From: Gelidibacter mesophilus DSM 14095
GTDB lineage: Bacteria > Bacteroidota > Bacteroidia > Flavobacteriales > Flavobacteriaceae
Reading direction: 5' to 3'
NCBI RefSeq assembly: GCF_000423005.1
Contig: NZ_AUHD01000010.1
Location: 62,001 to 126,000, forward strand
Length of the DNA stretch: 64,000 nucleotides
Positions 1 through 64,000 of the stretch are shown piece by piece; the first letter of the stretch is position 1, and every line of letters begins with the position of its first letter. The notes beneath the pieces were generated by a model. It did no database searches. It was not told where the DNA came from and saw only the letters and a program-made list of their open reading frames with translations. The translations under genes were made by a program, and so were the position numbers.

Positions 1-1
1 T

Positions 2-523
2 ATGCTCAAAGAAAAAACGGGTCAGTTTTATTCTGACTTTGTTTTGGGAAATAACTTGGCTGCTGTTTATGAAGTGCCTTTTATCAATGCAGCTGCCTGG
101 TTAATTTCTCGCAAATGTTTGGAAACCGTTGGAGGATTTGACCCCTTGTTTTTTCATTATGGAGAAGATGAGAATTATTGTCAGCGAGTTGTATTTCATG
201 ATCTTAAAATTGGAGTATTGCCACAATGTTATGTTATTCACGATAGAGAATATCGTCAAAAAAATAAATCAAGAATGTTTAGCAAAGCATACTATAATAT
301 GGCTGAAATATCGTATAAAATAAAACTGGCGAACATATTGCTACCGTTTACAATAAAAAAAAGTATAAGAATAGTCGAACGAGGAGTTTTTAAGATGTTT
401 ATACAATTAAGAATAAAAAAAGCTTATGGTTTTTCAAAAGAATTTATCCTTTTGAAAAGCATCTGTAAAGATATTGAAGAAAGTAGAAAAAGAAACTTGT
501 CAAAAGGATCTCATTATTTATAG
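2..523 (+). CDS. Glycosyltransferase family 2, C-terminal part (cut by window edge)
   Basis: This is the C-terminal 173 residues of a GT2 glycosyltransferase that probably adds a sugar to a surface-polysaccharide repeat unit at the inner membrane. Visible is the acceptor-side half of the GT-A fold: a GGFDP-FFHYGEDENYCQR motif at about residues 44-63, the usual GGFDE.F..Y.ED.D..LR block whose acidic residues help catalysis. The nucleotide-binding N-terminal half (DDGSTD and DxD motifs) is missing, so the gene almost certainly starts upstream and the ATG at position 2 is internal. The C-terminal 90 residues are Lys/Arg-rich, as in many membrane-associated GT2 enzymes. The DNA is AT-rich like the next three genes, which lie 17-48 bp apart on the same strand. 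Confidence 0.85.
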   Translation: MLKEKTGQFYSDFVLGNNLAAVYEVPFINAAAWLISRKCLETVGGFDPLFFHYGEDENYCQRVVFHDLKIGVLPQCYVIHDREYRQKNKSRMFSKAYYNMAEISYKIKLANILLPFTIKKSIRIVERGVFKMFIQLRIKKAYGFSKEFILLKSICKDIEESRKRNLSKGSHYL

Positions 524-540
524 GATTAAATTTTTTAAAG

Positions 541-1452
541 GTGTCAAATAAACATTTAGTCTCAATAATAATTCCAACATTTAATCGAGCAAGCATGCTT
601 CTTGAGACTCTTGATAGTGTTTTGAATCAAACATATTCTAATTGGGAATGTATTGTGGTGGACGACGGAAGTACTGATGAAACATCTCATTTGATTAAAG
701 AATATTGCCTTAAAGATGCGCGATTTCAGTATCACCACAGGCCAAAGAATAGATTAAAAGGGGGGAATGCAGCACGCAATTATGGGTTTGAAATGAGTAA
801 AGGCGATTATGTAAATTGGTTTGATAGTGATGATATTATGTTGCCTAATAAAATAGAATTAAAGTTGCAATTGTTGTTAAATTCATCTTGTGACTTTGTG
901 GTTTGCAAAGGTGCGATATATGAAAATTTACCAGCAATTGATCCCATTCCGTGGCCATTACATCTAGGAGGTAATATTATATTCAATCATGTGTGTGGTC
1001 GCATTGCTTTTGTCACCAATGGACCTTTGTTTAAAAAAGATTTTTTATTGCAAAACATGCCTCTATATAATGAAAGTCTTCTGATTAGACAGGAGTGGGA
1101 GTTTTTTAATAGATTATTGATAACCAAACCCAAAATAGAAGTTATTAAAAAACCTTTGTATTTATTTAGAATGTCACAATCAGGTATTAGAAGAGGGAGG
1201 GATGTTTTAAAGATAAAATGTAAAATTGAGGCAGAACGATTAACATTTTTAAATTTGAAAAATAAAAATTGCTTAAACAATTTTGAGGATTATCAATATC
1301 GTAAGATAATGATAAGACGATGCATAACTTTCTACAGTGCCTTTCAAAGTAAAGATAGGTTCAAGGAACTTTTTTTTACTTTGAGTACAATTTTTTTAGC
1401 AATTGATTTCAACTTCTTAAAAACACACTTACAAGAAAAGTACAAATCATAA
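541..1452 (+). CDS. Glycosyltransferase family 2
   Basis: A 303-residue inverting GT2 enzyme of the surface-glycan locus. The GT-A fold opens with VSIIIPTFNR (about 7-16). The nucleotide-binding DDGSTDE is at 41-47 and the metal-binding DxD equivalent FDSDD is at 94-98. The start is GTG at 541; no nearby ATG precedes the conserved first strand, and residue 7 already begins it, so GTG is the best choice. The gene follows the previous one by 17 bp and precedes the next by 39 bp, suggesting one transcript. The donor and acceptor sugars cannot be read from sequence. The AT-rich codon use matches its two downstream neighbours and differs from the neuB-neuC pair further on. Confidence 0.9.
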   Translation: MSNKHLVSIIIPTFNRASMLLETLDSVLNQTYSNWECIVVDDGSTDETSHLIKEYCLKDARFQYHHRPKNRLKGGNAARNYGFEMSKGDYVNWFDSDDIMLPNKIELKLQLLLNSSCDFVVCKGAIYENLPAIDPIPWPLHLGGNIIFNHVCGRIAFVTNGPLFKKDFLLQNMPLYNESLLIRQEWEFFNRLLITKPKIEVIKKPLYLFRMSQSGIRRGRDVLKIKCKIEAERLTFLNLKNKNCLNNFEDYQYRKIMIRRCITFYSAFQSKDRFKELFFTLSTIFLAIDFNFLKTHLQEKYKS

Positions 1453-1491
1453 TATGACAAAGATCTAAATATAAAATTACCTATTGAGAAC

Positions 1492-2334
1492 ATGAATAAC
1501 TTTTTTTTAGTCATACCCACACGAGATAGAATAGATTTTTTATCTAATTTGCTTTTAGATCTGAATGAATTCTGTAATCATATTTCGCATGTTGTAATTG
1601 TAGATCAAAGTATAATAAAAAATGATGTTCATATTTCATCTTTAAACTTAAAATATAAATATACCATTTTTGAAAATGATAGAAAGTTTTCCGTCAACCA
1701 TTCAAGAAATTTGGCGTTACGTGCATATAAAAATGAAGAATGGTTGTTTTTTCTAGACGATGACTTACGTATTCCCGCATTTGCATTTAATCAAATAGTT
1801 CAGGAGTTAGCCCCCAAAATCATTGATGTCCTAATTCCTGGTATCATTAGAAATGATCTATACACGAAGAAATTCGAATATGATTCCATTTTTGAAACAC
1901 TTGCGAAACCGCATGACTTTTCAAAAAGTAGATTTCGTCTACAAGTAAGTTCTGGATTAAATATTGTGAACGCTGATGTTTTTAAAGAGGCAGGTTTTTA
2001 TTTTGACGAAAACTTTACAATTTGGGGTGATGATTGGGATTACGGCTTGCGTTTATTAAAGGCCGGGGCAATTATATATTACCAGCCTAAAATACTTGTT
2101 GAACATCTTGACACTTATTCAGGTGGTCAGAGAGATAAATCCAAGAGCATGGACGTTAAGCTAGAAAAGAGTAAACTCTATTTCTATTTAATACATAAGC
2201 ATTTTTCTAAAACTGCTTTTAAGAGAGAATATTATCTAATTCTATTGCAAAGTCTAAAGTTGTTTGCAAAGGGTAACTTTAGAGAATTAAGAACACATTT
2301 GAAAGCATATAATCTTTTTAAGAAAATGATTTAA
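1492..2334 (+). CDS. Glycosyltransferase family 2
   Basis: A 280-residue GT2-like enzyme. It begins with FLVIPTRDR (5-13), has VVIVDQS (34-40) where most GT2 enzymes have VDDGS, the metal-binding LDDD at 88-91 and the acceptor-side GDDWDYGLRL block at 179-188. The SVNHSRNLAL segment (67-76) matches the usual xxARNxG loop. The VDQS variant is common among capsule GT2 proteins that handle less usual donors, but the sugar cannot be predicted. It lies 7 bp before the next glycosyltransferase and shares its AT-rich composition, so the two are probably co-transcribed and acquired together. Confidence 0.85.
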   Translation: MNNFFLVIPTRDRIDFLSNLLLDLNEFCNHISHVVIVDQSIIKNDVHISSLNLKYKYTIFENDRKFSVNHSRNLALRAYKNEEWLFFLDDDLRIPAFAFNQIVQELAPKIIDVLIPGIIRNDLYTKKFEYDSIFETLAKPHDFSKSRFRLQVSSGLNIVNADVFKEAGFYFDENFTIWGDDWDYGLRLLKAGAIIYYQPKILVEHLDTYSGGQRDKSKSMDVKLEKSKLYFYLIHKHFSKTAFKREYYLILLQSLKLFAKGNFRELRTHLKAYNLFKKMI

Positions 2335-2340
2335 ATCACT

Positions 2341-3252
2341 ATGGATTTTATTAAGGATTCAATATCCATCCTGATTTCGACTAAAAATCGATTGGAAGAT
2401 TTAAAAAAAACTTTAAATAATATTAATCATCTTATTGGTCGAAATGATGTGATCTGTGTTATTTATGACGATGGGTCGACAGATGGAACATCAGCCTATA
2501 TTTCTGAGTACTATCCTGATATTATACTTTATATCAATATCGTTTCAAAAGGATATATCTACTGCAGAAATAAAATGCTTAATGCGGTTACAACTGAATT
2601 CGCTATTTCTGTTGATGATGATGCTCATTTTATAACGGAGAACCCATTGGGTTTAATAACTGAGTTTTTTGATAAAAATCCTAGGGTAGGACTTCTGGGT
2701 TTTAGAGTATATTGGTCAAAGAATGAAATTTTTAATCACTTCACTACAGAAATACCTGTCAGAATGCAAAGTTTTGTTGGTTGTGCACATGTTTGGCGGA
2801 TGCAAGCTTGGAAAGATATTGCCGATTATCCTGAATGGTTCATTTTTTATGGAGAAGAAAATTTTGCGTCCTACGAATTATTTAAACAAAAATGGGAAAT
2901 ATATTATTTGCCAGAAGTATTAGTACAGCATCGCGTTGACTTACATGAAAGAAAAAACAAAGGAGACTTTGGTTTACGTCAGAGACGGTCATTATGTTCA
3001 GGATGGAGTTTATTTTTTTTATTTATTCCTTTCTCTAAAATACCTCGATTAATGGCTTATACCATTTGGATGCAATTGAAGCTGAAAGTTTTTAAAGGTG
3101 ACATTACGGCTTTAAAATCAATTTTTTTAGGTCTGATAGATCTCGCGGTAAAAATGCCTAAGAATTTGACTCATCGGAATGCTTTAACTGAGAAAGAGTA
3201 TATTGCCTATAAATCAATTGAGGAGGCAAAAATTTATTGGAAACCAGAATAA
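2341..3252 (+). CDS. Glycosyltransferase family 2
   Basis: A 303-residue GT2 enzyme. SISILISTKNR (8-18) is the first strand, YDDGSTDGT (42-50) the nucleotide-binding motif, and SVDDDAHF (90-97) carries the DxD metal site. The FYGEEN block near residue 170 is the acceptor-side acidic motif. The C-terminal third is basic and partly hydrophobic (WSLFFLFIPF near 222-231), suggesting attachment to the inner membrane face. It is the last gene of the AT-rich block; the DNA becomes clearly more GC-rich after the 48-bp gap to neuB. Confidence 0.88.
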   Translation: MDFIKDSISILISTKNRLEDLKKTLNNINHLIGRNDVICVIYDDGSTDGTSAYISEYYPDIILYINIVSKGYIYCRNKMLNAVTTEFAISVDDDAHFITENPLGLITEFFDKNPRVGLLGFRVYWSKNEIFNHFTTEIPVRMQSFVGCAHVWRMQAWKDIADYPEWFIFYGEENFASYELFKQKWEIYYLPEVLVQHRVDLHERKNKGDFGLRQRRSLCSGWSLFFLFIPFSKIPRLMAYTIWMQLKLKVFKGDITALKSIFLGLIDLAVKMPKNLTHRNALTEKEYIAYKSIEEAKIYWKPE

Positions 3253-3300
3253 ATTCGGACTAGATATATTAATCTCCTAATCTTTTAATTCATAGTTGAA

Positions 3301-4305
3301 ATGGTTCAACCTTTTATAATAGCCGAAATCGCCCAAGCCCACGACGGCAGTCTGGGGATGGCACATGCTTATATTGACGCGGTGGCCAAAACAGGATGCC
3401 AGGCCATCAAATTCCAGACCCATATTGCCGAGGCTGAAAGCAGCATCCATGAACCTTTTAGGGTACAGTTTTCCAAACAGGACGCCACCCGTTTTGACTA
3501 TTGGAAACGTATGGAGTTTACTTTAGAGCAATGGAAAGGTTTAAAACAGCATTGCGATGAGGTGGGGCTTGAGTTTATAAGTTCCCCTTTTAGTAATGCT
3601 GCGGTCGATCTGTTGGAACAGGTGGGGGTCAAACGCTATAAGATTGGGTCTGGAGAAGTCACTAATTTGCTGTTATTGGAAAAAATTGCCCAAACAGGTA
3701 AACCCGTGATTGTATCGTCGGGCATGAGTTCTTTAAGGGAACTTGATAAAACGGTGGCTTTTTTAACCGAGCGCAACGTGGACGTTTCCATCTTGCAGTG
3801 CACCACGGCTTATCCGACAAGTCCTGAAGAGTACGGCCTCAATGTGATCCAGGAACTAAAAGCGAGATATGGCCTGCCCGTGGGGTTTTCGGACCATTCG
3901 TCCTCCATTGAAGCGTGTATTGCCGCCGTGGCGCTGGGCGCTGAACTTTTAGAGTTTCACGTGGTGTTTGATAAGGACATGTTTGGGCCCGATGCCAAAG
4001 CTTCCTTAAATTTCACTGAAGCCACCCAATTGGTCAAAGCCGTTTCCAATATCTCGACGGCCTTGTCCCATCCCACTGACAAGGAGAACACAACACAATT
4101 TTCAGATCTTAAACAGATCTTTGAAAAATCGCTGGCGGTCAATAAAAATTTGAGAAAGGGAGCTGTGGTTCAGTTTTCTGATCTGGAGAGCAAAAAGCCT
4201 AAAGGGTTTGGGATTGATGCGTCCTTATTTGGGGAAGTGGTGGGGAAACGTTTAAAACATGATCTATCGAAATGGGCGTTTCTAAATTGGGGGGATTTGG
4301 AATGA
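3301..4305 (+). CDS. neuB: Nonulosonic acid synthase (NeuB family)
   Basis: A 334-residue NeuB-family synthase that condenses phosphoenolpyruvate with an N-acylated hexosamine (ManNAc for sialic acid, related sugars for legionaminic or pseudaminic acid). The TIM barrel shows AIKFQTH (35-41), KIGSGE (114-119), SSGMS (139-143), CTTAYP (167-172) and GFSDHS (195-200). The last about 60 residues are an antifreeze-like SAF domain (NKNLRKG to the end), which closes over the active site in this family. The segment at 218-236 reads EFHVVFDKDMFGPDAKASL where textbook members have an EKHFTL..-type sequence, so the substrate may not be plain ManNAc. It is followed by a 226-bp gap and then neuC and neuA, completing a CMP-nonulosonate route. 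Assignment to the family is secure; the exact sugar is not. Confidence 0.9.
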   Translation: MVQPFIIAEIAQAHDGSLGMAHAYIDAVAKTGCQAIKFQTHIAEAESSIHEPFRVQFSKQDATRFDYWKRMEFTLEQWKGLKQHCDEVGLEFISSPFSNAAVDLLEQVGVKRYKIGSGEVTNLLLLEKIAQTGKPVIVSSGMSSLRELDKTVAFLTERNVDVSILQCTTAYPTSPEEYGLNVIQELKARYGLPVGFSDHSSSIEACIAAVALGAELLEFHVVFDKDMFGPDAKASLNFTEATQLVKAVSNISTALSHPTDKENTTQFSDLKQIFEKSLAVNKNLRKGAVVQFSDLESKKPKGFGIDASLFGEVVGKRLKHDLSKWAFLNWGDLE

Positions 4306-4531
4306 TGGGTTGTGATGATTGGATTATTTAATGGGTTTGGGATAGGGATTTTATCGATTTCACGGATTGTTGGCGGATTAGAAAGTGGACATGGATTTAT
4401 CGGGTTTTCCTTGTTGTTTTGTTTTTGGAGTATGTCTTTAAGAAAAATAATTTAAAAGTACATTTTGGTCAATCATTTCTTAAAAATCTATAAAATTTGT
4501 ATTATTACGGATTGAAAGTACCAAACCATTT
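4306..4531. other. Intergenic spacer with degenerate C-poor words
   Basis: There is no coding sequence here. The plus strand is nearly free of C for its first 60 bases and consists of loosely repeated words such as GATGATTGGATTA and GGGTTTGGGATAGGGATT. It resembles the spacers at 13457-13500, 17140-17200 and 19001-19100. It separates neuB from neuC although their products act in one pathway, so it may carry a promoter, but I see no convincing one. Confidence 0.4.
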
Positions 4532-5689
4532 ATGACCAACCGAAAAATAGCTGTTGTCGTAACGGCAAGACCATCTTACAGTCGTGTCAAAACGGTATTA
4601 AAGGCCATTCAGGACCACCCGAATTTGGAATTACAGCTTATCGTGGCTGCTTCGGCCTTGTTGGAGCGCTACGGGTCTGCCGTTAATTATATTGAAGCGG
4701 ATGGCTTCACTATTGCGGCCAAGGTATTCAATGTATTGGAGGGCGAAAACCTCACCGCTGCCGCCAAGACCACTGGCATAGGCATTTTGGAATTGTCCAC
4801 CGTATTTGATAATCTAAAACCGGATATTGTGGTCACCGTGGCCGATCGGTTTGAAACCATGGCTACCGCCATTGCCGCCAGCTATATGAATATTCCCCTG
4901 GCGCATATTCAGGGCGGGGAGGTGACGGGCAACATTGATGAAAAAGTACGGCACGCCATTACCAAATTGGCCGATTACCATTTTGTGGCTTCGGAAGCGG
5001 CAAAAACCCGGGTGCTCAAATTAGGGGAGCAACCCGATTATGTGTTTAACACCGGATGTCCTTCCATCGATATCGCCAAGCTCATATCGAAATCAGACAG
5101 CTTAAATTTCAATCCCTATACCCGATACGGTGGGGTGGGGGCCCAACCCGACTTGTCCAACGGATATGTGGTGGTGATGCAACATCCGGTGACCACCGAA
5201 TACAAGGATTCTAGGCGTCATATAGAAGAAACCTTGGAGGTGGTCAGCCAATTGACTTTACCGGTATTGTGGTTTTGGCCCAATGTGGATGCCGGTGCCG
5301 ACGGGACTTCTTCGGGCATCCGTGCCTACAGGGAGCATCATGATCTACAACACATCCATTTTTTTAAAAACATGACCGGCGATGATTTTTTGACGCTCCT
5401 AAATCAGTCCGTCTGTTTGATTGGCAACAGTAGTGTGGGCATCAGGGAATGTGCCTATTTGGGGGTGCCGGTGGTTAATATCGGGACGCGGCAGCACCGT
5501 CGGGAACGAGGTGCGAACGTTATTGATGTACCTTACCAACGGGAGGCTATCTATAACGCCATTCAGCAACAGCTCAACACTAAAAAAACGGCTCCATCTT
5601 TAGTATATGGCGATGGTAATGCGGGAGAGAAGATTGCGGCGCATTTGGAGCGTTTGCCACTTCAGTTCCATAAAACGATTATGTATTGA
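4532..5689 (+). CDS. neuC: UDP-N-acetylglucosamine 2-epimerase, hydrolysing type (NeuC family)
   Basis: A 385-residue enzyme of the NeuC/WecB superfamily, expected to turn UDP-GlcNAc (or a UDP-diacetylated sugar in the legionaminic route) into free ManNAc or its analogue plus UDP. The GT-B-like fold shows VVVTARPSY (8-16), the catalytic DRFE (105-108), HIQGGEVTG (125-133) and DEKVRHAITKLAD (136-148) with the conserved His141. The C-terminal domain has GNSSVGIREC and GTRQHRRERG, the UDP-binding region. The RxxRxRG end and GGEVTGxIDExxRHAxTK are typical of hydrolysing NeuC rather than WecB. Its stop overlaps the neuA ATG by one base (TGATG), implying translational coupling. Confidence 0.9.
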   Translation: MTNRKIAVVVTARPSYSRVKTVLKAIQDHPNLELQLIVAASALLERYGSAVNYIEADGFTIAAKVFNVLEGENLTAAAKTTGIGILELSTVFDNLKPDIVVTVADRFETMATAIAASYMNIPLAHIQGGEVTGNIDEKVRHAITKLADYHFVASEAAKTRVLKLGEQPDYVFNTGCPSIDIAKLISKSDSLNFNPYTRYGGVGAQPDLSNGYVVVMQHPVTTEYKDSRRHIEETLEVVSQLTLPVLWFWPNVDAGADGTSSGIRAYREHHDLQHIHFFKNMTGDDFLTLLNQSVCLIGNSSVGIRECAYLGVPVVNIGTRQHRRERGANVIDVPYQREAIYNAIQQQLNTKKTAPSLVYGDGNAGEKIAAHLERLPLQFHKTIMY

Positions 5690-6390
5690 TGAACATATTG
5701 GGTCTTATACCAGCACGCGGCGGATCAAAAGGTGTTCCCGGAAAGAACATTAAACTTTTGGGAGATAAGCCTTTATTGCAATACACTACGGATATAGCAA
5801 AAGCTTCAAAGCGTTTGTCCAAGGTTGTGGTGAGTTCCGACGATGATCACATCATTGGTGTTGCAAAGGCTTTAGGCGTAGAGGCACCCTTTAAAAGACC
5901 GGCTCATTTGGCGGAAGATACCACACCAACCCTTCAAGTAATCCTGCATACCCTTGATTTTTATGCATCCCGAAACGAGTTTTTTGATGCGGTGTGTCTG
6001 TTGCAAGTAACGGCACCCTTTAGAACCGTAGCGTTTATGGATCGTGCTATCGAACAGTTTATTGAAAAGAGAACGGATTCCTTGATTTCTGTTTTGGAAG
6101 TTCCCCATGAATTTAATCCGCATTGGCTTTTTGAAGCGGACGAAAATCAAATACTGCACATTGCAACCGGCGAAAAAGAAATCATCACCCGCAGGCAGGA
6201 GTTACCAAAAGCTTTTTATAGAGATGGTAGCATTTATATTACCAAGACGGAAGTTCTTCAACACCAAGCGTCATTATACGGAGAAAGCACGGCTTACATC
6301 CAAGCATCAAAAGAATTTTATGTTAATATAGATACGCAAGCCGATTGGGAAAGAGCCGAACAAATGGCGGAGATTTTTAATAACTCATAA
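5689..6390 (+). CDS. neuA: CMP-nonulosonate cytidylyltransferase (NeuA family)
   Basis: A 233-residue enzyme that activates the nonulosonic acid with CTP to give the CMP-sugar donor. The N-terminus has the diagnostic IPARGGSKGVPGKN motif (7-20), followed by VSSDDDHI and LLQVTAPFR, and the C-terminal YRDGSIYITK region that contacts the sugar. I take the ATG at 5689, which overlaps the neuC stop as TGATG, over a TTG one codon upstream. Length is normal for NeuA/LegF single-domain forms. With neuB and neuC it completes a pathway from UDP-HexNAc to CMP-nonulosonate; no bacillosamine-type genes (needed for legionaminic acid) are in the window, but they could lie outside it. Confidence 0.9.
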   Translation: MNILGLIPARGGSKGVPGKNIKLLGDKPLLQYTTDIAKASKRLSKVVVSSDDDHIIGVAKALGVEAPFKRPAHLAEDTTPTLQVILHTLDFYASRNEFFDAVCLLQVTAPFRTVAFMDRAIEQFIEKRTDSLISVLEVPHEFNPHWLFEADENQILHIATGEKEIITRRQELPKAFYRDGSIYITKTEVLQHQASLYGESTAYIQASKEFYVNIDTQADWERAEQMAEIFNNS

Positions 6391-6409
6391 TGTATAAATT
6401 GACTTTCCC

Positions 6410-7816
6410 ATGGTGAAGCAAAAGAAAATCCTTTTTATAATCCCTGACGGGGTGAGTTTAAGGAACTTTGTTTATACCTCTTTTTATCAAGAAGCCCAAT
6501 CGACTGGCATCACGATAGTTTTTTTAAACCTGACCAGTTTTTCATTGGCGACTTTGGGATTAGATGAGGTGGTGCCTCAACCCATTAAACAACACCCATT
6601 GACGGACAGTTTTAAGAATGCCAAAAAACGCATAGAACTGAACCAATTCATCAAACGGTTTAAGGATCCCGTGTACCAGAAGTATTGGTTTGATCTGTCG
6701 TACCGAAATTTTTCTGCGGTAGTAAAAAGCAGCATTACCCAACTCTTGGTGACCATTTTAAATTCGGCTAAAGGATTAGGCATTTTAAGAAAGCAAATTC
6801 GATTCTTGGAGCGTCAAACCTCCTATTACACGTCCTGTAAAGAAATTTTGGAAACTCTGCAGCCCGATTTGGTCTATTGTGCAAGCCAGCGTTCCATCTT
6901 GGCCATAGCGCCAATTGAAGCCGCAAAGGCCCTTGGCATCCCGACCATAGGATTTGTGTATTCATGGGATAATTTGCCAAAATCCATGGTGGATGTTGAA
7001 ACCGATCATTACCACGTATGGAGCGACCACATGCAGCAAGAACTATTGACTTATTATCCTTTTGTGCGTCGTGATCAAATTACCGTGACGGGAACTCCAC
7101 AGTTTGAACCTCATTATAATTCAGTTTCCATACCGTCAAGAGATGGCTTTTATGCACAACATGGACTAAATCTGGCCAAAGACTATATTTGTTTTAGCGG
7201 TGATGATATAACGACCTCCCCACAAGATCCTCTGTATTTGCGGGACGTGGCACGAGCAGTGAGGACAATGAATACGAATAATGACAGGTTGGGAATTCTT
7301 TTTAGACGGTGTCCGGTGGATTTTAGCGATCGTTTTGATGCGGTCCTCAAGGAATTTGAAGATGTCATTATACCGATTTCGCCTTTATGGAAGTCGGTGG
7401 GTGAGGGATGGAACACCAAATTGCCGACCAAAGCAGATACCGTTTTATTGGCAACTATGGCAACGCATTGTAAGGCAGTGTTCAATCTGGGGTCTTCAAT
7501 GGTCTTTGACTTTGCCATCCATAACAAACCCTGCGGTTATATGAATTATCGTTATAATACTGAATCCATGTCTGAAAAAGGCGTACATGTTTACGATTAC
7601 GTGCATTTTAGATCGATGCCAAACTCTGATGCTGTTTTTTGGATCGATTCACCACAAATGATTTCGGAGTCGATTGAGAGGATGTTGAAGGACAGTTCAG
7701 AGGTGGTATCCCATGCCCAAGCTTGGTTTGAACATATTAATAAAGCACCTTTTCATGAAACATCTTCGCGTATCGTGACCAATATTTCCCAACGACTTCA
7801 AAAACCTGGAGTATGA
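6410..7816 (+). CDS. Putative GT-B-like glycan biosynthesis protein beside neuA
   Basis: A 468-residue protein that I cannot place in a named family. The layout suggests a GT-B glycosyltransferase: an N-terminal Rossmann-like start KKILFIIPDG (5-14), a helical insert (about 70-140), then QPDLVYCASQRS (151-162), ALGIPTIGFVYSWDNLP (174-190), a HVWSDHMQQELL segment (202-213) and VTGTPQFEPHY (226-236). The second half has GVHVYDYVHFRSM and AVFNLGSSMVFDFAIHNKP, which resembles the donor-site GxSS.. motif of capsule transferases of the CDP-glycerol/polysialyltransferase type. It lies 19 bp after neuA and overlaps the next glycosyltransferase by ATGA. Position and fold make it a candidate for the enzyme that uses the CMP-nonulosonate donor, which is inference. 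It has no signal peptide or membrane segment. Confidence 0.65.
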   Translation: MVKQKKILFIIPDGVSLRNFVYTSFYQEAQSTGITIVFLNLTSFSLATLGLDEVVPQPIKQHPLTDSFKNAKKRIELNQFIKRFKDPVYQKYWFDLSYRNFSAVVKSSITQLLVTILNSAKGLGILRKQIRFLERQTSYYTSCKEILETLQPDLVYCASQRSILAIAPIEAAKALGIPTIGFVYSWDNLPKSMVDVETDHYHVWSDHMQQELLTYYPFVRRDQITVTGTPQFEPHYNSVSIPSRDGFYAQHGLNLAKDYICFSGDDITTSPQDPLYLRDVARAVRTMNTNNDRLGILFRRCPVDFSDRFDAVLKEFEDVIIPISPLWKSVGEGWNTKLPTKADTVLLATMATHCKAVFNLGSSMVFDFAIHNKPCGYMNYRYNTESMSEKGVHVYDYVHFRSMPNSDAVFWIDSPQMISESIERMLKDSSEVVSHAQAWFEHINKAPFHETSSRIVTNISQRLQKPGV

Positions 7817-8961
7817 GGTCCGTTGCTTTTATTACTTCAGAATATCCGCACCCCAAAGTAAAACATGCTGCTGGGATCGGCACCAGTATAAAAAATTTAG
7901 CAGAAGCGCTTGCGGAAAAAGGACTAGCGGTGCACGTATTTGTTTACCATCAGGATACCGATGACATCATCAATGATGCCAGGGTAACGTTGCATTTGAT
8001 CAGCTCCAAAAAGTTTAGGATAGCCCAATGGTTTTTCTATAGAAAACACATCCAGAATCATGTCAATAAAGCCATAGTACGGTATCAAATTCAGATCGTC
8101 GAAGCACCCGACTGGACAGGCATTACGGCCTTTATGAAGTTTAAGGTGCCTTTGGTCATTCGTTTGCACGGGACGGATGCCTATTTTTGCCATCTCGAAA
8201 AGAGACCTCAAAAGTTTAAAAATTTTATGTTTGAAAAATTAGCCTTAAATGGGGCTAAAGGCTTTATAGCTCCTACCAATTATGCAGGCCAATTGACCGC
8301 TGGGATTTTTAGTTTGAGAAATGATACCATTACAACCATCCACCATGGATTGAAAATGGAAGATTTTGAGAATAATGCGCCAGCTGTTTTTAAAAGAAAT
8401 ACAATTCTTTATATTGGTACAATTATCAGAAAAAAAGGCGTTTTGGAACTTGCGCAGATATTCAATAAAGTGTTGGAAGTTAATGAAGAGGCGGAGTTGG
8501 TGTTAATCGGTAGTGATGCTCCAGATATCCAAATAGGAACAGGTTCAACCTATGCCTTAATGGAGCAGCATTTTTCAGAAAAGGCAAAACGACGTGTGCG
8601 CTATTTGGGGAGAGTAGCTTATAACGAAGTACAAGAGCATATAAAAAATGCCCATGTGTGTGTGTTTCCGTCTTTTGCTGAGACCCTTGGTATGGTGACC
8701 ATTGAGTCGATGGCACTGAAAAAACCGGTCGTTAATACCAATATCGGATGGGCGAAAGAGCTGATAGACGACGGGAGAAATGGTTTTCTGGAACATCCTT
8801 CTAATTTTAAGCAATATGCTGAAAAGATAGAGATGTTATTGAAGGATGAAACCCTATGCCAGCAAATGGGAGAGGCAGCTCGAAAAAAAGTGGAGCTCCA
8901 ATTTGATATTATTAAACAGGCTCAAACAACCTTAGAGTATTACAACACGATAGTACTATGA
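7813..8961 (+). CDS. Glycosyltransferase family 4
   Basis: A 382-residue retaining GT4 enzyme with the GT-B fold. The N-terminal domain begins MRSVAFITSEYPHP and has an AAGIGTSIKNLAEALAEKG glycine loop (19-37). PLVIRLHGTD (113-122) precedes the interdomain linker, and the C-terminal donor-binding domain has ILYIGTIIRKKGV (198-210) and the E-x7-E motif at Glu290 and Glu298 in FAETLGMVTIESMALKKPVV. It overlaps the upstream gene by ATGA (7813-7816) and the downstream methyltransferase by ATGA (8958-8961), so the three are translationally coupled. The cytosolic substrate is a lipid-linked glycan intermediate; the sugar is unknown. Confidence 0.92.
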   Translation: MRSVAFITSEYPHPKVKHAAGIGTSIKNLAEALAEKGLAVHVFVYHQDTDDIINDARVTLHLISSKKFRIAQWFFYRKHIQNHVNKAIVRYQIQIVEAPDWTGITAFMKFKVPLVIRLHGTDAYFCHLEKRPQKFKNFMFEKLALNGAKGFIAPTNYAGQLTAGIFSLRNDTITTIHHGLKMEDFENNAPAVFKRNTILYIGTIIRKKGVLELAQIFNKVLEVNEEAELVLIGSDAPDIQIGTGSTYALMEQHFSEKAKRRVRYLGRVAYNEVQEHIKNAHVCVFPSFAETLGMVTIESMALKKPVVNTNIGWAKELIDDGRNGFLEHPSNFKQYAEKIEMLLKDETLCQQMGEAARKKVELQFDIIKQAQTTLEYYNTIVL

Positions 8962-9782
8962 CTTTAAAAAAATCGATTAAGAAAACGATTAGTAGGTTAT
9001 TGCCCAAGGGCATTTTCAAGGAAAAATTGAAGATGTTTTGGTATAATGCTCTGGCTAGCAAGTCCATTAAATATAAACTTATTGAAAAAAAGAATTCCAA
9101 CTTAATCTATGAAACTATATATGAAGGTTTGAATTTATTTACATATGAACCCTTGTACACTATCACTCCTGATTTTGATAATTATCAGCACTTTTATAAA
9201 ATAAAATCAGGAGACGTTGTTATTGACGGAGGTGCCAATGTAGGTATCTTGTCATTGCTATTCTTGATGAAAGTTGGAGATAAAGGTTATGTTCATAGTT
9301 TTGAACCAGACCAATATAATATAGACAAGTTAAAGGCTAACTTTTCTTTAAATAACTGTTCAGATAATTATAGAATCCACAACGAGTTAATGTGGAATGA
9401 AGAAACTGAAATTGATTTTCAGGAATCAGGAACTGTTGCGTCTTCGGCATTATGGTTTTCAGGAACCGATGGTATAGTAAAAAAGAAAACAACATCCCTT
9501 GATACATGGGAAAAGATAAATAAGCTAGAGCGGTTGGATTTTATAAAGTTGGACATTGAAGGAGCTGAAATACAAGCTATTGAGGGTTGTTTAGCGTTAA
9601 TTGAAAAATATGAACCCAACTTTGCAATTGCGTCTTATCATATAGTTGACGGGAAACCCACATATTTGATGTTGGAGAATTTTTTTAAGAGCATTAATTA
9701 TCCATGTTTAACGAAAAGATTTGGAGGTTATGAAATCATCACTTTTGCTGGATCACATGTAGCCAATCATTTTAAAAATTAA
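8958..9782 (+). CDS. FkbM family methyltransferase
   Basis: A 274-residue S-adenosylmethionine-dependent methyltransferase of the FkbM family, expected to O-methylate a sugar of the glycan. The SAM-binding motif VVIDGGANVG is at 87-96, the acidic loop HSFEPDQYN follows at 113-121, and the family signature FIKLDIEGAE is at 195-204. The first about 60 residues form a basic extension rich in Lys. The gene overlaps the previous GT4 gene by ATGA and is visibly more AT-rich than that gene, as is the next one, which suggests the two were gained together. Confidence 0.9.
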   Translation: MTLKKSIKKTISRLLPKGIFKEKLKMFWYNALASKSIKYKLIEKKNSNLIYETIYEGLNLFTYEPLYTITPDFDNYQHFYKIKSGDVVIDGGANVGILSLLFLMKVGDKGYVHSFEPDQYNIDKLKANFSLNNCSDNYRIHNELMWNEETEIDFQESGTVASSALWFSGTDGIVKKKTTSLDTWEKINKLERLDFIKLDIEGAEIQAIEGCLALIEKYEPNFAIASYHIVDGKPTYLMLENFFKSINYPCLTKRFGGYEIITFAGSHVANHFKN

Positions 9783-9785
9783 AAT

Positions 9786-11327
9786 ATGATTGTTTTATTC
9801 CATAAAAATGATAAATGTATCAGAGCTTTTGATTTAGATTCCGAATTGGACATTATTATAGACGAATATGATATGATCAAATGTTTTTTTGATCTTGCGT
9901 CAAAGTTTGAAAACCGATTTGTTATCTGGTGTCATTTAGATATGGAACCGTTTGTTTTATTTAAAAATATAAGTAATTTATGTAGTCATAAACTTGTGAT
10001 GGCTTCTTATAATAATCAAGAAGAAAATTATTTACCTCAAGAAATTGGTTATGTGGACAGTTCTCCTTTTGCTAACCCCAAAAAAGAGGTGACATATCCC
10101 ACTTGGATGATGAGTAGTTGTGTTGGTGTTATCCATTCTGAAGTTTTAAGAGCTTTCAATGCTAAAATGTTTAAAGATGAATCTTTTGATTATTTATTGA
10201 ACTCCATTGCTAAACGAGGACAATCAAAAGGTCTCTTTTGTTATTCTGCACCTCAATTTTTAAATGGTAATGCACCTCAATTAAATATAAATAAAGCGTC
10301 TGTTTTTGAGGTTTTTAAATTTGTAAAACAACATTTCAAAACCCGTTGGACTGCAATTTTATTGTTCAATTTCTTTATTTATGAAAATAAACTGTTTGTT
10401 CTACCATTTTTAAAGTCGCTATTAACTTCAAAAAAATGCTTGCATTTGGAATTAGCTCATATAGAGAATTCGACTCAAGCGAAAAGTAATGAATTGAATT
10501 ATGATGTCATCATTCCAACTATTGGTCGAAGATCCTATTTATATGATGTTTTAAAAGATTTGGCAAACCAAACGTTAATACCTAAAAATGTTATCATTAT
10601 TGAACAAAATCCAATTATTGGTAGTGTTTCAGATTTAGATTATTTACAAAATGAAACGTGGCCATTTGTAGTTAAACATCAATTTATTCAGCAGACCGGA
10701 GCCTGTAACTCAAGAAATCTAGCACTAAAGGACGTGGTTTCTGAATATGTATTCATGGCAGATGACGACATAAGATGTAAGCCATATGTCATAGAAAACG
10801 CTTTCCTAACCATGGTTACATACAACTTTAAGGCAGCTACTTTAAGCTGCCTACAAGAAGGACAAAAAGACACTGTTAAAAACACTATGCAATGGTTTAC
10901 ATTTGGTTCCGGCTGCAGTATGGTGAATTCAGCCATAGCAAAGAAACTTGAATTTGATACGGCATTTGAATTTGGTTTTGGAGAAGATAGTGATTTTGGA
11001 ATGCAGTTACGTAATCATGGCTGTGATATTGCTTATCTACCTTTTTCACAATTACTCCATTTAAAAGCCCCTGTGGGCGGTTTTAGAAACATAAATAAAC
11101 AGGCATGGACAGAAGACACCTTACAACCCAAGCCATCTCCTACAGTTATGCTTTACAATTTAAAACATCAAACATTGCAACAACAAAAAGGTTATAAGAC
11201 ACTTTTATTTATTAAGTTCTTTAACAGACAACCTATTAAAAATCCTTTTTCATATTTTAAGCAGATGATAGCTCGCTGGAACCGAAGCGTATTTTGGGCA
11301 GAACAATTAATGAATAAAACTCAATAA
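9786..11327 (+). CDS. Bipartite protein: unknown N-terminal domain plus GT2 glycosyltransferase
   Basis: A 513-residue protein with two parts. Residues about 238-490 are a GT2 domain: YDVIIPTIGRR (239-249), the acidic ADDDIR site (325-330), a GACNSRNLAL loop (305-314) and the acceptor-side FGFGEDSDFGMQLR block near 398-411. Residues 1-235 do not show a standard GT2 motif set; they contain FVIWCHLDMEP (45-55) and PTWMMSSCVGVIHSEVLRAFN (105-125) and could be a degenerate glycosyltransferase or acceptor-recognition domain. The next gene starts directly after the stop codon (11328), so the pair is coupled. Composition is AT-rich like the FkbM gene upstream. Confidence 0.8.
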   Translation: MIVLFHKNDKCIRAFDLDSELDIIIDEYDMIKCFFDLASKFENRFVIWCHLDMEPFVLFKNISNLCSHKLVMASYNNQEENYLPQEIGYVDSSPFANPKKEVTYPTWMMSSCVGVIHSEVLRAFNAKMFKDESFDYLLNSIAKRGQSKGLFCYSAPQFLNGNAPQLNINKASVFEVFKFVKQHFKTRWTAILLFNFFIYENKLFVLPFLKSLLTSKKCLHLELAHIENSTQAKSNELNYDVIIPTIGRRSYLYDVLKDLANQTLIPKNVIIIEQNPIIGSVSDLDYLQNETWPFVVKHQFIQQTGACNSRNLALKDVVSEYVFMADDDIRCKPYVIENAFLTMVTYNFKAATLSCLQEGQKDTVKNTMQWFTFGSGCSMVNSAIAKKLEFDTAFEFGFGEDSDFGMQLRNHGCDIAYLPFSQLLHLKAPVGGFRNINKQAWTEDTLQPKPSPTVMLYNLKHQTLQQQKGYKTLLFIKFFNRQPIKNPFSYFKQMIARWNRSVFWAEQLMNKTQ

Positions 11328-12323
11328 ATGAATTTTTCGCTCATCATCTGCACCTACATGCGTCCAGATGCCTTGTTAAACTTATTGGATTCAGTGAAAG
11401 TTCAGTCCCTTTATCCTAATGAAATTTTAATCATCGATGGGTCGCCCACTACAGAAACTGAACAACGTTTAAAACTGAATAGCTTTAAAAATTTAAGCTA
11501 TTATAAAGTTGAGGCTCAGCATCTGGGGCTGACCAAACAACGTAATTACGGGATTTCAAAGGTCGACCAACAATCAGAAGTCATTTGTTTTTTGGATGAT
11601 GATACCATTTTGGAAGTCGATTATTTTGAACAAATGGTAAATACTTATGACTGTTATCCCAATGCGTTGGGCGTTGGGGGCTATATTACCAATGAAGTAG
11701 AGTGGCAAAAGACAGAGGGAAACAACACCTCAAAACGGTTTTATTATGACGGTTGGATGCGTAGTGAACCTTTACGATTTAGGGTGCGACACTGGTTTGG
11801 GCTCCATCCAGATACTCCACCTTGTTATTTGCCCACCTTTTCCCATGGACGTTCGGTCAGTTTTTTGCCTCCATCAGGAAAGATCTACCCCGCTGAACTG
11901 TTTATGGGCGGCGTATCGTCTTATAAAAGATCAGTTTTTGACAGTTTATCTTTTTCTACCTATTTTGAAGGCTATGGCTTATATGAGGATGCTGATTTTT
12001 GTCTGCGACTGGCTAAAAAAGGGGCATTATACGTTAACACCGCGGCCAGGCTGGAACATCATCACGATCAACTGGGACGTCCAAATAAATACCACTATGG
12101 AAAAATGGTAATCAGAAATGGTTGGTATATTTGGAGGGTAAAATATTCTGACCCTTCTTGGAAAGCGCTACTTAAATGGCATTTAACGGCTATTTTACTT
12201 TTAAAGTTGACTTTTTTGGGCGTGTTGACCCAAAAGGATAAAATGGGAGCTTTTAATGAAGGTCTCGGCCGATGCGTTGGCTGGTGGAGTCTATTTTTCA
12301 ACAAACAAAAACTGACATTATGA
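11328..12323 (+). CDS. Glycosyltransferase family 2
   Basis: A 331-residue GT2 enzyme. FSLIICTYMRPDAL (3-16) is the first strand and loop, LIIDGSP (34-40) takes the place of VDDGS, FLDDDT (88-93) carries the metal-binding residues, and the EGYGLYEDADFCLRLAKKG region near 213-231 is the acceptor-side acidic motif. A hydrophobic stretch near the C-terminus (LTAILLLKLTFLGVL, about 288-302) may be a membrane anchor. The gene begins at the base after the previous stop codon and overlaps the next gene by ATGA, so it sits in a tightly coupled cassette. Confidence 0.9.
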   Translation: MNFSLIICTYMRPDALLNLLDSVKVQSLYPNEILIIDGSPTTETEQRLKLNSFKNLSYYKVEAQHLGLTKQRNYGISKVDQQSEVICFLDDDTILEVDYFEQMVNTYDCYPNALGVGGYITNEVEWQKTEGNNTSKRFYYDGWMRSEPLRFRVRHWFGLHPDTPPCYLPTFSHGRSVSFLPPSGKIYPAELFMGGVSSYKRSVFDSLSFSTYFEGYGLYEDADFCLRLAKKGALYVNTAARLEHHHDQLGRPNKYHYGKMVIRNGWYIWRVKYSDPSWKALLKWHLTAILLLKLTFLGVLTQKDKMGAFNEGLGRCVGWWSLFFNKQKLTL

Positions 12324-13456
12324 AACTCGCAATATTCACCTTAGTTCAACACAGTTTTAAGGATGGTCGTTACTATGGCTATGCTCCTTATGTGAATGAA
12401 ATGAATCTCTGGGGCAAGTATGTGGAGGAAGTGGTCGTGGTGGGAACCAAGAAACCAATTAACGCCGTTGATGATTTGGATACAGCCTATCAGCATCCCC
12501 ACCTGAAATTTGTACCCGTCCCTAATTTCAATATTCTGGGAATTATGGATACCTTTAAAACACTGATTAAATTACCCTATATTTTTGTGAAATGTGTCCA
12601 AGTCATGCGCCAAGCAGATCATATCCATTTGAGATGTCCTGCCAATGTGAGTTTGGTGGCTTGTTTTGCACAGATTTTTTTTCCCAATAAAAAAAAATCC
12701 ACCAAATATGCCGGCAATTGGGATCCCAATAGCAATCAGCCTTGGACCTATCGCTTGCAGCAAGCCATCTTGCGCAATACGTTTTTGACCCGTAATATGC
12801 AGGTGCTGGTATATGGCGAATGGCCCAATGAAACCACGAATATCCATCCGTTTATTTCGGCAACCTATTATGAAGATGAAAAAGTAGCCTTCAACCCCAA
12901 AGATTATACCCAAACCTTAAGTTTTGTATTCGCAGGGGCCTTGGTTGTGGGGAAACGACCCCTGTTGACCATTCAAATTATTGAGCGTTTGCACCACAAG
13001 GGCATCCCTGTGCTGCTGCACATGTACGGCGACGGCCTCTTGATGCCGGAACTGCAAGAGTATGTTAAAACCAACGGTTTGGAAAGCGTGGTGGTTTTAT
13101 ATGGCAATCAGGATAAGCGTGTGGTGAAAGCTTCATTGGTGGAAGCCCATTTTAATATCCTTCCATCCAAAAGTGAAGGTTGGCCCAAGGCCGTCGCCGA
13201 AGGGATGTTTTTTGGCTGTATCCCCATTGCCACCCCAGTCTCTTGCGTGGGCTGGATGCTCGGGGAGGGGTCACGGGGCATCTTGATAGAGGCTGAATTG
13301 GAAGCGGCGGTGGAGCGGATTGTGACTGCCGTAACCACTTCCGATCTGGATGCCATGGCGAAAGCTGCTTTAACTTGGTCGCAACAATACACCTTTGATC
13401 GGTTGGAGGCGGATATTGGGAGGGTGCTTGCGGGGAGTTATAGGTGTGAGGTGTGA
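12320..13456 (+). CDS. Glycosyltransferase family 4
   Basis: A 378-residue GT4-type enzyme. I choose ATG 12320 because it forms an ATGA overlap with the preceding stop and gives the expected first strand MKLAIFTLVQHSF; an in-frame upstream ATG at 12272 would add 16 residues that belong to the previous gene's region. The C-terminal donor domain shows LSFVFAGALVVGKRP, LHMYGDG and the catalytic-acid region NILPSKSEGWPKAVAEGMFFGCIPIA, where the E-x7-E motif appears as EGWPKAVAE. It is followed by a 204-bp spacer holding a palindromic repeat, so a transcription unit may end here. Confidence 0.88.
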   Translation: MKLAIFTLVQHSFKDGRYYGYAPYVNEMNLWGKYVEEVVVVGTKKPINAVDDLDTAYQHPHLKFVPVPNFNILGIMDTFKTLIKLPYIFVKCVQVMRQADHIHLRCPANVSLVACFAQIFFPNKKKSTKYAGNWDPNSNQPWTYRLQQAILRNTFLTRNMQVLVYGEWPNETTNIHPFISATYYEDEKVAFNPKDYTQTLSFVFAGALVVGKRPLLTIQIIERLHHKGIPVLLHMYGDGLLMPELQEYVKTNGLESVVVLYGNQDKRVVKASLVEAHFNILPSKSEGWPKAVAEGMFFGCIPIATPVSCVGWMLGEGSRGILIEAELEAAVERIVTAVTTSDLDAMAKAALTWSQQYTFDRLEADIGRVLAGSYRCEV

Positions 13457-13518
13457 GGGATGAGGGATGCGGTTTGAGGGTTGCGAGTTGCGATCAAAAG
13501 GGCAAATCCTAGATCAGC
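13457..13518. other. Degenerate C-poor word array
   Basis: Directly after the GT4 stop codon the plus strand reads as short variants of GTGTGAGG, GATGAGGGATG and GTTGCGAGTTGCG, nearly devoid of C for 40 bases. The same style of sequence follows other genes in this half of the window (4306-4360, 17140-17200, 19001-19160). It is not coding. Confidence 0.45.
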
Positions 13519-13559
13519 GTCATTGCGAGACGCGACCAAAGGAACGTCGCGGCAATCTG
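13519..13559. repeat. REP-like palindrome, GTCATTGCGAG family (long copy)
   Basis: The element begins GTCATTGCGAG and ends GCAATCTG. It can fold into a two-part stem: ATTGC (13522-13526) pairs with GCAAT (13552-13556), a GAGA bulge follows, and CGCGAC (13531-13536) pairs with GTCGCG (13546-13551) around a 9-base loop. Shorter copies with the same ends occur at 46216-46240 and 48788-48812 and a degenerate one at 59546-59560. A conserved bulged tetranucleotide next to a stem is the layout of REP elements mobilised by RAYT (Y1-type) proteins, but no such gene is in the window. Confidence 0.7.
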
Positions 13560-13660
13560 TTCAATGGGAAGCCTTTAAAAGTATGGACAGCACTTTTAAA
13601 AAATAGCAAGCTAACATCCCCATAACGCTAAGAATAACCACTAAAACAAAAGAAAAAAGC

Positions 13661-14734
13661 ATGCGCATATTACAACTCATAGACAGTTTGGAAGCCGGAG
13701 GGGCGGAGCGCATGGCGGTCAACATCGCCAACCTGCTTTCTGGGACCATTGACCGTTCTTATATTTGCGCGACCCGGCAGGAAGGGTTGTTGAAAGCATC
13801 CATCAAGCCGGAGGTGTCCTATTTGTTTTTGAATAAGCAGCGTAAGATTGACGTGTCCGCCATTAATAACCTAAACCACTATATCCGAAAGGAACAGATT
13901 GATATCATCCATGCCCATTCCACATCTTTTTTTATGGCCACGCTCATGAAATGGCAGCATCCCAATTTAAAAATCGTGTGGCACGACCATTATGGAAATA
14001 GTGCCTTTTTGGAACACCGCCACTTTGCCGTGCTGAAATTTTGTTCCCGTTATTTTGCATTGATCTTAAGTGTGAACCGGGATTTGGAAACCTGGGCAAA
14101 TACCCATCTGAAATGTAAAAAAGTGGCCTATCTGCCAAATTTTGCCATCCGGGAAACAGAAAGCACGCCCGTCACGCAACTCAAGGGAAATTCCGGAAAG
14201 CGACTCTTGTGTTTGGCAAATTTAAGGCCCCAAAAGAATCACCATACGCTGTTGCAGGCGTTTAAATTGGTCCTTCAGCAACATCCTGATTGGACCCTGC
14301 ATTGTGTGGGCCAAGATTTTAAAGACGCCTATGCTGAATCGTTATTTCAGTTGGTGAAAACCTTGGGGTTGGAATGTCAGGTGTTTTTTTACGGCAGTTG
14401 TCAGGATACCAGCGCCATTATTCAGCAGGTGGATATTGGAGTCTTGTCCTCAGTATCAGAAGGGTTGCCCTTAGCGTTACTGGAATATGGCTTGGGCGGA
14501 TTGCCCATCGTAGCAACCCAGGTTGGCGATTGCAGCAGCGTATTGCCCGTAGCATGCCAGCAATTTTTGGTCGCACCCAACCATCCCGAACTATTAGCGA
14601 AACAAATAATGGTGTTGATGTCTGATGAAGCGCTCCGCCGTCGTACGGGGACATTGATACATGGGCATGTTTTGGAGTATTTTTCGGCAAGTGCGGTAGA
14701 GGATAAATTGACCGCCTTGTATTCCCAACTCTAA
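13661..14734 (+). CDS. Glycosyltransferase family 4
   Basis: A 357-residue GT4 enzyme. MRILQLIDSLEAGGAERMAVNIANLL is the classic N-terminal signature (GGAER loop at 14-18). DIIHAHSTSFF (about 79-89) and VWHDHYGN follow, and the donor domain shows LLCLANLRPQKNHHTLLQAF and SSVSEGLPLALLEYGLGGLPIVAT with the E-x7-E motif. The gene is separated from its upstream neighbour by a spacer with a REP-like element, so it may begin a new transcription unit together with the polymerase gene 40 bp downstream. Sugar specificity is not predictable. Confidence 0.93.
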   Translation: MRILQLIDSLEAGGAERMAVNIANLLSGTIDRSYICATRQEGLLKASIKPEVSYLFLNKQRKIDVSAINNLNHYIRKEQIDIIHAHSTSFFMATLMKWQHPNLKIVWHDHYGNSAFLEHRHFAVLKFCSRYFALILSVNRDLETWANTHLKCKKVAYLPNFAIRETESTPVTQLKGNSGKRLLCLANLRPQKNHHTLLQAFKLVLQQHPDWTLHCVGQDFKDAYAESLFQLVKTLGLECQVFFYGSCQDTSAIIQQVDIGVLSSVSEGLPLALLEYGLGGLPIVATQVGDCSSVLPVACQQFLVAPNHPELLAKQIMVLMSDEALRRRTGTLIHGHVLEYFSASAVEDKLTALYSQL

Positions 14735-14774
14735 AAAAATACTGTATTTTGCGAGCTCTTTATATGTTTATCCC

Positions 14775-16166
14775 ATGACTGCCAAACGACACTATCGTTA
14801 CCGCTTTACCAATGATGCCTATGTGGCCTTGATTGCTTTGCATATTGTGATGGGCATATTTATCAATATGATCCCCCAGTTTTCCAAATTGTATTTCGCT
14901 GTGGTCTGTACGTTTTTTATCTTCAAGATCATCGTGGCCCCAAAACGCGATAAGGTGGTTTGGGTAATGTTTGGGGCAGCTTATTTGGCGGCCGCGGAAT
15001 CCTTGTTTCGAATGACCGGAGGAGGTCTGTTCTACGAATTCTCCAAATATTTCGTGATTCTATTGATGGGGATGGGCATGTTTTACGATGGGATCTCAGG
15101 AAAAGGCTACCCCTATTTTATTTATTTGATTCTTTTGGTGCCGGCGGTGTTGGTGGCCTCTACCACCTTGGGCTATGATCTTAATTTTAGGACCAGTGTG
15201 GCTTTTGTGCTGAGTGGCCCAGTGTGCTTAGGGATTTCGGCGCTCTACTGTTATGACAGGAAGGTCAGCAAGGAGGTCCTGCTCCAAATTGTGGCTTGCA
15301 TGAGTTATCCCATCGTCACCATGACCACGCATTTATTTCTATATAACCCGAGTGTCAAAGAAGTTTTGACTGATACAGGATCTAGTTTTGCTACTTCTGG
15401 AGGATTTGGTCCCAATCAAGTGGCCACCTTACTTGGATTGGGAATGTTCGCTTTGACGGTGCGATTTTTCATGAAATCACCCAGTTTGTTTTTAAAGATA
15501 TTTAATCTCCTGCTTTTATCTGCCGTATCTTTTAGGGCCTTGGTTACCTTGAGTAGAGGTGGAGTATATGGAGCCATCATTATGATTTTAGCTTTTTTGA
15601 TCATCTATTATGGCAGTGCTAAATTTCATCAAAAACAACAAATTGTAGTATCCATCTTTTTATTGATATTCGTAACCTTCATTATCTGGACAGTCAGTCT
15701 CAATCAATCCAGTGGTTTGGTTGGCAACCGTTATGCCAATGAAGATGCATTAGGTCGTGAAAAAGGGGATATTTCAACAGGGCGTGTGGATATTTTTGTC
15801 GATGAATTTGAAGGTTTTGAGAATCATCCATTTCTCGGGGTTGGGGCCAGTGGCATGAAGCAGTCACGCTTGGATGATAGTGGACTAACAATTGCCTCGC
15901 ATAATGAAATCAGTCGTTTGCTTTCAGAACATGGCATATTTGGCGTTTTGATCTTAATAATTTTAATTTTGAAGCCGCTGGATTTCAGGAGCCGGCATCG
16001 CAACAACATCTTTTTCTTTTCTTTTTTGGGCTTTTGGTTCGCTACCATTAACCACTCCGCCATGCGGATTGCCGCACCTGCTTTTTTATACGCCTTATCA
16101 CTATTACATGTTACCAATGAAAAACCTACTCTACGTCGGAAACCATCTCAAGAGCTCACAGACTAA
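14775..16166 (+). CDS. O-antigen/capsule polymerase-like membrane protein (Wzy/WaaL-like)
   Basis: A 463-residue integral membrane protein with about ten to twelve hydrophobic segments. The large periplasmic loop near residues 340-385 contains GRVDIFVDEFEGFENHPFLGVG and SHNEISRLLSEHGIFG, the pattern of the Wzy_C/O-antigen-ligase family in which the HNE-type motif sits before the last membrane helices. It would join undecaprenyl-linked repeat units into a polymer, or ligate them to an acceptor, on the periplasmic side. Being in a cluster with an initiating sugar transferase favours polymerase. Its 3' end overlaps the next glycosyltransferase by 50 bp. Confidence 0.85.
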   Translation: MTAKRHYRYRFTNDAYVALIALHIVMGIFINMIPQFSKLYFAVVCTFFIFKIIVAPKRDKVVWVMFGAAYLAAAESLFRMTGGGLFYEFSKYFVILLMGMGMFYDGISGKGYPYFIYLILLVPAVLVASTTLGYDLNFRTSVAFVLSGPVCLGISALYCYDRKVSKEVLLQIVACMSYPIVTMTTHLFLYNPSVKEVLTDTGSSFATSGGFGPNQVATLLGLGMFALTVRFFMKSPSLFLKIFNLLLLSAVSFRALVTLSRGGVYGAIIMILAFLIIYYGSAKFHQKQQIVVSIFLLIFVTFIIWTVSLNQSSGLVGNRYANEDALGREKGDISTGRVDIFVDEFEGFENHPFLGVGASGMKQSRLDDSGLTIASHNEISRLLSEHGIFGVLILIILILKPLDFRSRHRNNIFFFSFLGFWFATINHSAMRIAAPAFLYALSLLHVTNEKPTLRRKPSQELTD

Positions 16167-17139
16167 CACCAGTTACAGTGCTGTTTTGGGACCTTTGTTA
16201 GAACAGAGCGGGTATCAGGTACGTTATACTTCTGATAAAACCAATAAAATGTTGCGGCTTTTAGAAATGTTATGGACTACTTTTAGGGCTCGAAAAAAGA
16301 CAGACCTTGTCTTAATTGACACCTACAGCACCCAGAATTTTTATTATGCCGTTTTGGTTGGTCAATTGTGTAGGCTATTAAAATTGCGGTATATCCCTCT
16401 TTTGCATGGTGGCAACTTACCAAATCGCTTAAAAAACTCACCTAAATTATCTCAAAGACTATTTAAAAACGCCTATACCAATGTCTCACCTTCTTTATAT
16501 TTAAAACATAGTTTTGAAGAGTTTGGGTATCAGAATGTAGTTTACATTCCAAACACCATAACAATAGAAAATTACCCATATCATAAAAAAACCTTTGATG
16601 TTCCCAGGCTTTTATGGGTGCGTTCCTTTTCTGAAATTTATAATCCTAAGTTGGCAGTTGAAGTTTTGTATGAGTTGATACAACGCGGCTATGATGCCAC
16701 CTTGACTATGGTTGGACCTGATTCTGATGAGAGTTTGTCTCAAGTGAGAGCCTTGGCAGCTACATTAAATGTCCCAGTTAATTTTACCGGAAAGCTTTCT
16801 AAAAAAGCGTGGATTGATCTTTCTACAGATTATAACGTGTTTATGAATACGACTAATTTCGATAATATGCCGGTGAGCGTGATTGAGGCCATGGCATTGG
16901 GACTTCCTGTGGTGTCAACTGATGTAGGTGGGATGCCGTATTTGATTGATAGTGGCGTTGACGGGGTGTTGGTAGTTCCAAATGATAAAGAGGTGATGGC
17001 TGATGCTATTGAGACCTTTTTCGAGGATAGATACCGAACTGACGCCATGGTTGTTAGAGCTCGAGAGAAGGTGGAAGGATTTGATTGGGAGAAGGTGAGG
17101 GAGCTTTGGGGGGAGGTGTTGCAGATTGAAGATTTTTAA
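16117..17139 (+). CDS. Glycosyltransferase family 4
   Basis: A 340-residue GT4 enzyme. I take ATG 16117 because it gives the family start MKNLLYVGNHL; an ATG at 16108 would add three residues and a longer in-frame extension to 16069 would lie inside the polymerase gene. The donor domain shows RLLWVRSFSEIYNPKLAVEVL, TMVGPDSDES and NFDNMPVSVIEAMALGLPVVSTDVGGMP, where the first Glu of E-x7-E is replaced by Asp (DNMPVSVIE). It overlaps the polymerase gene by 50 bp in another frame, so the two are coupled, and it is the last glycosyltransferase before a 469-bp gap. Confidence 0.9.
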   Translation: MKNLLYVGNHLKSSQTNTSYSAVLGPLLEQSGYQVRYTSDKTNKMLRLLEMLWTTFRARKKTDLVLIDTYSTQNFYYAVLVGQLCRLLKLRYIPLLHGGNLPNRLKNSPKLSQRLFKNAYTNVSPSLYLKHSFEEFGYQNVVYIPNTITIENYPYHKKTFDVPRLLWVRSFSEIYNPKLAVEVLYELIQRGYDATLTMVGPDSDESLSQVRALAATLNVPVNFTGKLSKKAWIDLSTDYNVFMNTTNFDNMPVSVIEAMALGLPVVSTDVGGMPYLIDSGVDGVLVVPNDKEVMADAIETFFEDRYRTDAMVVRAREKVEGFDWEKVRELWGEVLQIEDF

Positions 17140-17608
17140 TTGACGATTGTTGAATGTTGATTTTTGAAGTTAGGAAGGTTTGAATATTGAGTGTTGAAGT
17201 TTGGATTCTTCAGGGATTGAGGATTATGACCCTACCGTCTATAAACTCTTTTCTGAGCTTAAATCCACCTTCCCTTAAAAAAAGGGAACTCGTCTTTTGT
17301 GATGGCTTGAATGTAAATATTGCGGATTGTTGAAGGTTGAAGTGAAGTGATAATATTCCGAAGTAATAACTTAGAAGTTACTCACGCGTCTTTATCTTTA
17401 AATAATAGCTTTCGTGAACGCTGCATATTTGATGCGGTCGCAAACTTTCATTTCAAGTAGCTCTCGAATGAAAATACAAAAGCGGGAAACCTGTAACTCG
17501 AAACTTTTTTAATGATGACTGATAAATGATGACTTTTATCCAAAATAACGAATTACTCTTGTAGAATTCTCAAGACTTATTATCTTCGCTTTAAGATTAT
17601 TTTAACAA
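17140..17608. other. 469-bp gene-free region
   Basis: No coding sequence is evident. The first 60 bases repeat words such as GACGATTGTTGAATGTTGA. A small hairpin CCCTT-A-rich-AAGGG lies near 17272-17286, and AACTT-AG-AAGTT with flanking AGTAA/TTACT lies near 17362-17382. The end carries the candidate promoter of the next gene. The region divides the glycosyltransferase run from the initiating sugar transferase. Confidence 0.5.
17559..17588 (+). promoter_or_regulatory. Candidate flavobacterial promoter
   Basis: TTG at 17559-17561, 19 bases, then TATCTTCG at 17581-17588. This fits the Bacteroidetes pattern (TTG near -33, TAnnTTTG near -7) apart from a C in the last triplet. The next start codon is 20 bp downstream, giving a short leader for the sugar transferase. 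Confidence 0.5.
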
Positions 17609-19000
17609 ATGCCAAAAAACGCCATTCATTTTCAAATCTCAGAGCGTAAACTCCTGCTCCGTGGTATGGATTTGCTTATGGTTATTTTTGGTTTGTATTT
17701 GTTGGGGCTCTTTTTTGATTATGCCTACTTGAAAATCTGTTGGGAAAACAGTTTGGCTATTGCTATTCTTTTATTTTATTTGGCGGTATTTGGGACTGTT
17801 TTCGAAATCTACGATTTACAGAAATCCAGCCAGTTGGACGTCACTTTTAAAATTATTGTATTTACCGTTTCTACAAGTGTTTTGTTTTACTTTTTGACCC
17901 CAGTGTTAACACCTTTTCTACCTGAAAAGCGCCTCCAAATTGTTTATTTTTATCTTACCATCGCCTTTTTTATCTTTTTATGGCGGATGGCCTATGTGAC
18001 CTTAATTGCCTCCCCACGATTTTATAAACGTGTGCTGTTGGTGGGTGAGCCGTTTTATGTTGAGGATTTTGTCAATGCGTTGAGCCAATCAGACCCTAAT
18101 TATAAAATTGTGGGTTTTATTAATTGTGAAGTGCCAAAAAATGAACCGATAAAATTTAAAGGGGTCACAGAATATGGCGCATTGGAGCTACTTAAAACGA
18201 TTGAAGATCAAAATATATCAGAAGTGGTTGTGGCCAGTTACAATTCCGAGAATATTACGGTAGATGTCTATAATGATCTCATGTTGCTGTTAGAAAGTGG
18301 TTTTACGATTAGAGAATATTCGCAGGTTTATGAAGAAATTACAAATCGGGTCCCTGTTCAGTTTATAGGGAAGGATTTTTATAAGTATTTCCCATTTAGC
18401 CGAAGCAATCAAAACACCTTATATCTGTTTTTTCACCGTCTATTTGATATCCTCTTTTCATTGATAGGCCTGTTTTTTGGAATTCTAATTTTGCCACTAA
18501 TTGTTATAGGTAATCTATGCGGCAATAAAGGGCCTTTGTTATACCGACAAGAACGGGTTGGGAAGAATGGAAAGCTTTTTGAAATAATCAAGTTAAGAAG
18601 TATGATTATTAATGCGGAAACCAATGGCGCCAAATGGGCCGAATTGAATGATGTTAGAATTACCAAGTTTGGAAAGTTTCTCCGTAGAAGTCGTATTGAT
18701 GAAATCCCCCAGTTCTTGAACATTATTAAAGGCGAGATGAGTATGATTGGGCCACGACCAGAACGTCCAGTTTTTGTTGAAGAACTCGCAAAAACGATAC
18801 CCTTCTATGAAACGCGACATATTGTAAAGCCCGGTTTGACGGGATGGGCGCAAGTGAAAACCCGCTACGGCGCATCAGTTGACGAAAGTCTTGTAAAGTT
18901 ACAATATGATCTTTTCTACATTAAACATAAAAGCTTTTTCCTCGATTTGAATATTATGGTGAAGACTTTGAGTACTGTTTTGTATTATAGAGGACAGTAG
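17609..19000 (+). CDS. Polyprenyl glycosylphosphotransferase (initiating sugar transferase)
   Basis: A 463-residue WcaJ/WbaP-type enzyme that transfers sugar-1-phosphate to undecaprenyl phosphate, starting each repeat unit at the inner membrane. Residues about 20-130 hold four membrane helices, 140-250 a soluble CoA-binding-like domain (KRVLLVGEPFYVEDF, VVGFIN-type strand), and from about 265 the catalytic bacterial sugar transferase domain: a re-entrant membrane helix FDILFSLIGLFFGILILPLI, then LYRQERVGKNGKLFEIIKLRSM, RRSRIDEIPQFLNIIKGEMSMIGPRPERP and KPGLTGWAQV. All catalytic-domain motifs are intact. It ends the polysaccharide locus and has its own candidate promoter. Confidence 0.95.
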   Translation: MPKNAIHFQISERKLLLRGMDLLMVIFGLYLLGLFFDYAYLKICWENSLAIAILLFYLAVFGTVFEIYDLQKSSQLDVTFKIIVFTVSTSVLFYFLTPVLTPFLPEKRLQIVYFYLTIAFFIFLWRMAYVTLIASPRFYKRVLLVGEPFYVEDFVNALSQSDPNYKIVGFINCEVPKNEPIKFKGVTEYGALELLKTIEDQNISEVVVASYNSENITVDVYNDLMLLLESGFTIREYSQVYEEITNRVPVQFIGKDFYKYFPFSRSNQNTLYLFFHRLFDILFSLIGLFFGILILPLIVIGNLCGNKGPLLYRQERVGKNGKLFEIIKLRSMIINAETNGAKWAELNDVRITKFGKFLRRSRIDEIPQFLNIIKGEMSMIGPRPERPVFVEELAKTIPFYETRHIVKPGLTGWAQVKTRYGASVDESLVKLQYDLFYIKHKSFFLDLNIMVKTLSTVLYYRGQ

Positions 19001-19201
19001 GTGGTGGGCAGTGACGATTGAGGATTGACGATTGTTGATTGATGATTGTAGAAGGTTTGAATAGCGAATATTGAATGTGGAATACCGAATGGGGAAGTTT
19101 GCAGACTGAAGACTGAGGACAGAGAGACTGATTAACTGATATCGGATAACGGATAACTGAGAAATTGATAACTGGAAATAATAAAAACAAACAAAAACAT
19201 T
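19001..19201. other. Spacer with degenerate word array
   Basis: No gene is seen. The plus strand consists of imperfect reiterations: GACGATTGAGGATTG-type words at 19010-19050 and AGACTGAAGACTGAGGAC-type words at 19098-19120, followed by TAACTGATA-type words. The complementary form of the second word family appears at about 21480-21530 in front of the cyclophilin-FKBP gene. Confidence 0.45.
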
Positions 19202-20002
19202 ATGACAGCACACGAAATTGACTACAGAATCTACGGTGAAGAAATGCAATACGTAGAAATAGAACTTGATCCTCAGGAGGGCGTTGTAGCTGAAGCCGGT
19301 AGTTTTATGATGATGGATGACGGCATAAAAATGGAAACTATTTTTGGTGATGGATCTGAACAAAACAAAGGATTTTTAGGCTCAATCTTAGGAGCCGGGA
19401 AGCGTATCCTCACCGGAGAGAATTTGTTTATGACCATGTTTTATAATGTCCTTCCGGGAAAGCGAAATGTATCTTTTGCATCGCCATATCCAGGAAAAAT
19501 TATTCCTATTGATCTTACGGAATTCGCAGGCAAGTTTATCTGTCAGAAGGATGCTTTTTTATGTGCGGCAAAAGGAGTGAGTGTGGGCATTGAGTTCTCA
19601 AAAAAAATGGGACGCGGCTTTTTTGGAGGAGAAGGGTTTATCATGCAAAAGCTGGAAGGTGACGGTTTGGCATTTGTGCATGCAGGAGGTACGATGGCCA
19701 AAAAAGTGCTTCAAGCTGGAGAAGTGTTGCGGGTGGATACAGGCTGTTTGATAGGGTTTACCCAAAACATAGACTATGATATTGAGTTTATAGGAGGGAT
19801 TAAGAACAAATTGTTTGGTGGCGAAGGCCTTTTTTATGCAAAGCTCCAAGGGCCGGGAACCGTTTACATACAGTCTTTGCCATTCAGTAGGCTGGCAGCG
19901 CGGGTTTGGGCAAGCGCTCCGCAAGGCGGTGGTAAACAGAAAGGTGAAGGCAGTATTTTGGGCGGATTGGGGAATATTTTGGATGGGGATAATCGTTTTT
20001 GA
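19202..20002 (+). CDS. AIM24/TIGR00266 family protein
   Basis: A 266-residue protein of the AIM24 family (TIGR00266), a beta-rich fold common in bacteria and in mitochondrial biogenesis factors; no biochemical role is established. Visible features are the opening segment [35 protein letters not shown], repeated glycine-rich strands ([45 protein letters not shown]) and the end [13 protein letters not shown], all conserved across the family. Length is typical. No signal peptide or membrane helix is present, so it is probably cytosolic. It stands alone between the polysaccharide locus and a small orphan gene. Confidence 0.88.
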
Positions 20003-20142
20003 ATCAACGTGGGCTTTTATAATTTGTTAAAGTTATCTTTACGTTGTGTTCCATAGGTTTTTTTTACTAATTTTAAGCAACCTTAAATATAGATGCCTAT
20101 TATTGAAATCTACCTAATATTTATAACCTAAACTAAAAAATC

Positions 20143-20340
20143 ATGGCAAGAGCAATGTTTGAGTACACTAAAACGGTACTTAGCAAAGTTAGTTTTGATC
20201 CCGCACTGTTCTGTAGAGAAGTTCAAAAAGCTATTCACCGCTTACTACCTTACGAACTTGAAGAACTAGAGATTTTCATTAGATCTCTGATACAGCAGAA
20301 TCCCAACTTAAATCAATGTTTAATCTATTTAAAAACATAA
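20143..20340 (+). CDS. Small hypothetical protein, 65 residues
   Basis: A 65-residue protein with no recognised family. It is predicted helical, with a pattern VLSKVSFDPALFCREVQKAIHRLLPYELEELEIFI that alternates charged and hydrophobic residues and holds two Cys (24 and 60). There is no signal peptide. Support for it being real: a clean ATG, codon use like its neighbours, 140 bp of upstream sequence with a weak candidate promoter (TTG at 20044, 21 bases, TAATTTTA at 20068-20075), and a perfect intrinsic terminator two bases after the stop codon. It looks like a monocistronic gene. Confidence 0.75.
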   Translation: MARAMFEYTKTVLSKVSFDPALFCREVQKAIHRLLPYELEELEIFIRSLIQQNPNLNQCLIYLKT

Positions 20341-20341
20341 T

Positions 20342-20370
20342 AAAAAAGCGACCAATTGGTCGCTTTTTTT
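20342..20370 (+). terminator. Intrinsic terminator after the small orphan gene
   Basis: A perfect palindrome: A6-GCGACC-AATT-GGTCGC-T6, starting two bases after the stop codon and ending in seven T. The A and T tracts allow it to work for the plus strand here. Confidence 0.9.
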
Positions 20371-20449
20371 ATGGATGAAATCAAAATTTAGTTCTATAGG
20401 TTTTTCAAAGTTGTCTAAGACCTTATTGCTAAGATATGCCTGGGCCTAT

Positions 20450-21388
20450 TTATTTTGGGAGCGGACTAATTATTTTAACATTTTGAAAAGCAATAGCCCC
20501 ACGGATAATTCCGGAAATTACGTCGTGCAAAGCCTCAATAATTTGCATTTTTAACTCGCTTCTATGATAAATAATACTCACTTCACGGGCCGGAGAAGGC
20601 TCTGTAAAATGATGGAGATTCTTTTTTAGATTGTCATTGAGTTCAAGAGTATGTAAATAGGGGAGCAGCGTCATGCCCAATTCTTCATTTGAAAGCTTGA
20701 TCAAGGTTTCAATACTCCCACTTTCCAACTGAAAACTATCATCAGTCTGATCCTTAAAGGCCTTACAAAGATTGATGATTCCATCCCTAAAGCAATGCCC
20801 ATCTTCAAGCAGTAACATATCATCAATTTCAAGATCGGACACTTCAATTTTTTTCTTGCTATAAAGTCGGTGGTGTTCTGGAATATAACCAACAAACGGC
20901 TCATAATAGAGCACGCGCTCCTTGATGTTTTCAATTTCCAAAGGTGTCGCTGCAATAGCCGCATCTAGATGGCCTTCTTTAATTCTTTGGATAATATCAT
21001 CCGTGGTTAATTCTTCAATTTTAAGTTTCACCTTAGGGTATTTCTTAATAAATGCCTTAAGGAACATGGGCAGCAAAGTTGGCATGATGGTGGGAATGAT
21101 TCCAATACGGAATTCGCCACCAATAAATCCTTTTTGTTGATCTACAATATCTTGGATCCGCTCTGATTCATTCACGATATTTCGAGCTTGATGGACAATT
21201 TTCCGTCCAACGTCTGTGAGTTCGATAGGTTTTTTACTCCGATCAAAAATAAGAACATCGAGCTCTTCTTCTAGTTTTTGAATTTGCGTGCTCAATGTCG
21301 GTTGGGTAACAAAACATTTTTCGGCTGCTTTTGTGAAGTTTTTTTGTTCCGCAATTGCCAGAACATAAGTTAATTGGGTAATGGTCAT
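20450..21388 (-). CDS. oxyR: Hydrogen peroxide-sensing LysR regulator OxyR
   Basis: A 312-residue LysR-type regulator. The N-terminal winged helix-turn-helix is intact (MTITQLTYVLAIAEQKNFTKAAEKCFVTQPTLSTQIQKLE). In the effector domain the segment LLLEDGHCFRDGIINLC places cysteines at residues 199 and 208, the same spacing and numbering as the peroxide-sensing disulphide pair of Escherichia coli OxyR. It should therefore respond to peroxide and activate catalase, peroxidase or Dps-type genes; a dps gene is at the end of this window. The upstream region is AT-rich with four CTAT words (21405-21438), which could be part of an autoregulatory site. It is transcribed alone. Confidence 0.93.
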   Translation of the reverse strand: MTITQLTYVLAIAEQKNFTKAAEKCFVTQPTLSTQIQKLEEELDVLIFDRSKKPIELTDVGRKIVHQARNIVNESERIQDIVDQQKGFIGGEFRIGIIPTIMPTLLPMFLKAFIKKYPKVKLKIEELTTDDIIQRIKEGHLDAAIAATPLEIENIKERVLYYEPFVGYIPEHHRLYSKKKIEVSDLEIDDMLLLEDGHCFRDGIINLCKAFKDQTDDSFQLESGSIETLIKLSNEELGMTLLPYLHTLELNDNLKKNLHHFTEPSPAREVSIIYHRSELKMQIIEALHDVISGIIRGAIAFQNVKIISPLPK

Positions 21389-21619
21389 GGTTATTCATTT
21401 AAACTATAAAAATATATAAACTATCTATAAAAGCTATTATAAAAATGGTTAATAAAAGCTTAAAATCAATTGGCAGTTTTGAGTTGGCAGCCTTCAGTCT
21501 TCCGTCACTTGGCATCTCATCCTCCGTTCGCGGTCGGCGCTCCGGCACCAACCTGTCGTTCTTCGCCATTATCCTTTCCTAACCTACCCACTCCTCCCCA
21601 ATTTTTCCAAATCAATTCG

Positions 21620-21627
21620 TATCTTTG
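21620..21627 (+). promoter_or_regulatory. Candidate -7 element (TATCTTTG)
   Basis: TATCTTTG matches the Bacteroidetes -7 consensus exactly and lies 26 bp before the ATG of the cyclophilin-FKBP gene. No TTG stands at the expected -33 distance, so support is partial. Confidence 0.45.
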
Positions 21628-21653
21628 CCATTGCAAACAAAAAATAAAATACA

Positions 21654-22586
21654 ATGCAAGACGGCTTATATGCAAAATTCATCACCAACAAAGGTGATAT
21701 TTTAGTGAATTTGGAATACAAAAGAACCCCGGGCACAGTTGGTAATTTTGTGGCGTTGGCGGAAGGAAATTTAGAGAATTCTGTGAAACCACAAGGCACA
21801 CCTTATTATGATGGTTTGAAATTTCATCGTGTGATTCCTGATTTTATGATCCAAGGGGGATGTCCTAAGGGCACAGGTACTGGTGATCCAGGATATAAAT
21901 TTGAAGATGAGTTTCATCAAGACTTAAGACATGACGCTCCAGGCGTTTTGTCAATGGCGAATTCAGGGCCGGGATCTAACGGCAGTCAATTTTTTATAAC
22001 CCATATCGCTACACCATGGTTGGATGATAAACATACCGTTTTTGGGAATGTTATTGAAGGACAGGATGTGGTGGATGCCATTGTTCAGGGCGATCAAATT
22101 GAAAAATTGGAGATTGTTAGAGTAGGTGAAGAGGCTGAGGACTTTAATGGTGTTGAGGCTTTTAGAACCTTTGAAGGTTCAAGAGAAGAGCGCATTGCTC
22201 AAGAACGTAAGGCAAACGAAGCGGAACTTGACAAATTGGCGACAGGTTTTGATAAAACCAAAAGCGGTTTGCGCTATAAAATTATTAATAAGGGAACTGG
22301 GAAGGCCGCAGAGAAAGGTAAGACCGTTTCGGTACACTATAAAGGCCAATTGGCTGACGGAACTGTTTTTGACTCGTCCTACAAACGTAAACAACCGTTA
22401 GAGTTTCAAGTTGGTGTAGGTCAGGTAATTTCTGGATGGGATGAAGGCATTTGTTTATTGAACGTTGGTGATAAGGCACGTTTGGTCATTCCTAGTGATT
22501 TAGGCTACGGCGCGCAGGGTGCCGGAGGTGTAATACCCCCAAATGCCATTTTGGTTTTTGATGTGGAATTGATGGATGTGAAATAA
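21654..22586 (+). CDS. Cyclophilin-FKBP fusion peptidyl-prolyl isomerase
   Basis: A 310-residue protein carrying two unrelated prolyl isomerase domains. Residues about 1-165 are a cyclophilin: [44 protein letters not shown] with the catalytic Arg of FHRV, and [10 protein letters not shown], then [14 protein letters not shown]. Residues about 205-310 are an FKBP domain: [59 protein letters not shown] and [23 protein letters not shown] charged helix (about 175-200) links them. There is no signal peptide, so it acts in the cytosol. Dual immunophilins in this order are known from Flavobacterium relatives. It is monocistronic, with a strong terminator 15 bp downstream. Confidence 0.95.
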
Positions 22587-22601
22587 ACTTGCATGTATAT
22601 A

Positions 22602-22641
22602 CCAATAAAAAACGCAGCTCTAGAGCTGCGTTTTTTATTGG
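22602..22641. terminator. Perfect 40-bp palindromic terminator
   Basis: The arms CCAATAAAAAACGCAGCTCT and its exact reverse complement meet without spacer. The GC-rich core is flanked by A6 on one side and T6 on the other, so it can end transcription from both strands, serving the fusion isomerase gene and the convergent minus-strand genes. Confidence 0.93.
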
Positions 22642-22840
22642 TTCAACCACTGTCGCTTTTTGACGAATTGTAACTTCGAATTTTCAAGCAAGAGGAATTG
22701 AGAGCTGTTTGGCAATCGAAATTATCAATCAAAGGGCGTGTCTCCGAAAACTAAATTTTCTATATGCTCACTTCCAAATCCTAAAAAATGGTATCAAATT
22801 TTTATAAAACAAAAATAAAGAGGTGTAAAGTGAAAGCAAT

Positions 22841-23077
22841 TTATTCAGAATACACCTGTCCGCGATGAGGTTTTAAAGCATCTCTCAAAGGTTTCATTTG
22901 ATCTTCAGAAACTACCAGATACGCAATGGCGTGGGCGTCATTGAGAACTTCAAATCCTGAAAAGAGGTCCATATAGTTTTCTGCTTCAATAAATTCATTG
23001 AGATGTACAGCGTGGTGTTCAGCGATCTTTAAACCGTCGGGACCTTTAAAATCCCAGATTAATTTTAGTTTACGCAT
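22841..23077 (-). CDS. Small conserved hypothetical protein, 78 residues
   Basis: A 78-residue protein, MRKLKLIWDFKGPDGLKIAEHH.., with no family that I can name securely. Its alternation of strands and helices (KLKLIWDFKG, AIAYLVVSEDQMKPLRDALKPHRGQVY) suggests a small ferredoxin-like alpha-beta fold of the dimeric barrel type. I take the ATG at 23077, which overlaps the end of the upstream SRPBCC gene by 8 bp; an upstream start at 23104 would extend nine residues into that gene. The two genes are clearly co-transcribed, so they may share a function. No signal peptide. Confidence 0.75.
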   Translation of the reverse strand: MRKLKLIWDFKGPDGLKIAEHHAVHLNEFIEAENYMDLFSGFEVLNDAHAIAYLVVSEDQMKPLRDALKPHRGQVYSE

Positions 23078-23525
23078 GGCTAACAGAGATTCCTTTTTCA
23101 GCAAAGTTCTTAAAATCCTTCATGTATTGCAAGGTCTGTTTCTTAAATGTTTTTGGCATTAGCCAAATCATCATGCGCATCTTAAAATTTAGAGGTACAA
23201 ATTCATTGACACTCACCCATTTGGTGAAGTTTTCAGGTGTGGGACCAAAATAATTTTCTTGGATATCGTCCAGACCATCTATATTATAAGTGCTATGCAC
23301 TTCATAAGGCAGGTTTTTATGTGTAATGGTTTCAATAAGTGCCATTTGATTTTTTCCTACCTTATAATGGGTCTTCATTTTTGACCCAAAGGCACCCGGA
23401 GTTCCGGAGACATGTTCAACGGAAATAAAACCGCGTTGCCAATGCTTCAGGTTTTCAATGGTGTCAAACATTTTTGTGCAAATGTCCAAAGGCACTTCAA
23501 TCACTATGTCTACAGTATATTTCAT
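23070..23525 (-). CDS. SRPBCC (START-like) family protein
   Basis: A 151-residue protein of the SRPBCC/polyketide-cyclase-like superfamily, which forms a deep hydrophobic ligand cavity. MKYTVDIVIEVPLDICTKMFDTIENLKHWQRGFISVEHVSG is the typical first strand-helix-strand unit with the conserved W near residue 29, and the C-terminal long helix (TFKKQTLQYMKDFKNFAEKG) closes the cavity. I chose ATG 23525, which starts directly at the fold; the in-frame extension to 23675 is AT-rich and shows no domain. The ligand is unknown. It overlaps the next small gene by 8 bp. Confidence 0.8.
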   Translation of the reverse strand: MKYTVDIVIEVPLDICTKMFDTIENLKHWQRGFISVEHVSGTPGAFGSKMKTHYKVGKNQMALIETITHKNLPYEVHSTYNIDGLDDIQENYFGPTPENFTKWVSVNEFVPLNFKMRMMIWLMPKTFKKQTLQYMKDFKNFAEKGISVSHA

Positions 23526-23866
23526 GGATTGAGATAAAAAATAGATAACGTCTAAGTAAAGATAATTGGTTTTTAGAAAAAATAGAAGTCTTTGAGACCA
23601 ACAGTCCAAAAAGTATGTTGAGATGTTATTTACGGTGAAATTGAGGTAAAATGAATCGGAAATAAATGGCATCAACCATCTGGATTGCCGAATATTATCA
23701 ACAGCATCATATACTAAATTTAGATGTGCATCGTTTGAAAAAAAAGCAACTTGTTTAATGCGCTAATTATATTATTTTTGCAAATAGTGTCAACCTGGTT
23801 CTAACAAAAATGAAATAGCACTTTTTAATGCCGCTTATTTCAATCTAAAGAAATCAAAATAGCATA
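23526..23866. other. 341-bp divergent intergenic region
   Basis: This separates the minus-strand SRPBCC gene from the plus-strand folding-factor operon. I see no gene in it. It contains the promoter at 23751-23780. On the minus strand, TATCTTTA near 23555-23562 could be a weak -7 element for the SRPBCC gene. Confidence 0.5.
23751..23780 (+). promoter_or_regulatory. Flavobacterial promoter of the folding-factor operon
   Basis: TTG (23751-23753), 19 bases, TATTTTTG (23773-23780): an exact match to the Bacteroidetes sigma-A pattern. Transcription would begin near 23787, leaving a leader of about 80 bases before the first ATG at 23867. Confidence 0.7.
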
Positions 23867-25813
23867 ATGAAATTATATGTCAGTTTAGTAATGCTTTGGC
23901 TAACCACCTTCGCTAATGCACAAATGTCTTCTAAAGATATATTGTTTACTGTGGAAGATGAGCCTATCAAGGCAGAAGAATTCATGAGAGTTTACAATAA
24001 GAACTTGGATTTGGTGAAAGATGAGAGTCAAAAGGATATTGATGGTTATCTCAAGCTCTTTGTGAATTATCAGTTAAAGATAAAAGAAGCTAAACGTTTG
24101 GGATTGGATCAGGATGAAAAATACATTAAGGAATTTTCGTCCTACAAAGACCAATTGGTTAAAAACTATCTGTCAGATTCCAAAGTTACTGAAGCGCTCA
24201 CCAAGGAAGCTTACGAGAGAATGCGTTATGAAGTAAAAGCAAGTCACATTTTGATTCGCTTAGAAGAAAACGTGACAGATACTTTAGAGGTCTATCAGGA
24301 TTTGATGAAATTGCGCAATCGTGTCATAAAGGAAGGTTTTGAGACTGTTAAAGATGACGTGCATAATGGCAAGACGGTTTTTGCAGAAGAGTTAGGCTAT
24401 TTTTCGGCCTTTAAAATGGTTTATGAATTTGAGAATGCCGCTTACAACACTAAAGTAGGTGAGGTTTCCCAACCTTTTAGAACCCGATTTGGCTATCATA
24501 TTGTGAATGTAGAAGACAAGCGCCAATCATTGGGCGAGGTTACCGTAGCACATATTATGGTAACGCCAAATGAAAAGGATAGCCTGTCAGCTCCTGAAAA
24601 GCGCATCACCCAGATTTACAACATGATTAAAAAGGATGAGGATTTTGAAATCTTGGCAAAACAGTTTTCTGACGATAAAAGCTCTGCCAGTGACGGTGGA
24701 AAATTAGCACCGTTCTCTGGTGGCCAATTGAATGCTCCAGAATTTGAAAATGTGGCTTTTGGAATGAAAACTATTGGTGACGTTTCTAAACCTTTTGAAA
24801 CCAATTATGGCTGGCATATTATCAAGTTACTGGATAAGAAGGGAGTTCCGGCCTATGATGATGTCAAATTTGATATCGAAAATAAAATTCAGCGCGATTC
24901 TCGCTCCAGCCTCATCAATACAACCTTGGCAAATGATTTAAAACAAACGTATGACATAGTGCCCAATCCTAATGGCAAGGTATATTTCGAATCCATCTTA
25001 AATAATAATTTTTTTAAGAACGCTTGGGTATTGCCTAAGAACTTTCAAAAAGATGAAGTGTTATTCACCATTGAGAAAGACACGATACGCTATGACGATT
25101 TTGGAAAGCGCCTCATGAGCATCCAGAGAGTTTATACGGAGAAGTCCATGCCTTTTAAAACCATCATTGAAAAGGAATACAAAAACTTTGAAGAGGATGC
25201 CATTTTAAAGTACCATAAAGAAAATTTGGAGTTTGTTAATGAAGAATATGCCCAGATCTTGGCAGAATATAGAGACGGTTTGTTGTTGTTCGATCTTATG
25301 GAGAAAGAAGTCTGGAATGCCGCTGCTTCTGATAGCATAGGACTTCAAAAATATTATAGTGCGCACAAGGATAACTATTTTTGGGAAGATCGGGTGGATG
25401 TTGTGATTGCGACATCGACTAGAGAAAAGGATATCAAAACCGTGGCAAAACTCCTTAAAAGTGGGAAGTCCTCAGAAGAAATTAGCAACCAGTTAAATAC
25501 AGATCAGGTGCAGAGGGTCATGTTTACCAAGGGCATCAAACCTGCAGACGACCCAAGTTTGCCTGAAGAGGAGCTTATTAGAACTGGACTTTCAAAAATT
25601 TACCATTATAACAGTGCCTATCATGTTATTAAAGTCAATGCCTTGCTGCCAAAGACCAATAAAACGTTTGATGAAGCCAAAGGTAAGATTATCAGTGATT
25701 ATCAAAATGCTTTGGAAGCCAAATGGCTAGAAGATCTCCATGAACGTTATGAGGTTGATATCAATGCCGATGTATTACAGAAAGTTAAATCTCAAATTAA
25801 TGAGGAACCTTGA
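23867..25813 (+). CDS. Periplasmic peptidyl-prolyl isomerase with two parvulin domains
   Basis: A 648-residue exported parvulin-type isomerase/chaperone that should help outer-membrane proteins fold. Residues 1-18 are a signal peptide ending ANAQ. A SurA-N-like helical segment follows, then two rotamase domains: the first around 120-225 (EVKASHILIRLEE to PFRTRFGYHIVNVED) and the second around 226-325 (EVTVAHIMVTPNE to PFETNYGWHIIKLLDKKG). The C-terminal 320 residues are a further helical and partly degenerate region. Two rotamase domains in one chain resemble SurA, but the protein is longer than the usual 430 residues. The following gene starts in a 4-base overlap (TTGA). Confidence 0.9.
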   Translation: MKLYVSLVMLWLTTFANAQMSSKDILFTVEDEPIKAEEFMRVYNKNLDLVKDESQKDIDGYLKLFVNYQLKIKEAKRLGLDQDEKYIKEFSSYKDQLVKNYLSDSKVTEALTKEAYERMRYEVKASHILIRLEENVTDTLEVYQDLMKLRNRVIKEGFETVKDDVHNGKTVFAEELGYFSAFKMVYEFENAAYNTKVGEVSQPFRTRFGYHIVNVEDKRQSLGEVTVAHIMVTPNEKDSLSAPEKRITQIYNMIKKDEDFEILAKQFSDDKSSASDGGKLAPFSGGQLNAPEFENVAFGMKTIGDVSKPFETNYGWHIIKLLDKKGVPAYDDVKFDIENKIQRDSRSSLINTTLANDLKQTYDIVPNPNGKVYFESILNNNFFKNAWVLPKNFQKDEVLFTIEKDTIRYDDFGKRLMSIQRVYTEKSMPFKTIIEKEYKNFEEDAILKYHKENLEFVNEEYAQILAEYRDGLLLFDLMEKEVWNAAASDSIGLQKYYSAHKDNYFWEDRVDVVIATSTREKDIKTVAKLLKSGKSSEEISNQLNTDQVQRVMFTKGIKPADDPSLPEEELIRTGLSKIYHYNSAYHVIKVNALLPKTNKTFDEAKGKIISDYQNALEAKWLEDLHERYEVDINADVLQKVKSQINEEP

Positions 25814-26664
25814 TTAAAAAAGCCATTTTAGTAATCGTAACGAGCTCCTTTCTGTTCTCTTGTAATTTTTTCAAGCAGACCGATGATAGGATTCCCGTGG
25901 CTAGAGTTGGAGAATCGTTTCTTTATGATGAAGATGTCATGGATTTAGTGGCAGAAGGAACCTCTGTAGAAGATAGCACGCTTATCGTGAACGGCTATAT
26001 TACGCGATGGGCCACACAGCTCCTGTTGGTTGAAGGGGCAAAAAGAAATTTGCCGGAAGAGATTCAAAATGATTTTAGCAAATTGATCAATCAATATCGT
26101 AATGACCTGTATACCAAAGCCTATGTGGAAGCCTTGGTAAAACGAAATATTGATACTGCCGTATCTACTGCAGAGGCACAACGGATTTATGAAAATAATA
26201 AAGAATCCTTTAAACTTAATGAAGAGTTGATCAAATTGAGGTATATCAACATCTCACAAAGTGCACTCAATAAAGACGATATTGAAAAGCGCTTTAAAAG
26301 GTTTGATGAGAAGGACCAACGCTATCTCGATTCTTTGCACGTTCAATTTAAATCGTACTCGTTAAATGACTCCATTTGGGTAAAGGTCGCTCAGGTAGTG
26401 GAAAAAATTCCGGTATTGAGCAGTGACAACAAAAAAGAACTGTTAAAAAAATCTAATTTTATACAGCTCAAAGATTCAATAGGCCTATATTTGATCCAAA
26501 TTAATGAGGTCTTGCAACAAAATGATTATGCGCCATTAGAATATGTAAAACCTACGGTAAAACAAATCATAATGAATCGTAGAAAATTAGAACTCATCAA
26601 GCAATTTGAAAAAGATATCACAAAAGATGCCATTAAAAATAACCAATTTGAAATTTACAACTAA
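25810..26664 (+). CDS. SurA-N-like lipoprotein without rotamase domain
   Basis: A 284-residue lipoprotein. MIKKAILVIVTSSFLFSC has a lipobox, FLFSC, with Cys18 as the lipidated residue. It then reads PVARVGESFLYDEDVMDLVAEG, the SurA/PpiC N-domain opening in which a strand precedes helices that bind unfolded client segments, but no parvulin catalytic motif (HILI.., FGYHI) follows. It is therefore more likely a holdase chaperone than an isomerase. The start is TTG at 25810, overlapping the upstream stop as TTGA; no ATG would retain the lipobox. The next gene begins inside it. Neighbours on both sides are full isomerases, suggesting the three act together on envelope proteins. Confidence 0.8.
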   Translation: MIKKAILVIVTSSFLFSCNFFKQTDDRIPVARVGESFLYDEDVMDLVAEGTSVEDSTLIVNGYITRWATQLLLVEGAKRNLPEEIQNDFSKLINQYRNDLYTKAYVEALVKRNIDTAVSTAEAQRIYENNKESFKLNEELIKLRYINISQSALNKDDIEKRFKRFDEKDQRYLDSLHVQFKSYSLNDSIWVKVAQVVEKIPVLSSDNKKELLKKSNFIQLKDSIGLYLIQINEVLQQNDYAPLEYVKPTVKQIIMNRRKLELIKQFEKDITKDAIKNNQFEIYN

Positions 26665-28078
26665 GCTTAAGCCACTTTTGGCATTAGTAGTCCTATTATC
26701 CTATACTTTTAGTTCAGCACAAGAAATCATTGAAGAAGGGGTTGTGGAAAAGGAAATCGTAAAAGATACCTCTTCCCAGGAACGCATCAAAATTGATGGC
26801 GTAGTTGCTGTTGTGGGCGATTATATTGTTCTGGATTCAGATCTCGACAAGCAATTTGCCCAGTTGGAAGCTTCTGGTGTTTCAAAAGCCGATTTGCCTA
26901 CCCGTTGCCAATTGTTCGGGAAGTTATTGGAGGATAAATTATATGCCCATCATGCCATTCAGGATAGTATTGTTGTGAATGATTTGGAAATCCGTTCTCA
27001 AGTTGATCAGCAGTTCAGTTATATCTTGGAGCAAATGGATGGCAGCATGCCAAAAATGCTAAAATTTTACAATAAGGACACGGAACAAAGTTTGCGAGAC
27101 GAGATGTTTGAAATCAACAAAAGTCAGCAACTTGCCGGGCGTATGAAGGAGAAAATTGTAAAGGATATTGAGGTGACTCCAGAGCAGGTAAGACAATATT
27201 TTAATGACATCCCTAAGGAGGAGCGCCCGTTTTTTGGAACCGAGTTAAAGGTGGCTCAAATTGTGGTCATTCCTAAAATTTCAGAAGCAGAAAAACAAAA
27301 GGTGGTAGAAAAACTGAAAGAGTTTAAGGCCGATGTTGTAGAAAATGGTGCCAGCTTTACTTCAAAAGTGGTTTTGTATTCGGACGATATTGCGTCCCGA
27401 AAAACAGGAGGTTTGTATACGTTGAACAGAAAGCGTCCACAAATGGTAAAAGAATTCAGAGATGTGGCCTTCTCAATGCAGGAAGGTGAAATTTCTGAGC
27501 CATTTGAAACTGATTTTGGATATCATATTATCCTATTGGAAAAAATCCGTGGTCAGGAATATGATGTGCGCCATATTTTAATGCGTCCAGAAGTGACCCA
27601 AGCAGCCATAAAGGAAGCTAAAGAAAAAATTGATTTGATCCGTCAGCGTATAGTTGATAAGGAAATTACTTTTGGTCAAGCCGCAAGGGAGTTTAGTGAT
27701 GAAGATGAAACACGTAATGATGGCGGGCAATTAATCAATCCACGTACCCAGGATTATAGTTTTGAATTGACCAAAATGGACCCTGAACTATATACGCAAA
27801 TTGAAAGTTTAAAGGATGATGAAATTAGTTTGGTACTTCAAGATGAAGACCGAATCAATCCTATCAAATTTAAACTTCTCACCGTAACAGACCGAATCGA
27901 TGAACACGATGCTGATTTTGCCAAGGATTACCTGAAGATCAAAAACTTGACAGAACAAGACGAGCAGTTTAAAGCTATTGAAAAATGGGTAACCGAGAAA
28001 ATTATGGATACCTACATCAATATTAATGGCGACTATAGAAACTGTGAGTTCAACAGTAATTGGTTAAAAAAGGAATAG
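26627..28078 (+). CDS. SurA-like periplasmic peptidyl-prolyl isomerase
   Basis: A 483-residue exported SurA-like chaperone. I use ATG 26627, which gives a signal peptide with a basic start and the hydrophobic core LLALVVLLSYTFSSAQ; the gene overlaps its upstream neighbour by 38 bp. The SurA N-domain (IDGVVAVVGDYIVLDSDLDKQF) is followed by two parvulin domains: one around ELKVAQIVVIPKI to PFETDFGYHIILLEKIRG and one around EYDVRHILMRPEV to the FTL-like region. Length and layout match SurA (about 430-480 residues), making it the best SurA ortholog of the three. It is followed one base later by the MoxR gene. Confidence 0.9.
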   Translation: MPLKITNLKFTTKLKPLLALVVLLSYTFSSAQEIIEEGVVEKEIVKDTSSQERIKIDGVVAVVGDYIVLDSDLDKQFAQLEASGVSKADLPTRCQLFGKLLEDKLYAHHAIQDSIVVNDLEIRSQVDQQFSYILEQMDGSMPKMLKFYNKDTEQSLRDEMFEINKSQQLAGRMKEKIVKDIEVTPEQVRQYFNDIPKEERPFFGTELKVAQIVVIPKISEAEKQKVVEKLKEFKADVVENGASFTSKVVLYSDDIASRKTGGLYTLNRKRPQMVKEFRDVAFSMQEGEISEPFETDFGYHIILLEKIRGQEYDVRHILMRPEVTQAAIKEAKEKIDLIRQRIVDKEITFGQAAREFSDEDETRNDGGQLINPRTQDYSFELTKMDPELYTQIESLKDDEISLVLQDEDRINPIKFKLLTVTDRIDEHDADFAKDYLKIKNLTEQDEQFKAIEKWVTEKIMDTYININGDYRNCEFNSNWLKKE

Positions 28079-28079
28079 T

Positions 28080-29033
28080 ATGTCGGATGTTGCTGCCGTA
28101 GAACAGTTTGTAAAAAAATATCAAGCCTTAAAAAGTGAAGTTGCCAAAGTAATTGTAGGACAGGATGAGGTGGTGAACCAAATCTTAATTTCTATTTTTT
28201 CTGGTGGACATGCGCTCTTGATTGGTGTTCCCGGATTGGCAAAAACTTTAATGGTCAATAACATTGCCAAAGCATTAGGTCTCGATTTTAAACGCATCCA
28301 ATTTACGCCAGATTTAATGCCAAGTGATATTTTGGGCAGTGAGATTCTAGACGAAAACAGACATTTTAAATTTATTAAAGGTCCCATATTTGCAAACATT
28401 ATTTTAGCAGATGAGATCAATAGAACGCCTCCTAAAACTCAAGCTGCCTTATTGGAAGCTATGCAGGAACGTTCGGTAACGGTGGCAGGACACCATTATC
28501 AATTGAGCTTGCCTTATTTTGTGTTGGCCACCCAAAACCCGATAGAGCAAGAAGGCACCTATCCTTTGCCAGAAGCACAATTGGATCGGTTTATGTTTGC
28601 CATTTCTTTAGATTATCCATCCTTTGCTGAAGAAGTAGAGGTAGTTAAAGCAACGACTTCTGATCATAGGGCAACGGTTAACCCGTTATTCTCCGCTCAA
28701 GCAATTATCGAATTCCAAAATTTAATCCGACGGATCCCTGTAGCAGATAACGTTGTTGAGTACGCCGTGACCATGGTGGGCAAAACGCGGCCAAAAGAAG
28801 CGACTGCTTCGGCTTTGGTCAAGGAGTTTGTAGATTGGGGTGCGGGCCCAAGAGCATCGCAAAATCTCATTTTGGCAGCTAAAACCCATGCCGTCATCAA
28901 TGGTAAGTTTTCACCAGATATTGAAAATGTACAGGCGGTTGCAAGTGGCATTCTTCGTCATCGCATTATCAAAAATTACAAGGCGGAAGCTGAAGGTATT
29001 ACGGACGATCAAATTATCAAGAGTTTATTCTAA
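28080..29033 (+). CDS. MoxR-family AAA+ ATPase
   Basis: A 317-residue MoxR-type AAA+ ATPase, a chaperone class that remodels or helps insert cofactors into partner proteins, usually with VWA-domain proteins. Walker A is GVPGLAKT (about 59-66), Walker B is ILADEINR, sensor 1 is LATQNP, and the family motifs EGTYPLPEAQLDRF and GPRASQNLI (sensor 2 region) are intact. The usual partners (DUF58, VWA, BatA/BatB-type genes) do not follow; the next gene is an acyltransferase 49 bp downstream. Sitting one base after the SurA-like gene, it shares a transcript with the envelope folding factors. Confidence 0.93.
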   Translation: MSDVAAVEQFVKKYQALKSEVAKVIVGQDEVVNQILISIFSGGHALLIGVPGLAKTLMVNNIAKALGLDFKRIQFTPDLMPSDILGSEILDENRHFKFIKGPIFANIILADEINRTPPKTQAALLEAMQERSVTVAGHHYQLSLPYFVLATQNPIEQEGTYPLPEAQLDRFMFAISLDYPSFAEEVEVVKATTSDHRATVNPLFSAQAIIEFQNLIRRIPVADNVVEYAVTMVGKTRPKEATASALVKEFVDWGAGPRASQNLILAAKTHAVINGKFSPDIENVQAVASGILRHRIIKNYKAEAEGITDDQIIKSLF

Positions 29034-29082
29034 CCCGCATTTTGTTCTAATGCCATTTTGGGTACACCCTTAATTTCCTTTA

Positions 29083-30192
29083 ATGAGAAAAGAGCGTAAT
29101 TTCGGATTGGATTTAGTAAGAGCCATTGCTATTGCTTTAGTCGTCTTATCTCATGCAACGTTTCTTTTTGTTCGAGAATCCGATAATTTAGTTGTGATCT
29201 TGATGCGGACCATGGGCGCCGTGGGGGTCGATTTATTTTTTGTGCTAAGTGGTTTTTTAATTGGTGGCATATTATTAAAAGAGATCGATAAAGGCCATAC
29301 AAAATTTCAGAACTTGGTGATTTTTTGGAAACGACGTTGGTGGCGGACCTTGCCCAACTATTTTCTAGTCCTCCTAATCAACATCGGTGTTTTTTATGTT
29401 TTCTCAATTGATTTACCAGAATCTACCGGTTCATACTTTGTGTTTCTACAGAATTTTTCGACGCCTCAATCCTACTTTTTTACAGAATCTTGGAGTTTGT
29501 CCATCGAAGAATACGCGTATCTAATTTTACCTTTCGTAATGTTTTGCGGCTTTTTTATATTTAAAAACCGTAGTCATTCTGTTTTTTTATGGGCCACGCT
29601 TGTGGTGATATTTATTGGGTTCTTGGTGAAACTACATTTTTATATGTATGTTGAAAATGTCAATCATAAGAACTGGAGTGGGATGTTCAGAAAAGTAGTC
29701 ATTTATAGATTGGATGCCATCTATTTAGGATTTTTGTTAGTGTATATAATGCGACATTGGCCAACCATTTTTCAAAAATTAAAAATTGAACTTTTGTTTT
29801 TGGGCGCCATTGTTTTCGCCGGAATGCACCTTCTCATTTATACCATGGATTTGCAGCCGGAAACCCATTTGTTTTTTTATGTGTTTATGTACCTGCCACT
29901 AATTTCTATAAGCTGTGCGCTAGCCTTCCCATTTGCTGTTAGTATGAAGCGCAGCACCACTTTTAATCCGCTCATTTATTTTGTAAGTACGCGGTCTTAC
30001 GCCATTTATCTCATCAACTTTTCAATAATTTTATTGAGTATTCGCTATATAGTAGACATTAGTGGGGCCGCTTTGCTGCTAAAAATTACGTTGTGTATTG
30101 TATTTTTGTTGTTGACCCTTAGTCTTTCAAATTTGCTTTACATTTATTTTGAGAAGCCAATTTTGAATTATCGCGATAGAAATCTGCGCTAA
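29083..30192 (+). CDS. Acyltransferase family 3 membrane protein
   Basis: A 369-residue membrane protein of acyltransferase family 3 (OafA/OatA-type), which moves acyl groups onto extracytoplasmic sugars. The start RNFGLDLVRAIAIALVVLSHA contains the conserved R..D..R...I..V...H block in helix 1, and GVDLFFVLSGFLIGGIL is the second signature. Roughly ten hydrophobic helices follow, with WSLSIEEYAYLILP in the middle as the third conserved block (SxxxE). It could acetylate the surface polysaccharide encoded earlier in the window or peptidoglycan; the substrate is unknown. It lacks the extra SGNH domain. Confidence 0.9.
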   Translation: MRKERNFGLDLVRAIAIALVVLSHATFLFVRESDNLVVILMRTMGAVGVDLFFVLSGFLIGGILLKEIDKGHTKFQNLVIFWKRRWWRTLPNYFLVLLINIGVFYVFSIDLPESTGSYFVFLQNFSTPQSYFFTESWSLSIEEYAYLILPFVMFCGFFIFKNRSHSVFLWATLVVIFIGFLVKLHFYMYVENVNHKNWSGMFRKVVIYRLDAIYLGFLLVYIMRHWPTIFQKLKIELLFLGAIVFAGMHLLIYTMDLQPETHLFFYVFMYLPLISISCALAFPFAVSMKRSTTFNPLIYFVSTRSYAIYLINFSIILLSIRYIVDISGAALLLKITLCIVFLLLTLSLSNLLYIYFEKPILNYRDRNLR

Positions 30193-30371
30193 AAATGTTA
30201 CTATGGACATCCTCATTAATTTCATCGGACTCATAAATTACCAATTTAATATAATATCAGTTGTTATTTTGTCAAATTTCAGATTATCAGCCTTGTTTGT
30301 CAAGGTTTATTGAATAATGTTCAATGTTTTTTAGATTCTATTACAGATTTTTAAAAGTCTTTGAAATTTCG

Positions 30372-30394
30372 TAAATTTGCAGTCCGAGTCCTCG
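30372..30394 (+). promoter_or_regulatory. Candidate -7 element and leader hairpin of aconitase
   Basis: TAAATTTG (30372-30379) matches the Bacteroidetes -7 consensus; no TTG stands at the -33 distance. Directly after it, CCGAG-TC-CTCGG (30383-30394) is a small perfect hairpin that would lie at the very 5' end of the transcript, about 40 bases before the ATG. Confidence 0.4.
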
Positions 30395-30430
30395 GAAATT
30401 AAATAAACATCAACCTTTAAAATATATTCT

Positions 30431-32695
30431 ATGGCATTTGATATTGACATGATTAAAAAAGTTTACAAAACTATGCCTGAACGTGTGGACAAAGCGCGTC
30501 AGATTGTTGGTAAGCCTTTAACTTTATCTGAAAAGATTTTATACGCCCATCTTTGGGACGGAGAGCCAACAACTGCTTTTAAGAGAGGCAAGGACTATGT
30601 GGATTTTGCTCCGGATAGAATTGCATTGCAGGATGCCACGGCACAGATGGCGTTGCTTCAGTTTATGCAAGCTGGTAAGCCTAAAGTTGCAGTGCCTACT
30701 ACGACGCATTGTGATCATTTGATTCAAGCAAAACAAGGTGCAGTGCCAGATTTAAGAAGAGCGAATGAAACCAGTAGTGAAGTTTTTGATTTTTTAGCTT
30801 CAGTATCTAATAAATATGGTCTTGGCTTTTGGAAGCCAGGAGCAGGTATTATTCATCAAGTGGTTTTAGAAAACTATGCATTTCCTGGAGGAATGATGAT
30901 TGGAACTGATTCGCACACCGTGAACGCAGGTGGGTTGGGAATGGTTGCCATTGGTGTTGGTGGCGCAGATGCTGTTGACGTTATGGCTGGAATGGCTTGG
31001 GAATTAAAGTTTCCTAAATTAATTGGCGTCAAATTAACAGGTAGTCTTAATGGCTGGACGGCATCTAAAGATGTGATCTTAAAAGTGGCTGGAATTTTAA
31101 CTGTAAAAGGTGGTACCGGTGCTATTGTTGAGTATTTTGGACCTGGTGCTAAGAATTTATCTTGTACAGGAAAAGGAACCATTTGTAATATGGGTGCTGA
31201 AATTGGTGCAACCACATCAACTTTTGGATATGATGATTCTATGGAGCGCTTCTTAAGAGCTACTGACCGTTCTGAAATTGCTGATGAAGCTAATAAAATC
31301 CGTGAGTATTTAACTGGCGATGATGAGGTTTATGAAAATCCTGAGCAGTATTTTGACCAAGTGATTGAAATTGACTTAGACACATTGCGTCCTCATTTAA
31401 ACGGACCTTTCACACCAGACTTGGCAACTCCGGTTGGAGAGCTTGGCAAGCTTGCCAGAGAAAAAGGATGGCCAATAAAAGTAGATTGGGGTTTAATAGG
31501 TTCTTGTACCAACTCCTCTTACGAAGATTTAACCCGTGCTGCTTCAATTGCTAAGCAAGCGGTTGATAAAAAAATAAAAGCGAAATCGGACTTTGGAATC
31601 AACCCTGGTTCTGAAACTATTCGTTATACAGCAGAACGTGATGGCATTTTAAAAGTATTTGAAGACTTGAATGCTACCATTTTTACCAATGCTTGTGGAC
31701 CTTGCATTGGTCAGTGGGATAGAAGCGATTTAAAAGGTGATGAGAAAAATACGATTGTACATTCGTTTAACCGTAACTTCTCAAAGCGTGCCGATGGGAA
31801 TCCAAATACACATGCCTTTGTTGGTTCTCCAGAAATGGTGGCCGCAATAGCAATTTCGGGCCGTTTGGATTTTGATCCAATGAATGACACGCTTATCAAT
31901 GAAGATGGGGAAGAAGTGAAATTGGATGCGCCACAAGGCATTGAATTGCCACCAAAAGGGTTTGATGTAGAAGATGATGGCTATGTTGAGCCAGTTAAAG
32001 ATGGCAGCAATGTGGATGTATCAGTAAGTCCAACTTCTGAACGTTTACAATTATTAACACCATTCCAACCTTTGGGAAATTCTATTAAAGGCGCAAAATT
32101 GTTGATCAAAGCCTTCGGTAAATGTACGACAGACCATATTTCTATGGCTGGACCTTGGTTGCGTTACAGAGGGCATTTGGATAATATCTCAAATAACATG
32201 CTCATTGGAGCAGTAAATGCCTTTGGTAAGAAAACAAACTTTGTTAAAAATCAGTTGACAGGTGAGTATGGTGGTGTTCCTGATGTCGCAAGAGATTATA
32301 AAGCTAAGGGAATTCCTACAGTTGTTGTGGGAGACCATAATTACGGTGAAGGTTCTTCTCGTGAACATGCAGCCATGGAACCAAGACATTTGGGGGTTGC
32401 AGCGGTTTTAGTGAAATCTTTTGCACGTATCCATGAAACAAACCTTAAAAAGCAAGGAATGCTAGGCTTGACATTTGATAATGAGAATGATTATGATTTA
32501 ATTCAAGAAGATGATACCATTAATTTCTTAGACTTAGATCAATTTGCTCCGGACAAAGCTCTTAATTTGGAGTTTGTTCATGCGGATGGCAGTAAGGATG
32601 TGATTAAAGTAAACCATACTTATAACCAACAACAAATTGATTGGTATAATGAAGGTTCGGCTTTAAACTTGATTAAAAAGCAAAATGCTTCTTAA
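30431..32695 (+). CDS. Aconitate hydratase (mitochondrial-type aconitase)
   Basis: A 754-residue TCA-cycle aconitase that interconverts citrate and isocitrate through cis-aconitate. The three [4Fe-4S] ligands are visible as Cys359 in GSCTNSS and Cys422/Cys425 in ACGPCIGQW, nearly the numbering of mitochondrial aconitase. The domain 4 active-site loop [22 protein letters not shown] is intact. Length and motifs place it with the mitochondrial-type group, not AcnB (about 860 residues) or the IRP/AcnA type (about 890). It is monocistronic, followed by a strong terminator. It is cytosolic and probably highly expressed. Confidence 0.96.
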
Positions 32696-32718
32696 GCTTA
32701 GTGACTAAATATTTTAAT

Positions 32719-32757
32719 AAAACTCCCAATGTCTGTTGGGAGTTTTTTGTTTTTTTA
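32719..32757 (+). terminator. Intrinsic terminator after aconitase
   Basis: AAAACTCCCAA (32719-32729) pairs with TTGGGAGTTTT (32736-32746) around a 6-base loop, and a T-rich tract follows. It ends the aconitase transcript just before the thioredoxin gene. Confidence 0.92.
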
Positions 32758-32760
32758 ATT

Positions 32761-33327
32761 ATGAAAATTTCAAAAAGTCAACGTAACAATATTATTTTTT
32801 TGGTCATTATTTTGATCATGATCATTCCACAAACCCGTCAACCTATTCAAATTTTATTGCAAAAAGGTTTGGCTAAGTTCAGTCCTTCAGTTGTCGATAA
32901 AGAAGATCGCGTGACCCTAACTGATTACAATTGGCAATTGGTAGATGAACATGGATTAGGTTATGACTTTAATCAAGCCAAAGGAAAAGTAATCTTTATC
33001 AATTTCTGGGCAACTTGGTGTCCGCCGTGTATTGCCGAAATGCCAAGTATGGAGAAGCTTTATCAAGCGTATAAAAATGAGGTGGTCTTTCTCTTTGTTT
33101 CAGGTGAAAGTCAGGACGTCATTTCAAAGTTTAAGGAAAAAAACGACTATCAATTTACGGTCCATTCGTCGATTAATGCACATCCGGAAATTTTAGAGGC
33201 GACTTCAATCCCGAGAACATTTGTGATAGATCAAGAAGGACATATCGTTATTGATAAAACGGGAGCTGCAGACTGGAATAGTCAAACCGTAAGAACACTT
33301 TTGGATGATTTGCTAAAACCTGAATAA
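32761..33327 (+). CDS. TlpA-like membrane-anchored thioredoxin
   Basis: A 188-residue TlpA/ResA-type thiol-disulphide oxidoreductase. ATG 32761 gives an N-terminal anchor (IIFLVIILIMIIP, about 11-23); a longer in-frame start at 32701 would lie across the aconitase terminator and is unlikely. The thioredoxin fold begins near residue 60 and has FWATWCPPC with redox cysteines 87 and 90, and the cis-Pro region SIPRTFVID. It acts on the periplasmic face, probably reducing envelope disulphides or serving cytochrome maturation. Its 3' end overlaps the convergent crtY gene by 15 bp. Confidence 0.9.
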   Translation: MKISKSQRNNIIFLVIILIMIIPQTRQPIQILLQKGLAKFSPSVVDKEDRVTLTDYNWQLVDEHGLGYDFNQAKGKVIFINFWATWCPPCIAEMPSMEKLYQAYKNEVVFLFVSGESQDVISKFKEKNDYQFTVHSSINAHPEILEATSIPRTFVIDQEGHIVIDKTGAADWNSQTVRTLLDDLLKPE

Positions 33328-34461
33328 GACTTTAAAAAAGGCTTTTATAAATGCTATTGAAAAAAGAGATTTCATAATAGCGAGGTCTTCTGAAAAACGG
33401 GTCTCCTCATCTAAAAATCGGAACATGGTCCGAATGGAGTTTTTAGAATAAAAACGTTCAAAGATCCAAACGCCTTTTTCGTTTTCATCATGAAGGACTT
33501 TCAGGAATATTTTGTCGTAAAACTTAAATTTCTTTTTGAACATGTTTTTTGAAGGAGGCTTTCCTGATTTGATGTTTGCAATCAATCGAGCCACGTTTTT
33601 TTCGGTATGCTTAAACGAATAGCCCGTCGATCCTTTTATCCAACCACCACCAGTGCCAATTTTTGTAACATTTTTAGTGTGATAGTCCCAAAATGGGAAA
33701 TCTGTCATTGGAATATTGCCCACTTCTGTCTCTAGAATTTTGTAGGCTTCGATGTTCAAAGCCTGATTAAGATACTCTTTAATGGCCTCTTCATAAACCT
33801 GGATTTCCACCGTGAAAGGTGTGAAAAAGGTATATTCAATAAGTGCTTTAGTTTCAGAAAAAGGCAAGACATAGATAAAACTTGTCGAATCTCTATATTG
33901 AAACCTATAGTCCATCATAGTGAAAGCATCGGGCTGAAAGCTTGGTGTATCAGTTTCAATGAGCCATCCCTTAAAATGCTGATGGATAAGTGTGTGTTTA
34001 GAGAGGTGTAATCTGAATTCTTTGGGTATTCTACTATCAAACACATGATTTGCCGAATAATTATTTTTAAGGCCAATAACCTTTGAGATCGCATTTTCTT
34101 CAATAGTTTGAACGCTATCTGAGATAAAGCTGAAGTTATCTTTTATGGACAGTTGATTTTTCGTCCAATTATAGAAATCTATCGCCCTGATCGTTTTGTA
34201 ACTGTATTCTTTAAGGGGGAGTCGTAATGAAATTGTAGGAGATTCAAATTTAGCCGTATGCCAAACTTTTTCTACAACGTCATCAAATTTCCCTTCACCT
34301 TTTTCCCAAAAACTCCAGGTTTTGTCGTTTTCTGTTTTATCGGAAGGATCAATAAGTCCTATCTTATAACTTTCAAAAAATGGGTCTTTTGAAAGCTTTA
34401 GGGCCAACTGCAAACCGGCAAGACCATTTCCAATGATGAGATAATCAAAAGTGTCCTGCAT
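33313..34461 (-). CDS. crtY: Lycopene beta-cyclase
   Basis: A 382-residue flavoprotein that cyclises both ends of lycopene to make beta-carotene. The dinucleotide-binding motif is FDYLIIGNGLAGLQLALKL (4-22), followed by the CrtY signature LIDPSDKTENDKTWSFWEKG (37-56, conserved DKTW) and, near the C-terminus, FPFWDYHTKNVTKIGTGGGWIKGSTGYSF, the usual G-x-A-x-G-x-x-P-x-T/S-GY region. It is the last gene of the crt operon, 21 bp after crtZ, and overlaps the convergent thioredoxin gene by 15 bp. Confidence 0.95.
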   Translation of the reverse strand: MQDTFDYLIIGNGLAGLQLALKLSKDPFFESYKIGLIDPSDKTENDKTWSFWEKGEGKFDDVVEKVWHTAKFESPTISLRLPLKEYSYKTIRAIDFYNWTKNQLSIKDNFSFISDSVQTIEENAISKVIGLKNNYSANHVFDSRIPKEFRLHLSKHTLIHQHFKGWLIETDTPSFQPDAFTMMDYRFQYRDSTSFIYVLPFSETKALIEYTFFTPFTVEIQVYEEAIKEYLNQALNIEAYKILETEVGNIPMTDFPFWDYHTKNVTKIGTGGGWIKGSTGYSFKHTEKNVARLIANIKSGKPPSKNMFKKKFKFYDKIFLKVLHDENEKGVWIFERFYSKNSIRTMFRFLDEETRFSEDLAIMKSLFSIAFIKAFFKVLFRF

Positions 34462-34482
34462 AGCTAAAATTGACCTTGGGTA

Positions 34483-34932
34483 TTATTTTTTGAAGTATTT
34501 AAAAGGCACGACGAGCATGCCAAAACATTCGCCATCTTCTTTCCCTCTGTGTTTGTGGTGCATTTTATGTGCGCGCCTCACGCCTTTGGCATAACGATTA
34601 TTAGCGTTTCTAAAGATTTTAAAGCGCTGGTGTATAAAAATATCGTGAACCGTAAAATAGGCGATGCCGTAAGCTAAGATGCCAAGCGCAAGTGGAAGAC
34701 AATACCAAAGACCTTCGTAACTCCATAAATAAAACAAAATCATGCTCACAATGGCATAGAAAATAAAGAACGCATCATTACGTTCAAACCAACTGCCGTG
34801 ATCTTTATGGTGATGGTCTTTGTGCAAACTCCATAAAAAACCGTGCATGATATACTTATGCGTAAACCAGGCATTAAATTCCATGATGGCAAACGTACCG
34901 AAAAATATAAGTATCCAAAGAAAAACTTGCAT
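34483..34932 (-). CDS. crtZ: Beta-carotene hydroxylase
   Basis: A 149-residue membrane di-iron hydroxylase that converts beta-carotene to zeaxanthin through cryptoxanthin. The histidine clusters that bind iron are all visible: HKYIMH, HKDHHHKDH, HDIFIHQ and HKMHHKH. Three or four hydrophobic helices lie between them. I take ATG 34932; a TTG two codons upstream is less likely. It starts 8 bp after the crtB stop codon and precedes crtY by 21 bp, as expected for a coupled pathway. Confidence 0.93.
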   Translation of the reverse strand: MQVFLWILIFFGTFAIMEFNAWFTHKYIMHGFLWSLHKDHHHKDHGSWFERNDAFFIFYAIVSMILFYLWSYEGLWYCLPLALGILAYGIAYFTVHDIFIHQRFKIFRNANNRYAKGVRRAHKMHHKHRGKEDGECFGMLVVPFKYFKK

Positions 34933-34940
34933 GTTCAAAT

Positions 34941-35780
34941 TTACATTAAATTGAGTTGATATTTGACATAACTTCTGGTTAGAAGCTCAAATTTCTTGTA
35001 ATTTGGAACTCTAATCCGTGTTGATTTGATATCTAGTGCGGGCGTGCTTTTTAACTTTTTGAGCAATTGGTTATAATAGCGGTAGGCCATAAAAACGCCA
35101 AACTTTGCTTCAATGGGCAGTTCTTTAATTCCTTTTAATCCCAGGGTAAAATCATGTTCTATGTCGTCAATTATCTTTTGTTTGGAAGTTTCATCCAATT
35201 GGTTCAGGTTGGTGTTGGGAAAATAGGTGCGACTTAAATCTTCATAATCCGCTTTCAAATCTCTTAAAAAATTCACTTTCTGGAAGGCAGAACCCAAGCT
35301 CATGGCGCCCTCCTTCAAATTTTCATATTTTTCCTGATCTCCTTTTACGAATACTTTTAGGCACATAAGCCCAACTACATCCGCAGAACCATAAATATAC
35401 ATTTTGTAATCGGACTCAGTCAGATAATCCGTTTTGTGCAGATCCAATCGCATACTTTTCATAAAGGAATCTACAAGATGTTTATCAATATGATATTTGT
35501 GGTAGGTTTCCTGAAACGCATTTAGAATGGGGTTGAGACTGATTTTATGTGCAATCGCAAGTTCCAAATCTTCTTCAAATCGATTAAAAAGCGCTGTTTT
35601 ATCATAATCATGAAAAGAATCTACAATCTCATCGGCAAAGCGCACAAATCCGTAAATGTTGTAAATATCCTGCCGGATACTTCTGGCCAACATTTTGGTA
35701 GCGAGAGAAAATGAAGTGCTGTAAGAGGCCGTGACTGCCATACTACATTTATGTGAAACAATATCAAATAGCGCTTTCAT
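34941..35780 (-). CDS. crtB: Phytoene synthase
   Basis: A 279-residue squalene/phytoene synthase family enzyme that joins two geranylgeranyl diphosphates to form phytoene, the first committed carotenoid step. The substrate-magnesium motifs are visible: YGFVRFADEIVDSF (first DxxxD, near 43-56) and VNFLRDLKADYEDLSRTYFP (second, near 168-187). Length is standard. Its start overlaps the end of crtI by 17 bp. No crtE (GGPP synthase) is in the window. Confidence 0.95.
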   Translation of the reverse strand: MKALFDIVSHKCSMAVTASYSTSFSLATKMLARSIRQDIYNIYGFVRFADEIVDSFHDYDKTALFNRFEEDLELAIAHKISLNPILNAFQETYHKYHIDKHLVDSFMKSMRLDLHKTDYLTESDYKMYIYGSADVVGLMCLKVFVKGDQEKYENLKEGAMSLGSAFQKVNFLRDLKADYEDLSRTYFPNTNLNQLDETSKQKIIDDIEHDFTLGLKGIKELPIEAKFGVFMAYRYYNQLLKKLKSTPALDIKSTRIRVPNYKKFELLTRSYVKYQLNLM

Positions 35781-37251
35781 GGGCTTTCAGGTTATGGTGT
35801 TTTTTAATAAGTTCAGCCACTAATTTTCCAGAAATCAGTGACGGCGGGACTCCTGGACCTGGAACCGTGAGTTGCCCAGTAAAATATAAATTGTGTACTT
35901 TTTTGCTCTTTAGTTTAGGTCTCAAAAAGGCCGTTTGCATGAGCGTATTGGCCATTCCGTAGGCATTGCCTTTAAAAGAATTATAATCCTCTTTAAAATC
36001 ATTGACACAAAAGGACTCTTTAAATATAATGTTATTTTTAACGTTTTGCGATGTTAAATTTTCAAAACGCTCCATAATTTTGTTAAAATAAGTAGATCTT
36101 AATTCTTCTGTATCCGTCAATCCTGGTGCAAGGGGAATTAGAAAAATTCCTGCTTCTTGTCCTTCAGGTGCTACGGAAGCATCGGTTTTAGAAGGAAAAC
36201 TTGCATAAAATAAGGGATCTTTAGGCCATTGCGGTGTATCATAAATTTCTTTTGCGTGTGCCTCAAAATCCACATCAAAAAATAAAGTATGGTGGTTAAC
36301 ATTTTTTAGCTTTTTATCAAAACCCACATAAAATAGAAGGGAAGAAGGTGCAAAAACCTTTTTGTTCCAATAGGCTTCGGAATATTGACGGTAGGTTTTA
36401 TCCAACAATGTTTCCGAATGATGATAGTCGGCACCGCTCAGTACAATATCGCATTCAAACTTTTTACCATTGGCAATAATTCCGATGGCGTGATGGTTGG
36501 AAACCTCAATTTTTTCAACATCAGTTTCCGTTTTTATGGTAACGCCCAAATCCATGGCGAGTTGCTCCATTGCCAACACCACTTCATACATCCCTTTTTT
36601 GGGATGAAAAGTGCCAATTCCAAAATCGGCGTAATTCATAAAGCTATAAAACGATGGCGTATTATCAGGCTTTGCACCTAAAAACAATACCGGAAATTCT
36701 AAAATTTTAGCCAACCGATCGTTTTTGAACTCTTTACGAACATCCTTTTTAATTGTGCTAAAAAATTGATCTAATTTTTTAATAGTTACAGGAGTCATCA
36801 ACTCAAAGGCTGATACTCCTGGTCTATATACTAAATCTTTAATGGCAACATCATAGTTGTGTTGCGCATTGGCAATAAATTTTTTGAGCTTTTGGGAGCT
36901 TCCTGGTTCTTCTTTTTCAAATGTTTCGCAAATTTTTCCCAAAGTATCTTCAATAGTAATGAAATCGTCCTTTGCAAAATAAACGCTGTAAGCAGGATTC
37001 AGCTTTTCCAATTGATAGTAATCTGAAGGCTTTTTGCTGAAATCGGCAAAAAAGCGCTCAAACACATCGGGCATCCAATACCAAGTGGGACCGATATCAA
37101 AGATAAACCCCTCCTTTTTTAGCTGTCTGGCTCTGCCTCCAATAGTTTTGTTTTTTTCAAAGATGGTTACTGAAGTGCCAGCCTTGGCAAGGTAACATGC
37201 TGCAGATAATGCAGAAAATCCGGAACCTATGATTGCAATACGTGTTTTCAT
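35764..37251 (-). CDS. crtI: Phytoene desaturase
   Basis: A 495-residue CrtI-type desaturase that introduces four double bases' worth of unsaturation into phytoene to give lycopene. The FAD-binding Rossmann motif RIAIIGSGFSALSAACYLAKAG is at 4-25 and is followed by VTIFEKNKTIGGRARQ. The C-terminal signature YFTGQLTVPGPGVPPSLISGKLVAELI closes the FAD domain. MKTRIAIIGSG leaves no room for a later start. The candidate promoter just upstream would give a transcript with almost no leader. It is the first biosynthetic gene of the operon, 48 bp after the MerR-type regulator, and overlaps crtB by 17 bp. Confidence 0.96.
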   Translation of the reverse strand: MKTRIAIIGSGFSALSAACYLAKAGTSVTIFEKNKTIGGRARQLKKEGFIFDIGPTWYWMPDVFERFFADFSKKPSDYYQLEKLNPAYSVYFAKDDFITIEDTLGKICETFEKEEPGSSQKLKKFIANAQHNYDVAIKDLVYRPGVSAFELMTPVTIKKLDQFFSTIKKDVRKEFKNDRLAKILEFPVLFLGAKPDNTPSFYSFMNYADFGIGTFHPKKGMYEVVLAMEQLAMDLGVTIKTETDVEKIEVSNHHAIGIIANGKKFECDIVLSGADYHHSETLLDKTYRQYSEAYWNKKVFAPSSLLFYVGFDKKLKNVNHHTLFFDVDFEAHAKEIYDTPQWPKDPLFYASFPSKTDASVAPEGQEAGIFLIPLAPGLTDTEELRSTYFNKIMERFENLTSQNVKNNIIFKESFCVNDFKEDYNSFKGNAYGMANTLMQTAFLRPKLKSKKVHNLYFTGQLTVPGPGVPPSLISGKLVAELIKKHHNLKAHESAI

Positions 37252-37289
37252 TGTTTAACAAAAGTACAAAAAAGTTAAACAAAAAACAA
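37251..37289 (-). promoter_or_regulatory. crtI promoter with overlapping inverted repeat (candidate operator)
   Basis: On the minus strand, TTG (37289-37287), 20 bases, TACTTTTG (37266-37259) match the Bacteroidetes promoter pattern. A 9-bp perfect inverted repeat, TTGTTTAAC-N14-GTTAAACAA, has one arm between the -33 and -7 elements (37282-37274) and the other over the start of transcription and translation (37259-37251). A repressor bound there would block the promoter. The adjacent MerR/CarH-like gene is the natural candidate, which is inference. Confidence 0.6.
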
Positions 37290-37299
37290 TTTTATAGAA

Positions 37300-38199
37300 T
37301 TAAATTGCTGCTATTAAACTGTCTATTGTCCTAAATATTTTTACAGATTGAGGTAAGGATTGGTTTTCAATATATTGGGTCATGTGCCCAAGTACCCATA
37401 GATTATGGTCCTTTTCTTTTAAAAGTGTTGAGTCGAACTCTGTGAGGTAATTTGACAGTTCATCCTTTTCAGGCTTAATGGTGAAATAAGAAATAAAAGT
37501 GATTTTGTTATAATAAGGAAGCACATCGCTTAAACTCATAATAGGAACACTTGGCCCCAAAAAAATAGAACGATGCCCGCGGGATACCAACTCATAATTG
37601 ACAAACATGAGTCCGATTTCGTGAATTTCATTGTCGGGTAGAAAAAGAACGAAGGCATTGTTGTGTACTATTTTATTCTCCGCTTGTATGAGTTCAGTAT
37701 TGACCAACAATTTTTGCTTAATTAATGACGAAGCAAAATGTTCGTGGGCAGGTGTGATGGTGTCGGTTTGCCATAACAAGCCGATTTCCGAAAGAAAAGG
37801 CATAAAGACCTCATAGACAATTTCACGAAACGACTTTGTATTAAGGAGTCCGTTGTAGGTTTCATAAAATAGATCTTGGTCAAAATCTAGCATTGCCAAT
37901 TTGAATGTGTTGATGGCATGGTTTTTAAGCAGACCTTTGCCCGCTAGTTCTCTGACCTGTTGATGAATTTCTAGTTGTGTTAATGAGGCAATTTTCGAGA
38001 TTTTATGGCCGTGATTATTCAAAAAACTAATATTCAGCAATTTTTGAAGATGACTTAAATTGTAAAATCTGATATTGGTATCTGTGCGTTCTGGCTCGAG
38101 CAGTTTGTAGCGCTTCTCCCAAATTCTAATGGTATGGGCCTTAATGCCCGTGAGATTTTCTAAATCTTTTATGCTGAAAATGGTCTTAATATTGTTCAT
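37300..38199 (-). CDS. CarH/LitR-like MerR regulator with cobalamin-binding domain
   Basis: A 299-residue MerR-family regulator. Residues 8-75 are the winged helix-turn-helix with its signature HTIRIWEKRYKLLEPERT. A helical cap follows (about 85-170) with W143-x9-E153-H154, the AdoCbl-contacting Wx9EH motif of CarH. The C-terminal domain has EIHEIG (191-196), matching the E/DxHxxG motif whose His193 would be the lower cobalt ligand. Proteins of this class bind adenosylcobalamin in the dark and repress carotenoid genes, releasing DNA in light. I take ATG 38199 instead of the TTG eight codons upstream. It heads the crt operon 48 bp before crtI. Confidence 0.88.
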   Translation of the reverse strand: MNNIKTIFSIKDLENLTGIKAHTIRIWEKRYKLLEPERTDTNIRFYNLSHLQKLLNISFLNNHGHKISKIASLTQLEIHQQVRELAGKGLLKNHAINTFKLAMLDFDQDLFYETYNGLLNTKSFREIVYEVFMPFLSEIGLLWQTDTITPAHEHFASSLIKQKLLVNTELIQAENKIVHNNAFVLFLPDNEIHEIGLMFVNYELVSRGHRSIFLGPSVPIMSLSDVLPYYNKITFISYFTIKPEKDELSNYLTEFDSTLLKEKDHNLWVLGHMTQYIENQSLPQSVKIFRTIDSLIAAI

Positions 38200-38322
38200 T
38201 CTTTTCTCTAAAGTATGAAACAAAATTAAACTAATTTATGATATGAAATCAAAGAATATGTTTATAATAGGAATATGGAGAAAGGAGGGAGGATATTTTT
38301 GCTTAAAGTTAATTTTTTTATG

Positions 38323-38406
38323 TGCGCACGAGAAGACTCGAACTTCCACGACCTAATGGTCACCAGCCCCTCAAGCTGGCACGTCTACCAATTCCGCCAC
38401 GTGCGC
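38323..38406 (-). tRNA. tRNA-Leu (anticodon GAG)
   Basis: An 84-base class II tRNA. The acceptor stem GCGCACG pairs with CGTGCGC, the discriminator is A, and CCA is not encoded. The D arm has GGCGGAATTGGTAGAC, the anticodon arm is CCAGC-TTGAGGG-GCTGG with GAG at positions 34-36, the long variable arm is present, and the T arm has GTTCGAGTC. All features match leucine tRNA. Confidence 0.97.
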
Positions 38407-38810
38407 ATTAAATATTATAATATGGGATGCAAAATTGAAGCAGCTGCTTAATTTTATGTTTTGATTGGTATTCAAAACGCATCCAAAAGAACTTTAGCGG
38501 TGCAAATATAAAAAATCAAATATTTTTTATGCGATATTTTCAATTTACTTTTAATTGTTTGCCATTAAAATTGTTAAATTAAACGATACGGATCAACATA
38601 AAATTCTGAACCCTTGGTTATACAGCGGTTTTTTCGATAATTCTCATCATATGCGCAAGTAATTCATCTCTCCATGATTCTTTAGGCTATATCGCTCTTT
38701 CCGTAATTTCCAATATCAATTTTTTCTTTACAGGCAATGATTTATGCAATAGAGAAAAGAGCTGTTGTTCCAAAGTTGTAATTTTATAGTTCACCATAAA
38801 TCAGAACATT
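38407..38810. other. 404-bp gene-free region
   Basis: Between the tRNA and the lipoprotein gene I find no coding sequence, RNA or clear promoter. The sequence is AT-rich with no obvious repeats. Confidence 0.4.
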
Positions 38811-39281
38811 ATGAAAAAATATAACCATCTAGCAGCCCTTTTTCTTGTCTCCCTATTAATGATGGCATGCGATTTTGGCAAAAACAATTCGCCGGATCAC
38901 AGCACTACAGGAAGGGCGGTTCCTGAAAATGAAGATATAACCAATACCACCAATTATAAAAATACAGGAAACTTTGATGCCATGGATGAAAACTCTGTTG
39001 GAAATGATAAGGTTGCCGATAGTTTAAATGAAAATTGGAATTTGGACAATCCGAAGCGGAAGGAAAATTTATACTTAACCTTTGATATGTCGCAAGATCA
39101 GATTCAGAAATATGAAGCAGCATTGCGAACTTGGAAGGAATCTGAACATGATGATGCCTTTAAAGTACTATCCGCCAATGAAAAAATCAAAGAAGAAAAT
39201 AGAATTTTAAAGGAGATTCTCGACGATTCGCAGTACGAACGTTATAAGAAATGGTCGAATTCCAATGATTTAAGAAATTAG
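38811..39281 (+). CDS. Hypothetical lipoprotein
   Basis: A 156-residue lipoprotein of unknown function. MKKYNHLAALFLVSLLMMAC is a lipoprotein signal with lipobox LMMAC and Cys20. Residues 25-80 are Asn/Asp-rich and look disordered. Residues 85-156 are predicted helical, with LTFDMSQDQIQKYEAALRTW and ILKEILDDSQYERYKKW; the repeat of Q..KYE/QYERY resembles the helical hairpins of Spy-like or sigma-factor-associated Bacteroidetes lipoproteins, but this is only a resemblance. It is followed at 300 bp by a membrane protein and a PRC-barrel gene that may act on the same envelope process. Confidence 0.75.
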   Translation: MKKYNHLAALFLVSLLMMACDFGKNNSPDHSTTGRAVPENEDITNTTNYKNTGNFDAMDENSVGNDKVADSLNENWNLDNPKRKENLYLTFDMSQDQIQKYEAALRTWKESEHDDAFKVLSANEKIKEENRILKEILDDSQYERYKKWSNSNDLRN

Positions 39282-39580
39282 ATTGTCTTTAGGGCTTGAT
39301 TTAAAATAAAGTGTGGGTAAGGCTCTATATATGAGCTTTTACGTTCTTTACGTGAAGTTAATATGAGAGATGAATTCATAGGAAACGCTATTTGTGCCTT
39401 CATGTAATGGCTGTGCATATGAAAACAACTCTTTAAAGTCATCCTTAATTTAAGAAAACGTTATCAAGTTAAAATTTTCTTTAAATGAGCATTGCATATG
39501 AGATTAGGATACCTAATTTTATTTGAATAACTTAGAATACAGTTATTTGCAATTACTAATTAATCTAAAAACATATAATT

Positions 39581-40222
39581 ATGGCTGAAATTAAAATTGA
39601 AAAGAAAAAACCAATGTGGCCCTGGATTTTATTGGTCCTCATTATTTTGGGAATTATTGCGTATTTGGTTTATGATAATCAAGATAAGATTGATTTAAAT
39701 GATGATTTTGATGATGGCATCACCAATGAGCAGGTGTTGGACAGTCAAACTTCACCACAAGATCATTCTCAAACTACTGATTATTCCAGTAACACTTACA
39801 ATCAGTATGCTGCATTTGAAGGCTCTATCAGTGACTCTACCCGGATTGCAGTAGATTCATCATACACTAAAAAAGCTTACTACAATCTTACCAAAGCCGT
39901 AGTGAATGTGGCTGACGAGAATAGTGTGGAAGATTCTAAGGAATTGAAGGATTTAAGAGAATTTTCAATGCTTATTACTAAGGTATCAAGTCCTTTAGGT
40001 AAAAAAGAAGATGCTAAAAACTTTAAGACCGCTGGGGATAAAGTTGTAAAGGTTTTGGAAGATATTCAATCCAAAAACTTTCCAGGCTTACAGTCTGAAG
40101 TATCGGATTTGAAACAAATTAATGAAAAAATTGATGGGTATGTCAATATGAACAGTCAGCAAACACCTATTTATGAGTTTTTGCGAAAATCAAGGGACAT
40201 ATTAAGAACTATGAATGAATAA
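39581..40222 (+). CDS. Single-pass membrane protein of unknown function
   Basis: A 213-residue protein with one membrane helix (PMWPWILLVLIILGIIAYLVY, about 11-31) after a basic N-terminus, followed by an acidic low-complexity stretch (DLNDDFDDGITNEQ) and a soluble helical domain from about 85 onward (TKKAYYNLTKAVVNVADE...). I do not recognise a named domain. The topology places the helical part in the periplasm. It lies 12 bp before the PRC-barrel gene, so the two are co-transcribed. Confidence 0.8.
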   Translation: MAEIKIEKKKPMWPWILLVLIILGIIAYLVYDNQDKIDLNDDFDDGITNEQVLDSQTSPQDHSQTTDYSSNTYNQYAAFEGSISDSTRIAVDSSYTKKAYYNLTKAVVNVADENSVEDSKELKDLREFSMLITKVSSPLGKKEDAKNFKTAGDKVVKVLEDIQSKNFPGLQSEVSDLKQINEKIDGYVNMNSQQTPIYEFLRKSRDILRTMNE

Positions 40223-40234
40223 AATAATAAAGTT

Positions 40235-40969
40235 ATGACAGATCAAAATAAACACCTCTATTATATAAATGAACTTTCTGATTATAAAATTTCAGATGGA
40301 TATCCGGACGTTAGAGGATGGGATGTAAAGGATATTGATAATCGTGTGATTGGTAAGGTCGATAATCTTTTGGTTAATAAAGAAGCGCAACGCGTGGTCT
40401 ATCTTGATGTCGATGTCGATCAAAGTATTATTGACGCAAAATATGACCCTTATGGAAGGCCAAATCAAACAGAAGTTAGAGAATTTGTCAATAAAGATGG
40501 AGAAAACCATATTATTGTGCCTATTGGTTTAGTGGATTTAAATGAAGATTCAAATTATGTTTACACGGATGTTATTGACCATCGCACCTTTGCGGAAACA
40601 AAGAGATACCGAAAAGGAGATAACATTAACAGAACTTATGAAAATCAAGTATTAGGATCTTATGGGCGGAGAAAAAATCGAGAAGAAGCGGTTACTGACC
40701 TGAATTTGCTTAAGGATGAAACCCGACTTCGGGAGATTATCCGAGATGAGATAAGAAAATATCATCATGATGCCGATAAGAATACGAGCTATAAAGCCTC
40801 CGAGCCATTCAATGAGCCAGATGATTTTGAAGAAGCGGTAATTGTTTCTGATGAAGAGTTGGCCTTGAAAAAGCGATTGGAGGATAATCAAGTCAGTGAT
40901 GACGATAATTTTTATGAGCGAAAGGAGTTTTATGACAAACGTTTTAAAAACCATACATCCCGTTGGTAA
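40235..40969 (+). CDS. PRC-barrel domain protein
   Basis: A 244-residue protein with a PRC-barrel domain at about residues 25-110: GWDVKDIDNRVIGKVDNLLVNKEAQRVVYLDVDVD and HIIVPIGLVDLNEDSNYVYTD give the paired strands of the barrel. The C-terminal half is highly charged (EEAVTDLNLLKDETRLREIIRDEIRKYHHDADKN) and helical. PRC-barrels occur in RNA-processing and photosynthetic proteins, and flavobacterial forms of this architecture have no defined role. No signal peptide. It ends at a strong bidirectional terminator. Confidence 0.82.
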   Translation: MTDQNKHLYYINELSDYKISDGYPDVRGWDVKDIDNRVIGKVDNLLVNKEAQRVVYLDVDVDQSIIDAKYDPYGRPNQTEVREFVNKDGENHIIVPIGLVDLNEDSNYVYTDVIDHRTFAETKRYRKGDNINRTYENQVLGSYGRRKNREEAVTDLNLLKDETRLREIIRDEIRKYHHDADKNTSYKASEPFNEPDDFEEAVIVSDEELALKKRLEDNQVSDDDNFYERKEFYDKRFKNHTSRW

Positions 40970-40996
40970 ACTTTCAATAGCAGATTATTTTTAAAT

Positions 40997-41033
40997 AAAA
41001 AAGAGGATTTACAATTTGTAAATTCTCTTTTTT
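40997..41033. terminator. Bidirectional terminator
   Basis: Two 18-base arms, AAAAAAGAGGATTTACAA and TTGTAAATTCTCTTTTTT, pair with a single G-T mismatch around a one-base centre. It lies 27 bp after the PRC-barrel stop codon and faces the convergent histidine kinase gene. Confidence 0.85.
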
Positions 41034-41188
41034 CAGTTTAAAGCCAATCTAATTTCTTGGAAGATAAGTGAATTTTATAAATCCTTAAAATTAGTCAACT
41101 ATCAATTGAGCACATCCAACGGCATGCGCGAAAGAGGATTATGTTGCTAGGTCAAAAAATTTCAAAATAAAAAAAATGAGGAAAGAAT

Positions 41189-42532
41189 TTAAAAAAGCAG
41201 ACTTACCACCGTTCCTTGGTCTTCAGAACTCTGTAATTGAATCTTACCGCCATGCAATAACATGATCTGTTTACAAAGACTTAAGCCAATCCCGCTACCG
41301 GTTTTTTTAGTGCTGAAAAATGGCACAAAAATACTGTCCATAATTTCCGCGGGGATTCCGCTACCGTTATCGGTAACTTTTATTTGACCAACACCTTTAT
41401 GGCTTAAGTCGGCCGATACTAAAACTTGGGCATTCTTAATGCCTTCAGTGGCATCAATCGCATTCAGAATTAAATTGATGAGTACTTGTTCTATAAGATA
41501 CGTGTCGAGCTCAAAAGTCAGATTAGGGTCATCCAGCTTAAAAGCGAGTGTCACTAGTTTATCTTCCAATGAAGGCTTCATGAGTTCGTTGATGCTATCA
41601 AACAGAACGGAAGCTTTTATTTTTGATTTGTTGACATGCGTTACTTTGTTTAGACTGCGATAGGTTTTTGCGAATTTCATCAAGCCCTCGCTTCGTTTTT
41701 TGATACTCTTTAATCCCGCATTGATATCCTCTAATTCCAAAGTTTCAGGCTGTGATTGCTCCATGGAATCCTGAATGTTTTTCTGAAGCGTTTCAGCCAA
41801 AGAAGTGATTGGTGCTATACTGTTCATGATTTCATGGGTCATCACACTCAACAGTTTTTTCCAAGCTTCACTTTCATTTCTGTTTAAGGTCTCTTCAATA
41901 TTCTGTAGCACGATGAGTTTAAAAGACGCATCATCCATTTCAAAAACGGTATCAGAAATCAAAACTTTTAAGGTTTCCTGTTGCATTTCCAACGTCACAG
42001 ATGCCGTATTGGAATGGTAGGTCTCAAACAATTCGTCATAGATTTTAGGACGCCTTTTTTCAACAAAGCTGATGTTCTTAAAGTTAGGGAAATCCAAGGT
42101 CTTTAATATGGAGTCGTTGGCCCAAAGCACAGCGCCACTTTCCACATTATAGGCGATAATCCCGATATTGACCATCTCCAGTATTTTTTGTAGGTAAACA
42201 AACTGGGCCTGTCTTTCACTGTCTATGGTTTTAATGGTTTTGTTGACCATATTGAAACCTTTGTGCAATTGGCGTATATCCTGCGGACCTTTGGTTTCTA
42301 CAAACCATCTTGAGAAGTCACGATATTTAACCGATTCAAAAAAATCGTCCACTTCCAAGAAGCGCTTTATGACAAATTGATACAAATTATAAACAGCAAT
42401 TCCTGAAAAAATAGCCCCTCCCACAATTGCGTAGGTATGAATCAAAACAATGCCAAAAGCCAAGAGCATGAGTGCGATGAGTAGCCCTATAACCCGAAGT
42501 GTCAGCGTAAATAAATAGCTTTTATAAGTCAT
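41189..42532 (-). CDS. Sensor histidine kinase (NtrY-like)
   Basis: A 447-residue membrane sensor kinase. Two adjacent membrane helices occupy about 10-30 and 34-56 with almost no periplasmic loop, so it probably senses a membrane or cytosolic cue. A HAMP/PAS-like region (about 60-215) precedes the dimerisation domain with phospho-accepting His233 in VMTHEIMNSIAPI. The ATP-binding domain has LINLILNAIDA, DNGSGIPAE, FFSTKKTGSGIGLSLCKQIM (N, G1, F and G2 boxes). It overlaps the response regulator gene by 11 bp, so the two are a cognate pair. They are transcribed away from the efflux operon they probably control. Confidence 0.93.
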   Translation of the reverse strand: MTYKSYLFTLTLRVIGLLIALMLLAFGIVLIHTYAIVGGAIFSGIAVYNLYQFVIKRFLEVDDFFESVKYRDFSRWFVETKGPQDIRQLHKGFNMVNKTIKTIDSERQAQFVYLQKILEMVNIGIIAYNVESGAVLWANDSILKTLDFPNFKNISFVEKRRPKIYDELFETYHSNTASVTLEMQQETLKVLISDTVFEMDDASFKLIVLQNIEETLNRNESEAWKKLLSVMTHEIMNSIAPITSLAETLQKNIQDSMEQSQPETLELEDINAGLKSIKKRSEGLMKFAKTYRSLNKVTHVNKSKIKASVLFDSINELMKPSLEDKLVTLAFKLDDPNLTFELDTYLIEQVLINLILNAIDATEGIKNAQVLVSADLSHKGVGQIKVTDNGSGIPAEIMDSIFVPFFSTKKTGSGIGLSLCKQIMLLHGGKIQLQSSEDQGTVVSLLF

Positions 42533-43865
42533 GCTTATGGAGTCTTCGGTATAGTGCAGCGCGGGTGATCCCTAGTTCTTTGGCGGATTTAGAGATGTTT
42601 CCATTGTTTTTTTCAATTACCGCGAGGATGGTGTTTTTTTCAAGTGCATCTAAATTAGTTTCATTTTGACCCATCGTTTGCTGAGGTTGTTCAATAGCAG
42701 AAAAGGTCAAATCGTCGGCTTCCAAAGTTTGGTGTTCTGCCATAATAATAGAACGTTCCAAAGCATATTGCAATTCGCGCACGTTACCACTAAAGTAATG
42801 GTTTTTTAATTTTTGAAGAAAACCTGGAGATAGACTAAAAGCATTCTTTCCATATTTTGCAGCATAAAAATCGACAAAATAGTGCGCAAGGAGCGTGATG
42901 TCTGTCCCTCTTTCACGTAAAGGCGGAATGGTAATATCCACCGTATTGATGCGATAAATTAAATCTTTTCTAAAACGGTCCTCATCCGCCAAATCTTTAA
43001 TTGAGACGTTGGTAGCACAAATTAACCTGATATCAATAGGAATGGGTTGGTTGGCGCCTAAAGGTGTGACCTGTCTGTTTTGTAAAACCGTGAGTAGTTT
43101 TGCCTGCTGTCTAAGCGAAATATTGCCTATCTCGTCCAAAAAAAGCGTGCCACCTTGAGCCGATTCAAACCGACCTTTACGATCTTCCCGCGCATCCGTA
43201 AACGCCCCTTTTTTATATCCAAAAAGTTCGCTTTCAAAAAGTGTATCCGTTAAGGATCCTACATCAACTTTTACAAAAGGTTTGTTTTTGCGAAGGGAAT
43301 GGTCATGAATGGCTTTGGCAATAAGATCTTTCCCGGTTCCGTTTTCACCTAAGATTAATATATTGGCATCGGTAGGCGCTACTTTGTTTAATTTGACAAA
43401 CACATTCTGCATCGGTTCGCTTTCACCTATAATTTGGGTTTCGGCATTTAGATGTAGTTTTTGTGGTTGCTTCTTTTTTTGTTTTCCAACATGTTCGCAG
43501 ACGGTTTCAAGGATTTTAGCGTTTTGCCAGGGCTTTACGATAAAATCTGAAGCACCTTCTTTTAAAGACCGAATGGCCAAATCAATATCGCCATAAGCGG
43601 TAATAAGGATCACATCGATCTCAGGTTTTTGTTTTTTTATTTTGTTCAACCAGAAAATCCCTTCGTTACCGGTATTTACCAAGCCGTTAAAATTCATGTC
43701 CAAGATGACCAGGTCAAACGCGTTTTCTTGCATTAAACTGAGGATGCTATTGGGGTTTTTGCTGGTAGTTACTTCTTTTACTTTTGATTTTAGCAAAAGC
43801 CGAAGCGCGATAAGAACGTCCTCATCGTCATCAACAACTAATATTTTGGCGTTATGGAGTAGCAT
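42522..43865 (-). CDS. Sigma-54-dependent response regulator (NtrC-type)
   Basis: A 447-residue NtrC-type activator. The receiver domain has VVDDDEDV (10-17), phospho-acceptor Asp56 in LVILDMNF and the conserved Lys111 (VKPW). The AAA+ domain has Walker A GENGTGKD (173-180), the sigma-54-contacting GAFTDA loop (220-225) and FLDEIG (Walker B). A Fis-type helix-turn-helix ends the protein (NNGNISKSAKELGITRAALYRRLHKH). The GAFTDA loop is intact, so it should activate sigma-54 promoters. It is cotranscribed with the kinase and lies 207 bp from the divergent adaptor gene. Confidence 0.95.
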   Translation of the reverse strand: MLLHNAKILVVDDDEDVLIALRLLLKSKVKEVTTSKNPNSILSLMQENAFDLVILDMNFNGLVNTGNEGIFWLNKIKKQKPEIDVILITAYGDIDLAIRSLKEGASDFIVKPWQNAKILETVCEHVGKQKKKQPQKLHLNAETQIIGESEPMQNVFVKLNKVAPTDANILILGENGTGKDLIAKAIHDHSLRKNKPFVKVDVGSLTDTLFESELFGYKKGAFTDAREDRKGRFESAQGGTLFLDEIGNISLRQQAKLLTVLQNRQVTPLGANQPIPIDIRLICATNVSIKDLADEDRFRKDLIYRINTVDITIPPLRERGTDITLLAHYFVDFYAAKYGKNAFSLSPGFLQKLKNHYFSGNVRELQYALERSIIMAEHQTLEADDLTFSAIEQPQQTMGQNETNLDALEKNTILAVIEKNNGNISKSAKELGITRAALYRRLHKHDL

Positions 43866-43946
43866 AACTACAATATTAATAAATTCAAGTCTTTTAATGA
43901 TGAATTCTCAATCCATAATTGTGAATTAATAAAAGTGTACCAGCAT

Positions 43947-43977
43947 CGAACAGGAAGTGTCTCAATACCGAACACTT
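43947..43977. promoter_or_regulatory. Candidate activator-binding repeats in the divergent region
   Basis: CGAACA occurs twice (43947-43952 and 43969-43974), 22 bp apart, two helical turns. The same stretch holds an inverted repeat AAGTGT-N11-ACACTT (43955-43960 and 43972-43977). The position, about 100 bp upstream of the adaptor gene, suits an enhancer for the NtrC-type regulator. No good sigma-54 promoter could be confirmed nearby, so this is tentative. Confidence 0.4.
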
Positions 43978-44072
43978 TCTCATCGTACTAATATGAGTAT
44001 TGTGCTGTAAATAAGTGAGTTATGTTTTTGGCATTATTTTGAACATGTATTAACTGTAAAACAACATATTAT

Positions 44073-45329
44073 ATGGACATCCAACTGGAAAAAAAGCGCT
44101 TTTCAACTCAAAAACTACTTATTATAGGTGGCATTATTCTTTTAATAGCACTCATCGTTTTTGTCATTTTCTCCTCAATGGGAGGTTCAAAGCTCAATGT
44201 GGAAAAAGAACGGATCAGTATTAATACGGTTGAAAAAGGTGTTTTTCAGGAGAATATTCCTGTCAACGGCATTGTGATGCCAATTACAACCATCTATTTA
44301 GACGCGTTGGAAGGTGGCCGTGTGGAAGAGAAATTTGTAGAAGATGGCGCCATCCTTAAAAAAGGCGATCCTATTTTGAGATTATCAAACACTGATCTAG
44401 AATTGAGCCTCATCAATCAAGAAACACAAGTGTACAATCTATTGACCCAAATGCAGATCTCGCAAAATGCAGCCCGTCAGAACACCATCAATAAACTTAA
44501 CCAAAACACAGATGTGGAGAGTGGGTTAATAGAGGCCAAAAGGCTTTATGAGCTCAATAGCAAATTGTACGAGAAAAAAGTGATTGCAAGGCAGGACTAC
44601 ATCAAGGCAAAAAACGAATATGATTATCAAAAGGAACGAATGCAGTTGTCCAAACAAATATTAAGTGAGGATTCGATTGCCGTAAAACAGGAACAAAGCC
44701 AAGTACAGAATAGTTACGCACGTACACAAAACGCATTGGAACTGATGCGCAGAAAAGTAGCGGACTTAGTCGTAAAAGCACCTGTTGATGGACAAGTGAC
44801 GTCCTTGGATGCTGAAATTGGCCAATCAAAAAACAAAGGGGAACGTTTGGGACAAATTGATGTTTTGAGCGGATTTAAAGTCCGCGCAGATATCGATGAA
44901 CATTATATCTCTCGAATTTATAATGGACAAACAGGGAAGTTTACCATGAGCGGGAAAAGTTACAGTTTGAGCATTAAAAAAGTGTACACGCAGGTGACCA
45001 ATGGGAGATTTCAAGTGGATATGCAGTTTGAAGAAGATATCCCGGACGGCATCCGTCGCGGGCAGACTTTGCAGATTCGGTTGGCTTTAAGCGACGAGAA
45101 ACAAGCAGTGTTGATTCCGAAGGGCGGATTTTTTCAACAAACTGGCGGCAATTGGATCTTTAAGATCAGCGAAAATGGAGACACCGCCTACAAGGTGGAT
45201 ATTACTTTAGGCAGTCAGAACACAGAGTATTATGAAGTGCTTAGCGGCCTCCAACCCGGGGATAAAGTTATTACCAGCAGTTATGACAATTATGGAGACG
45301 TGCAGGAATTGGTATTGAAATCCCCCTAA
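44073..45329 (+). CDS. HlyD/MacA-like periplasmic adaptor (membrane fusion protein)
   Basis: A 418-residue membrane fusion protein that would link an inner-membrane ABC permease to an outer-membrane channel. A membrane anchor (LLIIGGIILLIALIVFVIF, about 15-33) is followed by a lipoyl-like beta strand region (VNGIVMPITTIYLDALEGGRVEEKFVEDGAILKKGDPIL), a long coiled coil (about 125-235, repeated Gln and Leu) and the second lipoyl half (VVKAPVDGQVTSLDAEIGQS), then a beta-barrel domain. This is the first gene of the efflux operon, followed after 143 bp by an ATPase. No TolC gene is in the window. Confidence 0.92.
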   Translation: MDIQLEKKRFSTQKLLIIGGIILLIALIVFVIFSSMGGSKLNVEKERISINTVEKGVFQENIPVNGIVMPITTIYLDALEGGRVEEKFVEDGAILKKGDPILRLSNTDLELSLINQETQVYNLLTQMQISQNAARQNTINKLNQNTDVESGLIEAKRLYELNSKLYEKKVIARQDYIKAKNEYDYQKERMQLSKQILSEDSIAVKQEQSQVQNSYARTQNALELMRRKVADLVVKAPVDGQVTSLDAEIGQSKNKGERLGQIDVLSGFKVRADIDEHYISRIYNGQTGKFTMSGKSYSLSIKKVYTQVTNGRFQVDMQFEEDIPDGIRRGQTLQIRLALSDEKQAVLIPKGGFFQQTGGNWIFKISENGDTAYKVDITLGSQNTEYYEVLSGLQPGDKVITSSYDNYGDVQELVLKSP

Positions 45330-45472
45330 ACCCCCGAAGTGGGACTTCTAGCAAGACCTGCAAGATAGGAGCCAAGCGGTCCTTTTAGGTCTTATAACGA
45401 GGAAATAACCAATCTCCTTGGAGATCTGAAAAGAAAATAACCAATAGAAAACCAACGATAATTATTACAACC

Positions 45473-46159
45473 ATGATAAAAATAACAGATTTAGAAAAGT
45501 ACTACGCTACCGAGGAAGTCCGAACGATTGCGCTCAACAAATTGTCCTTTAACGTAAAGGAAGGGGAATTTGTGGCTATAATGGGTCCATCCGGTTGCGG
45601 GAAGTCCACCTTGTTGAATATTTTGGGACTGTTGGACGATCCGGACGGTGGCAGCTTTATTTTTAATGACATTGAAGTCTCTGGCTTTAATGAACGGAAA
45701 CGTGCTGAACTGCGCAAGCACAACATCGGCTTCGTGTTCCAAAGCTTTAACTTGATCGATGAATTGACGGTCTTTGAAAACGTGGAGTTGCCGCTGATCT
45801 ACACTGGGGTGAAAGCGGCCGAAAGAAAGGAACGTGTAGAAGCGGTTTTGGAAAAAATGCAGATTATGCATCGTAGAAAACACTTTCCGCAGCAATTATC
45901 CGGAGGACAACAACAGCGGGTGGCGGTAGCCAGGGCGGTAGTGAACAATCCTAAACTCATCCTTGCCGATGAGCCTACCGGGAATTTGGACAGCAGCAAT
46001 GGTAATGAGGTAATGGCCCTGTTGACCGAATTAAACGAAGCAGGAACTACGATCATCATGGTGACCCACAGCGAACACGATGCTAAATACAGCCACCGTA
46101 TCATCCGTATGCTCGATGGGCAGAAGGTGACGGAGAATATTTTGATGGAGGCCCCCTAA
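45473..46159 (+). CDS. ABC transporter ATPase (MacB/LolD type)
   Basis: A 228-residue ABC ATPase with all motifs: Walker A GPSGCGKST, Q-loop FVFQSFNLIDELTV, signature LSGGQQQRVAVARAVV, Walker B LILADEPTGNLDS and H-loop VTHSEHDA. The sequence of the Q-loop and NLDS is typical of the LolD/MacB/FtsE group, which pairs with MacB-like permeases. It should power the permeases downstream; with five permeases and one standard ATPase it may be shared. Between the adaptor and this gene lies a GC-rich spacer of 143 bp. Confidence 0.95.
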   Translation: MIKITDLEKYYATEEVRTIALNKLSFNVKEGEFVAIMGPSGCGKSTLLNILGLLDDPDGGSFIFNDIEVSGFNERKRAELRKHNIGFVFQSFNLIDELTVFENVELPLIYTGVKAAERKERVEAVLEKMQIMHRRKHFPQQLSGGQQQRVAVARAVVNNPKLILADEPTGNLDSSNGNEVMALLTELNEAGTTIIMVTHSEHDAKYSHRIIRMLDGQKVTENILMEAP

Positions 46160-46160
46160 T

Positions 46161-46240
46161 CCCCGAAGGGGTAATGCTTACTCGAACGGGAGTATAAATA
46201 AAAACTAAGAATTGAGTCATTGCGAGGCACGAAGCAATCT
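46161..46240. repeat. Class A spacer repeat: CCCCGAAGGGG palindrome plus GTCATTGCGAG element
   Basis: CCCCGAAGGGG (46161-46171) is a small hairpin. GTCATTGCGAGGCACGAAGC to 46240 is a short copy of the REP-like family; ATTGC and GCAAT can pair. The order of these two elements and the intervening words (GCTTACTCG-ACGG, TATAAATAAA) repeat in the next spacer (48731-48812). Confidence 0.75.
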
Positions 46241-46271
46241 AACTGACAGAGATTTTTAAAACATAAGAAAA

Positions 46272-48719
46272 ATGATACGGAATTATTTCAAAATCGCATG
46301 GCGAAACATCTGGAAGAACAAACTCTTCTCTGTCATTAACGTGATCAGTTTAGCCATTGGCTTGAGTGCGTCTTTTGTGATTGGCCTCATGGTGTATTAT
46401 GACTTTACTTTTGATAACTTCCATAAAGATGGAGATTTAATCTATCGCATTACTACGGTTTACGGTTCTCCGGAAGGGGAGGATTATAATTACGGGGTCT
46501 CCGTGCCATTGATTGCAGAAGTCAAGGAAAATTTATCGGGGATTCAACTAGCGACTGCTTTCTTTACGACCGAGCCGAGTAGGGTAATGAACACGTCCTT
46601 TTCAAAAGCTTATAACAATCCTGAAAAAGTAATTTTTGCCGATCCCGATTTTTTTAAGTTTCTTGATTATGAATGGCTTGCGGGCCACCCCGAATCGGCC
46701 ATGGCATCTCCCAATCAGGTGGTGCTTACTGAAACGCGGGCCAAAAAATATTTCCCCAATAAAAGCTATCAAGACATCTTGGGTGAAACGCTTGTTTATG
46801 ACGATTCCGTTTCCACAACGGTTACGGGCATAGTCGCCAATTTTAAAGAACGCACCGACTTTACTTTTGAGGAAATGATTTCCTTGGAAACCGGGAAGCA
46901 GTCTTATCTGAAAGATCAAATAACGGACGGAAATTGGAACAGCACAAGTTCCATGACCCAATTGTTTGTCAAACTCAACAGTAAAAATGCCCTTTCTACC
47001 GCAAAAAAGCAGCTTAACGATATCGCCAAGAAAAACGAAAGTAAAGATGCAGTGAAATATGGCGAATATCGCAGCTTTTATATGCAACCCTTGAAGGAGC
47101 TCCATTTTGGCGAAACCGATGGCATCTTTGATTTTACGGAGCATGTCGCCAACAAAAAGGTATTGCTGGGTTTGTTATGGATTGCCGCATTTTTATTGCT
47201 TTTAGGATGCATCAATTTCATCAATCTCAATACCGCGCAAGCCACGCAACGTGCCAAGGAAATCGGGATTCGTAAAACTTTGGGCAGCTCCAAAAAACAA
47301 TTGGTATTTCAATTTCTTTGGGAAACCTTTTTGCTGACCCTTATTTCGGGATTGTTCTCTATTGTTTTGGCCGCAGGATTGCTAAACGTATTTGAAGATT
47401 TTACGCCGGAAGGACTTCATTTTGGATTGTTTGCAGATCCGCTGATCATCGCATTCGCAGGTGTTTTGATTGTCACCATTAGTCTGCTTTCAGGATTCTA
47501 TCCGGCCTTGGTGCTCTCGTCATTCAAGCCGATCTCAGTATTGAAAAATCGGGTGTTTTCGACCAATAACCATATTTCACTGAGAAAGGGATTGATTGTT
47601 TTTCAGTTTATTATTGCCCAAGTCTTTATTATTTCAACGGTTGCCGTAGGACGACAGATCCATTTTTTGATGAAAAAGGATATGGGCTTTAAAACCGAAG
47701 CCATCACCAACATCAGAACGCCTTGGATGGATTCTTCCCTTGAAAAGCGTGAAGTGTTGATCCAAAAATTAAATTCCATCCCGCAAATAGAGAACGTAAG
47801 TCTTGGCGGTTCGCCGCCGGCATCTTTTAACACCCATGCTACTAATGCCATTTATCGGGATGGAAAAAAAGAAATACGTAGCGATCTGGAATTATTATAT
47901 GGCGATGATCAGTATTTGGAATTATACGACATCCATCTTATGGCAGGTCGCCAACTTCGTAATGATTCCATCCATGAATATATTATCAATGATACTTATC
48001 GCAAATTATTGGGATTTGAAACGCCGCAGGAAGCAATCGGCAAAATGGTTAGCCAAGGGGAAGAGGCCGTGCCCATTGTTGGAGTGATGGAAGATTTTAA
48101 TCAGCGATCCCTAAAATCGAAAATTCAGCCCATGGCCTTTGTGGGCGATTGGAACCGAAAGCGCTATTCGCAATTCAATACGCTGCATCTTCAATTGAAC
48201 AAAGCAAGTTCCGACAATTGGCCAACCGCGATTGCAAAGGCCGAAGAAGCATGGAAAAGAATGTATTCCGAATCGGACTTTAAAATGGAATTTATAGACC
48301 AATCCATTGCAAAGTTTTACCTACAGGAACGCAGTATGACCAAGCTGCTCAATTGGGCGACACTTCTTTCGGTCTTGATCAGCTGTCTTGGGCTATTGGG
48401 CTTGGTGATCTATACCACCGAAAGACGGGTCAAGGAAATTGGGATCCGCAAGATTTTGGGAGCCTCATTGGTACAGCTCAATGTATTGCTTTGTAAGGAC
48501 TTTTTAGTGCTGGTCCTTTTGGCTTTTGTCATTGCGGCACCTATTGCGTGGTATGGATTACATAATTGGCTTCAGGATTATGCCTATAAAACGAATTTGA
48601 GCTGGTGGATTTTTGCGGTCAGCGGATTGGGAATAAGTGGATTGGCTCTGGTAATTATGAGTGTGAAAACACTTTCTACGTCCAGTAAGAATCCGGTAAA
48701 AAGTTTACGAACCGAATAA
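46272..48719 (+). CDS. MacB/FtsX-like ABC permease 1 of 5
   Basis: An 815-residue permease with the double MacB layout: helix (about 20-42), periplasmic MacB_PCD domain, three FtsX helices (near 295-430), helix, second PCD domain, three FtsX helices (near 695-800). It starts MIRNYFKIAWRNIWKNKL. The cytosolic coupling motif RAKEIGIRKTLG appears before the middle helices and is echoed by RVKEIGIRKILG in the second half. Its last residues KNPVKSLRTE match those of permeases 2-4. The role is ATP-driven export or extraction of a peptide, lipoprotein or drug; the substrate is unknown. Confidence 0.92.
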   Translation: MIRNYFKIAWRNIWKNKLFSVINVISLAIGLSASFVIGLMVYYDFTFDNFHKDGDLIYRITTVYGSPEGEDYNYGVSVPLIAEVKENLSGIQLATAFFTTEPSRVMNTSFSKAYNNPEKVIFADPDFFKFLDYEWLAGHPESAMASPNQVVLTETRAKKYFPNKSYQDILGETLVYDDSVSTTVTGIVANFKERTDFTFEEMISLETGKQSYLKDQITDGNWNSTSSMTQLFVKLNSKNALSTAKKQLNDIAKKNESKDAVKYGEYRSFYMQPLKELHFGETDGIFDFTEHVANKKVLLGLLWIAAFLLLLGCINFINLNTAQATQRAKEIGIRKTLGSSKKQLVFQFLWETFLLTLISGLFSIVLAAGLLNVFEDFTPEGLHFGLFADPLIIAFAGVLIVTISLLSGFYPALVLSSFKPISVLKNRVFSTNNHISLRKGLIVFQFIIAQVFIISTVAVGRQIHFLMKKDMGFKTEAITNIRTPWMDSSLEKREVLIQKLNSIPQIENVSLGGSPPASFNTHATNAIYRDGKKEIRSDLELLYGDDQYLELYDIHLMAGRQLRNDSIHEYIINDTYRKLLGFETPQEAIGKMVSQGEEAVPIVGVMEDFNQRSLKSKIQPMAFVGDWNRKRYSQFNTLHLQLNKASSDNWPTAIAKAEEAWKRMYSESDFKMEFIDQSIAKFYLQERSMTKLLNWATLLSVLISCLGLLGLVIYTTERRVKEIGIRKILGASLVQLNVLLCKDFLVLVLLAFVIAAPIAWYGLHNWLQDYAYKTNLSWWIFAVSGLGISGLALVIMSVKTLSTSSKNPVKSLRTE

Positions 48720-48730
48720 AAGCCCTCTAG

Positions 48731-48812
48731 CCCCCGAAGGGGGAACGCTTACTCGGACGGTATTATAAATAAAAAATTCAGAACTGGGTCATTGCGAGGC
48801 GCGAAGCAATCT
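48731..48812. repeat. Class A spacer repeat, second copy
   Basis: CCCCCGAAGGGGG (48731-48743) followed by GCTTACTCGGACGG and then GTCATTGCGAGGCGCGAAGC to 48812. It is the counterpart of 46161-46240 and shows that the spacer before permease 2 is related to the one before permease 1. Confidence 0.75.
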
Positions 48813-48840
48813 AATTGTGAAGTCTTTAAAACATAAAATT

Positions 48841-51261
48841 ATGATCAGAAATTATATAAAAATCGCTTGGCGAAGTCTTCAGAAGAATAAACTTCAGACA
48901 ATTATCAACCTATTGGGCTTAACCGTGGGTACGGTGTGCTGTTTGAGCATCCTTATCTATGTGATCGCCCAATTTGGGTATGAAGAACAATTCTCAGATT
49001 CGGAATCCATTTATAGAATTAATACGGTCATCACAGAGCACGCTAATGGCGAGACGTCCGCAGGGTCATCGCCACCCATTGCTATGGCGATGAAAGCCGA
49101 TTTCCCGGAAGTCGTTGAGGCCTGTAGAGTTGTATATTTTGGCGCCGGTAACGACGGACTTTTAAGAAATCCAGAAACGGATCAAGCCTATTATGAATCC
49201 CGAGGTTACCTGGCAGATTCTACATTCTTCAAAGTATTCGATTACCCTTTTGTTGAAGGCACTTCAAAAGGTGCTCTAACAGCACCAAATTCAATCGTGC
49301 TTTCTGAAACCTTGGCCAAAAAACTCTTCGGATCAAAAAATGCCTTGAACAAAACTTTGATCCTGGGAAGTGGGGCGGCAGAACAGACGCTTAACATAAA
49401 AGGTGTTTTTAAGGATGGTTTTGGAAAATCGCACTTAAATCCCAACTATATTTTGACTATGGATTCCGGTGGATTAGGCCAACAGGTATTGTCCGTCACT
49501 AATTTTGCTACGGAAAATTTCGCTAAAAGTTATGTCAAATTAAAGACGGGAACAAAAGCATCCCGTGTGGAAGCAAAACTTCCGGGATTTTTAGAACGAC
49601 ATGGAGCGAAGGACTTTGCTGAGGTTGGTTTCCACAAAATATTATCCTTGCAAAAAATCACGGATATTCATCTGTATTCAAAAGATGTCAGATTTCAGAT
49701 TGGGAGCGTTTCGGACATTAACTATTTGTATATGTTGCTTCTTTTGGCCCTGTTCATCCAATTGGTGGCCTGTATCAATTTTATCAATCTCAGTACGGCC
49801 CACGCCAATAAGCGGGCTAAGGAAATTGGGGTGCGTAAAGCCATCGGTGCAGATAGGAAGGATTTGGTACGGCAGTTTTTAGGAGAGTCCGTGCTGCTGT
49901 CACTTGTCGCTTCGGTGCTCAGCATTCCACTAACCGCGCTGGCATTACCTTACGTAAATACCTTGACCCAAGGTGACATCGGTTATGTCAATCTCTTCGA
50001 TTGGCGACTTTTAATAGCACTCTTGGTTTTGGGGGTCACGACGGGGCTTATTGCTGGCCTGTATCCTGCGCTTATTTTGTCAGCCATTAAACCTGTAAAA
50101 GTTTTAAAAGCGTCCGTAAATCTTAATTTGGGGAATGGTTATTTGCGAAAAGCATTGGTGGTGTTTCAGTTTGTGGTTTCTATCGGCTTGATTTCTACAG
50201 TCATCATCATCACCCAACAGGTAAACTATGCCCAACAGATGGATATGGGTTTTGATAAAGAGAATCTGATTGCGATCCGGTTGGGAACACAAGATCTTTC
50301 CGAGAACTTCGGTGCCATTCAATCCAACTTCCAAACGATAAATGGGATTAGTAAAGTTGCGGGTACCAATTATTATCCGTCGGCATTTATCATGGGTGAT
50401 ATGGGGTTGATCCTTCCGGGAGGAAACTTGGCCGATCGCACCATCGTGCATTATAATGGGGTGACACCAGAATACCTCGAAACGGTCGAAACTGCGCTGC
50501 TTGTTGGTCGCACCTTACGCTCTAATGATGGTAATCAGATTTTGGTCAACAAGGCAACGCTTGATGCTTTCAATATTTCTTTGGAAAAGTCTGTTGGTTC
50601 AAAGCTTGTGAACTCCAATGGTGGCGAAACCGATGAATTCGAGATTGTAGGGGTGACGGCCGATTTTAATTTTGGAAGTTTAAAGGATAAAATAGAGCCC
50701 ATGTTGCTCTACAACGAAACCGAACCCGATTGGGTGCTGCTCAAAGCAGACACCCAAAATTTCGAGGCTCTTCTTAATAACCTTGAAAGCGCTTGGAAAA
50801 CCATAAATCCCAACACGCCGTTTGTGTTCACTTTTGTGGATAAGGAAGTCGAGAAATTATATGCGGAAGAAAAACGCTTGGGCAAAATATCGGTGGTGTT
50901 TACGTCTTTGGCCATATTGATTAGTTGCTTAGGATTGTTCGGTCTGATTTCTTTCGTGGCAGAGCAGAAGAAAAAGGAGATTGGCATCCGTAAAGTCTTG
51001 GGTGCAAGTGTGCAAAATGTAGTCCGGCTATTAACCAAGGATTTTTTAAGGTTGGTAGGTATTGCTTTTATCATTGCGACACCATTGGCCTATATCGTTA
51101 TGCAAAACTGGTTGGAGGATTTCCCATACCGAATTGCCATCGAATGGTGGGTGTTTGTGATTGCAGGAGCTGCGGCGTTGATTATAACGCTTTTGACCGT
51201 GAGCTTTCAAGCCATAAAAGCAGCGGTTGCGAATCCGGTAAAAAGTTTACGAACCGAATAA
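48841..51261 (+). CDS. MacB/FtsX-like ABC permease 2 of 5
   Basis: An 806-residue double-MacB permease. I take the ATG at 48841, giving the family start MIRNYIKIAWRSLQKNKL; an in-frame GTG at 48817 would add eight residues that lie in the spacer repeat. The first coupling motif reads RAKEIGVRKAIGADRKDL and the second KKKEIGIRKVLGASVQNV. Helices fall near 25-45, 295-420, 440-460 and 690-800. The C-terminus AIKAAVANPVKSLRTE is nearly identical to that of permease 3, at both the protein and the DNA level. Confidence 0.92.
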   Translation: MIRNYIKIAWRSLQKNKLQTIINLLGLTVGTVCCLSILIYVIAQFGYEEQFSDSESIYRINTVITEHANGETSAGSSPPIAMAMKADFPEVVEACRVVYFGAGNDGLLRNPETDQAYYESRGYLADSTFFKVFDYPFVEGTSKGALTAPNSIVLSETLAKKLFGSKNALNKTLILGSGAAEQTLNIKGVFKDGFGKSHLNPNYILTMDSGGLGQQVLSVTNFATENFAKSYVKLKTGTKASRVEAKLPGFLERHGAKDFAEVGFHKILSLQKITDIHLYSKDVRFQIGSVSDINYLYMLLLLALFIQLVACINFINLSTAHANKRAKEIGVRKAIGADRKDLVRQFLGESVLLSLVASVLSIPLTALALPYVNTLTQGDIGYVNLFDWRLLIALLVLGVTTGLIAGLYPALILSAIKPVKVLKASVNLNLGNGYLRKALVVFQFVVSIGLISTVIIITQQVNYAQQMDMGFDKENLIAIRLGTQDLSENFGAIQSNFQTINGISKVAGTNYYPSAFIMGDMGLILPGGNLADRTIVHYNGVTPEYLETVETALLVGRTLRSNDGNQILVNKATLDAFNISLEKSVGSKLVNSNGGETDEFEIVGVTADFNFGSLKDKIEPMLLYNETEPDWVLLKADTQNFEALLNNLESAWKTINPNTPFVFTFVDKEVEKLYAEEKRLGKISVVFTSLAILISCLGLFGLISFVAEQKKKEIGIRKVLGASVQNVVRLLTKDFLRLVGIAFIIATPLAYIVMQNWLEDFPYRIAIEWWVFVIAGAAALIITLLTVSFQAIKAAVANPVKSLRTE

Positions 51262-51270
51262 CGTTAATCA

Positions 51271-51301
51271 GACCTCACAGGTTTCAAAAACCTGTGAGGT
51301 C
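51271..51301. repeat. Class B spacer palindrome, copy 1
   Basis: GACCTCACAGGTTT and its reverse complement AAACCTGTGAGGTC (14-bp arms) around a 3-base loop. The hairpin lies 9 bp after the permease stop codon and 17 bp before the next ATG. No T-tract follows, so it is not a standard terminator. Confidence 0.9.
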
Positions 51302-51318
51302 TTAGAAAATATAAAATT

Positions 51319-53718
51319 ATGATCAGAAATTATTTTAAAATCGCGTGGCGGAACATTCGCGCGAACAAACTCTTCACCGTATTAAATATCGCGGGGTTGG
51401 CCATTGGTATTTGTGTGTGCATTATCTTGTTTTCCTTTGTGAATACAGAGCTTAGTTTTGATAAGATGTATTCTAATTCTGATGACATTTATAGGGTAAA
51501 TATGGAAACTTCAGAAGAATACAATTTTGAAACCTGGGCGACCATGCCTAACGCTGTTGGCCCGGCATTGGAGCAGGACATTCCTCAGATAAAAAGAATG
51601 GCGCGACTCATTAAAGATGATTTTGGCGCTACGGCATCCTTAAAGATCGGCGATAAGAATTTTACTGAAAACAACCTCTATTTGGCAGATTCTTCGGTTT
51701 TTAAAATGTTTGATTTTGAATTTCTTCAAGGAAATGTTGAAACTGCTTTTTCAAAACCTAAGTCGGTTGTGCTTTCGCAGACCACCAAAAAACGTCTGTT
51801 TGGTAACCAAGAAGCAATGGGGCAACTTATAACCGTAAATAATCATGACACTTTGGAAGTTTCAGGAATTTATGCCGATTTACCCAAAATCAGCGTGATG
51901 GACTTTAATATGGTCTATAATATTATGGACTCCTGGATGGGCACCAATGTGTACTGGAGCAATGCCAGCTATGAAACCTTTGTCCAACTTGAGCCTAATG
52001 CGAATATTCCCGAAATTGAGAATCAAGCCTCCGCTTTAATCGATAAATATGTGGATAAAGAAGACCAATATTTTACGAAATTCTTGCTGCAGCCGCTCAC
52101 AAAAATCCATTTGTATTCGGCGGAGGTCAGAGAAGGGTATTCAACAAAATTGGGGAGCATCACGACCATTAAAAGCCTCCTTTTCTTGTCTTTGCTAGTA
52201 CTTTTTATAGCCTGTATCAACTATATGAACCTTGCCACCGCTAATTCTCGAAAACGGGCAAAGAGTATTGGAATGAATAAGGTTTTGGGCGCCAGCAGAC
52301 GCCATATGCTATCCTTGTTTTATGTCGAAACCGGAATTATGGTGTTTTTATCCATTGTGATCGGGTATGCTATTTCTTTTTTGATACTCCCATTGTTTAG
52401 AAGTATTACGGGGAATGAACTCGGGTATCAAGATCTATTAGCCGCACCAATTTTAATCGGATTATTAATTATCTGGATTCTGGTCACGCTCATTGCAGGT
52501 AGTTACCCAGCAATCTCAATGTCGAGTATCTCTCCGCTTATTTTGGTGAATAAATCTAAGACAAAAGGTGCGGCTTCTGAGTTGGTGCGCAAAGGATTGG
52601 TAGTCTTTCAATTCGCTGCTTCTATTGTCTTGATCATTGCGGTGACGGTTATCCTTCAGCAGATGTCCTTCATAAAAAATAAAAATTTGGGTTATGACCC
52701 TAGCGGAATCGTTGCGGTTTCGGTCAGCTCTGCTGAAACTGGGCAACAAATTCAAAGTTTGATTAAAAGTTTGGAACGACAGGTGGCGGTGGAAAGTGTT
52801 TCTGCCGTACAATCCATGCCCGGCGCCAATGAGAGTGGACGGGCGGTGCTCAAATTGGCTACGGACAATACAGGAATGCCCATAGCCAGTTGCCGTACGG
52901 ATGGGAATATTGTTCAAACCCTAAAGCTAAATGTTCTGGCTGGGACTGAACTTCCAGAGACAATTACCGAGGGGGATTCCATTATTTATACCTTGATCAA
53001 TGAGAAAATCCTTAATTATTTGGGCTATCAGACCCCTGACGAAGCCATTGGGAAAATAATCCATACTGAATTGGGCCCGAGAGCCCTAATCACCGGCGTG
53101 GTGGAGAATTTCAATTTTAATTCGCTTAAGGAAGATATTGGTGGTTATATGTACTATAAATCGCGCAGGGCTCCAGAAGGGATTCGCACCCTTTTAGTGC
53201 GCTATAACTCACAAAATCTGTCTCAATTTATGGAGCAATTGCAGTCAACTTTCAACGAAGCCTTACCAAACACAGCGTTTGATTATCAGTTTTTGGACCG
53301 ACATGTGGCGCAGTTATATGCATCTGAGGAAAGGACAGCGCGTACGGCGACTATTTTTTCAGCCCTCGCCATTTTTATCGCCTGTTTGGGTCTGTTTGGA
53401 TTGGCAGCATTTACAGCAGAGCAACGCCGAAAGGAAATTGGGGTACGGAAGGTGTTAGGTGCCACAGTTACTGGCATCACTCAATTATTGTCCAAGGATT
53501 TTTTGAAATTGGTTTTGGTGGCGTTTGTCATCGCGGCTCCAGTTGCGTATTGGCTAATGCACAAATGGTTATTGGATTTTGCGTATCGGACGGAGATAAC
53601 CTGGTGGGTTTTTGTTTTTGCAGGGCTTGCTGCCCTGTTGATTGCATTGCTGACCGTTAGTTTTCAAGCCATAAAAGCTGCGGTCGCCAATCCGGTAAAA
53701 AGTTTGAGAACAGAGTAA
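51319..53718 (+). CDS. MacB/FtsX-like ABC permease 3 of 5
   Basis: A 799-residue double-MacB permease that starts MIRNYFKIAWRNIRANKL and ends AIKAAVANPVKSLRTE. The first coupling motif is altered: NSRKRAKSIGMNKVLGASRRHM in place of RAKEIGIRK..G, so its first half may not contact the ATPase in the usual way. The second is standard (QRRKEIGVRKVLGATVTGI). Helices are near 20-40, 290-410, 430-450 and 680-790. It is bounded on both sides by the same 31-base palindrome. Confidence 0.92.
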   Translation: MIRNYFKIAWRNIRANKLFTVLNIAGLAIGICVCIILFSFVNTELSFDKMYSNSDDIYRVNMETSEEYNFETWATMPNAVGPALEQDIPQIKRMARLIKDDFGATASLKIGDKNFTENNLYLADSSVFKMFDFEFLQGNVETAFSKPKSVVLSQTTKKRLFGNQEAMGQLITVNNHDTLEVSGIYADLPKISVMDFNMVYNIMDSWMGTNVYWSNASYETFVQLEPNANIPEIENQASALIDKYVDKEDQYFTKFLLQPLTKIHLYSAEVREGYSTKLGSITTIKSLLFLSLLVLFIACINYMNLATANSRKRAKSIGMNKVLGASRRHMLSLFYVETGIMVFLSIVIGYAISFLILPLFRSITGNELGYQDLLAAPILIGLLIIWILVTLIAGSYPAISMSSISPLILVNKSKTKGAASELVRKGLVVFQFAASIVLIIAVTVILQQMSFIKNKNLGYDPSGIVAVSVSSAETGQQIQSLIKSLERQVAVESVSAVQSMPGANESGRAVLKLATDNTGMPIASCRTDGNIVQTLKLNVLAGTELPETITEGDSIIYTLINEKILNYLGYQTPDEAIGKIIHTELGPRALITGVVENFNFNSLKEDIGGYMYYKSRRAPEGIRTLLVRYNSQNLSQFMEQLQSTFNEALPNTAFDYQFLDRHVAQLYASEERTARTATIFSALAIFIACLGLFGLAAFTAEQRRKEIGVRKVLGATVTGITQLLSKDFLKLVLVAFVIAAPVAYWLMHKWLLDFAYRTEITWWVFVFAGLAALLIALLTVSFQAIKAAVANPVKSLRTE

Positions 53719-53727
53719 CGTTAAATA

Positions 53728-53758
53728 GACCTCACAGGTTTCAAAAACCTGTGAGGTC
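53728..53758. repeat. Class B spacer palindrome, copy 2
   Basis: The 31-base palindrome (14-bp arms, 3-base loop) is identical to the copy at 51271-51301. The flanks TAACGTTAA upstream and TTAGAAAATATAAAATTATG downstream also match, so the whole spacer is duplicated. Confidence 0.9.
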
Positions 53759-53775
53759 TTAGAAAATATAAAATT

Positions 53776-56178
53776 ATGATCAGAAATTATTTTAAAATCG
53801 CGTGGCGGAACTTTAAAAAAAACAAAGTGTATTCGTTTATAAATATTTTCGGATTAGCACTTGGCCTTGCGGTGACTATGATTATCGGCTTATGGATTGT
53901 GGATGAGTTCAATTATAATTCCCATTTTAAAAATAGCGATCAGATAGCACAAGTCATGCAAAATAACACCATCAATGGCACAATCGAAACTAATGAAGGT
54001 TTACCATTGGCTTTGGAATTTCAATTGCGAGAAAACTTTGATGATGTTTTTGAATTGGTAGTTATGTCATCACGAAGTGACGAACGTTACTTAAGTGTTG
54101 GTGACAAAGTCTTCGCGACTAACGGACGATTTATGCAAATTGACGGTCCAGAGTTATTGGAGTTGGAAATGATTGAAGGATCAAGGAAAGGGCTCAAAGA
54201 TAGCAACGCCATTCTTTTATCTGAAACGACAGCGAAAAAACTTTTTGGAAATTTATCCGCCATAGGAAAATCTGTGGTGTCAAATAATGAATATCCTATG
54301 ATGGTTACTGGGGTTTATAAGGATATTAGCACCAATAATAGCTTTAGTGATCTGCACTTTATAATGCCATTTAAACATTGGATGTCTACACAATGGGGAT
54401 GGCTTGAAAATCAGGATTCTAATTGGACTTATAATCCCTTTTTCATTTATGTGAAACTATCAAAAAACGCCGACTTGGCAGCTTTAAATGCTCGAATTAA
54501 GAACGTAAAGAAAGACAATCGTTCTGGTGGGGATTCCTTTAACTCGGAATTGTTTGTCTTCCCAATGGTAAAGTGGTATTTGCACTCTAATTTTGAAAAC
54601 GGACAACAGGTTGGAGGACGTATTGAAAACATCTGGCTTTTTGGAATTATCGGTTGGTTTGTATTAATTCTCGCCAGTATTAATTTTATGAATCTTAGCA
54701 CTGCAAGATCAGAAAAACGTGCGCTTGAAGTAGGGATTAGGAAATCCATCGGCTCCACTCGAATACAGTTGATATATCAATTTTTGAGTGAATCGTTTTT
54801 GGTTGTTTTATTCGCATTTGTCATCGCTATTGGGTTGGTGATAGTATCACTGCCTGCATTCAATTCCATCGCAGGGAAAGATGTTGTGTTTCCTTGGTCA
54901 AATGTCCTTTTTTGGATGATCTCGGTCATTTTTATTGGTGTCACAGCGTTAATTTCTGGCAGTTATCCTGCATTATACTTGTCGTCTTTTAAACCCATCA
55001 AAGTATTGAAAGGTACTTTCAGGTTGGGCACATTTGCAGCAGTTCCTAGAAAAATACTCGTGGTAGCTCAATTTACAGTTTCTATTGCACTAATCATCGG
55101 AACCCTAATAGTAAAGAACCAAATTGCCTATAGTAAAGATAGACCTGTGGGAATTGAAAGTGCGCATTTGATTCAAATACCATCTTCAAGCAAAAACTTC
55201 TCAGGAAAATATGAACTTATTCGTAATGAGTTTATGGCTTCTGGTGCTGTCACTGAAATGGGGTGGGGGACGAGTCCAACTACTAGCGTATGGAATTATG
55301 CATCGGGTTATGATTGGGAAGGGAAGCCTGCTGATTTTCAAGAAAATTTTGCCCTAATGGCAGTTTCTTTTGATTATATAAATACCGTAGGAATGAAAAT
55401 AATAGAAGGGCGTTCATTTTCTCGGGATTTTGCGACCGATTCAAATGCTGTGGTTTTAAACAAAGCGGCTGTCGAATATATGGGCATTCAAAACCCTATA
55501 ATAGGCAAGTACATTCGACACAGTCATCCAGGCCCGCAACAAGTCCCAATGCAGATTGTGGGCGTTGTAGAAGACGTGATCAATGAGTCTGCTTATGACC
55601 CAGTGTCGCCACAGATGTATCAATTTGGTCGTGGCACTGGCGGTTTCTATTATTTGAAACTAAATTCAGAAAACAGTACTAGTAAAAATCTAATACGCAT
55701 TGAAAAAGTATTTAAGGATAATTTCCCGAACCTCCCTTTTAGATATGATTTTGTAGATGAAGAATACGCACAGACTTTTGTGGCCGAAGAACGGATTGCT
55801 AGCCTTGCTGGGGTCTTTACGGTTTTAGCTATTGTGATCAGTTGTCTCGGTCTGTTTGGATTAGCGGCTTTTGTTGCAGAACAACGAACCAAAGAAATTG
55901 GGGTGCGGAAAGTACTTGGAGCAAGTGTCTCCAATTTATGGATTTTATTATCTAAAGATTTTATTCTCTTAGTGGCAATCGCACTTCTTATTGCTACACC
56001 TGTCGCCTATTATTTTATGAGCGAATGGATTGAGAAATTCTCATATCGAACAGAGATATCCGCAGGACTATTTTTTATTGCCGGTTTGGGCGTTTTGCTG
56101 CTGACAGTTATAACAGTAAGTTTTCAAGCCATAAAAGCAGCGATGGCAAACCCGGTGAAGAGTTTGAGAACAGAGTAA
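53776..56178 (+). CDS. MacB/FtsX-like ABC permease 4 of 5
   Basis: An 800-residue double-MacB permease. Start MIRNYFKIAWRNFKKNKV, end AIKAAMANPVKSLRTE. The first coupling region is RSEKRALEVGIRKSIGSTRIQL and the second QRTKEIGVRKVLGASVSNL. The first 35 bases of the gene and the preceding spacer match permease 3 almost exactly, whereas the body is more AT-rich and diverged, which suggests an older duplicate whose ends have been kept alike. Confidence 0.92.
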   Translation: MIRNYFKIAWRNFKKNKVYSFINIFGLALGLAVTMIIGLWIVDEFNYNSHFKNSDQIAQVMQNNTINGTIETNEGLPLALEFQLRENFDDVFELVVMSSRSDERYLSVGDKVFATNGRFMQIDGPELLELEMIEGSRKGLKDSNAILLSETTAKKLFGNLSAIGKSVVSNNEYPMMVTGVYKDISTNNSFSDLHFIMPFKHWMSTQWGWLENQDSNWTYNPFFIYVKLSKNADLAALNARIKNVKKDNRSGGDSFNSELFVFPMVKWYLHSNFENGQQVGGRIENIWLFGIIGWFVLILASINFMNLSTARSEKRALEVGIRKSIGSTRIQLIYQFLSESFLVVLFAFVIAIGLVIVSLPAFNSIAGKDVVFPWSNVLFWMISVIFIGVTALISGSYPALYLSSFKPIKVLKGTFRLGTFAAVPRKILVVAQFTVSIALIIGTLIVKNQIAYSKDRPVGIESAHLIQIPSSSKNFSGKYELIRNEFMASGAVTEMGWGTSPTTSVWNYASGYDWEGKPADFQENFALMAVSFDYINTVGMKIIEGRSFSRDFATDSNAVVLNKAAVEYMGIQNPIIGKYIRHSHPGPQQVPMQIVGVVEDVINESAYDPVSPQMYQFGRGTGGFYYLKLNSENSTSKNLIRIEKVFKDNFPNLPFRYDFVDEEYAQTFVAEERIASLAGVFTVLAIVISCLGLFGLAAFVAEQRTKEIGVRKVLGASVSNLWILLSKDFILLVAIALLIATPVAYYFMSEWIEKFSYRTEISAGLFFIAGLGVLLLTVITVSFQAIKAAMANPVKSLRTE

Positions 56179-56187
56179 CGTTAATTA

Positions 56188-56218
56188 GACCTCACAGGTT
56201 TCAAAAACCTGTGAGGTC
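56188..56218. repeat. Class B spacer palindrome, copy 3
   Basis: The same 31-base palindrome, third copy, with matching flanks (TAACGTTAATTA upstream, TTAGAAATATAAAATTATG downstream, one A shorter than the other two). Confidence 0.9.
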
Positions 56219-56234
56219 TTAGAAATATAAAATT

Positions 56235-58655
56235 ATGATCAGAAATTATTTTAAAATCGCATTCCGCAACCTTTGGAAAGATCGGACGTTTACAGCGCTC
56301 AACATTGTCGGACTTACCGCAGCCTTTGGCGTGGCCATCTTGCTGGGCATGTTTGGGGTGTTTCAACTGTCTTTTGACCGTTTCCATAAAAATGGCGATC
56401 AACTTTATCAGGTATATTCCGAAGACCAAGACCCCGATGGTGTTGATGCCAATATCTCAAAATCGGAGCCTTTTGCAGCTGCGCTCCAACAAGAGGTGCC
56501 CGGGGTTGAGAAGATTACCCGATTTAACGGGAGGGGAATTTTGATCTCCTCTGCTGGAAAACAATTCCAAATGACAGGTGCTTACGTGGATCCCGATTTT
56601 TTCGAGATGTTTAGCTTTCCAATTATTAGTGGCGATAATAAAAACCCGATTACTTCGGAAACTTCCATCGCCATCACGGAAAAAACTGCCAAGCTTATTT
56701 TTGGATCTGAAAATGCCATCGGCAAAACGGTCACCATTTTGAGGGATGGAGAAGAGGTTCCGTTTACGGTCAATGCCATTGTGGAGGATTTTCCAGAAAC
56801 CAGTTCTTTGGGATTTGATGCGGTCTTGAATTTTAAAAGCCAACCGAGAGATTCCTATGCAGAAACCATTGGGCGATGGGATATGGAAAACCATGAGGTG
56901 TATATGCAATTGGCCAAGGGCATGACGCCTGTACAATTTGAGAATAACACCGTCGCTTTTACCAATCTACATTATAAGGACGAAATAGAGAGTGCCAAGC
57001 GTGACGGTGCTCAACCCGATGCCAGCGGTCATTTTCGTCAGCAAAAATTGGTCTCGGTATTCGATCTCCGATTTGCAAACTTTAATCAAGGCCCTGTAAG
57101 CATTGACCAAACCATGCCCTTTTTGGTTTTAGGGATTGCCTTGCTCATCCTGTTTATCGCCTGCGTCAATTTCATCAATATGAGCATTGCCAAAAGTGCG
57201 CATCGTTTGCGCGAAATTGGAATGCGCAAAACATTGGGTGCGAATATGCGCCAATTGTTCTTTCAGTTTTGGGGGGAGAGTATTTTGGTGTTTTTGATGG
57301 CCTTTGGTTTGGGGGTTTTAACGGCGATTTTGCTTTTAAAGCCTTTTCAAACCTTGTTTAGAACGAAAGCGTCCTTTGCGAGTTTGGCAGAGCCTTCGGT
57401 GTTGATAGGCGTTTTTTTGACCGTGGTTTTAATAACGCTTCTCGCCGGTGGCTATCCCGCTTTATTAATGAGTCGCTTGGGAACTTTACAAAGTTTAAAG
57501 GGTAAACTGGAGAACAGCGGAAAAAACCGGTTGCGCAACAGTTTGATGGTGTTGCAATTTGGTATTGCCATCCTCTTGATCAGCGGAACGCTGGTACTCT
57601 GGCAACAAGTGGAATTTATGGGAACTAGGGATTTGGGCTTTAACAAGGAGCAGGTCATCGCCTTTCCGCTCAATGGAAAACGTAATGACCAACAAGCGAT
57701 ACAATTGATGCGTGACGCACTTCAAAACAAGCCAAACATCATTAGTATTACGGCTTCAAACAATATTTTGGGTCTTGGCAAGGATGGTACACGCGCTACT
57801 AGCGTGCTTGGTTTTGACTACAAGGGTCGCGGGGTGTCAACCCACATGGTGGTTGTGGATGCCGATTATGTGGAGACCTTGGACCTTGATTTGATAAAAG
57901 GACGTTCGTTTCATAAAAATTTGGCCAGTGATAGTTTGTCCATTATCATCAACGAGTCGATGGCAAAACAGCTGAATGAAAAGGAAATTTTAGGTTCCAG
58001 GGTTATTTTGGACGATTCCGTGGCCTATTCTGTTGTGGGTGTGCTAAAGGATTTTAATTTTCAGGAACTCGACCAATCCATTGCGCCAATGACGCTTTTT
58101 GCTTTTCCGGATTCGAATTTAAGAAACGTGTATGTAAAAGTGTCATCACAGAATCTAGAACAATCCTATACTGATGTGAAAGCAGCTTGGGCGTCTATTG
58201 AACCTAATGCAGAGTTTCAAGGCTCTTTTTTAAATGAAAACATTGAAAGAACCCTCCGGAATGAACGCACCATGACCACGATGATCGGCAGTGGAAGTCT
58301 TCTCGCCATTTTATTGAGCTGTATTGGTCTCTTCGCCATGTCTCTGCTGATCGTAACGCAAAGAAGAAAGGAAATAGGCATACGGAAAGTGGTTGGCGCC
58401 AGCGTGGCAACCATCACTGTTTTATTGACCAAAGATTTCTTGAAACTCGTAGGCATTGCGTTTTTAATAGCCACACCAATTGCTTGGTATGCCTCATCAC
58501 AATGGTTGCAAAACTATGTGTATCGTATTGACTTAAGTTTTTGGCTGTTCTTGTCGGCCGGAATGATTGCCTTGGTAGTTGCGGTATGCACCATAAGCTT
58601 TCGCACGATACGGGCAGCTTTAAAAAACCCGGTGGAGAGTTTGAACACGGAATGA
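56235..58655 (+). CDS. MacB/FtsX-like ABC permease 5 of 5
   Basis: An 806-residue double-MacB permease, the most diverged of the set: MIRNYFKIAFRNLWKDRT at the start and RAALKNPVESLNTE at the end instead of AANPVKSLRTE. The coupling regions are HRLREIGMRKTLGANMRQL and QRRKEIGIRKVVGASVATI. Helices are near 20-40, 295-415, 430-450 and 690-795. It is the last permease; a 120-bp spacer leads to the GIN-domain gene. Confidence 0.92.
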   Translation: MIRNYFKIAFRNLWKDRTFTALNIVGLTAAFGVAILLGMFGVFQLSFDRFHKNGDQLYQVYSEDQDPDGVDANISKSEPFAAALQQEVPGVEKITRFNGRGILISSAGKQFQMTGAYVDPDFFEMFSFPIISGDNKNPITSETSIAITEKTAKLIFGSENAIGKTVTILRDGEEVPFTVNAIVEDFPETSSLGFDAVLNFKSQPRDSYAETIGRWDMENHEVYMQLAKGMTPVQFENNTVAFTNLHYKDEIESAKRDGAQPDASGHFRQQKLVSVFDLRFANFNQGPVSIDQTMPFLVLGIALLILFIACVNFINMSIAKSAHRLREIGMRKTLGANMRQLFFQFWGESILVFLMAFGLGVLTAILLLKPFQTLFRTKASFASLAEPSVLIGVFLTVVLITLLAGGYPALLMSRLGTLQSLKGKLENSGKNRLRNSLMVLQFGIAILLISGTLVLWQQVEFMGTRDLGFNKEQVIAFPLNGKRNDQQAIQLMRDALQNKPNIISITASNNILGLGKDGTRATSVLGFDYKGRGVSTHMVVVDADYVETLDLDLIKGRSFHKNLASDSLSIIINESMAKQLNEKEILGSRVILDDSVAYSVVGVLKDFNFQELDQSIAPMTLFAFPDSNLRNVYVKVSSQNLEQSYTDVKAAWASIEPNAEFQGSFLNENIERTLRNERTMTTMIGSGSLLAILLSCIGLFAMSLLIVTQRRKEIGIRKVVGASVATITVLLTKDFLKLVGIAFLIATPIAWYASSQWLQNYVYRIDLSFWLFLSAGMIALVVAVCTISFRTIRAALKNPVESLNTE

Positions 58656-58775
58656 TCTTCTTAGCCCAGATTGAGGGATGCTTTCTCGGATATAGTGAGA
58701 AATTGTGCAATTGGCAGTCTACAGTCCAATTATTAAAGAACTTAAAAACAACACCAATACTAAAAATCAAATATT

Positions 58776-59519
58776 ATGATACGTTTAATTTTCATATTAG
58801 TAACACTCACTTTATCAGGTATTGAAGCTGCTGTTTCGCAGAATTCAGTAGCGGTGTCCAATTTTGATAAGATGATAATAAGTCCGCATATACAAGTGAC
58901 TTTAGTTCAGGGTTATGAGGAAACCGTGACGGTGGAAAGTAATAAGGTAAGTGATGAAAAACTTAATATTGAGGTCAATGGCAAAACCCTGCGCATTTAT
59001 CTGGAGGATGCCAAAGAAACCACCAAGGAGGAGATAGTTCAAGAAAATGGAATGAAAATGAAGCGTCCCATTTATAAGGGAACCGTCGTTATGGCGACGA
59101 TTACCTATAAGAACTTGGACGAGATTTCAGTGAGGGGCGAAGAAACCCTCGTGTGCAAAAGCGTCTTGAAAGGAAATAAATTCGACTTGAAAATTTATGG
59201 AATATCGCACATATTTCTAAACGATGTCAATCTAAAGAAACTTCACACGACGATTTATGGTGAGAGTGAATTGGTAATCAAATCAGGAACTATCCAATGT
59301 CAAAAATATACGGCTTATGGTGAAAGCAAAGTAAATGCCTTAGCGATCTCAAATGAAGAAACGAAAATCTCGGCCTATGGCGAAGCAGAATTTAAAATCA
59401 ATGCTTCAAAAAAAATAAAAATCACATCTTATGGTGAAGCTTCTCTGGAATATAAAGGAGATGCCGAAATTAATAAAGGTTTAAATATAGGGGGTGTGAG
59501 AATTAAGAAAGCTCTCTAA
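58776..59519 (+). CDS. Exported GIN-domain (DUF2807) protein
   Basis: A 247-residue exported protein. A signal peptide MIRLIFILVTLTLSGIEAAVSQ is followed by a DUF2807 (GIN) domain, a right-handed beta-helix fold found in Bacteroidetes surface or periplasmic proteins. The last 110 residues carry five copies of a YG-E/I-S/A motif (IYGISHI, IYGESEL, AYGESKV, AYGEAEF, SYGEASL) at about 20-residue intervals, one per coil of the helix. Function is not established; it may be a substrate or accessory of the neighbouring exporter, which is inference. Confidence 0.88.
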   Translation: MIRLIFILVTLTLSGIEAAVSQNSVAVSNFDKMIISPHIQVTLVQGYEETVTVESNKVSDEKLNIEVNGKTLRIYLEDAKETTKEEIVQENGMKMKRPIYKGTVVMATITYKNLDEISVRGEETLVCKSVLKGNKFDLKIYGISHIFLNDVNLKKLHTTIYGESELVIKSGTIQCQKYTAYGESKVNALAISNEETKISAYGEAEFKINASKKIKITSYGEASLEYKGDAEINKGLNIGGVRIKKAL

Positions 59520-59545
59520 TGCTCAAAGGAAGAATTCAGGTCTGA

Positions 59546-59596
59546 ATCATTGCAAGGCACCTATTGGACTCACTGGTTTTAATAACCTGTGAGGTC
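59546..59596. repeat. Degenerate copies of both spacer repeats
   Basis: TCATTGCAAGGCAC (59547-59560) is an eroded GTCATTGCGAG element, and GACTCACTGGTTTT to 59596 (ending AACCTGTGAGGTC) is an eroded class B palindrome with one arm damaged. Both families standing side by side shows that they occupy the same kind of site. Confidence 0.65.
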
Positions 59597-59764
59597 TCTA
59601 AAAAAGATCAAAAATGACCAAAATCAGATTCCTAGTCACCCTTTTGTTTTTTTTTATTAATGAGGGGCTCCACAACAAAAGAGCAGTGAAAAAGGAGTCA
59701 GCAGTATGTAGTCTTGCCCTCAAAATGCCAATAAAAATTGTTATAATCAATAAAAAACACAACC

Positions 59765-60433
59765 ATGCTATTAGAACTAAACAACATATTCAAATGGGTC
59801 AATCAAGGTGGAAAGCGCATTTTTCTTCTCAGTGATTTGAATTTTAATGTAGAGGAGGGCGAGTTCATCTCAATAATGGGGCCGTCTGGTTCCGGGAAAT
59901 CGACCTTGCTCAACGTTATTGGCATGTTGGACGGATTTCAGGAAGGTGAATACAATTTTTTGAATCAGCCTGTCCACGCCATGAAGGATAAAGAGCGCTC
60001 TAAGCTGTACAAGGAATATATCGGTTTTGTATTTCAGGCCTACCATCTCATTGATGAATTGACCGTTTATGAAAATATTGAAACCCCTTTACTTTATAAA
60101 AACATAAAATCTTCTGAACGGAAAGCTTTAGTTGCCGATATGCTTGACCGATTCAATATTGTTGGGAAAAAGGATTTGTTTCCTAGCCAATTGAGTGGTG
60201 GGCAGCAGCAATTGGTAGGTATTTCCCGTGCCTTGATCACTAAGCCCAAGCTTATTTTGGCCGATGAACCCACCGGGAATCTGAATTCAAAGCAAAGCGA
60301 AGAGATCATGCAGCTTTTTAAAGAACTTAATCAAGAAGGCGTTACAATTATTCAGGCCACACATTCTGAAAGTAATGCGGCTTATGGCTCACGAATTTTA
60401 CATCTTTTGGATGGAAGACGGAATCCTCATTAA
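59765..60433 (+). CDS. Second ABC ATPase, diverged
   Basis: A 222-residue ABC ATPase of the LolD/MacB type. Walker A GPSGSGKST, Q-loop FVFQAYHLIDELTV, Walker B LILADEPTGNLNS and H-loop ATHSESNA are intact. The signature segment reads LSGGQQQLVGISRALI: the usual Arg after LSGGQQQ is Leu, and NLNS replaces NLDS in the D-loop. ATP hydrolysis may be altered. It stands 245 bp after the GIN-domain gene and has no permease of its own, so it may pair with one or more of the five permeases. Confidence 0.92.
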   Translation: MLLELNNIFKWVNQGGKRIFLLSDLNFNVEEGEFISIMGPSGSGKSTLLNVIGMLDGFQEGEYNFLNQPVHAMKDKERSKLYKEYIGFVFQAYHLIDELTVYENIETPLLYKNIKSSERKALVADMLDRFNIVGKKDLFPSQLSGGQQQLVGISRALITKPKLILADEPTGNLNSKQSEEIMQLFKELNQEGVTIIQATHSESNAAYGSRILHLLDGRRNPH

Positions 60434-60616
60434 AATAAATTATGAGTCCCCTGAATCCTATAATTAGAAAACATTTTGACCTTATGAATTTTTAACTTTT
60501 TAACAGGACAATTTTTTGTGGGCTCACAAACTCATAAATGTTTGAGAAATGATTTGCTAAAACCCATCAAAAGAGAGAGTTTTGTTCTTTATAAAAAATC
60601 AGAGCGCCTAATTTTT

Positions 60617-61180
60617 ATGGAGAATGAAAAATTTATTTTCTGCCTAGAAGCTGTTCCAGATGTTGATGATAGCCATAGCACTGAAGTAGTCTTGTGTCTA
60701 GAAGACATTGCCTTACGCCAAGGTATCACAAGTATTTATAAGGCCTGCGATACCATTGAGGGTTTGGAAGAAAGCCTGAACAACCTGTTATACGAAGATC
60801 ATAATTTTAAGGATTATGAAATTGTATATCTCGTTATTCCGGGAGAGGCCAACAATATCCGCATCAATGATTATTACTACAGTATTGAGGAAATTGCTGA
60901 ACTTTTTGAAGGCAGAATGAAAGGTAAAATCATACATTTTGCCAACAAAAAAATCTTGGACCTCACCGATGAGGAATCGCAGTATTTTTTGGACGTTACT
61001 GGAGCGCGTGCTATTTCAGGGTATGGATCTCAGATTGACGCCATTTCCAGTACCAATACTATAGATCGTGTGTTTTTTAGTTTGTATCAAGAAGATGATG
61101 ATCTTAAGGAAGTGGTTGAACAATTATTTCAAAAGCATTATAACCTCTGTAAACTGCTTGATTTCAGATTGTATTATTAG
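60617..61180 (+). CDS. Conserved hypothetical protein, 187 residues
   Basis: A 187-residue soluble protein I cannot assign. ATG 60617 gives MENEKFIFCLEAVPDVDDSHSTEVVLCLED, a strand-helix start; the in-frame extension to 60518 is AT-rich and looks non-coding. The middle section DYEIVYLVIPGEANNIRINDYYYSIEEIAELFEGRMKGKIIHFANKKIL has alternating strands and helices of a Rossmann-like or caspase/CHAT-like fold, and ends with FLDVTGARAISGYGSQIDAIS. In CHAT/caspase-like folds the strand before such a segment carries a catalytic His, but I do not see a convincing His-Cys pair. No signal peptide. Confidence 0.75.
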   Translation: MENEKFIFCLEAVPDVDDSHSTEVVLCLEDIALRQGITSIYKACDTIEGLEESLNNLLYEDHNFKDYEIVYLVIPGEANNIRINDYYYSIEEIAELFEGRMKGKIIHFANKKILDLTDEESQYFLDVTGARAISGYGSQIDAISSTNTIDRVFFSLYQEDDDLKEVVEQLFQKHYNLCKLLDFRLYY

Positions 61181-61530
61181 AGGACGCTACAAATTTTCTT
61201 TAGTCTGAAATAAAATTCTGTAGGTGTACTGCATGTCGCTTTAGCATCTAAAATCCTCGATACGAATGTCACGTAAGCCTCCTAAAGATTGTGAGAAAAA
61301 TAAATCGTTATCTACTGTACGAATACGGCAGACCTGCAGCTTTGATATTTTAGTTCCTAAGGATTTAGTTTTGTCCAACGGATCGCGATAAGAATCACTT
61401 TGATTCATAAATAAGCTATATAACTCTAAAAGCGCCTACAGACGTAAAAGCGTTGGTCTCAGATTTATTTAGTATTGAGAAAGAAGCGGTTTTGCTATAA
61501 TTGCTATCTTAGCTTATAAATTATTTTTCC
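61181..61530. other. 350-bp region with a possible 55-codon minus-strand ORF
   Basis: No recognisable gene. A minus-strand ORF runs from ATG 61408 to a stop at 61241 (55 codons, starts MNQSDSYRDPLDKTKSLG, ends LGGLRDIRIEDFRC). Its composition is protein-like, but it has no detectable family or promoter, so I do not call it as a gene. Confidence 0.35.
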
Positions 61531-61815
61531 TTGAATACTGTAACACAATTTATTTCCGAAAACTTAAAGGAACTGCTACAGTTTTTAAAAAGTATTAGTT
61601 TTTCAAGGGCCATCCGTGTAGGTGTTGCAGTTACTCTCCCAGTACTTATAGGTATAGAATTGGGATATTTGGAAATTGGGATTGCCATAAGCTTTGGGGC
61701 CTTTTGGAGTTCGCCAAGCGACGTTATTGGAAGTTTTCGACATAAACAGTTCTCAATACGAGCTGAAGAAGTGTTCCCATACTTGCGATATACCACCGAT
61801 TTGAGTTTCTTCTAG
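61531..61815 (+). pseudogene. FUSC-family membrane protein, N-terminal fragment
   Basis: A 94-residue remnant. Residues 15-75 (LLQFLKSISFSRAIRVGVAVTLPVLIGIELGYLEIGIAISFGAFWSSPSDVIGSFRHKQ) match the first two membrane helices and the ..SPSD..GS..H motif of FUSC/YccS-type proteins, which are about 700 residues long. After SFRHKQFSI the sequence departs (RAEEVFPYLRYTTDLSFF) and stops. The start is TTG at 61531. The rest of the gene is absent, so this is a truncated relic. Confidence 0.7.
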
Positions 61816-61952
61816 CCATTAGATTGCGAGGTTGTTATTACCGTTCATTTGGATTTTAATCTGCCATAATTGAACTTTGATATAGCTTTGAACAATGATT
61901 AATGTGAGATAATTACATGGCTGTATGAGATAGAATGAGAGCGTCAGATCTA

Positions 61953-62557
61953 TCATGGTTTTTCGGGTTTATTAATGGTTGGCAAATGCCAATGGTATCT
62001 TACCGAGAGTAATCGAAAAAGCACAATACTCACCAGACAAATGACTTCCACAGGCATTTTGGGTAAACCCAATTTTAGCAACAGGAAAAATATGACGCCT
62101 CCAAAAATACAGGTGGTGGCATAAATTTCTTTTTGGAAGATAAGCGGAATGTTACTTAAGGAAACATCTCTTATAACGCCACTAAAACAAGCTGTGATGG
62201 TTCCGAGTGAAATACTAATGATAGGATTTAAGTCGAGTGCAATACCGGTCTGTATACCAACCACCGTAAAAAATCCGAGTCCGATAGAATCGAAATTATG
62301 GTAATCTTTGATCACACTTTTAAAAAAGAGTACTGCCATGGTACTTATCAACACAACAACCGCCGAACTCAGGTCGAGCATCCATTTGACGGGCACTTCA
62401 CCAATAAGACATCACGCAACGTTCCGCCTCCCAAAGCGGTGATAAATGCAATAATAAAAACCCCAAAAACATCGAGTTTTTTTTCCATAGCGGCAAATGT
62501 GCCAGCAATACTAAAAGCCGCAGTTCCGGCAATTTCAATGATTCTCAGAGATTCCAT
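61953..62557 (-). pseudogene. TRIC/UPF0126-family membrane protein, frameshifted
   Basis: Two overlapping minus-strand frames form one gene of the trimeric intracellular cation channel family (UPF0126, YicG-like). The first (62557 to 62369) reads MESLRIIEIAGTAAFSIAGTFAAMEKKLDVFGVFIIAFITALGGGTLRDVLL, the second (to 61953) continues PVKWMLDLSSAVVVL. At the join the family pattern GGGTLRDVLIGEVPVKWMLD can be rebuilt by adding one base near 62408-62412, so a single-base deletion has shifted the frame. The rest, with its second GVIRD motif, is intact. It is either a fresh pseudogene or a sequencing error. Confidence 0.8.
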
Positions 62558-62703
62558 TGCTCAGTTAGTTTTAGGTTAATTTGTGTTTTAAAATAGTAAA
62601 CTTCAATTTCCGCCCTGCCTCGGGCACTGCTTTAGCAGAAAGTGAAGGATTGAATAAGCTCACAATTTAGTAAAACCAAATTTATACAAGCATGAGAAGA
62701 ATA

Positions 62704-63009
62704 TTATCGATTTTCCAGTTGTCTTCTCAGTTTACCTTCCACATCGGTCAACAAGGCATGAAAATCATCACCATATTCAGAAGCGAAGGGATCCTTGCCC
62801 GGTAGGCCTAGACGGATACTGACCTGCTTTTGTTGGGTTTTTTTATCTTTTTTATCTTCTAAATAGATATCTGCCCATTCTATTTTGTCATAAAATCGAC
62901 TGAGTCGTGAAATGCATTTGTGGATGGTGTCTTTTATAGCATCACCTATGGTGATGTCTATAGCTTCAATGTTAATTTTTATTCCGGAAATTGTATCTGA
63001 GTATTGCAT
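62704..63009 (-). CDS. Ribosome hibernation factor (HPF/RaiA family)
   Basis: A 101-residue protein of the HPF/YfiA (RaiA) family that binds the 30S decoding region and inactivates ribosomes in stationary phase. INIEAIDITIGDAIKDTIHKCISRLSRFYDKIEWADIYLED is the beta-alpha-beta fold and the end (KDPFASEYGDDFHALLTDVEGKLRRQLENR) has the second long helix with its Arg/Lys cluster. It is the short form without the dimerising C-terminal domain. Its neighbours Dps and a dehydrogenase also fit stress or slow growth. Confidence 0.9.
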   Translation of the reverse strand: MQYSDTISGIKINIEAIDITIGDAIKDTIHKCISRLSRFYDKIEWADIYLEDKKDKKTQQKQVSIRLGLPGKDPFASEYGDDFHALLTDVEGKLRRQLENR

Positions 63010-63263
63010 AGGTTTAATTTTTAAGATGATGTTATACGTCTTCTACAAATCAGAGATCTGAATAAAGTGACATAGAACGATAAGAACTTTGAACAAGATG
63101 TCTTCTTTTTTTATAGAAAGACTATAGTGGTCCAAATGATATCGTCCTATGTTCTAACTTTACTAAGTCCGTTTAGAGATCTAATGGATAGGCAGTTTTT
63201 TTCTCACTGCCAATTTCACGATCTTTATCTCAACATGAAATCACGATTGCGCATTCAATTTAA

Positions 63264-63737
63264 TTATTTTAGATATGCAGAATACATCCAAACCAATTTT
63301 TCCTGTTCGCGAATATAATCGCTCATCAGGGCATTGGTACCTTCGTCTTCTGCATCTGCAGATAACTCTAGAATTTCCCTTTGTAGGATGATTATGATTT
63401 TGAAGGATTCAAGCGTATCTTTCATATCCTGAATTCCGTCAGCTACTTCAGAGCTTTCTTTGATTTTTGCTTCTTTCTGATAGATAGAAAATTTGTGGTT
63501 TGGGGTATGCCCAAGCGTCCGAATACGTTCTGCCACTTCATCAATCTTTATAAATAAATCTTCATAAAGCTCTTGGAACTTGTCGTGTAATTCAAAAAAT
63601 TTATCACCTTTAATGTTCCAATGATAGCCTCTAACATTTTGATAAAATATTGAATAATCCGCTAAGAGCTCATTGAGTTTTTCTGCAAGTACTTTGGATT
63701 TTGCAATGTCTAATCCAATTGAATTTAATTTTGCCAT
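63264..63737 (-). CDS. dps: Dps ferritin-like DNA-protecting protein
   Basis: A 157-residue Dps, a 12-subunit cage that stores iron and protects DNA from peroxide. The ferroxidase residues stand at the expected spacing: His39 (YHWNIKG), His51 (ELHDKFQELYED), Asp66 and Glu70 (KIDEVAERIRTLGH). The C-terminal helix REQEKLVWMYSAYLK is typical. There is no extended basic N-terminal tail, so DNA binding may be weak. OxyR at 20450-21388 is a plausible regulator (known for this family in other bacteria). It lies 30 bp after the truncated dehydrogenase gene on the same strand. Confidence 0.95.
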   Translation of the reverse strand: MAKLNSIGLDIAKSKVLAEKLNELLADYSIFYQNVRGYHWNIKGDKFFELHDKFQELYEDLFIKIDEVAERIRTLGHTPNHKFSIYQKEAKIKESSEVADGIQDMKDTLESFKIIIILQREILELSADAEDEGTNALMSDYIREQEKLVWMYSAYLK

Positions 63738-63767
63738 TTCCTCTAGTTTTAAAATTTATGTTCTTAT

Positions 63768-64000
63768 TTATTTGTGATTGAGATCAACCAATATCTTCAC
63801 TTCTGAAGGATCCTTGGTAAGGGCCTCAAAACCTTTTTCTACAATGTTGTCCAGCGAAATCACACTGGTGATAAGTTTTTCTACGGGCAATCTTCCACTA
63901 CTAATTAAAGCAATGACCTGAGGAAATATGTTACGATAGGCGGCGGTTCCTATTATGGTCAATTCTCGTAAGGTTTGATTTAGAGCATCGTGAGTGACGT
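63768..64000 (-). CDS. Zinc-type alcohol dehydrogenase-like protein, C-terminal part (cut by window edge)
   Basis: The last 77 codons of a medium-chain zinc-type dehydrogenase, open at the window end. Visible is the C-terminal part of the catalytic domain: LRELTIIGTAAYRNIFPQVIALISSGRLPVEKLITSVISLDNIVEKGFEALTKDPSEVKILVDL, with the SGRL..LIT..I.LD.I..GFE pattern typical of sorbitol/threonine/butanediol dehydrogenases. The frame stays open beyond the TTG at 63962, so that codon is internal. Substrate cannot be predicted from this part. Confidence 0.85.
   Translation of the reverse strand, partial: VTHDALNQTLRELTIIGTAAYRNIFPQVIALISSGRLPVEKLITSVISLDNIVEKGFEALTKDPSEVKILVDLNHK

Follow-up and report, generated by a model that had tools for sequence, protein, structure and literature searches.

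MacB is an ATPase fused to a single permease, and LolCDE contains two half-size permeases; to our knowledge, neither MacAB-TolC nor LolCDE has a permease array. The DarBCD system (NCBIfam NF038008, NF038010 and NF038007) has a separate double-FtsX permease (777-position model), an adaptor and an ATPase, with one permease and, so far as is known, no second ATPase type and no array; its genes sit beside those for darobactin biosynthesis. Permeases of the ADOP type (TIGR03434) are, as far as we know, described as being without neighbouring ATPases. Systems using the ATPases MsmX and MsmK are type I importers rather than type VII, and their permeases are not known to lie in one exchangeable array. 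Such a multitask ATPase is reported to serve several sugar-importer permeases (PMC7658222). For two Dyadobacter genomes, 28 and 33 ADOP copies are reported by RAST annotation (PMC11573002), and YbbP is reported to have 10 TM helices, with YbbAP presenting membrane compounds to an esterase (PMC12646458). The permease of YbbAP-TesA is a double type VII one, its ATPases are separate, and the system has one permease, an esterase and no adaptor.

Here, we analysed a 64,000-nt stretch of Gelidibacter mesophilus DSM 14095 (the window; GCF_000423005.1, NZ_AUHD01000010.1, positions 62,001–126,000, forward strand), which holds a variant of type VII ABC systems that is near DarBCD, MacAB, YbbAP and ADOP; in open PMC text, we found no description of such permease arrays. 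The locus is best explained, at a probability of roughly 0.66, as a modular type VII ABC exporter in which a constant chassis would energise interchangeable double permeases.

Gene content and structural class

On the forward strand, the array comprises adaptor A, ATPase D1, five double-MacB permeases (P1–P5), a GIN-domain protein and ATPase D2, all located where the preliminary description had placed them. Adaptor A (44,073–45,329; 418 aa; HlyD_3, PF13437) is a HlyD/MacA-type periplasmic, DarC-like protein, and the genome holds one adaptor of its type. It exceeds the cut-off of TIGR01730 (136.5 against 94.9) and does not reach that of the MacA equivalog (45.5 against 342). The best NCBIfam matches of A, D1 (DarD/LolD type; 45,473–46,159; 228 aa; ABC_tran) and D2 (59,765–60,433; 222 aa; ABC_tran) are all to DarBCD, below the equivalog cut-offs in each case: DarC at 180.7 bits for A (cut-off 450), and DarD at 297.4 bits for D1 and 242.9 bits for D2 (cut-off 375). 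The locus shares similar MacB_PCD/FtsX permeases, a LolD-like ATPase and a MacA-like adaptor with MacAB-TolC and LolCDE, including the MacA/RND-type periplasmic adaptor (HlyD_3, TIGR01730) of MacAB; unlike in MacAB, ATPase and permease genes are separate, and unlike in LolCDE, the permeases are full double permeases, with D1 scoring 220.9 against the LolD equivalog cut-off of 307.75. No darobactin biosynthesis gene was found among the ten genes searched, nor at the adjoining histidine kinase (HK) and response regulator (RR) genes, a result that covers those genes only. For an outer-membrane channel, 30 OEP matches were found genome-wide, none of them on NZ_AUHD01000010.1.

The permeases P1 (family f06; 46,272–48,719; 815 aa), P2 (f08; 48,841–51,261; 806 aa), P3 (f07; 51,319–53,718; 799 aa), P4 (f01; 53,776–56,178; 800 aa) and P5 (f04; 56,235–58,655; 806 aa) each contain FtsX twice, together with MacB_PCD once (as in P1) or twice (as in P2). 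For P2, the ATG at 48,841 is the likelier start, with a GTG at 48,817 (814 aa) also possible. Pairwise alignment gave identities of 28–36%, with reading frames open over the full length, in agreement with the earlier claim of five intact, clearly diverged permeases. The P2–P3 (51,262–51,318), P3–P4 (53,719–53,775) and P4–P5 (56,179–56,234) spacers, all on the forward strand, share a REP-like palindrome (at 51,270–51,302, 53,727–53,759 and 56,187–56,219, respectively), and the GIN-domain protein (DUF2807, PF10988; 58,776–59,519; 247 aa) is encoded between P5 and D2. Besides P1–P5, the only double permease of the genome is an 853-aa protein adjoining another ATPase.

All five permeases have ADOP as their best NCBIfam match, over the full length yet below the cut-off (259–313 bits against 622.3), and, unlike ADOP, they are framed by D1 and D2; against the DarBCD permease model, they score 81.7–168.8 bits (cut-off 700). 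An AF2 model of P4 (pLDDT 83.7, pTM 0.79) contains 8 long membrane-length helices by manual count, against the 10 of YbbP, and its best fold matches include YbbAP, MacB, LolE and BceB, with YbbAP at the top (PDB 9ge6; nearly full length, E 2.4e-20, TM 0.50, 13% identity). In a PDB sequence search, MacB was best (5nik, 7.3e-28). By their domains in all five and by fold in P4, the permeases are type VII (MacB/FtsX) ABC transporters. Among the permeases compared, a coupling motif is nearly invariant in both halves while the periplasmic columns are variable.

A variable permease set in a constant frame

In relatives surveyed for the number of permeases near the adaptor–ATPase pair, we found 32 D2-closed arrays, including that of the window, with 2 to 27 permeases in 32 different arrangements, headed by A and D1 and ended by D2, which was seen behind the last permease in 31 of the 32; family loci were chosen by adaptor, and the constancy of the adaptor is thus partly by construction. 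The permease set therefore varies within a constant frame, which supports the exchangeability proposed in the preliminary description for permeases behind one adaptor–ATPase pair. The single standard ATPase of that description is too simple, since D1 is joined by a second conserved ATPase, D2, and the unit is accompanied by a two-component system. The permeases are co-localised and their spacers mostly short, as would be expected if they formed one large hetero-oligomer or acted jointly on one substrate like LolC/LolE; since each permease already contains both halves, and the number and arrangement differ from array to array, we consider this highly improbable.

The two-component genes, HK (41,189–42,532; HATPase_c, PF02518, as sole Pfam match) and the NtrC-type RR (42,522–43,865; receiver PF00072, sigma54-interaction PF00158 at 223 bits, Fis-type HTH PF02954), lie on the reverse strand, divergent from the gene of A, and the order HK-RR-A-D1 is kept in 70 of 72 named relatives. 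Comparison of relatives revealed a -24/-12-like element, TGGCAT-N5-T (44,029–44,040, forward strand), beginning 44 nt upstream of the adaptor ATG and 72 nt after the start of the second of two activator-like sites, GTGTACCAGCATCGAACA (43,935–43,952) and GTGTCTCAATACCGAACAC (43,957–43,975), both on the forward strand. Such an element precedes A in 83 of 92 loci (shuffles average 1.0), and the activator-like motif in 74 of 92, the window's locus counted in; the promoter-like element also occurs upstream of some f05 cassettes. The textbook sigma54 pattern, with one mismatch allowed, has no match upstream of A, and the element, which surfaced only through the comparison, is named for sigma54 because of the RR domain. 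Scans for sigma70-like promoters (51 against 40.3, sd 6.2) and terminator-like structures (20 against 17.9) gave counts near chance. The unit lies under a predicted sigma54-type promoter with activator-like sites.

The preliminary description had also recognised the second ATPase, as a diverged one. Judged by its sequence, D2 is more than a diverged copy, namely a conserved, separate ATPase type with its own conserved residues: the D-loop Asp, present together with LSGGQQQR in 64 of 64 aligned rows of D1, is replaced in 52 of 52 rows of D2. Identity to the window's D1 is 86–96% in close relatives, except for one locus (L036, 80%), and 63–71% in more distant loci; for D2, it is 77–96% throughout. 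Of 36 uncut loci that hold at least two permeases, 32 contain D2, compared to 0 of 13 with one permease. At the four remaining multi-permease loci (L004, L011, L038 and L045), it is absent from the fetched stretch, and a search at E 1e-70 detected no D2 in one of these genomes (G001), indicating that D2 is not required by all multi-permease loci.

These observations bear on the possibility of two parallel transporters, in which A and D1 would form a tripartite exporter with one or a few of the permeases, the rest would depend on D2 alone, and each permease would be dedicated to one ATPase. The distinctness of D2 speaks for it, as do families f01 and f02, which occur without an adjoining D2 (L004, L038), and L095, a locus from another bacterial family in which D2 accompanies one permease while A and D1 are absent within 18 kb. 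Outside the Gelidibacter family, too, no permease was seen with D2 at L100 or at L098, a locus truncated by a contig end. Conversely, members of the same permease families take many different positions with respect to D1 and D2, and at L097, L099 and L101, from other bacterial families, D2 follows D1 directly or after one small ORF, suggesting that D1 and D2 are partners. We also looked for a D2-dependent class of coupling segments, and found no clear split among 211 permeases from D2 arrays, 13 from single-permease loci and 9 from D2-less multi-permease loci. Overall, we regard parallel transporters as improbable, and the best reading would be that all permeases physically share D1, D2 and A.

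Turnover of permease cassettes

In 18 of the 46 adaptor-bearing sample genomes, 101 of 109 double permeases lie in the array, with three in a second adaptor locus and five, from two of the 18 genomes, away from any adaptor locus; permeases with a dedicated ATPase elsewhere, which would have spoken against the preliminary description, were thus mostly not encountered. Nor was inactivation widespread: 31 arrays hold 187 intact and five broken permeases, the latter spread over four arrays. Three of the broken copies belong to congeners of G. mesophilus, where the P2 counterpart is broken in G. algens and P3 is 83–87% identical in three congeners. The commonest family is f01 (P4), found in 29 loci, and f06 (P1) occurs in 11.

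For 211 of 226 array permeases, the nearest relative lies in another genome and not in the same array, indicating that the arrays are assembled from a shared cassette pool and excluding recent tandem duplication as the origin of most permeases; exceptions are six f03 copies in one array (L002) and four f12 copies in another (L042). Complete permeases from 72 further genomes fell within known families in 195 of 207 cases. For some cassettes, the similarity between genera exceeds that of the adaptor, and P5 is 77% identical to a permease from another genus, compared to 59% to that of a congener, which are strong signs, at the sequence level, of cassette transfer between genera. Congeners differ by gains and losses of whole cassettes, and most of the breaks fall at the ends of genes or close to them. 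Such turnover, together with the broken copies, could be read as the slow, unspecialised decay of gene families that are neutral or were amplified. We give this reading very little credence in view of the 187 intact permeases, the retention of the same families across genera with nearest relatives in other genomes, and the promoter-like element that is conserved upstream of the unit and of some f05 cassettes.

Neighbouring spacers can be near identical even where the flanking genes are ~30% identical; 25 similar spacer pairs occur within loci, a number reached in 1 of 2000 permutations of locus labels. Between loci, 181 of 8811 pairs score high, those listed being mostly short AT-rich leaders. 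Codon identity at conserved residues is barely higher within than between loci (in the first six columns, for example, 0.612 within and 0.552 between, with similarly small differences mid-gene), which argues against array-wide gene conversion of coding ends and for local homogenisation of neighbouring spacers, in line with the permutation result. A recurring leader, CAATCAAAAAACGAACAATC, was considered as a specific recombination site and rejected, since it is also found away from permeases and before adaptors; it resembles a translation-start leader. A search with P4 for plasmid carriage returned 10 plasmid records, all below 60% identity and typed as non-mobilizable, and spread by plasmid is unsupported.

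A proposed modular exporter and its implications

In the modular exporter that we favour, the chassis would consist of adaptor A, ATPases D1 and D2 and the HK-RR pair, which would switch it on through the sigma54-type promoter. Since each permease would on its own supply both halves of the transporter body, the periplasmic domains and the conserved coupling segments, any permease could dock on the common ATPases, and the molecules recognised, whether periplasmic or held in the membrane, could differ between permeases. Cassettes would be gained, lost and moved between genera, with recombination at gene ends and spacers inserting them between D1 and D2. The pairing of D1 with D2, the recombination route, the export direction and the difference in substrates are what we infer.

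The export direction is where a further reading diverges, one compatible with ATPase sharing and overlapping in its odds with our best explanation: the permeases might perform non-export envelope work, such as lipid or lipoprotein extraction or peptide protection, serving partner proteins in the manner of YbbAP-TesA. YbbAP is the closest solved fold, and its reported role is to present compounds from the membrane to an esterase (PMC12646458); a few arrays contain esterase, hydrolase, S41 or GIN proteins. We think this rather unlikely, as such partner enzymes are seen in few arrays and the operon encodes a HlyD/MacA-type adaptor whose best match, under the cut-off, is the darobactin exporter adaptor. 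In addition, among loci picked by D2 rather than by adaptor, 10 of 20 fetched stretches contain the adaptor, with several others running off the stretch.

ABC exporters are usually viewed as fixed sets of subunits, whereas here the presumed specificity subunit is an exchangeable cassette, present 2 to 27 times per locus and placed behind a motor, an adaptor and a regulator that stay constant. If the motor is indeed shared, the modular exporter would be a natural plug-in system in which the requirements of coupling and of specificity could be probed directly, its substrates could be approached through congeners differing by single cassettes, and it might answer how 'orphan' duplicated permeases are powered. 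More tentatively, and at somewhat less than even odds, the Bacteroidota may possess a combinatorial exporter, in which dozens of cassettes from a family-wide pool would be loaded by recombination, magazine-like, between two conserved ATPases; these would work as an asymmetric D1-D2 motor controlled by one two-component system, giving each strain its own export or protection set; this may also explain how ADOP permeases are powered.

The array locus and its five permeases

On its plus strand, the window encodes a HlyD/MacA-type adaptor (A, 44073–45329), an ABC ATPase (D1, 45473–46159), five double permeases (P1–P5, 46272–58655), a GIN-domain protein and a second ATPase (D2, 59765–60433), while a sensor kinase (HK, 41189–42532) and a sigma54-type response regulator (RR, 42522–43865) are encoded divergently on the minus strand, upstream of A. 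A preliminary description had given this gene content, from adaptor to second ATPase, correctly. A DUF6642 protein (60518–61180) is encoded directly 3' of D2.

Each permease gives one or two MacB_PCD matches and two FtsX matches, and the five are 28–36% identical to one another. Identity is high at the N terminus (first 20 residues), in the coupling segments and at the C terminus (last 110 residues), and falls to its minimum of about 0.10–0.2 in the periplasmic parts. A structure model of P4, based on a 60-row alignment (pLDDT 83.7, pTM 0.79), showed eight long membrane-length helices, by our count, and two periplasmic domains. Among PDB entries the model was closest to YbbAP, aligned almost end to end (E 2.4e-20, TM 0.50), with MacB next; LolE and BceB were also matched.

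The A-type adaptor is present in a single copy in this 4.43 Mb genome of 55 contigs (next matches at E 5e-8 or worse). Nine of the 16 MacB_PCD matches lie within the array, six correspond to proteins of 400–459 aa on other contigs, and one to an 853-aa frame on contig C10, adjoining another ATPase. The genome has 30 OEP matches, none of them on the window's contig.

A constant frame and a shared permease pool

At E 1e-40, the adaptor search gave 51 matches, the window's own among them, in 46 of the 149 genomes sampled from the family. We fetched 49 loci covering all 50 other matches, together with three congeners, and extended those running off the fetched stretch, giving 53 loci with the window. 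Within Gelidibacter, four of nine genomes, the window's included, have the adaptor; at the same threshold it was not found in the other five, from which the whole system is probably absent.

Arrays closed by D2 occur at 32 of the 53 loci, including the window, and carry 2, 2, 3, 3, 3, 4 (six arrays), 5 (seven), 6 (four), 7, 7, 8, 10, 10, 11, 11, 13, 15 and 27 permeases of at least 700 aa, one count of 11 (L021) including a 706-aa fragment from a gene that is broken. All 32 arrangements differ (the largest array entered this comparison with its first 23 permeases). D2 was seen after the last permease in 31 of the 32, the exception (L002) having one permease beyond D2 and another between A and D1; some fetched stretches stop shortly past D2, and permeases farther on could be missed. 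The largest array, that of L013 in genome G018, has its 27 permeases between HK-RR-A-D1 at the head and D2 at the end; genes for a GIN protein and a hydrolase also lie inside it. RR precedes A in the fetched close relatives except L036, as well as in the distant loci with an upstream stretch fetched (L001, L004, L006, L009 and L013). D2 is present at 32 of 36 uncut loci with at least two permeases versus 0 of 13 with one (Fisher p 9e-9, a value overstated by the kinship of the loci; four loci cut by a contig end stand outside this test). Identity to the window's D1 is 86–96% in close relatives except L036 (80%) and 63–71% in distant loci, that to D2 is 77–96% in close and distant loci alike, and the permeases mostly share 30–60% identity with whichever of the window's five they match best.

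A search with P4 of 18 of the 46 adaptor-bearing sample genomes gave 110 matches, representing 109 permeases (two pieces of one gene were joined), with 101 in the array, three in a second adaptor locus and five elsewhere (four in G120, one in G059). With this share of double permeases in the array, they are not explained by private ATPases elsewhere, the outcome named beforehand as speaking against a shared motor. The four double permeases of G120 (C3:541825–583690), apart from that genome's adaptor array, may be a second array or genuine orphans.

Average-linkage clustering at 43% of 240 permeases of at least 700 aa (the last four of L013 left out) gave 59 families, 26 of them single-member; f01 occurs at 29 loci and f02 at 22, and the window reads f06-f08-f07-f01-f04. 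For 211 of the 226 permeases having a neighbour, the closest relative is in another genome, the median best identity being 64%, compared with 37% to the most similar neighbour. A scan of named genomes, restricted to the best 80 of 466 loci, covered Gelidibacter, Aequorivita, Leeuwenhoekiella, Winogradskyella, Aquimarina and others; eight loci were dropped as genomes already in the set (permeases 100% identical), and the remaining 72 span only 10 kb past the adaptor. The HK-RR-A-D1 order is kept in 70 of these 72, the first three permeases form 59 distinct strings among 68 loci (the third sometimes cut), and 195 of 207 complete permeases fit families already seen (at least 43%). The earlier proposal of five exchangeable permeases sharing one adaptor-ATPase pair thus pointed in the right direction, and the survey recasts it as variable permease sets within a constant frame.

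Turnover of permease cassettes

Among the three congeners, frame proteins are 86–96% alike and the difference lies in whole permeases, the arrays reading f05-f02-f59-f29-f07-f04 in G. maritimus, f02-f06-(f08, broken)-f05-f07-f01-(one broken) in G. algens and (one broken)-f06-f07 in G. gilvus; the limits of DNA blocks shared between them, at either side, fall mostly at or near gene ends. Across 3753 pairs, permease identity was a median 15 points lower than adaptor identity, with some pairs reversed. The f05 permease of L031 is 93% identical to those of two Leeuwenhoekiella loci, against 77% for the adaptor, an adaptor identity at which permeases have a median of 58% and a 95% quantile of 72%; in one comparison a 91% DNA block begins 14 nt upstream of the start codon and breaks off 33 nt short of the stop, and in the other it begins at the start codon and reaches 51 nt past the stop. 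P5 of the window is closer to a permease from another genus (77% identity) than to its congener's (59%), and a quick 25-row tree rejected a clade of the two congeners (lnL 351 lower, p-AU 1.5e-5), a pair picked for its low identity. In L032, the gap between the first permease and the GIN gene holds a permease's first codons joined to its last codons, a remnant that, read by eye, is an apparent excision scar.

The P2–P3, P3–P4 and P4–P5 spacers are near identical though the flanking proteins are about 30% identical, and contain a palindrome, AGACCTCACAGGTTT-NNNN-AACCTGTGAGGTCT, which as RNA reaches about -25 kcal/mol per spacer and beats 200 of 200 shuffles. It has 12 sites in the genome (at most three mismatches), three of them in the array. 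Because the genome's only Y1-type (RAYT-like) transposase match (L187, frame from 34742 on contig C14) lies between two palindrome copies (C14:34689–34721 and 35311–35343), we take the palindrome to be a REP-like element. The corresponding junctions of G. algens carry a different repeated sequence. Among 136 spacers of 20–260 nt, scored as alike at 0.6 or more, 17 of 88 neighbouring pairs were alike versus 8 of 281 other same-array pairs, which we read as probable recombination or conversion at junctions.

Motor, control and proposed function of the array

All 64 D1 sequences compared have LSGGQQQR and the D-loop aspartate. In all 52 D2 sequences, the arginine of this motif is replaced (Leu 50, Ile 1, Val 1) and the D-loop aspartate gives way to Asn in 41, His in 10 and Gln in one; conservation is at least 97% for the Walker A lysine, the Walker B glutamate and the H-loop histidine. 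D1 and D2 could plausibly form an asymmetric motor. Of 395 genomes from the phylum, 74 have a D2-type ATPase, which follows at least two permeases in 12 of 20 contexts fetched from these 74. In three loci of other Bacteroidota families (L097, L099 and L101), D2 follows D1 directly or past one small ORF, with permeases before or after the two genes; L095 has D2 with one permease, A and D1 not being found in 18 kb, and no permease was seen around D2 in the stretches fetched for L098 and L100. Families f01 and f02 are present without an adjoining D2 in L004 and L038.

Upstream of A, we surveyed 92 loci with a close adaptor, including the window, and found TGGCA(C/T)-N5-T in 83 (shuffle mean 1.0), an activator-like site in 74 and both in 69, spaced by 70–72 nt in 61 of the 69 and by 91–93 nt in the others; in the window, the promoter element at 44029 is accompanied by two sites in tandem. 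Sigma54 promoters have a -24/-12 consensus, and from this and the RR domain we predict a sigma54 promoter. The window's RR carries GAFTDA; the usual motif of sigma54 activators is GAFTGA. Of the occurrences of a stricter site motif, 64 precede A (at 62 of 125 loci), eight precede a permease and one precedes D2, with five elsewhere or inside genes; none was on the reverse strand in 2.93 Mb. All eight of these permeases belong to f05 and also have the promoter element; the site thus precedes 8 of 40 f05 genes, counting those that are cut, versus 0 of 464 others.

As described in an excerpt of PMC12646458, type VII systems (MacB, LolCDE, YbbAP) couple ATP binding and hydrolysis to transmembrane changes and periplasmic-side work, and one coupling helix per YbbP half contacts each ATPase. 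Across 211 permeases of D2-closed arrays, the coupling motif is nearly constant in the two halves (R 98/89, E 94/100, G 97/91, R 82/100, K 98/97 and G 100/100%), and 20-residue periplasmic stretches have a mean commonest-residue frequency of about 0.23–0.49. This pattern is consistent with a motor held in common and substrate ends that vary: the motor would energise the permeases, whose periplasmic ends would meet the substrates, and the presence of A suggests export through an outer-membrane channel, which would be encoded elsewhere in the genome.

Genes for an esterase (PF00756), an S41 peptidase and an alpha/beta hydrolase lie inside arrays L032, L034, L040 and L013, with similar hydrolases in L040 and L013 and similar esterases in L032 and L034; such hydrolases and the GIN proteins may be partners of single permeases. 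In B. thetaiotaomicron, BT2494-97 (ATPase, permease, adaptor) are 2.0–2.8-fold up under iron shortage, according to an excerpt of PMC10434189.

Among type VII ABC systems the array is a new variant, and by the tests made it does not belong to DarBCD, ADOP, MacAB or LolCDE. The five permeases of one genome are an instance of a widespread modular array, in which, as we propose from sequence comparison, the ATPases and adaptor would be shared among the permeases.
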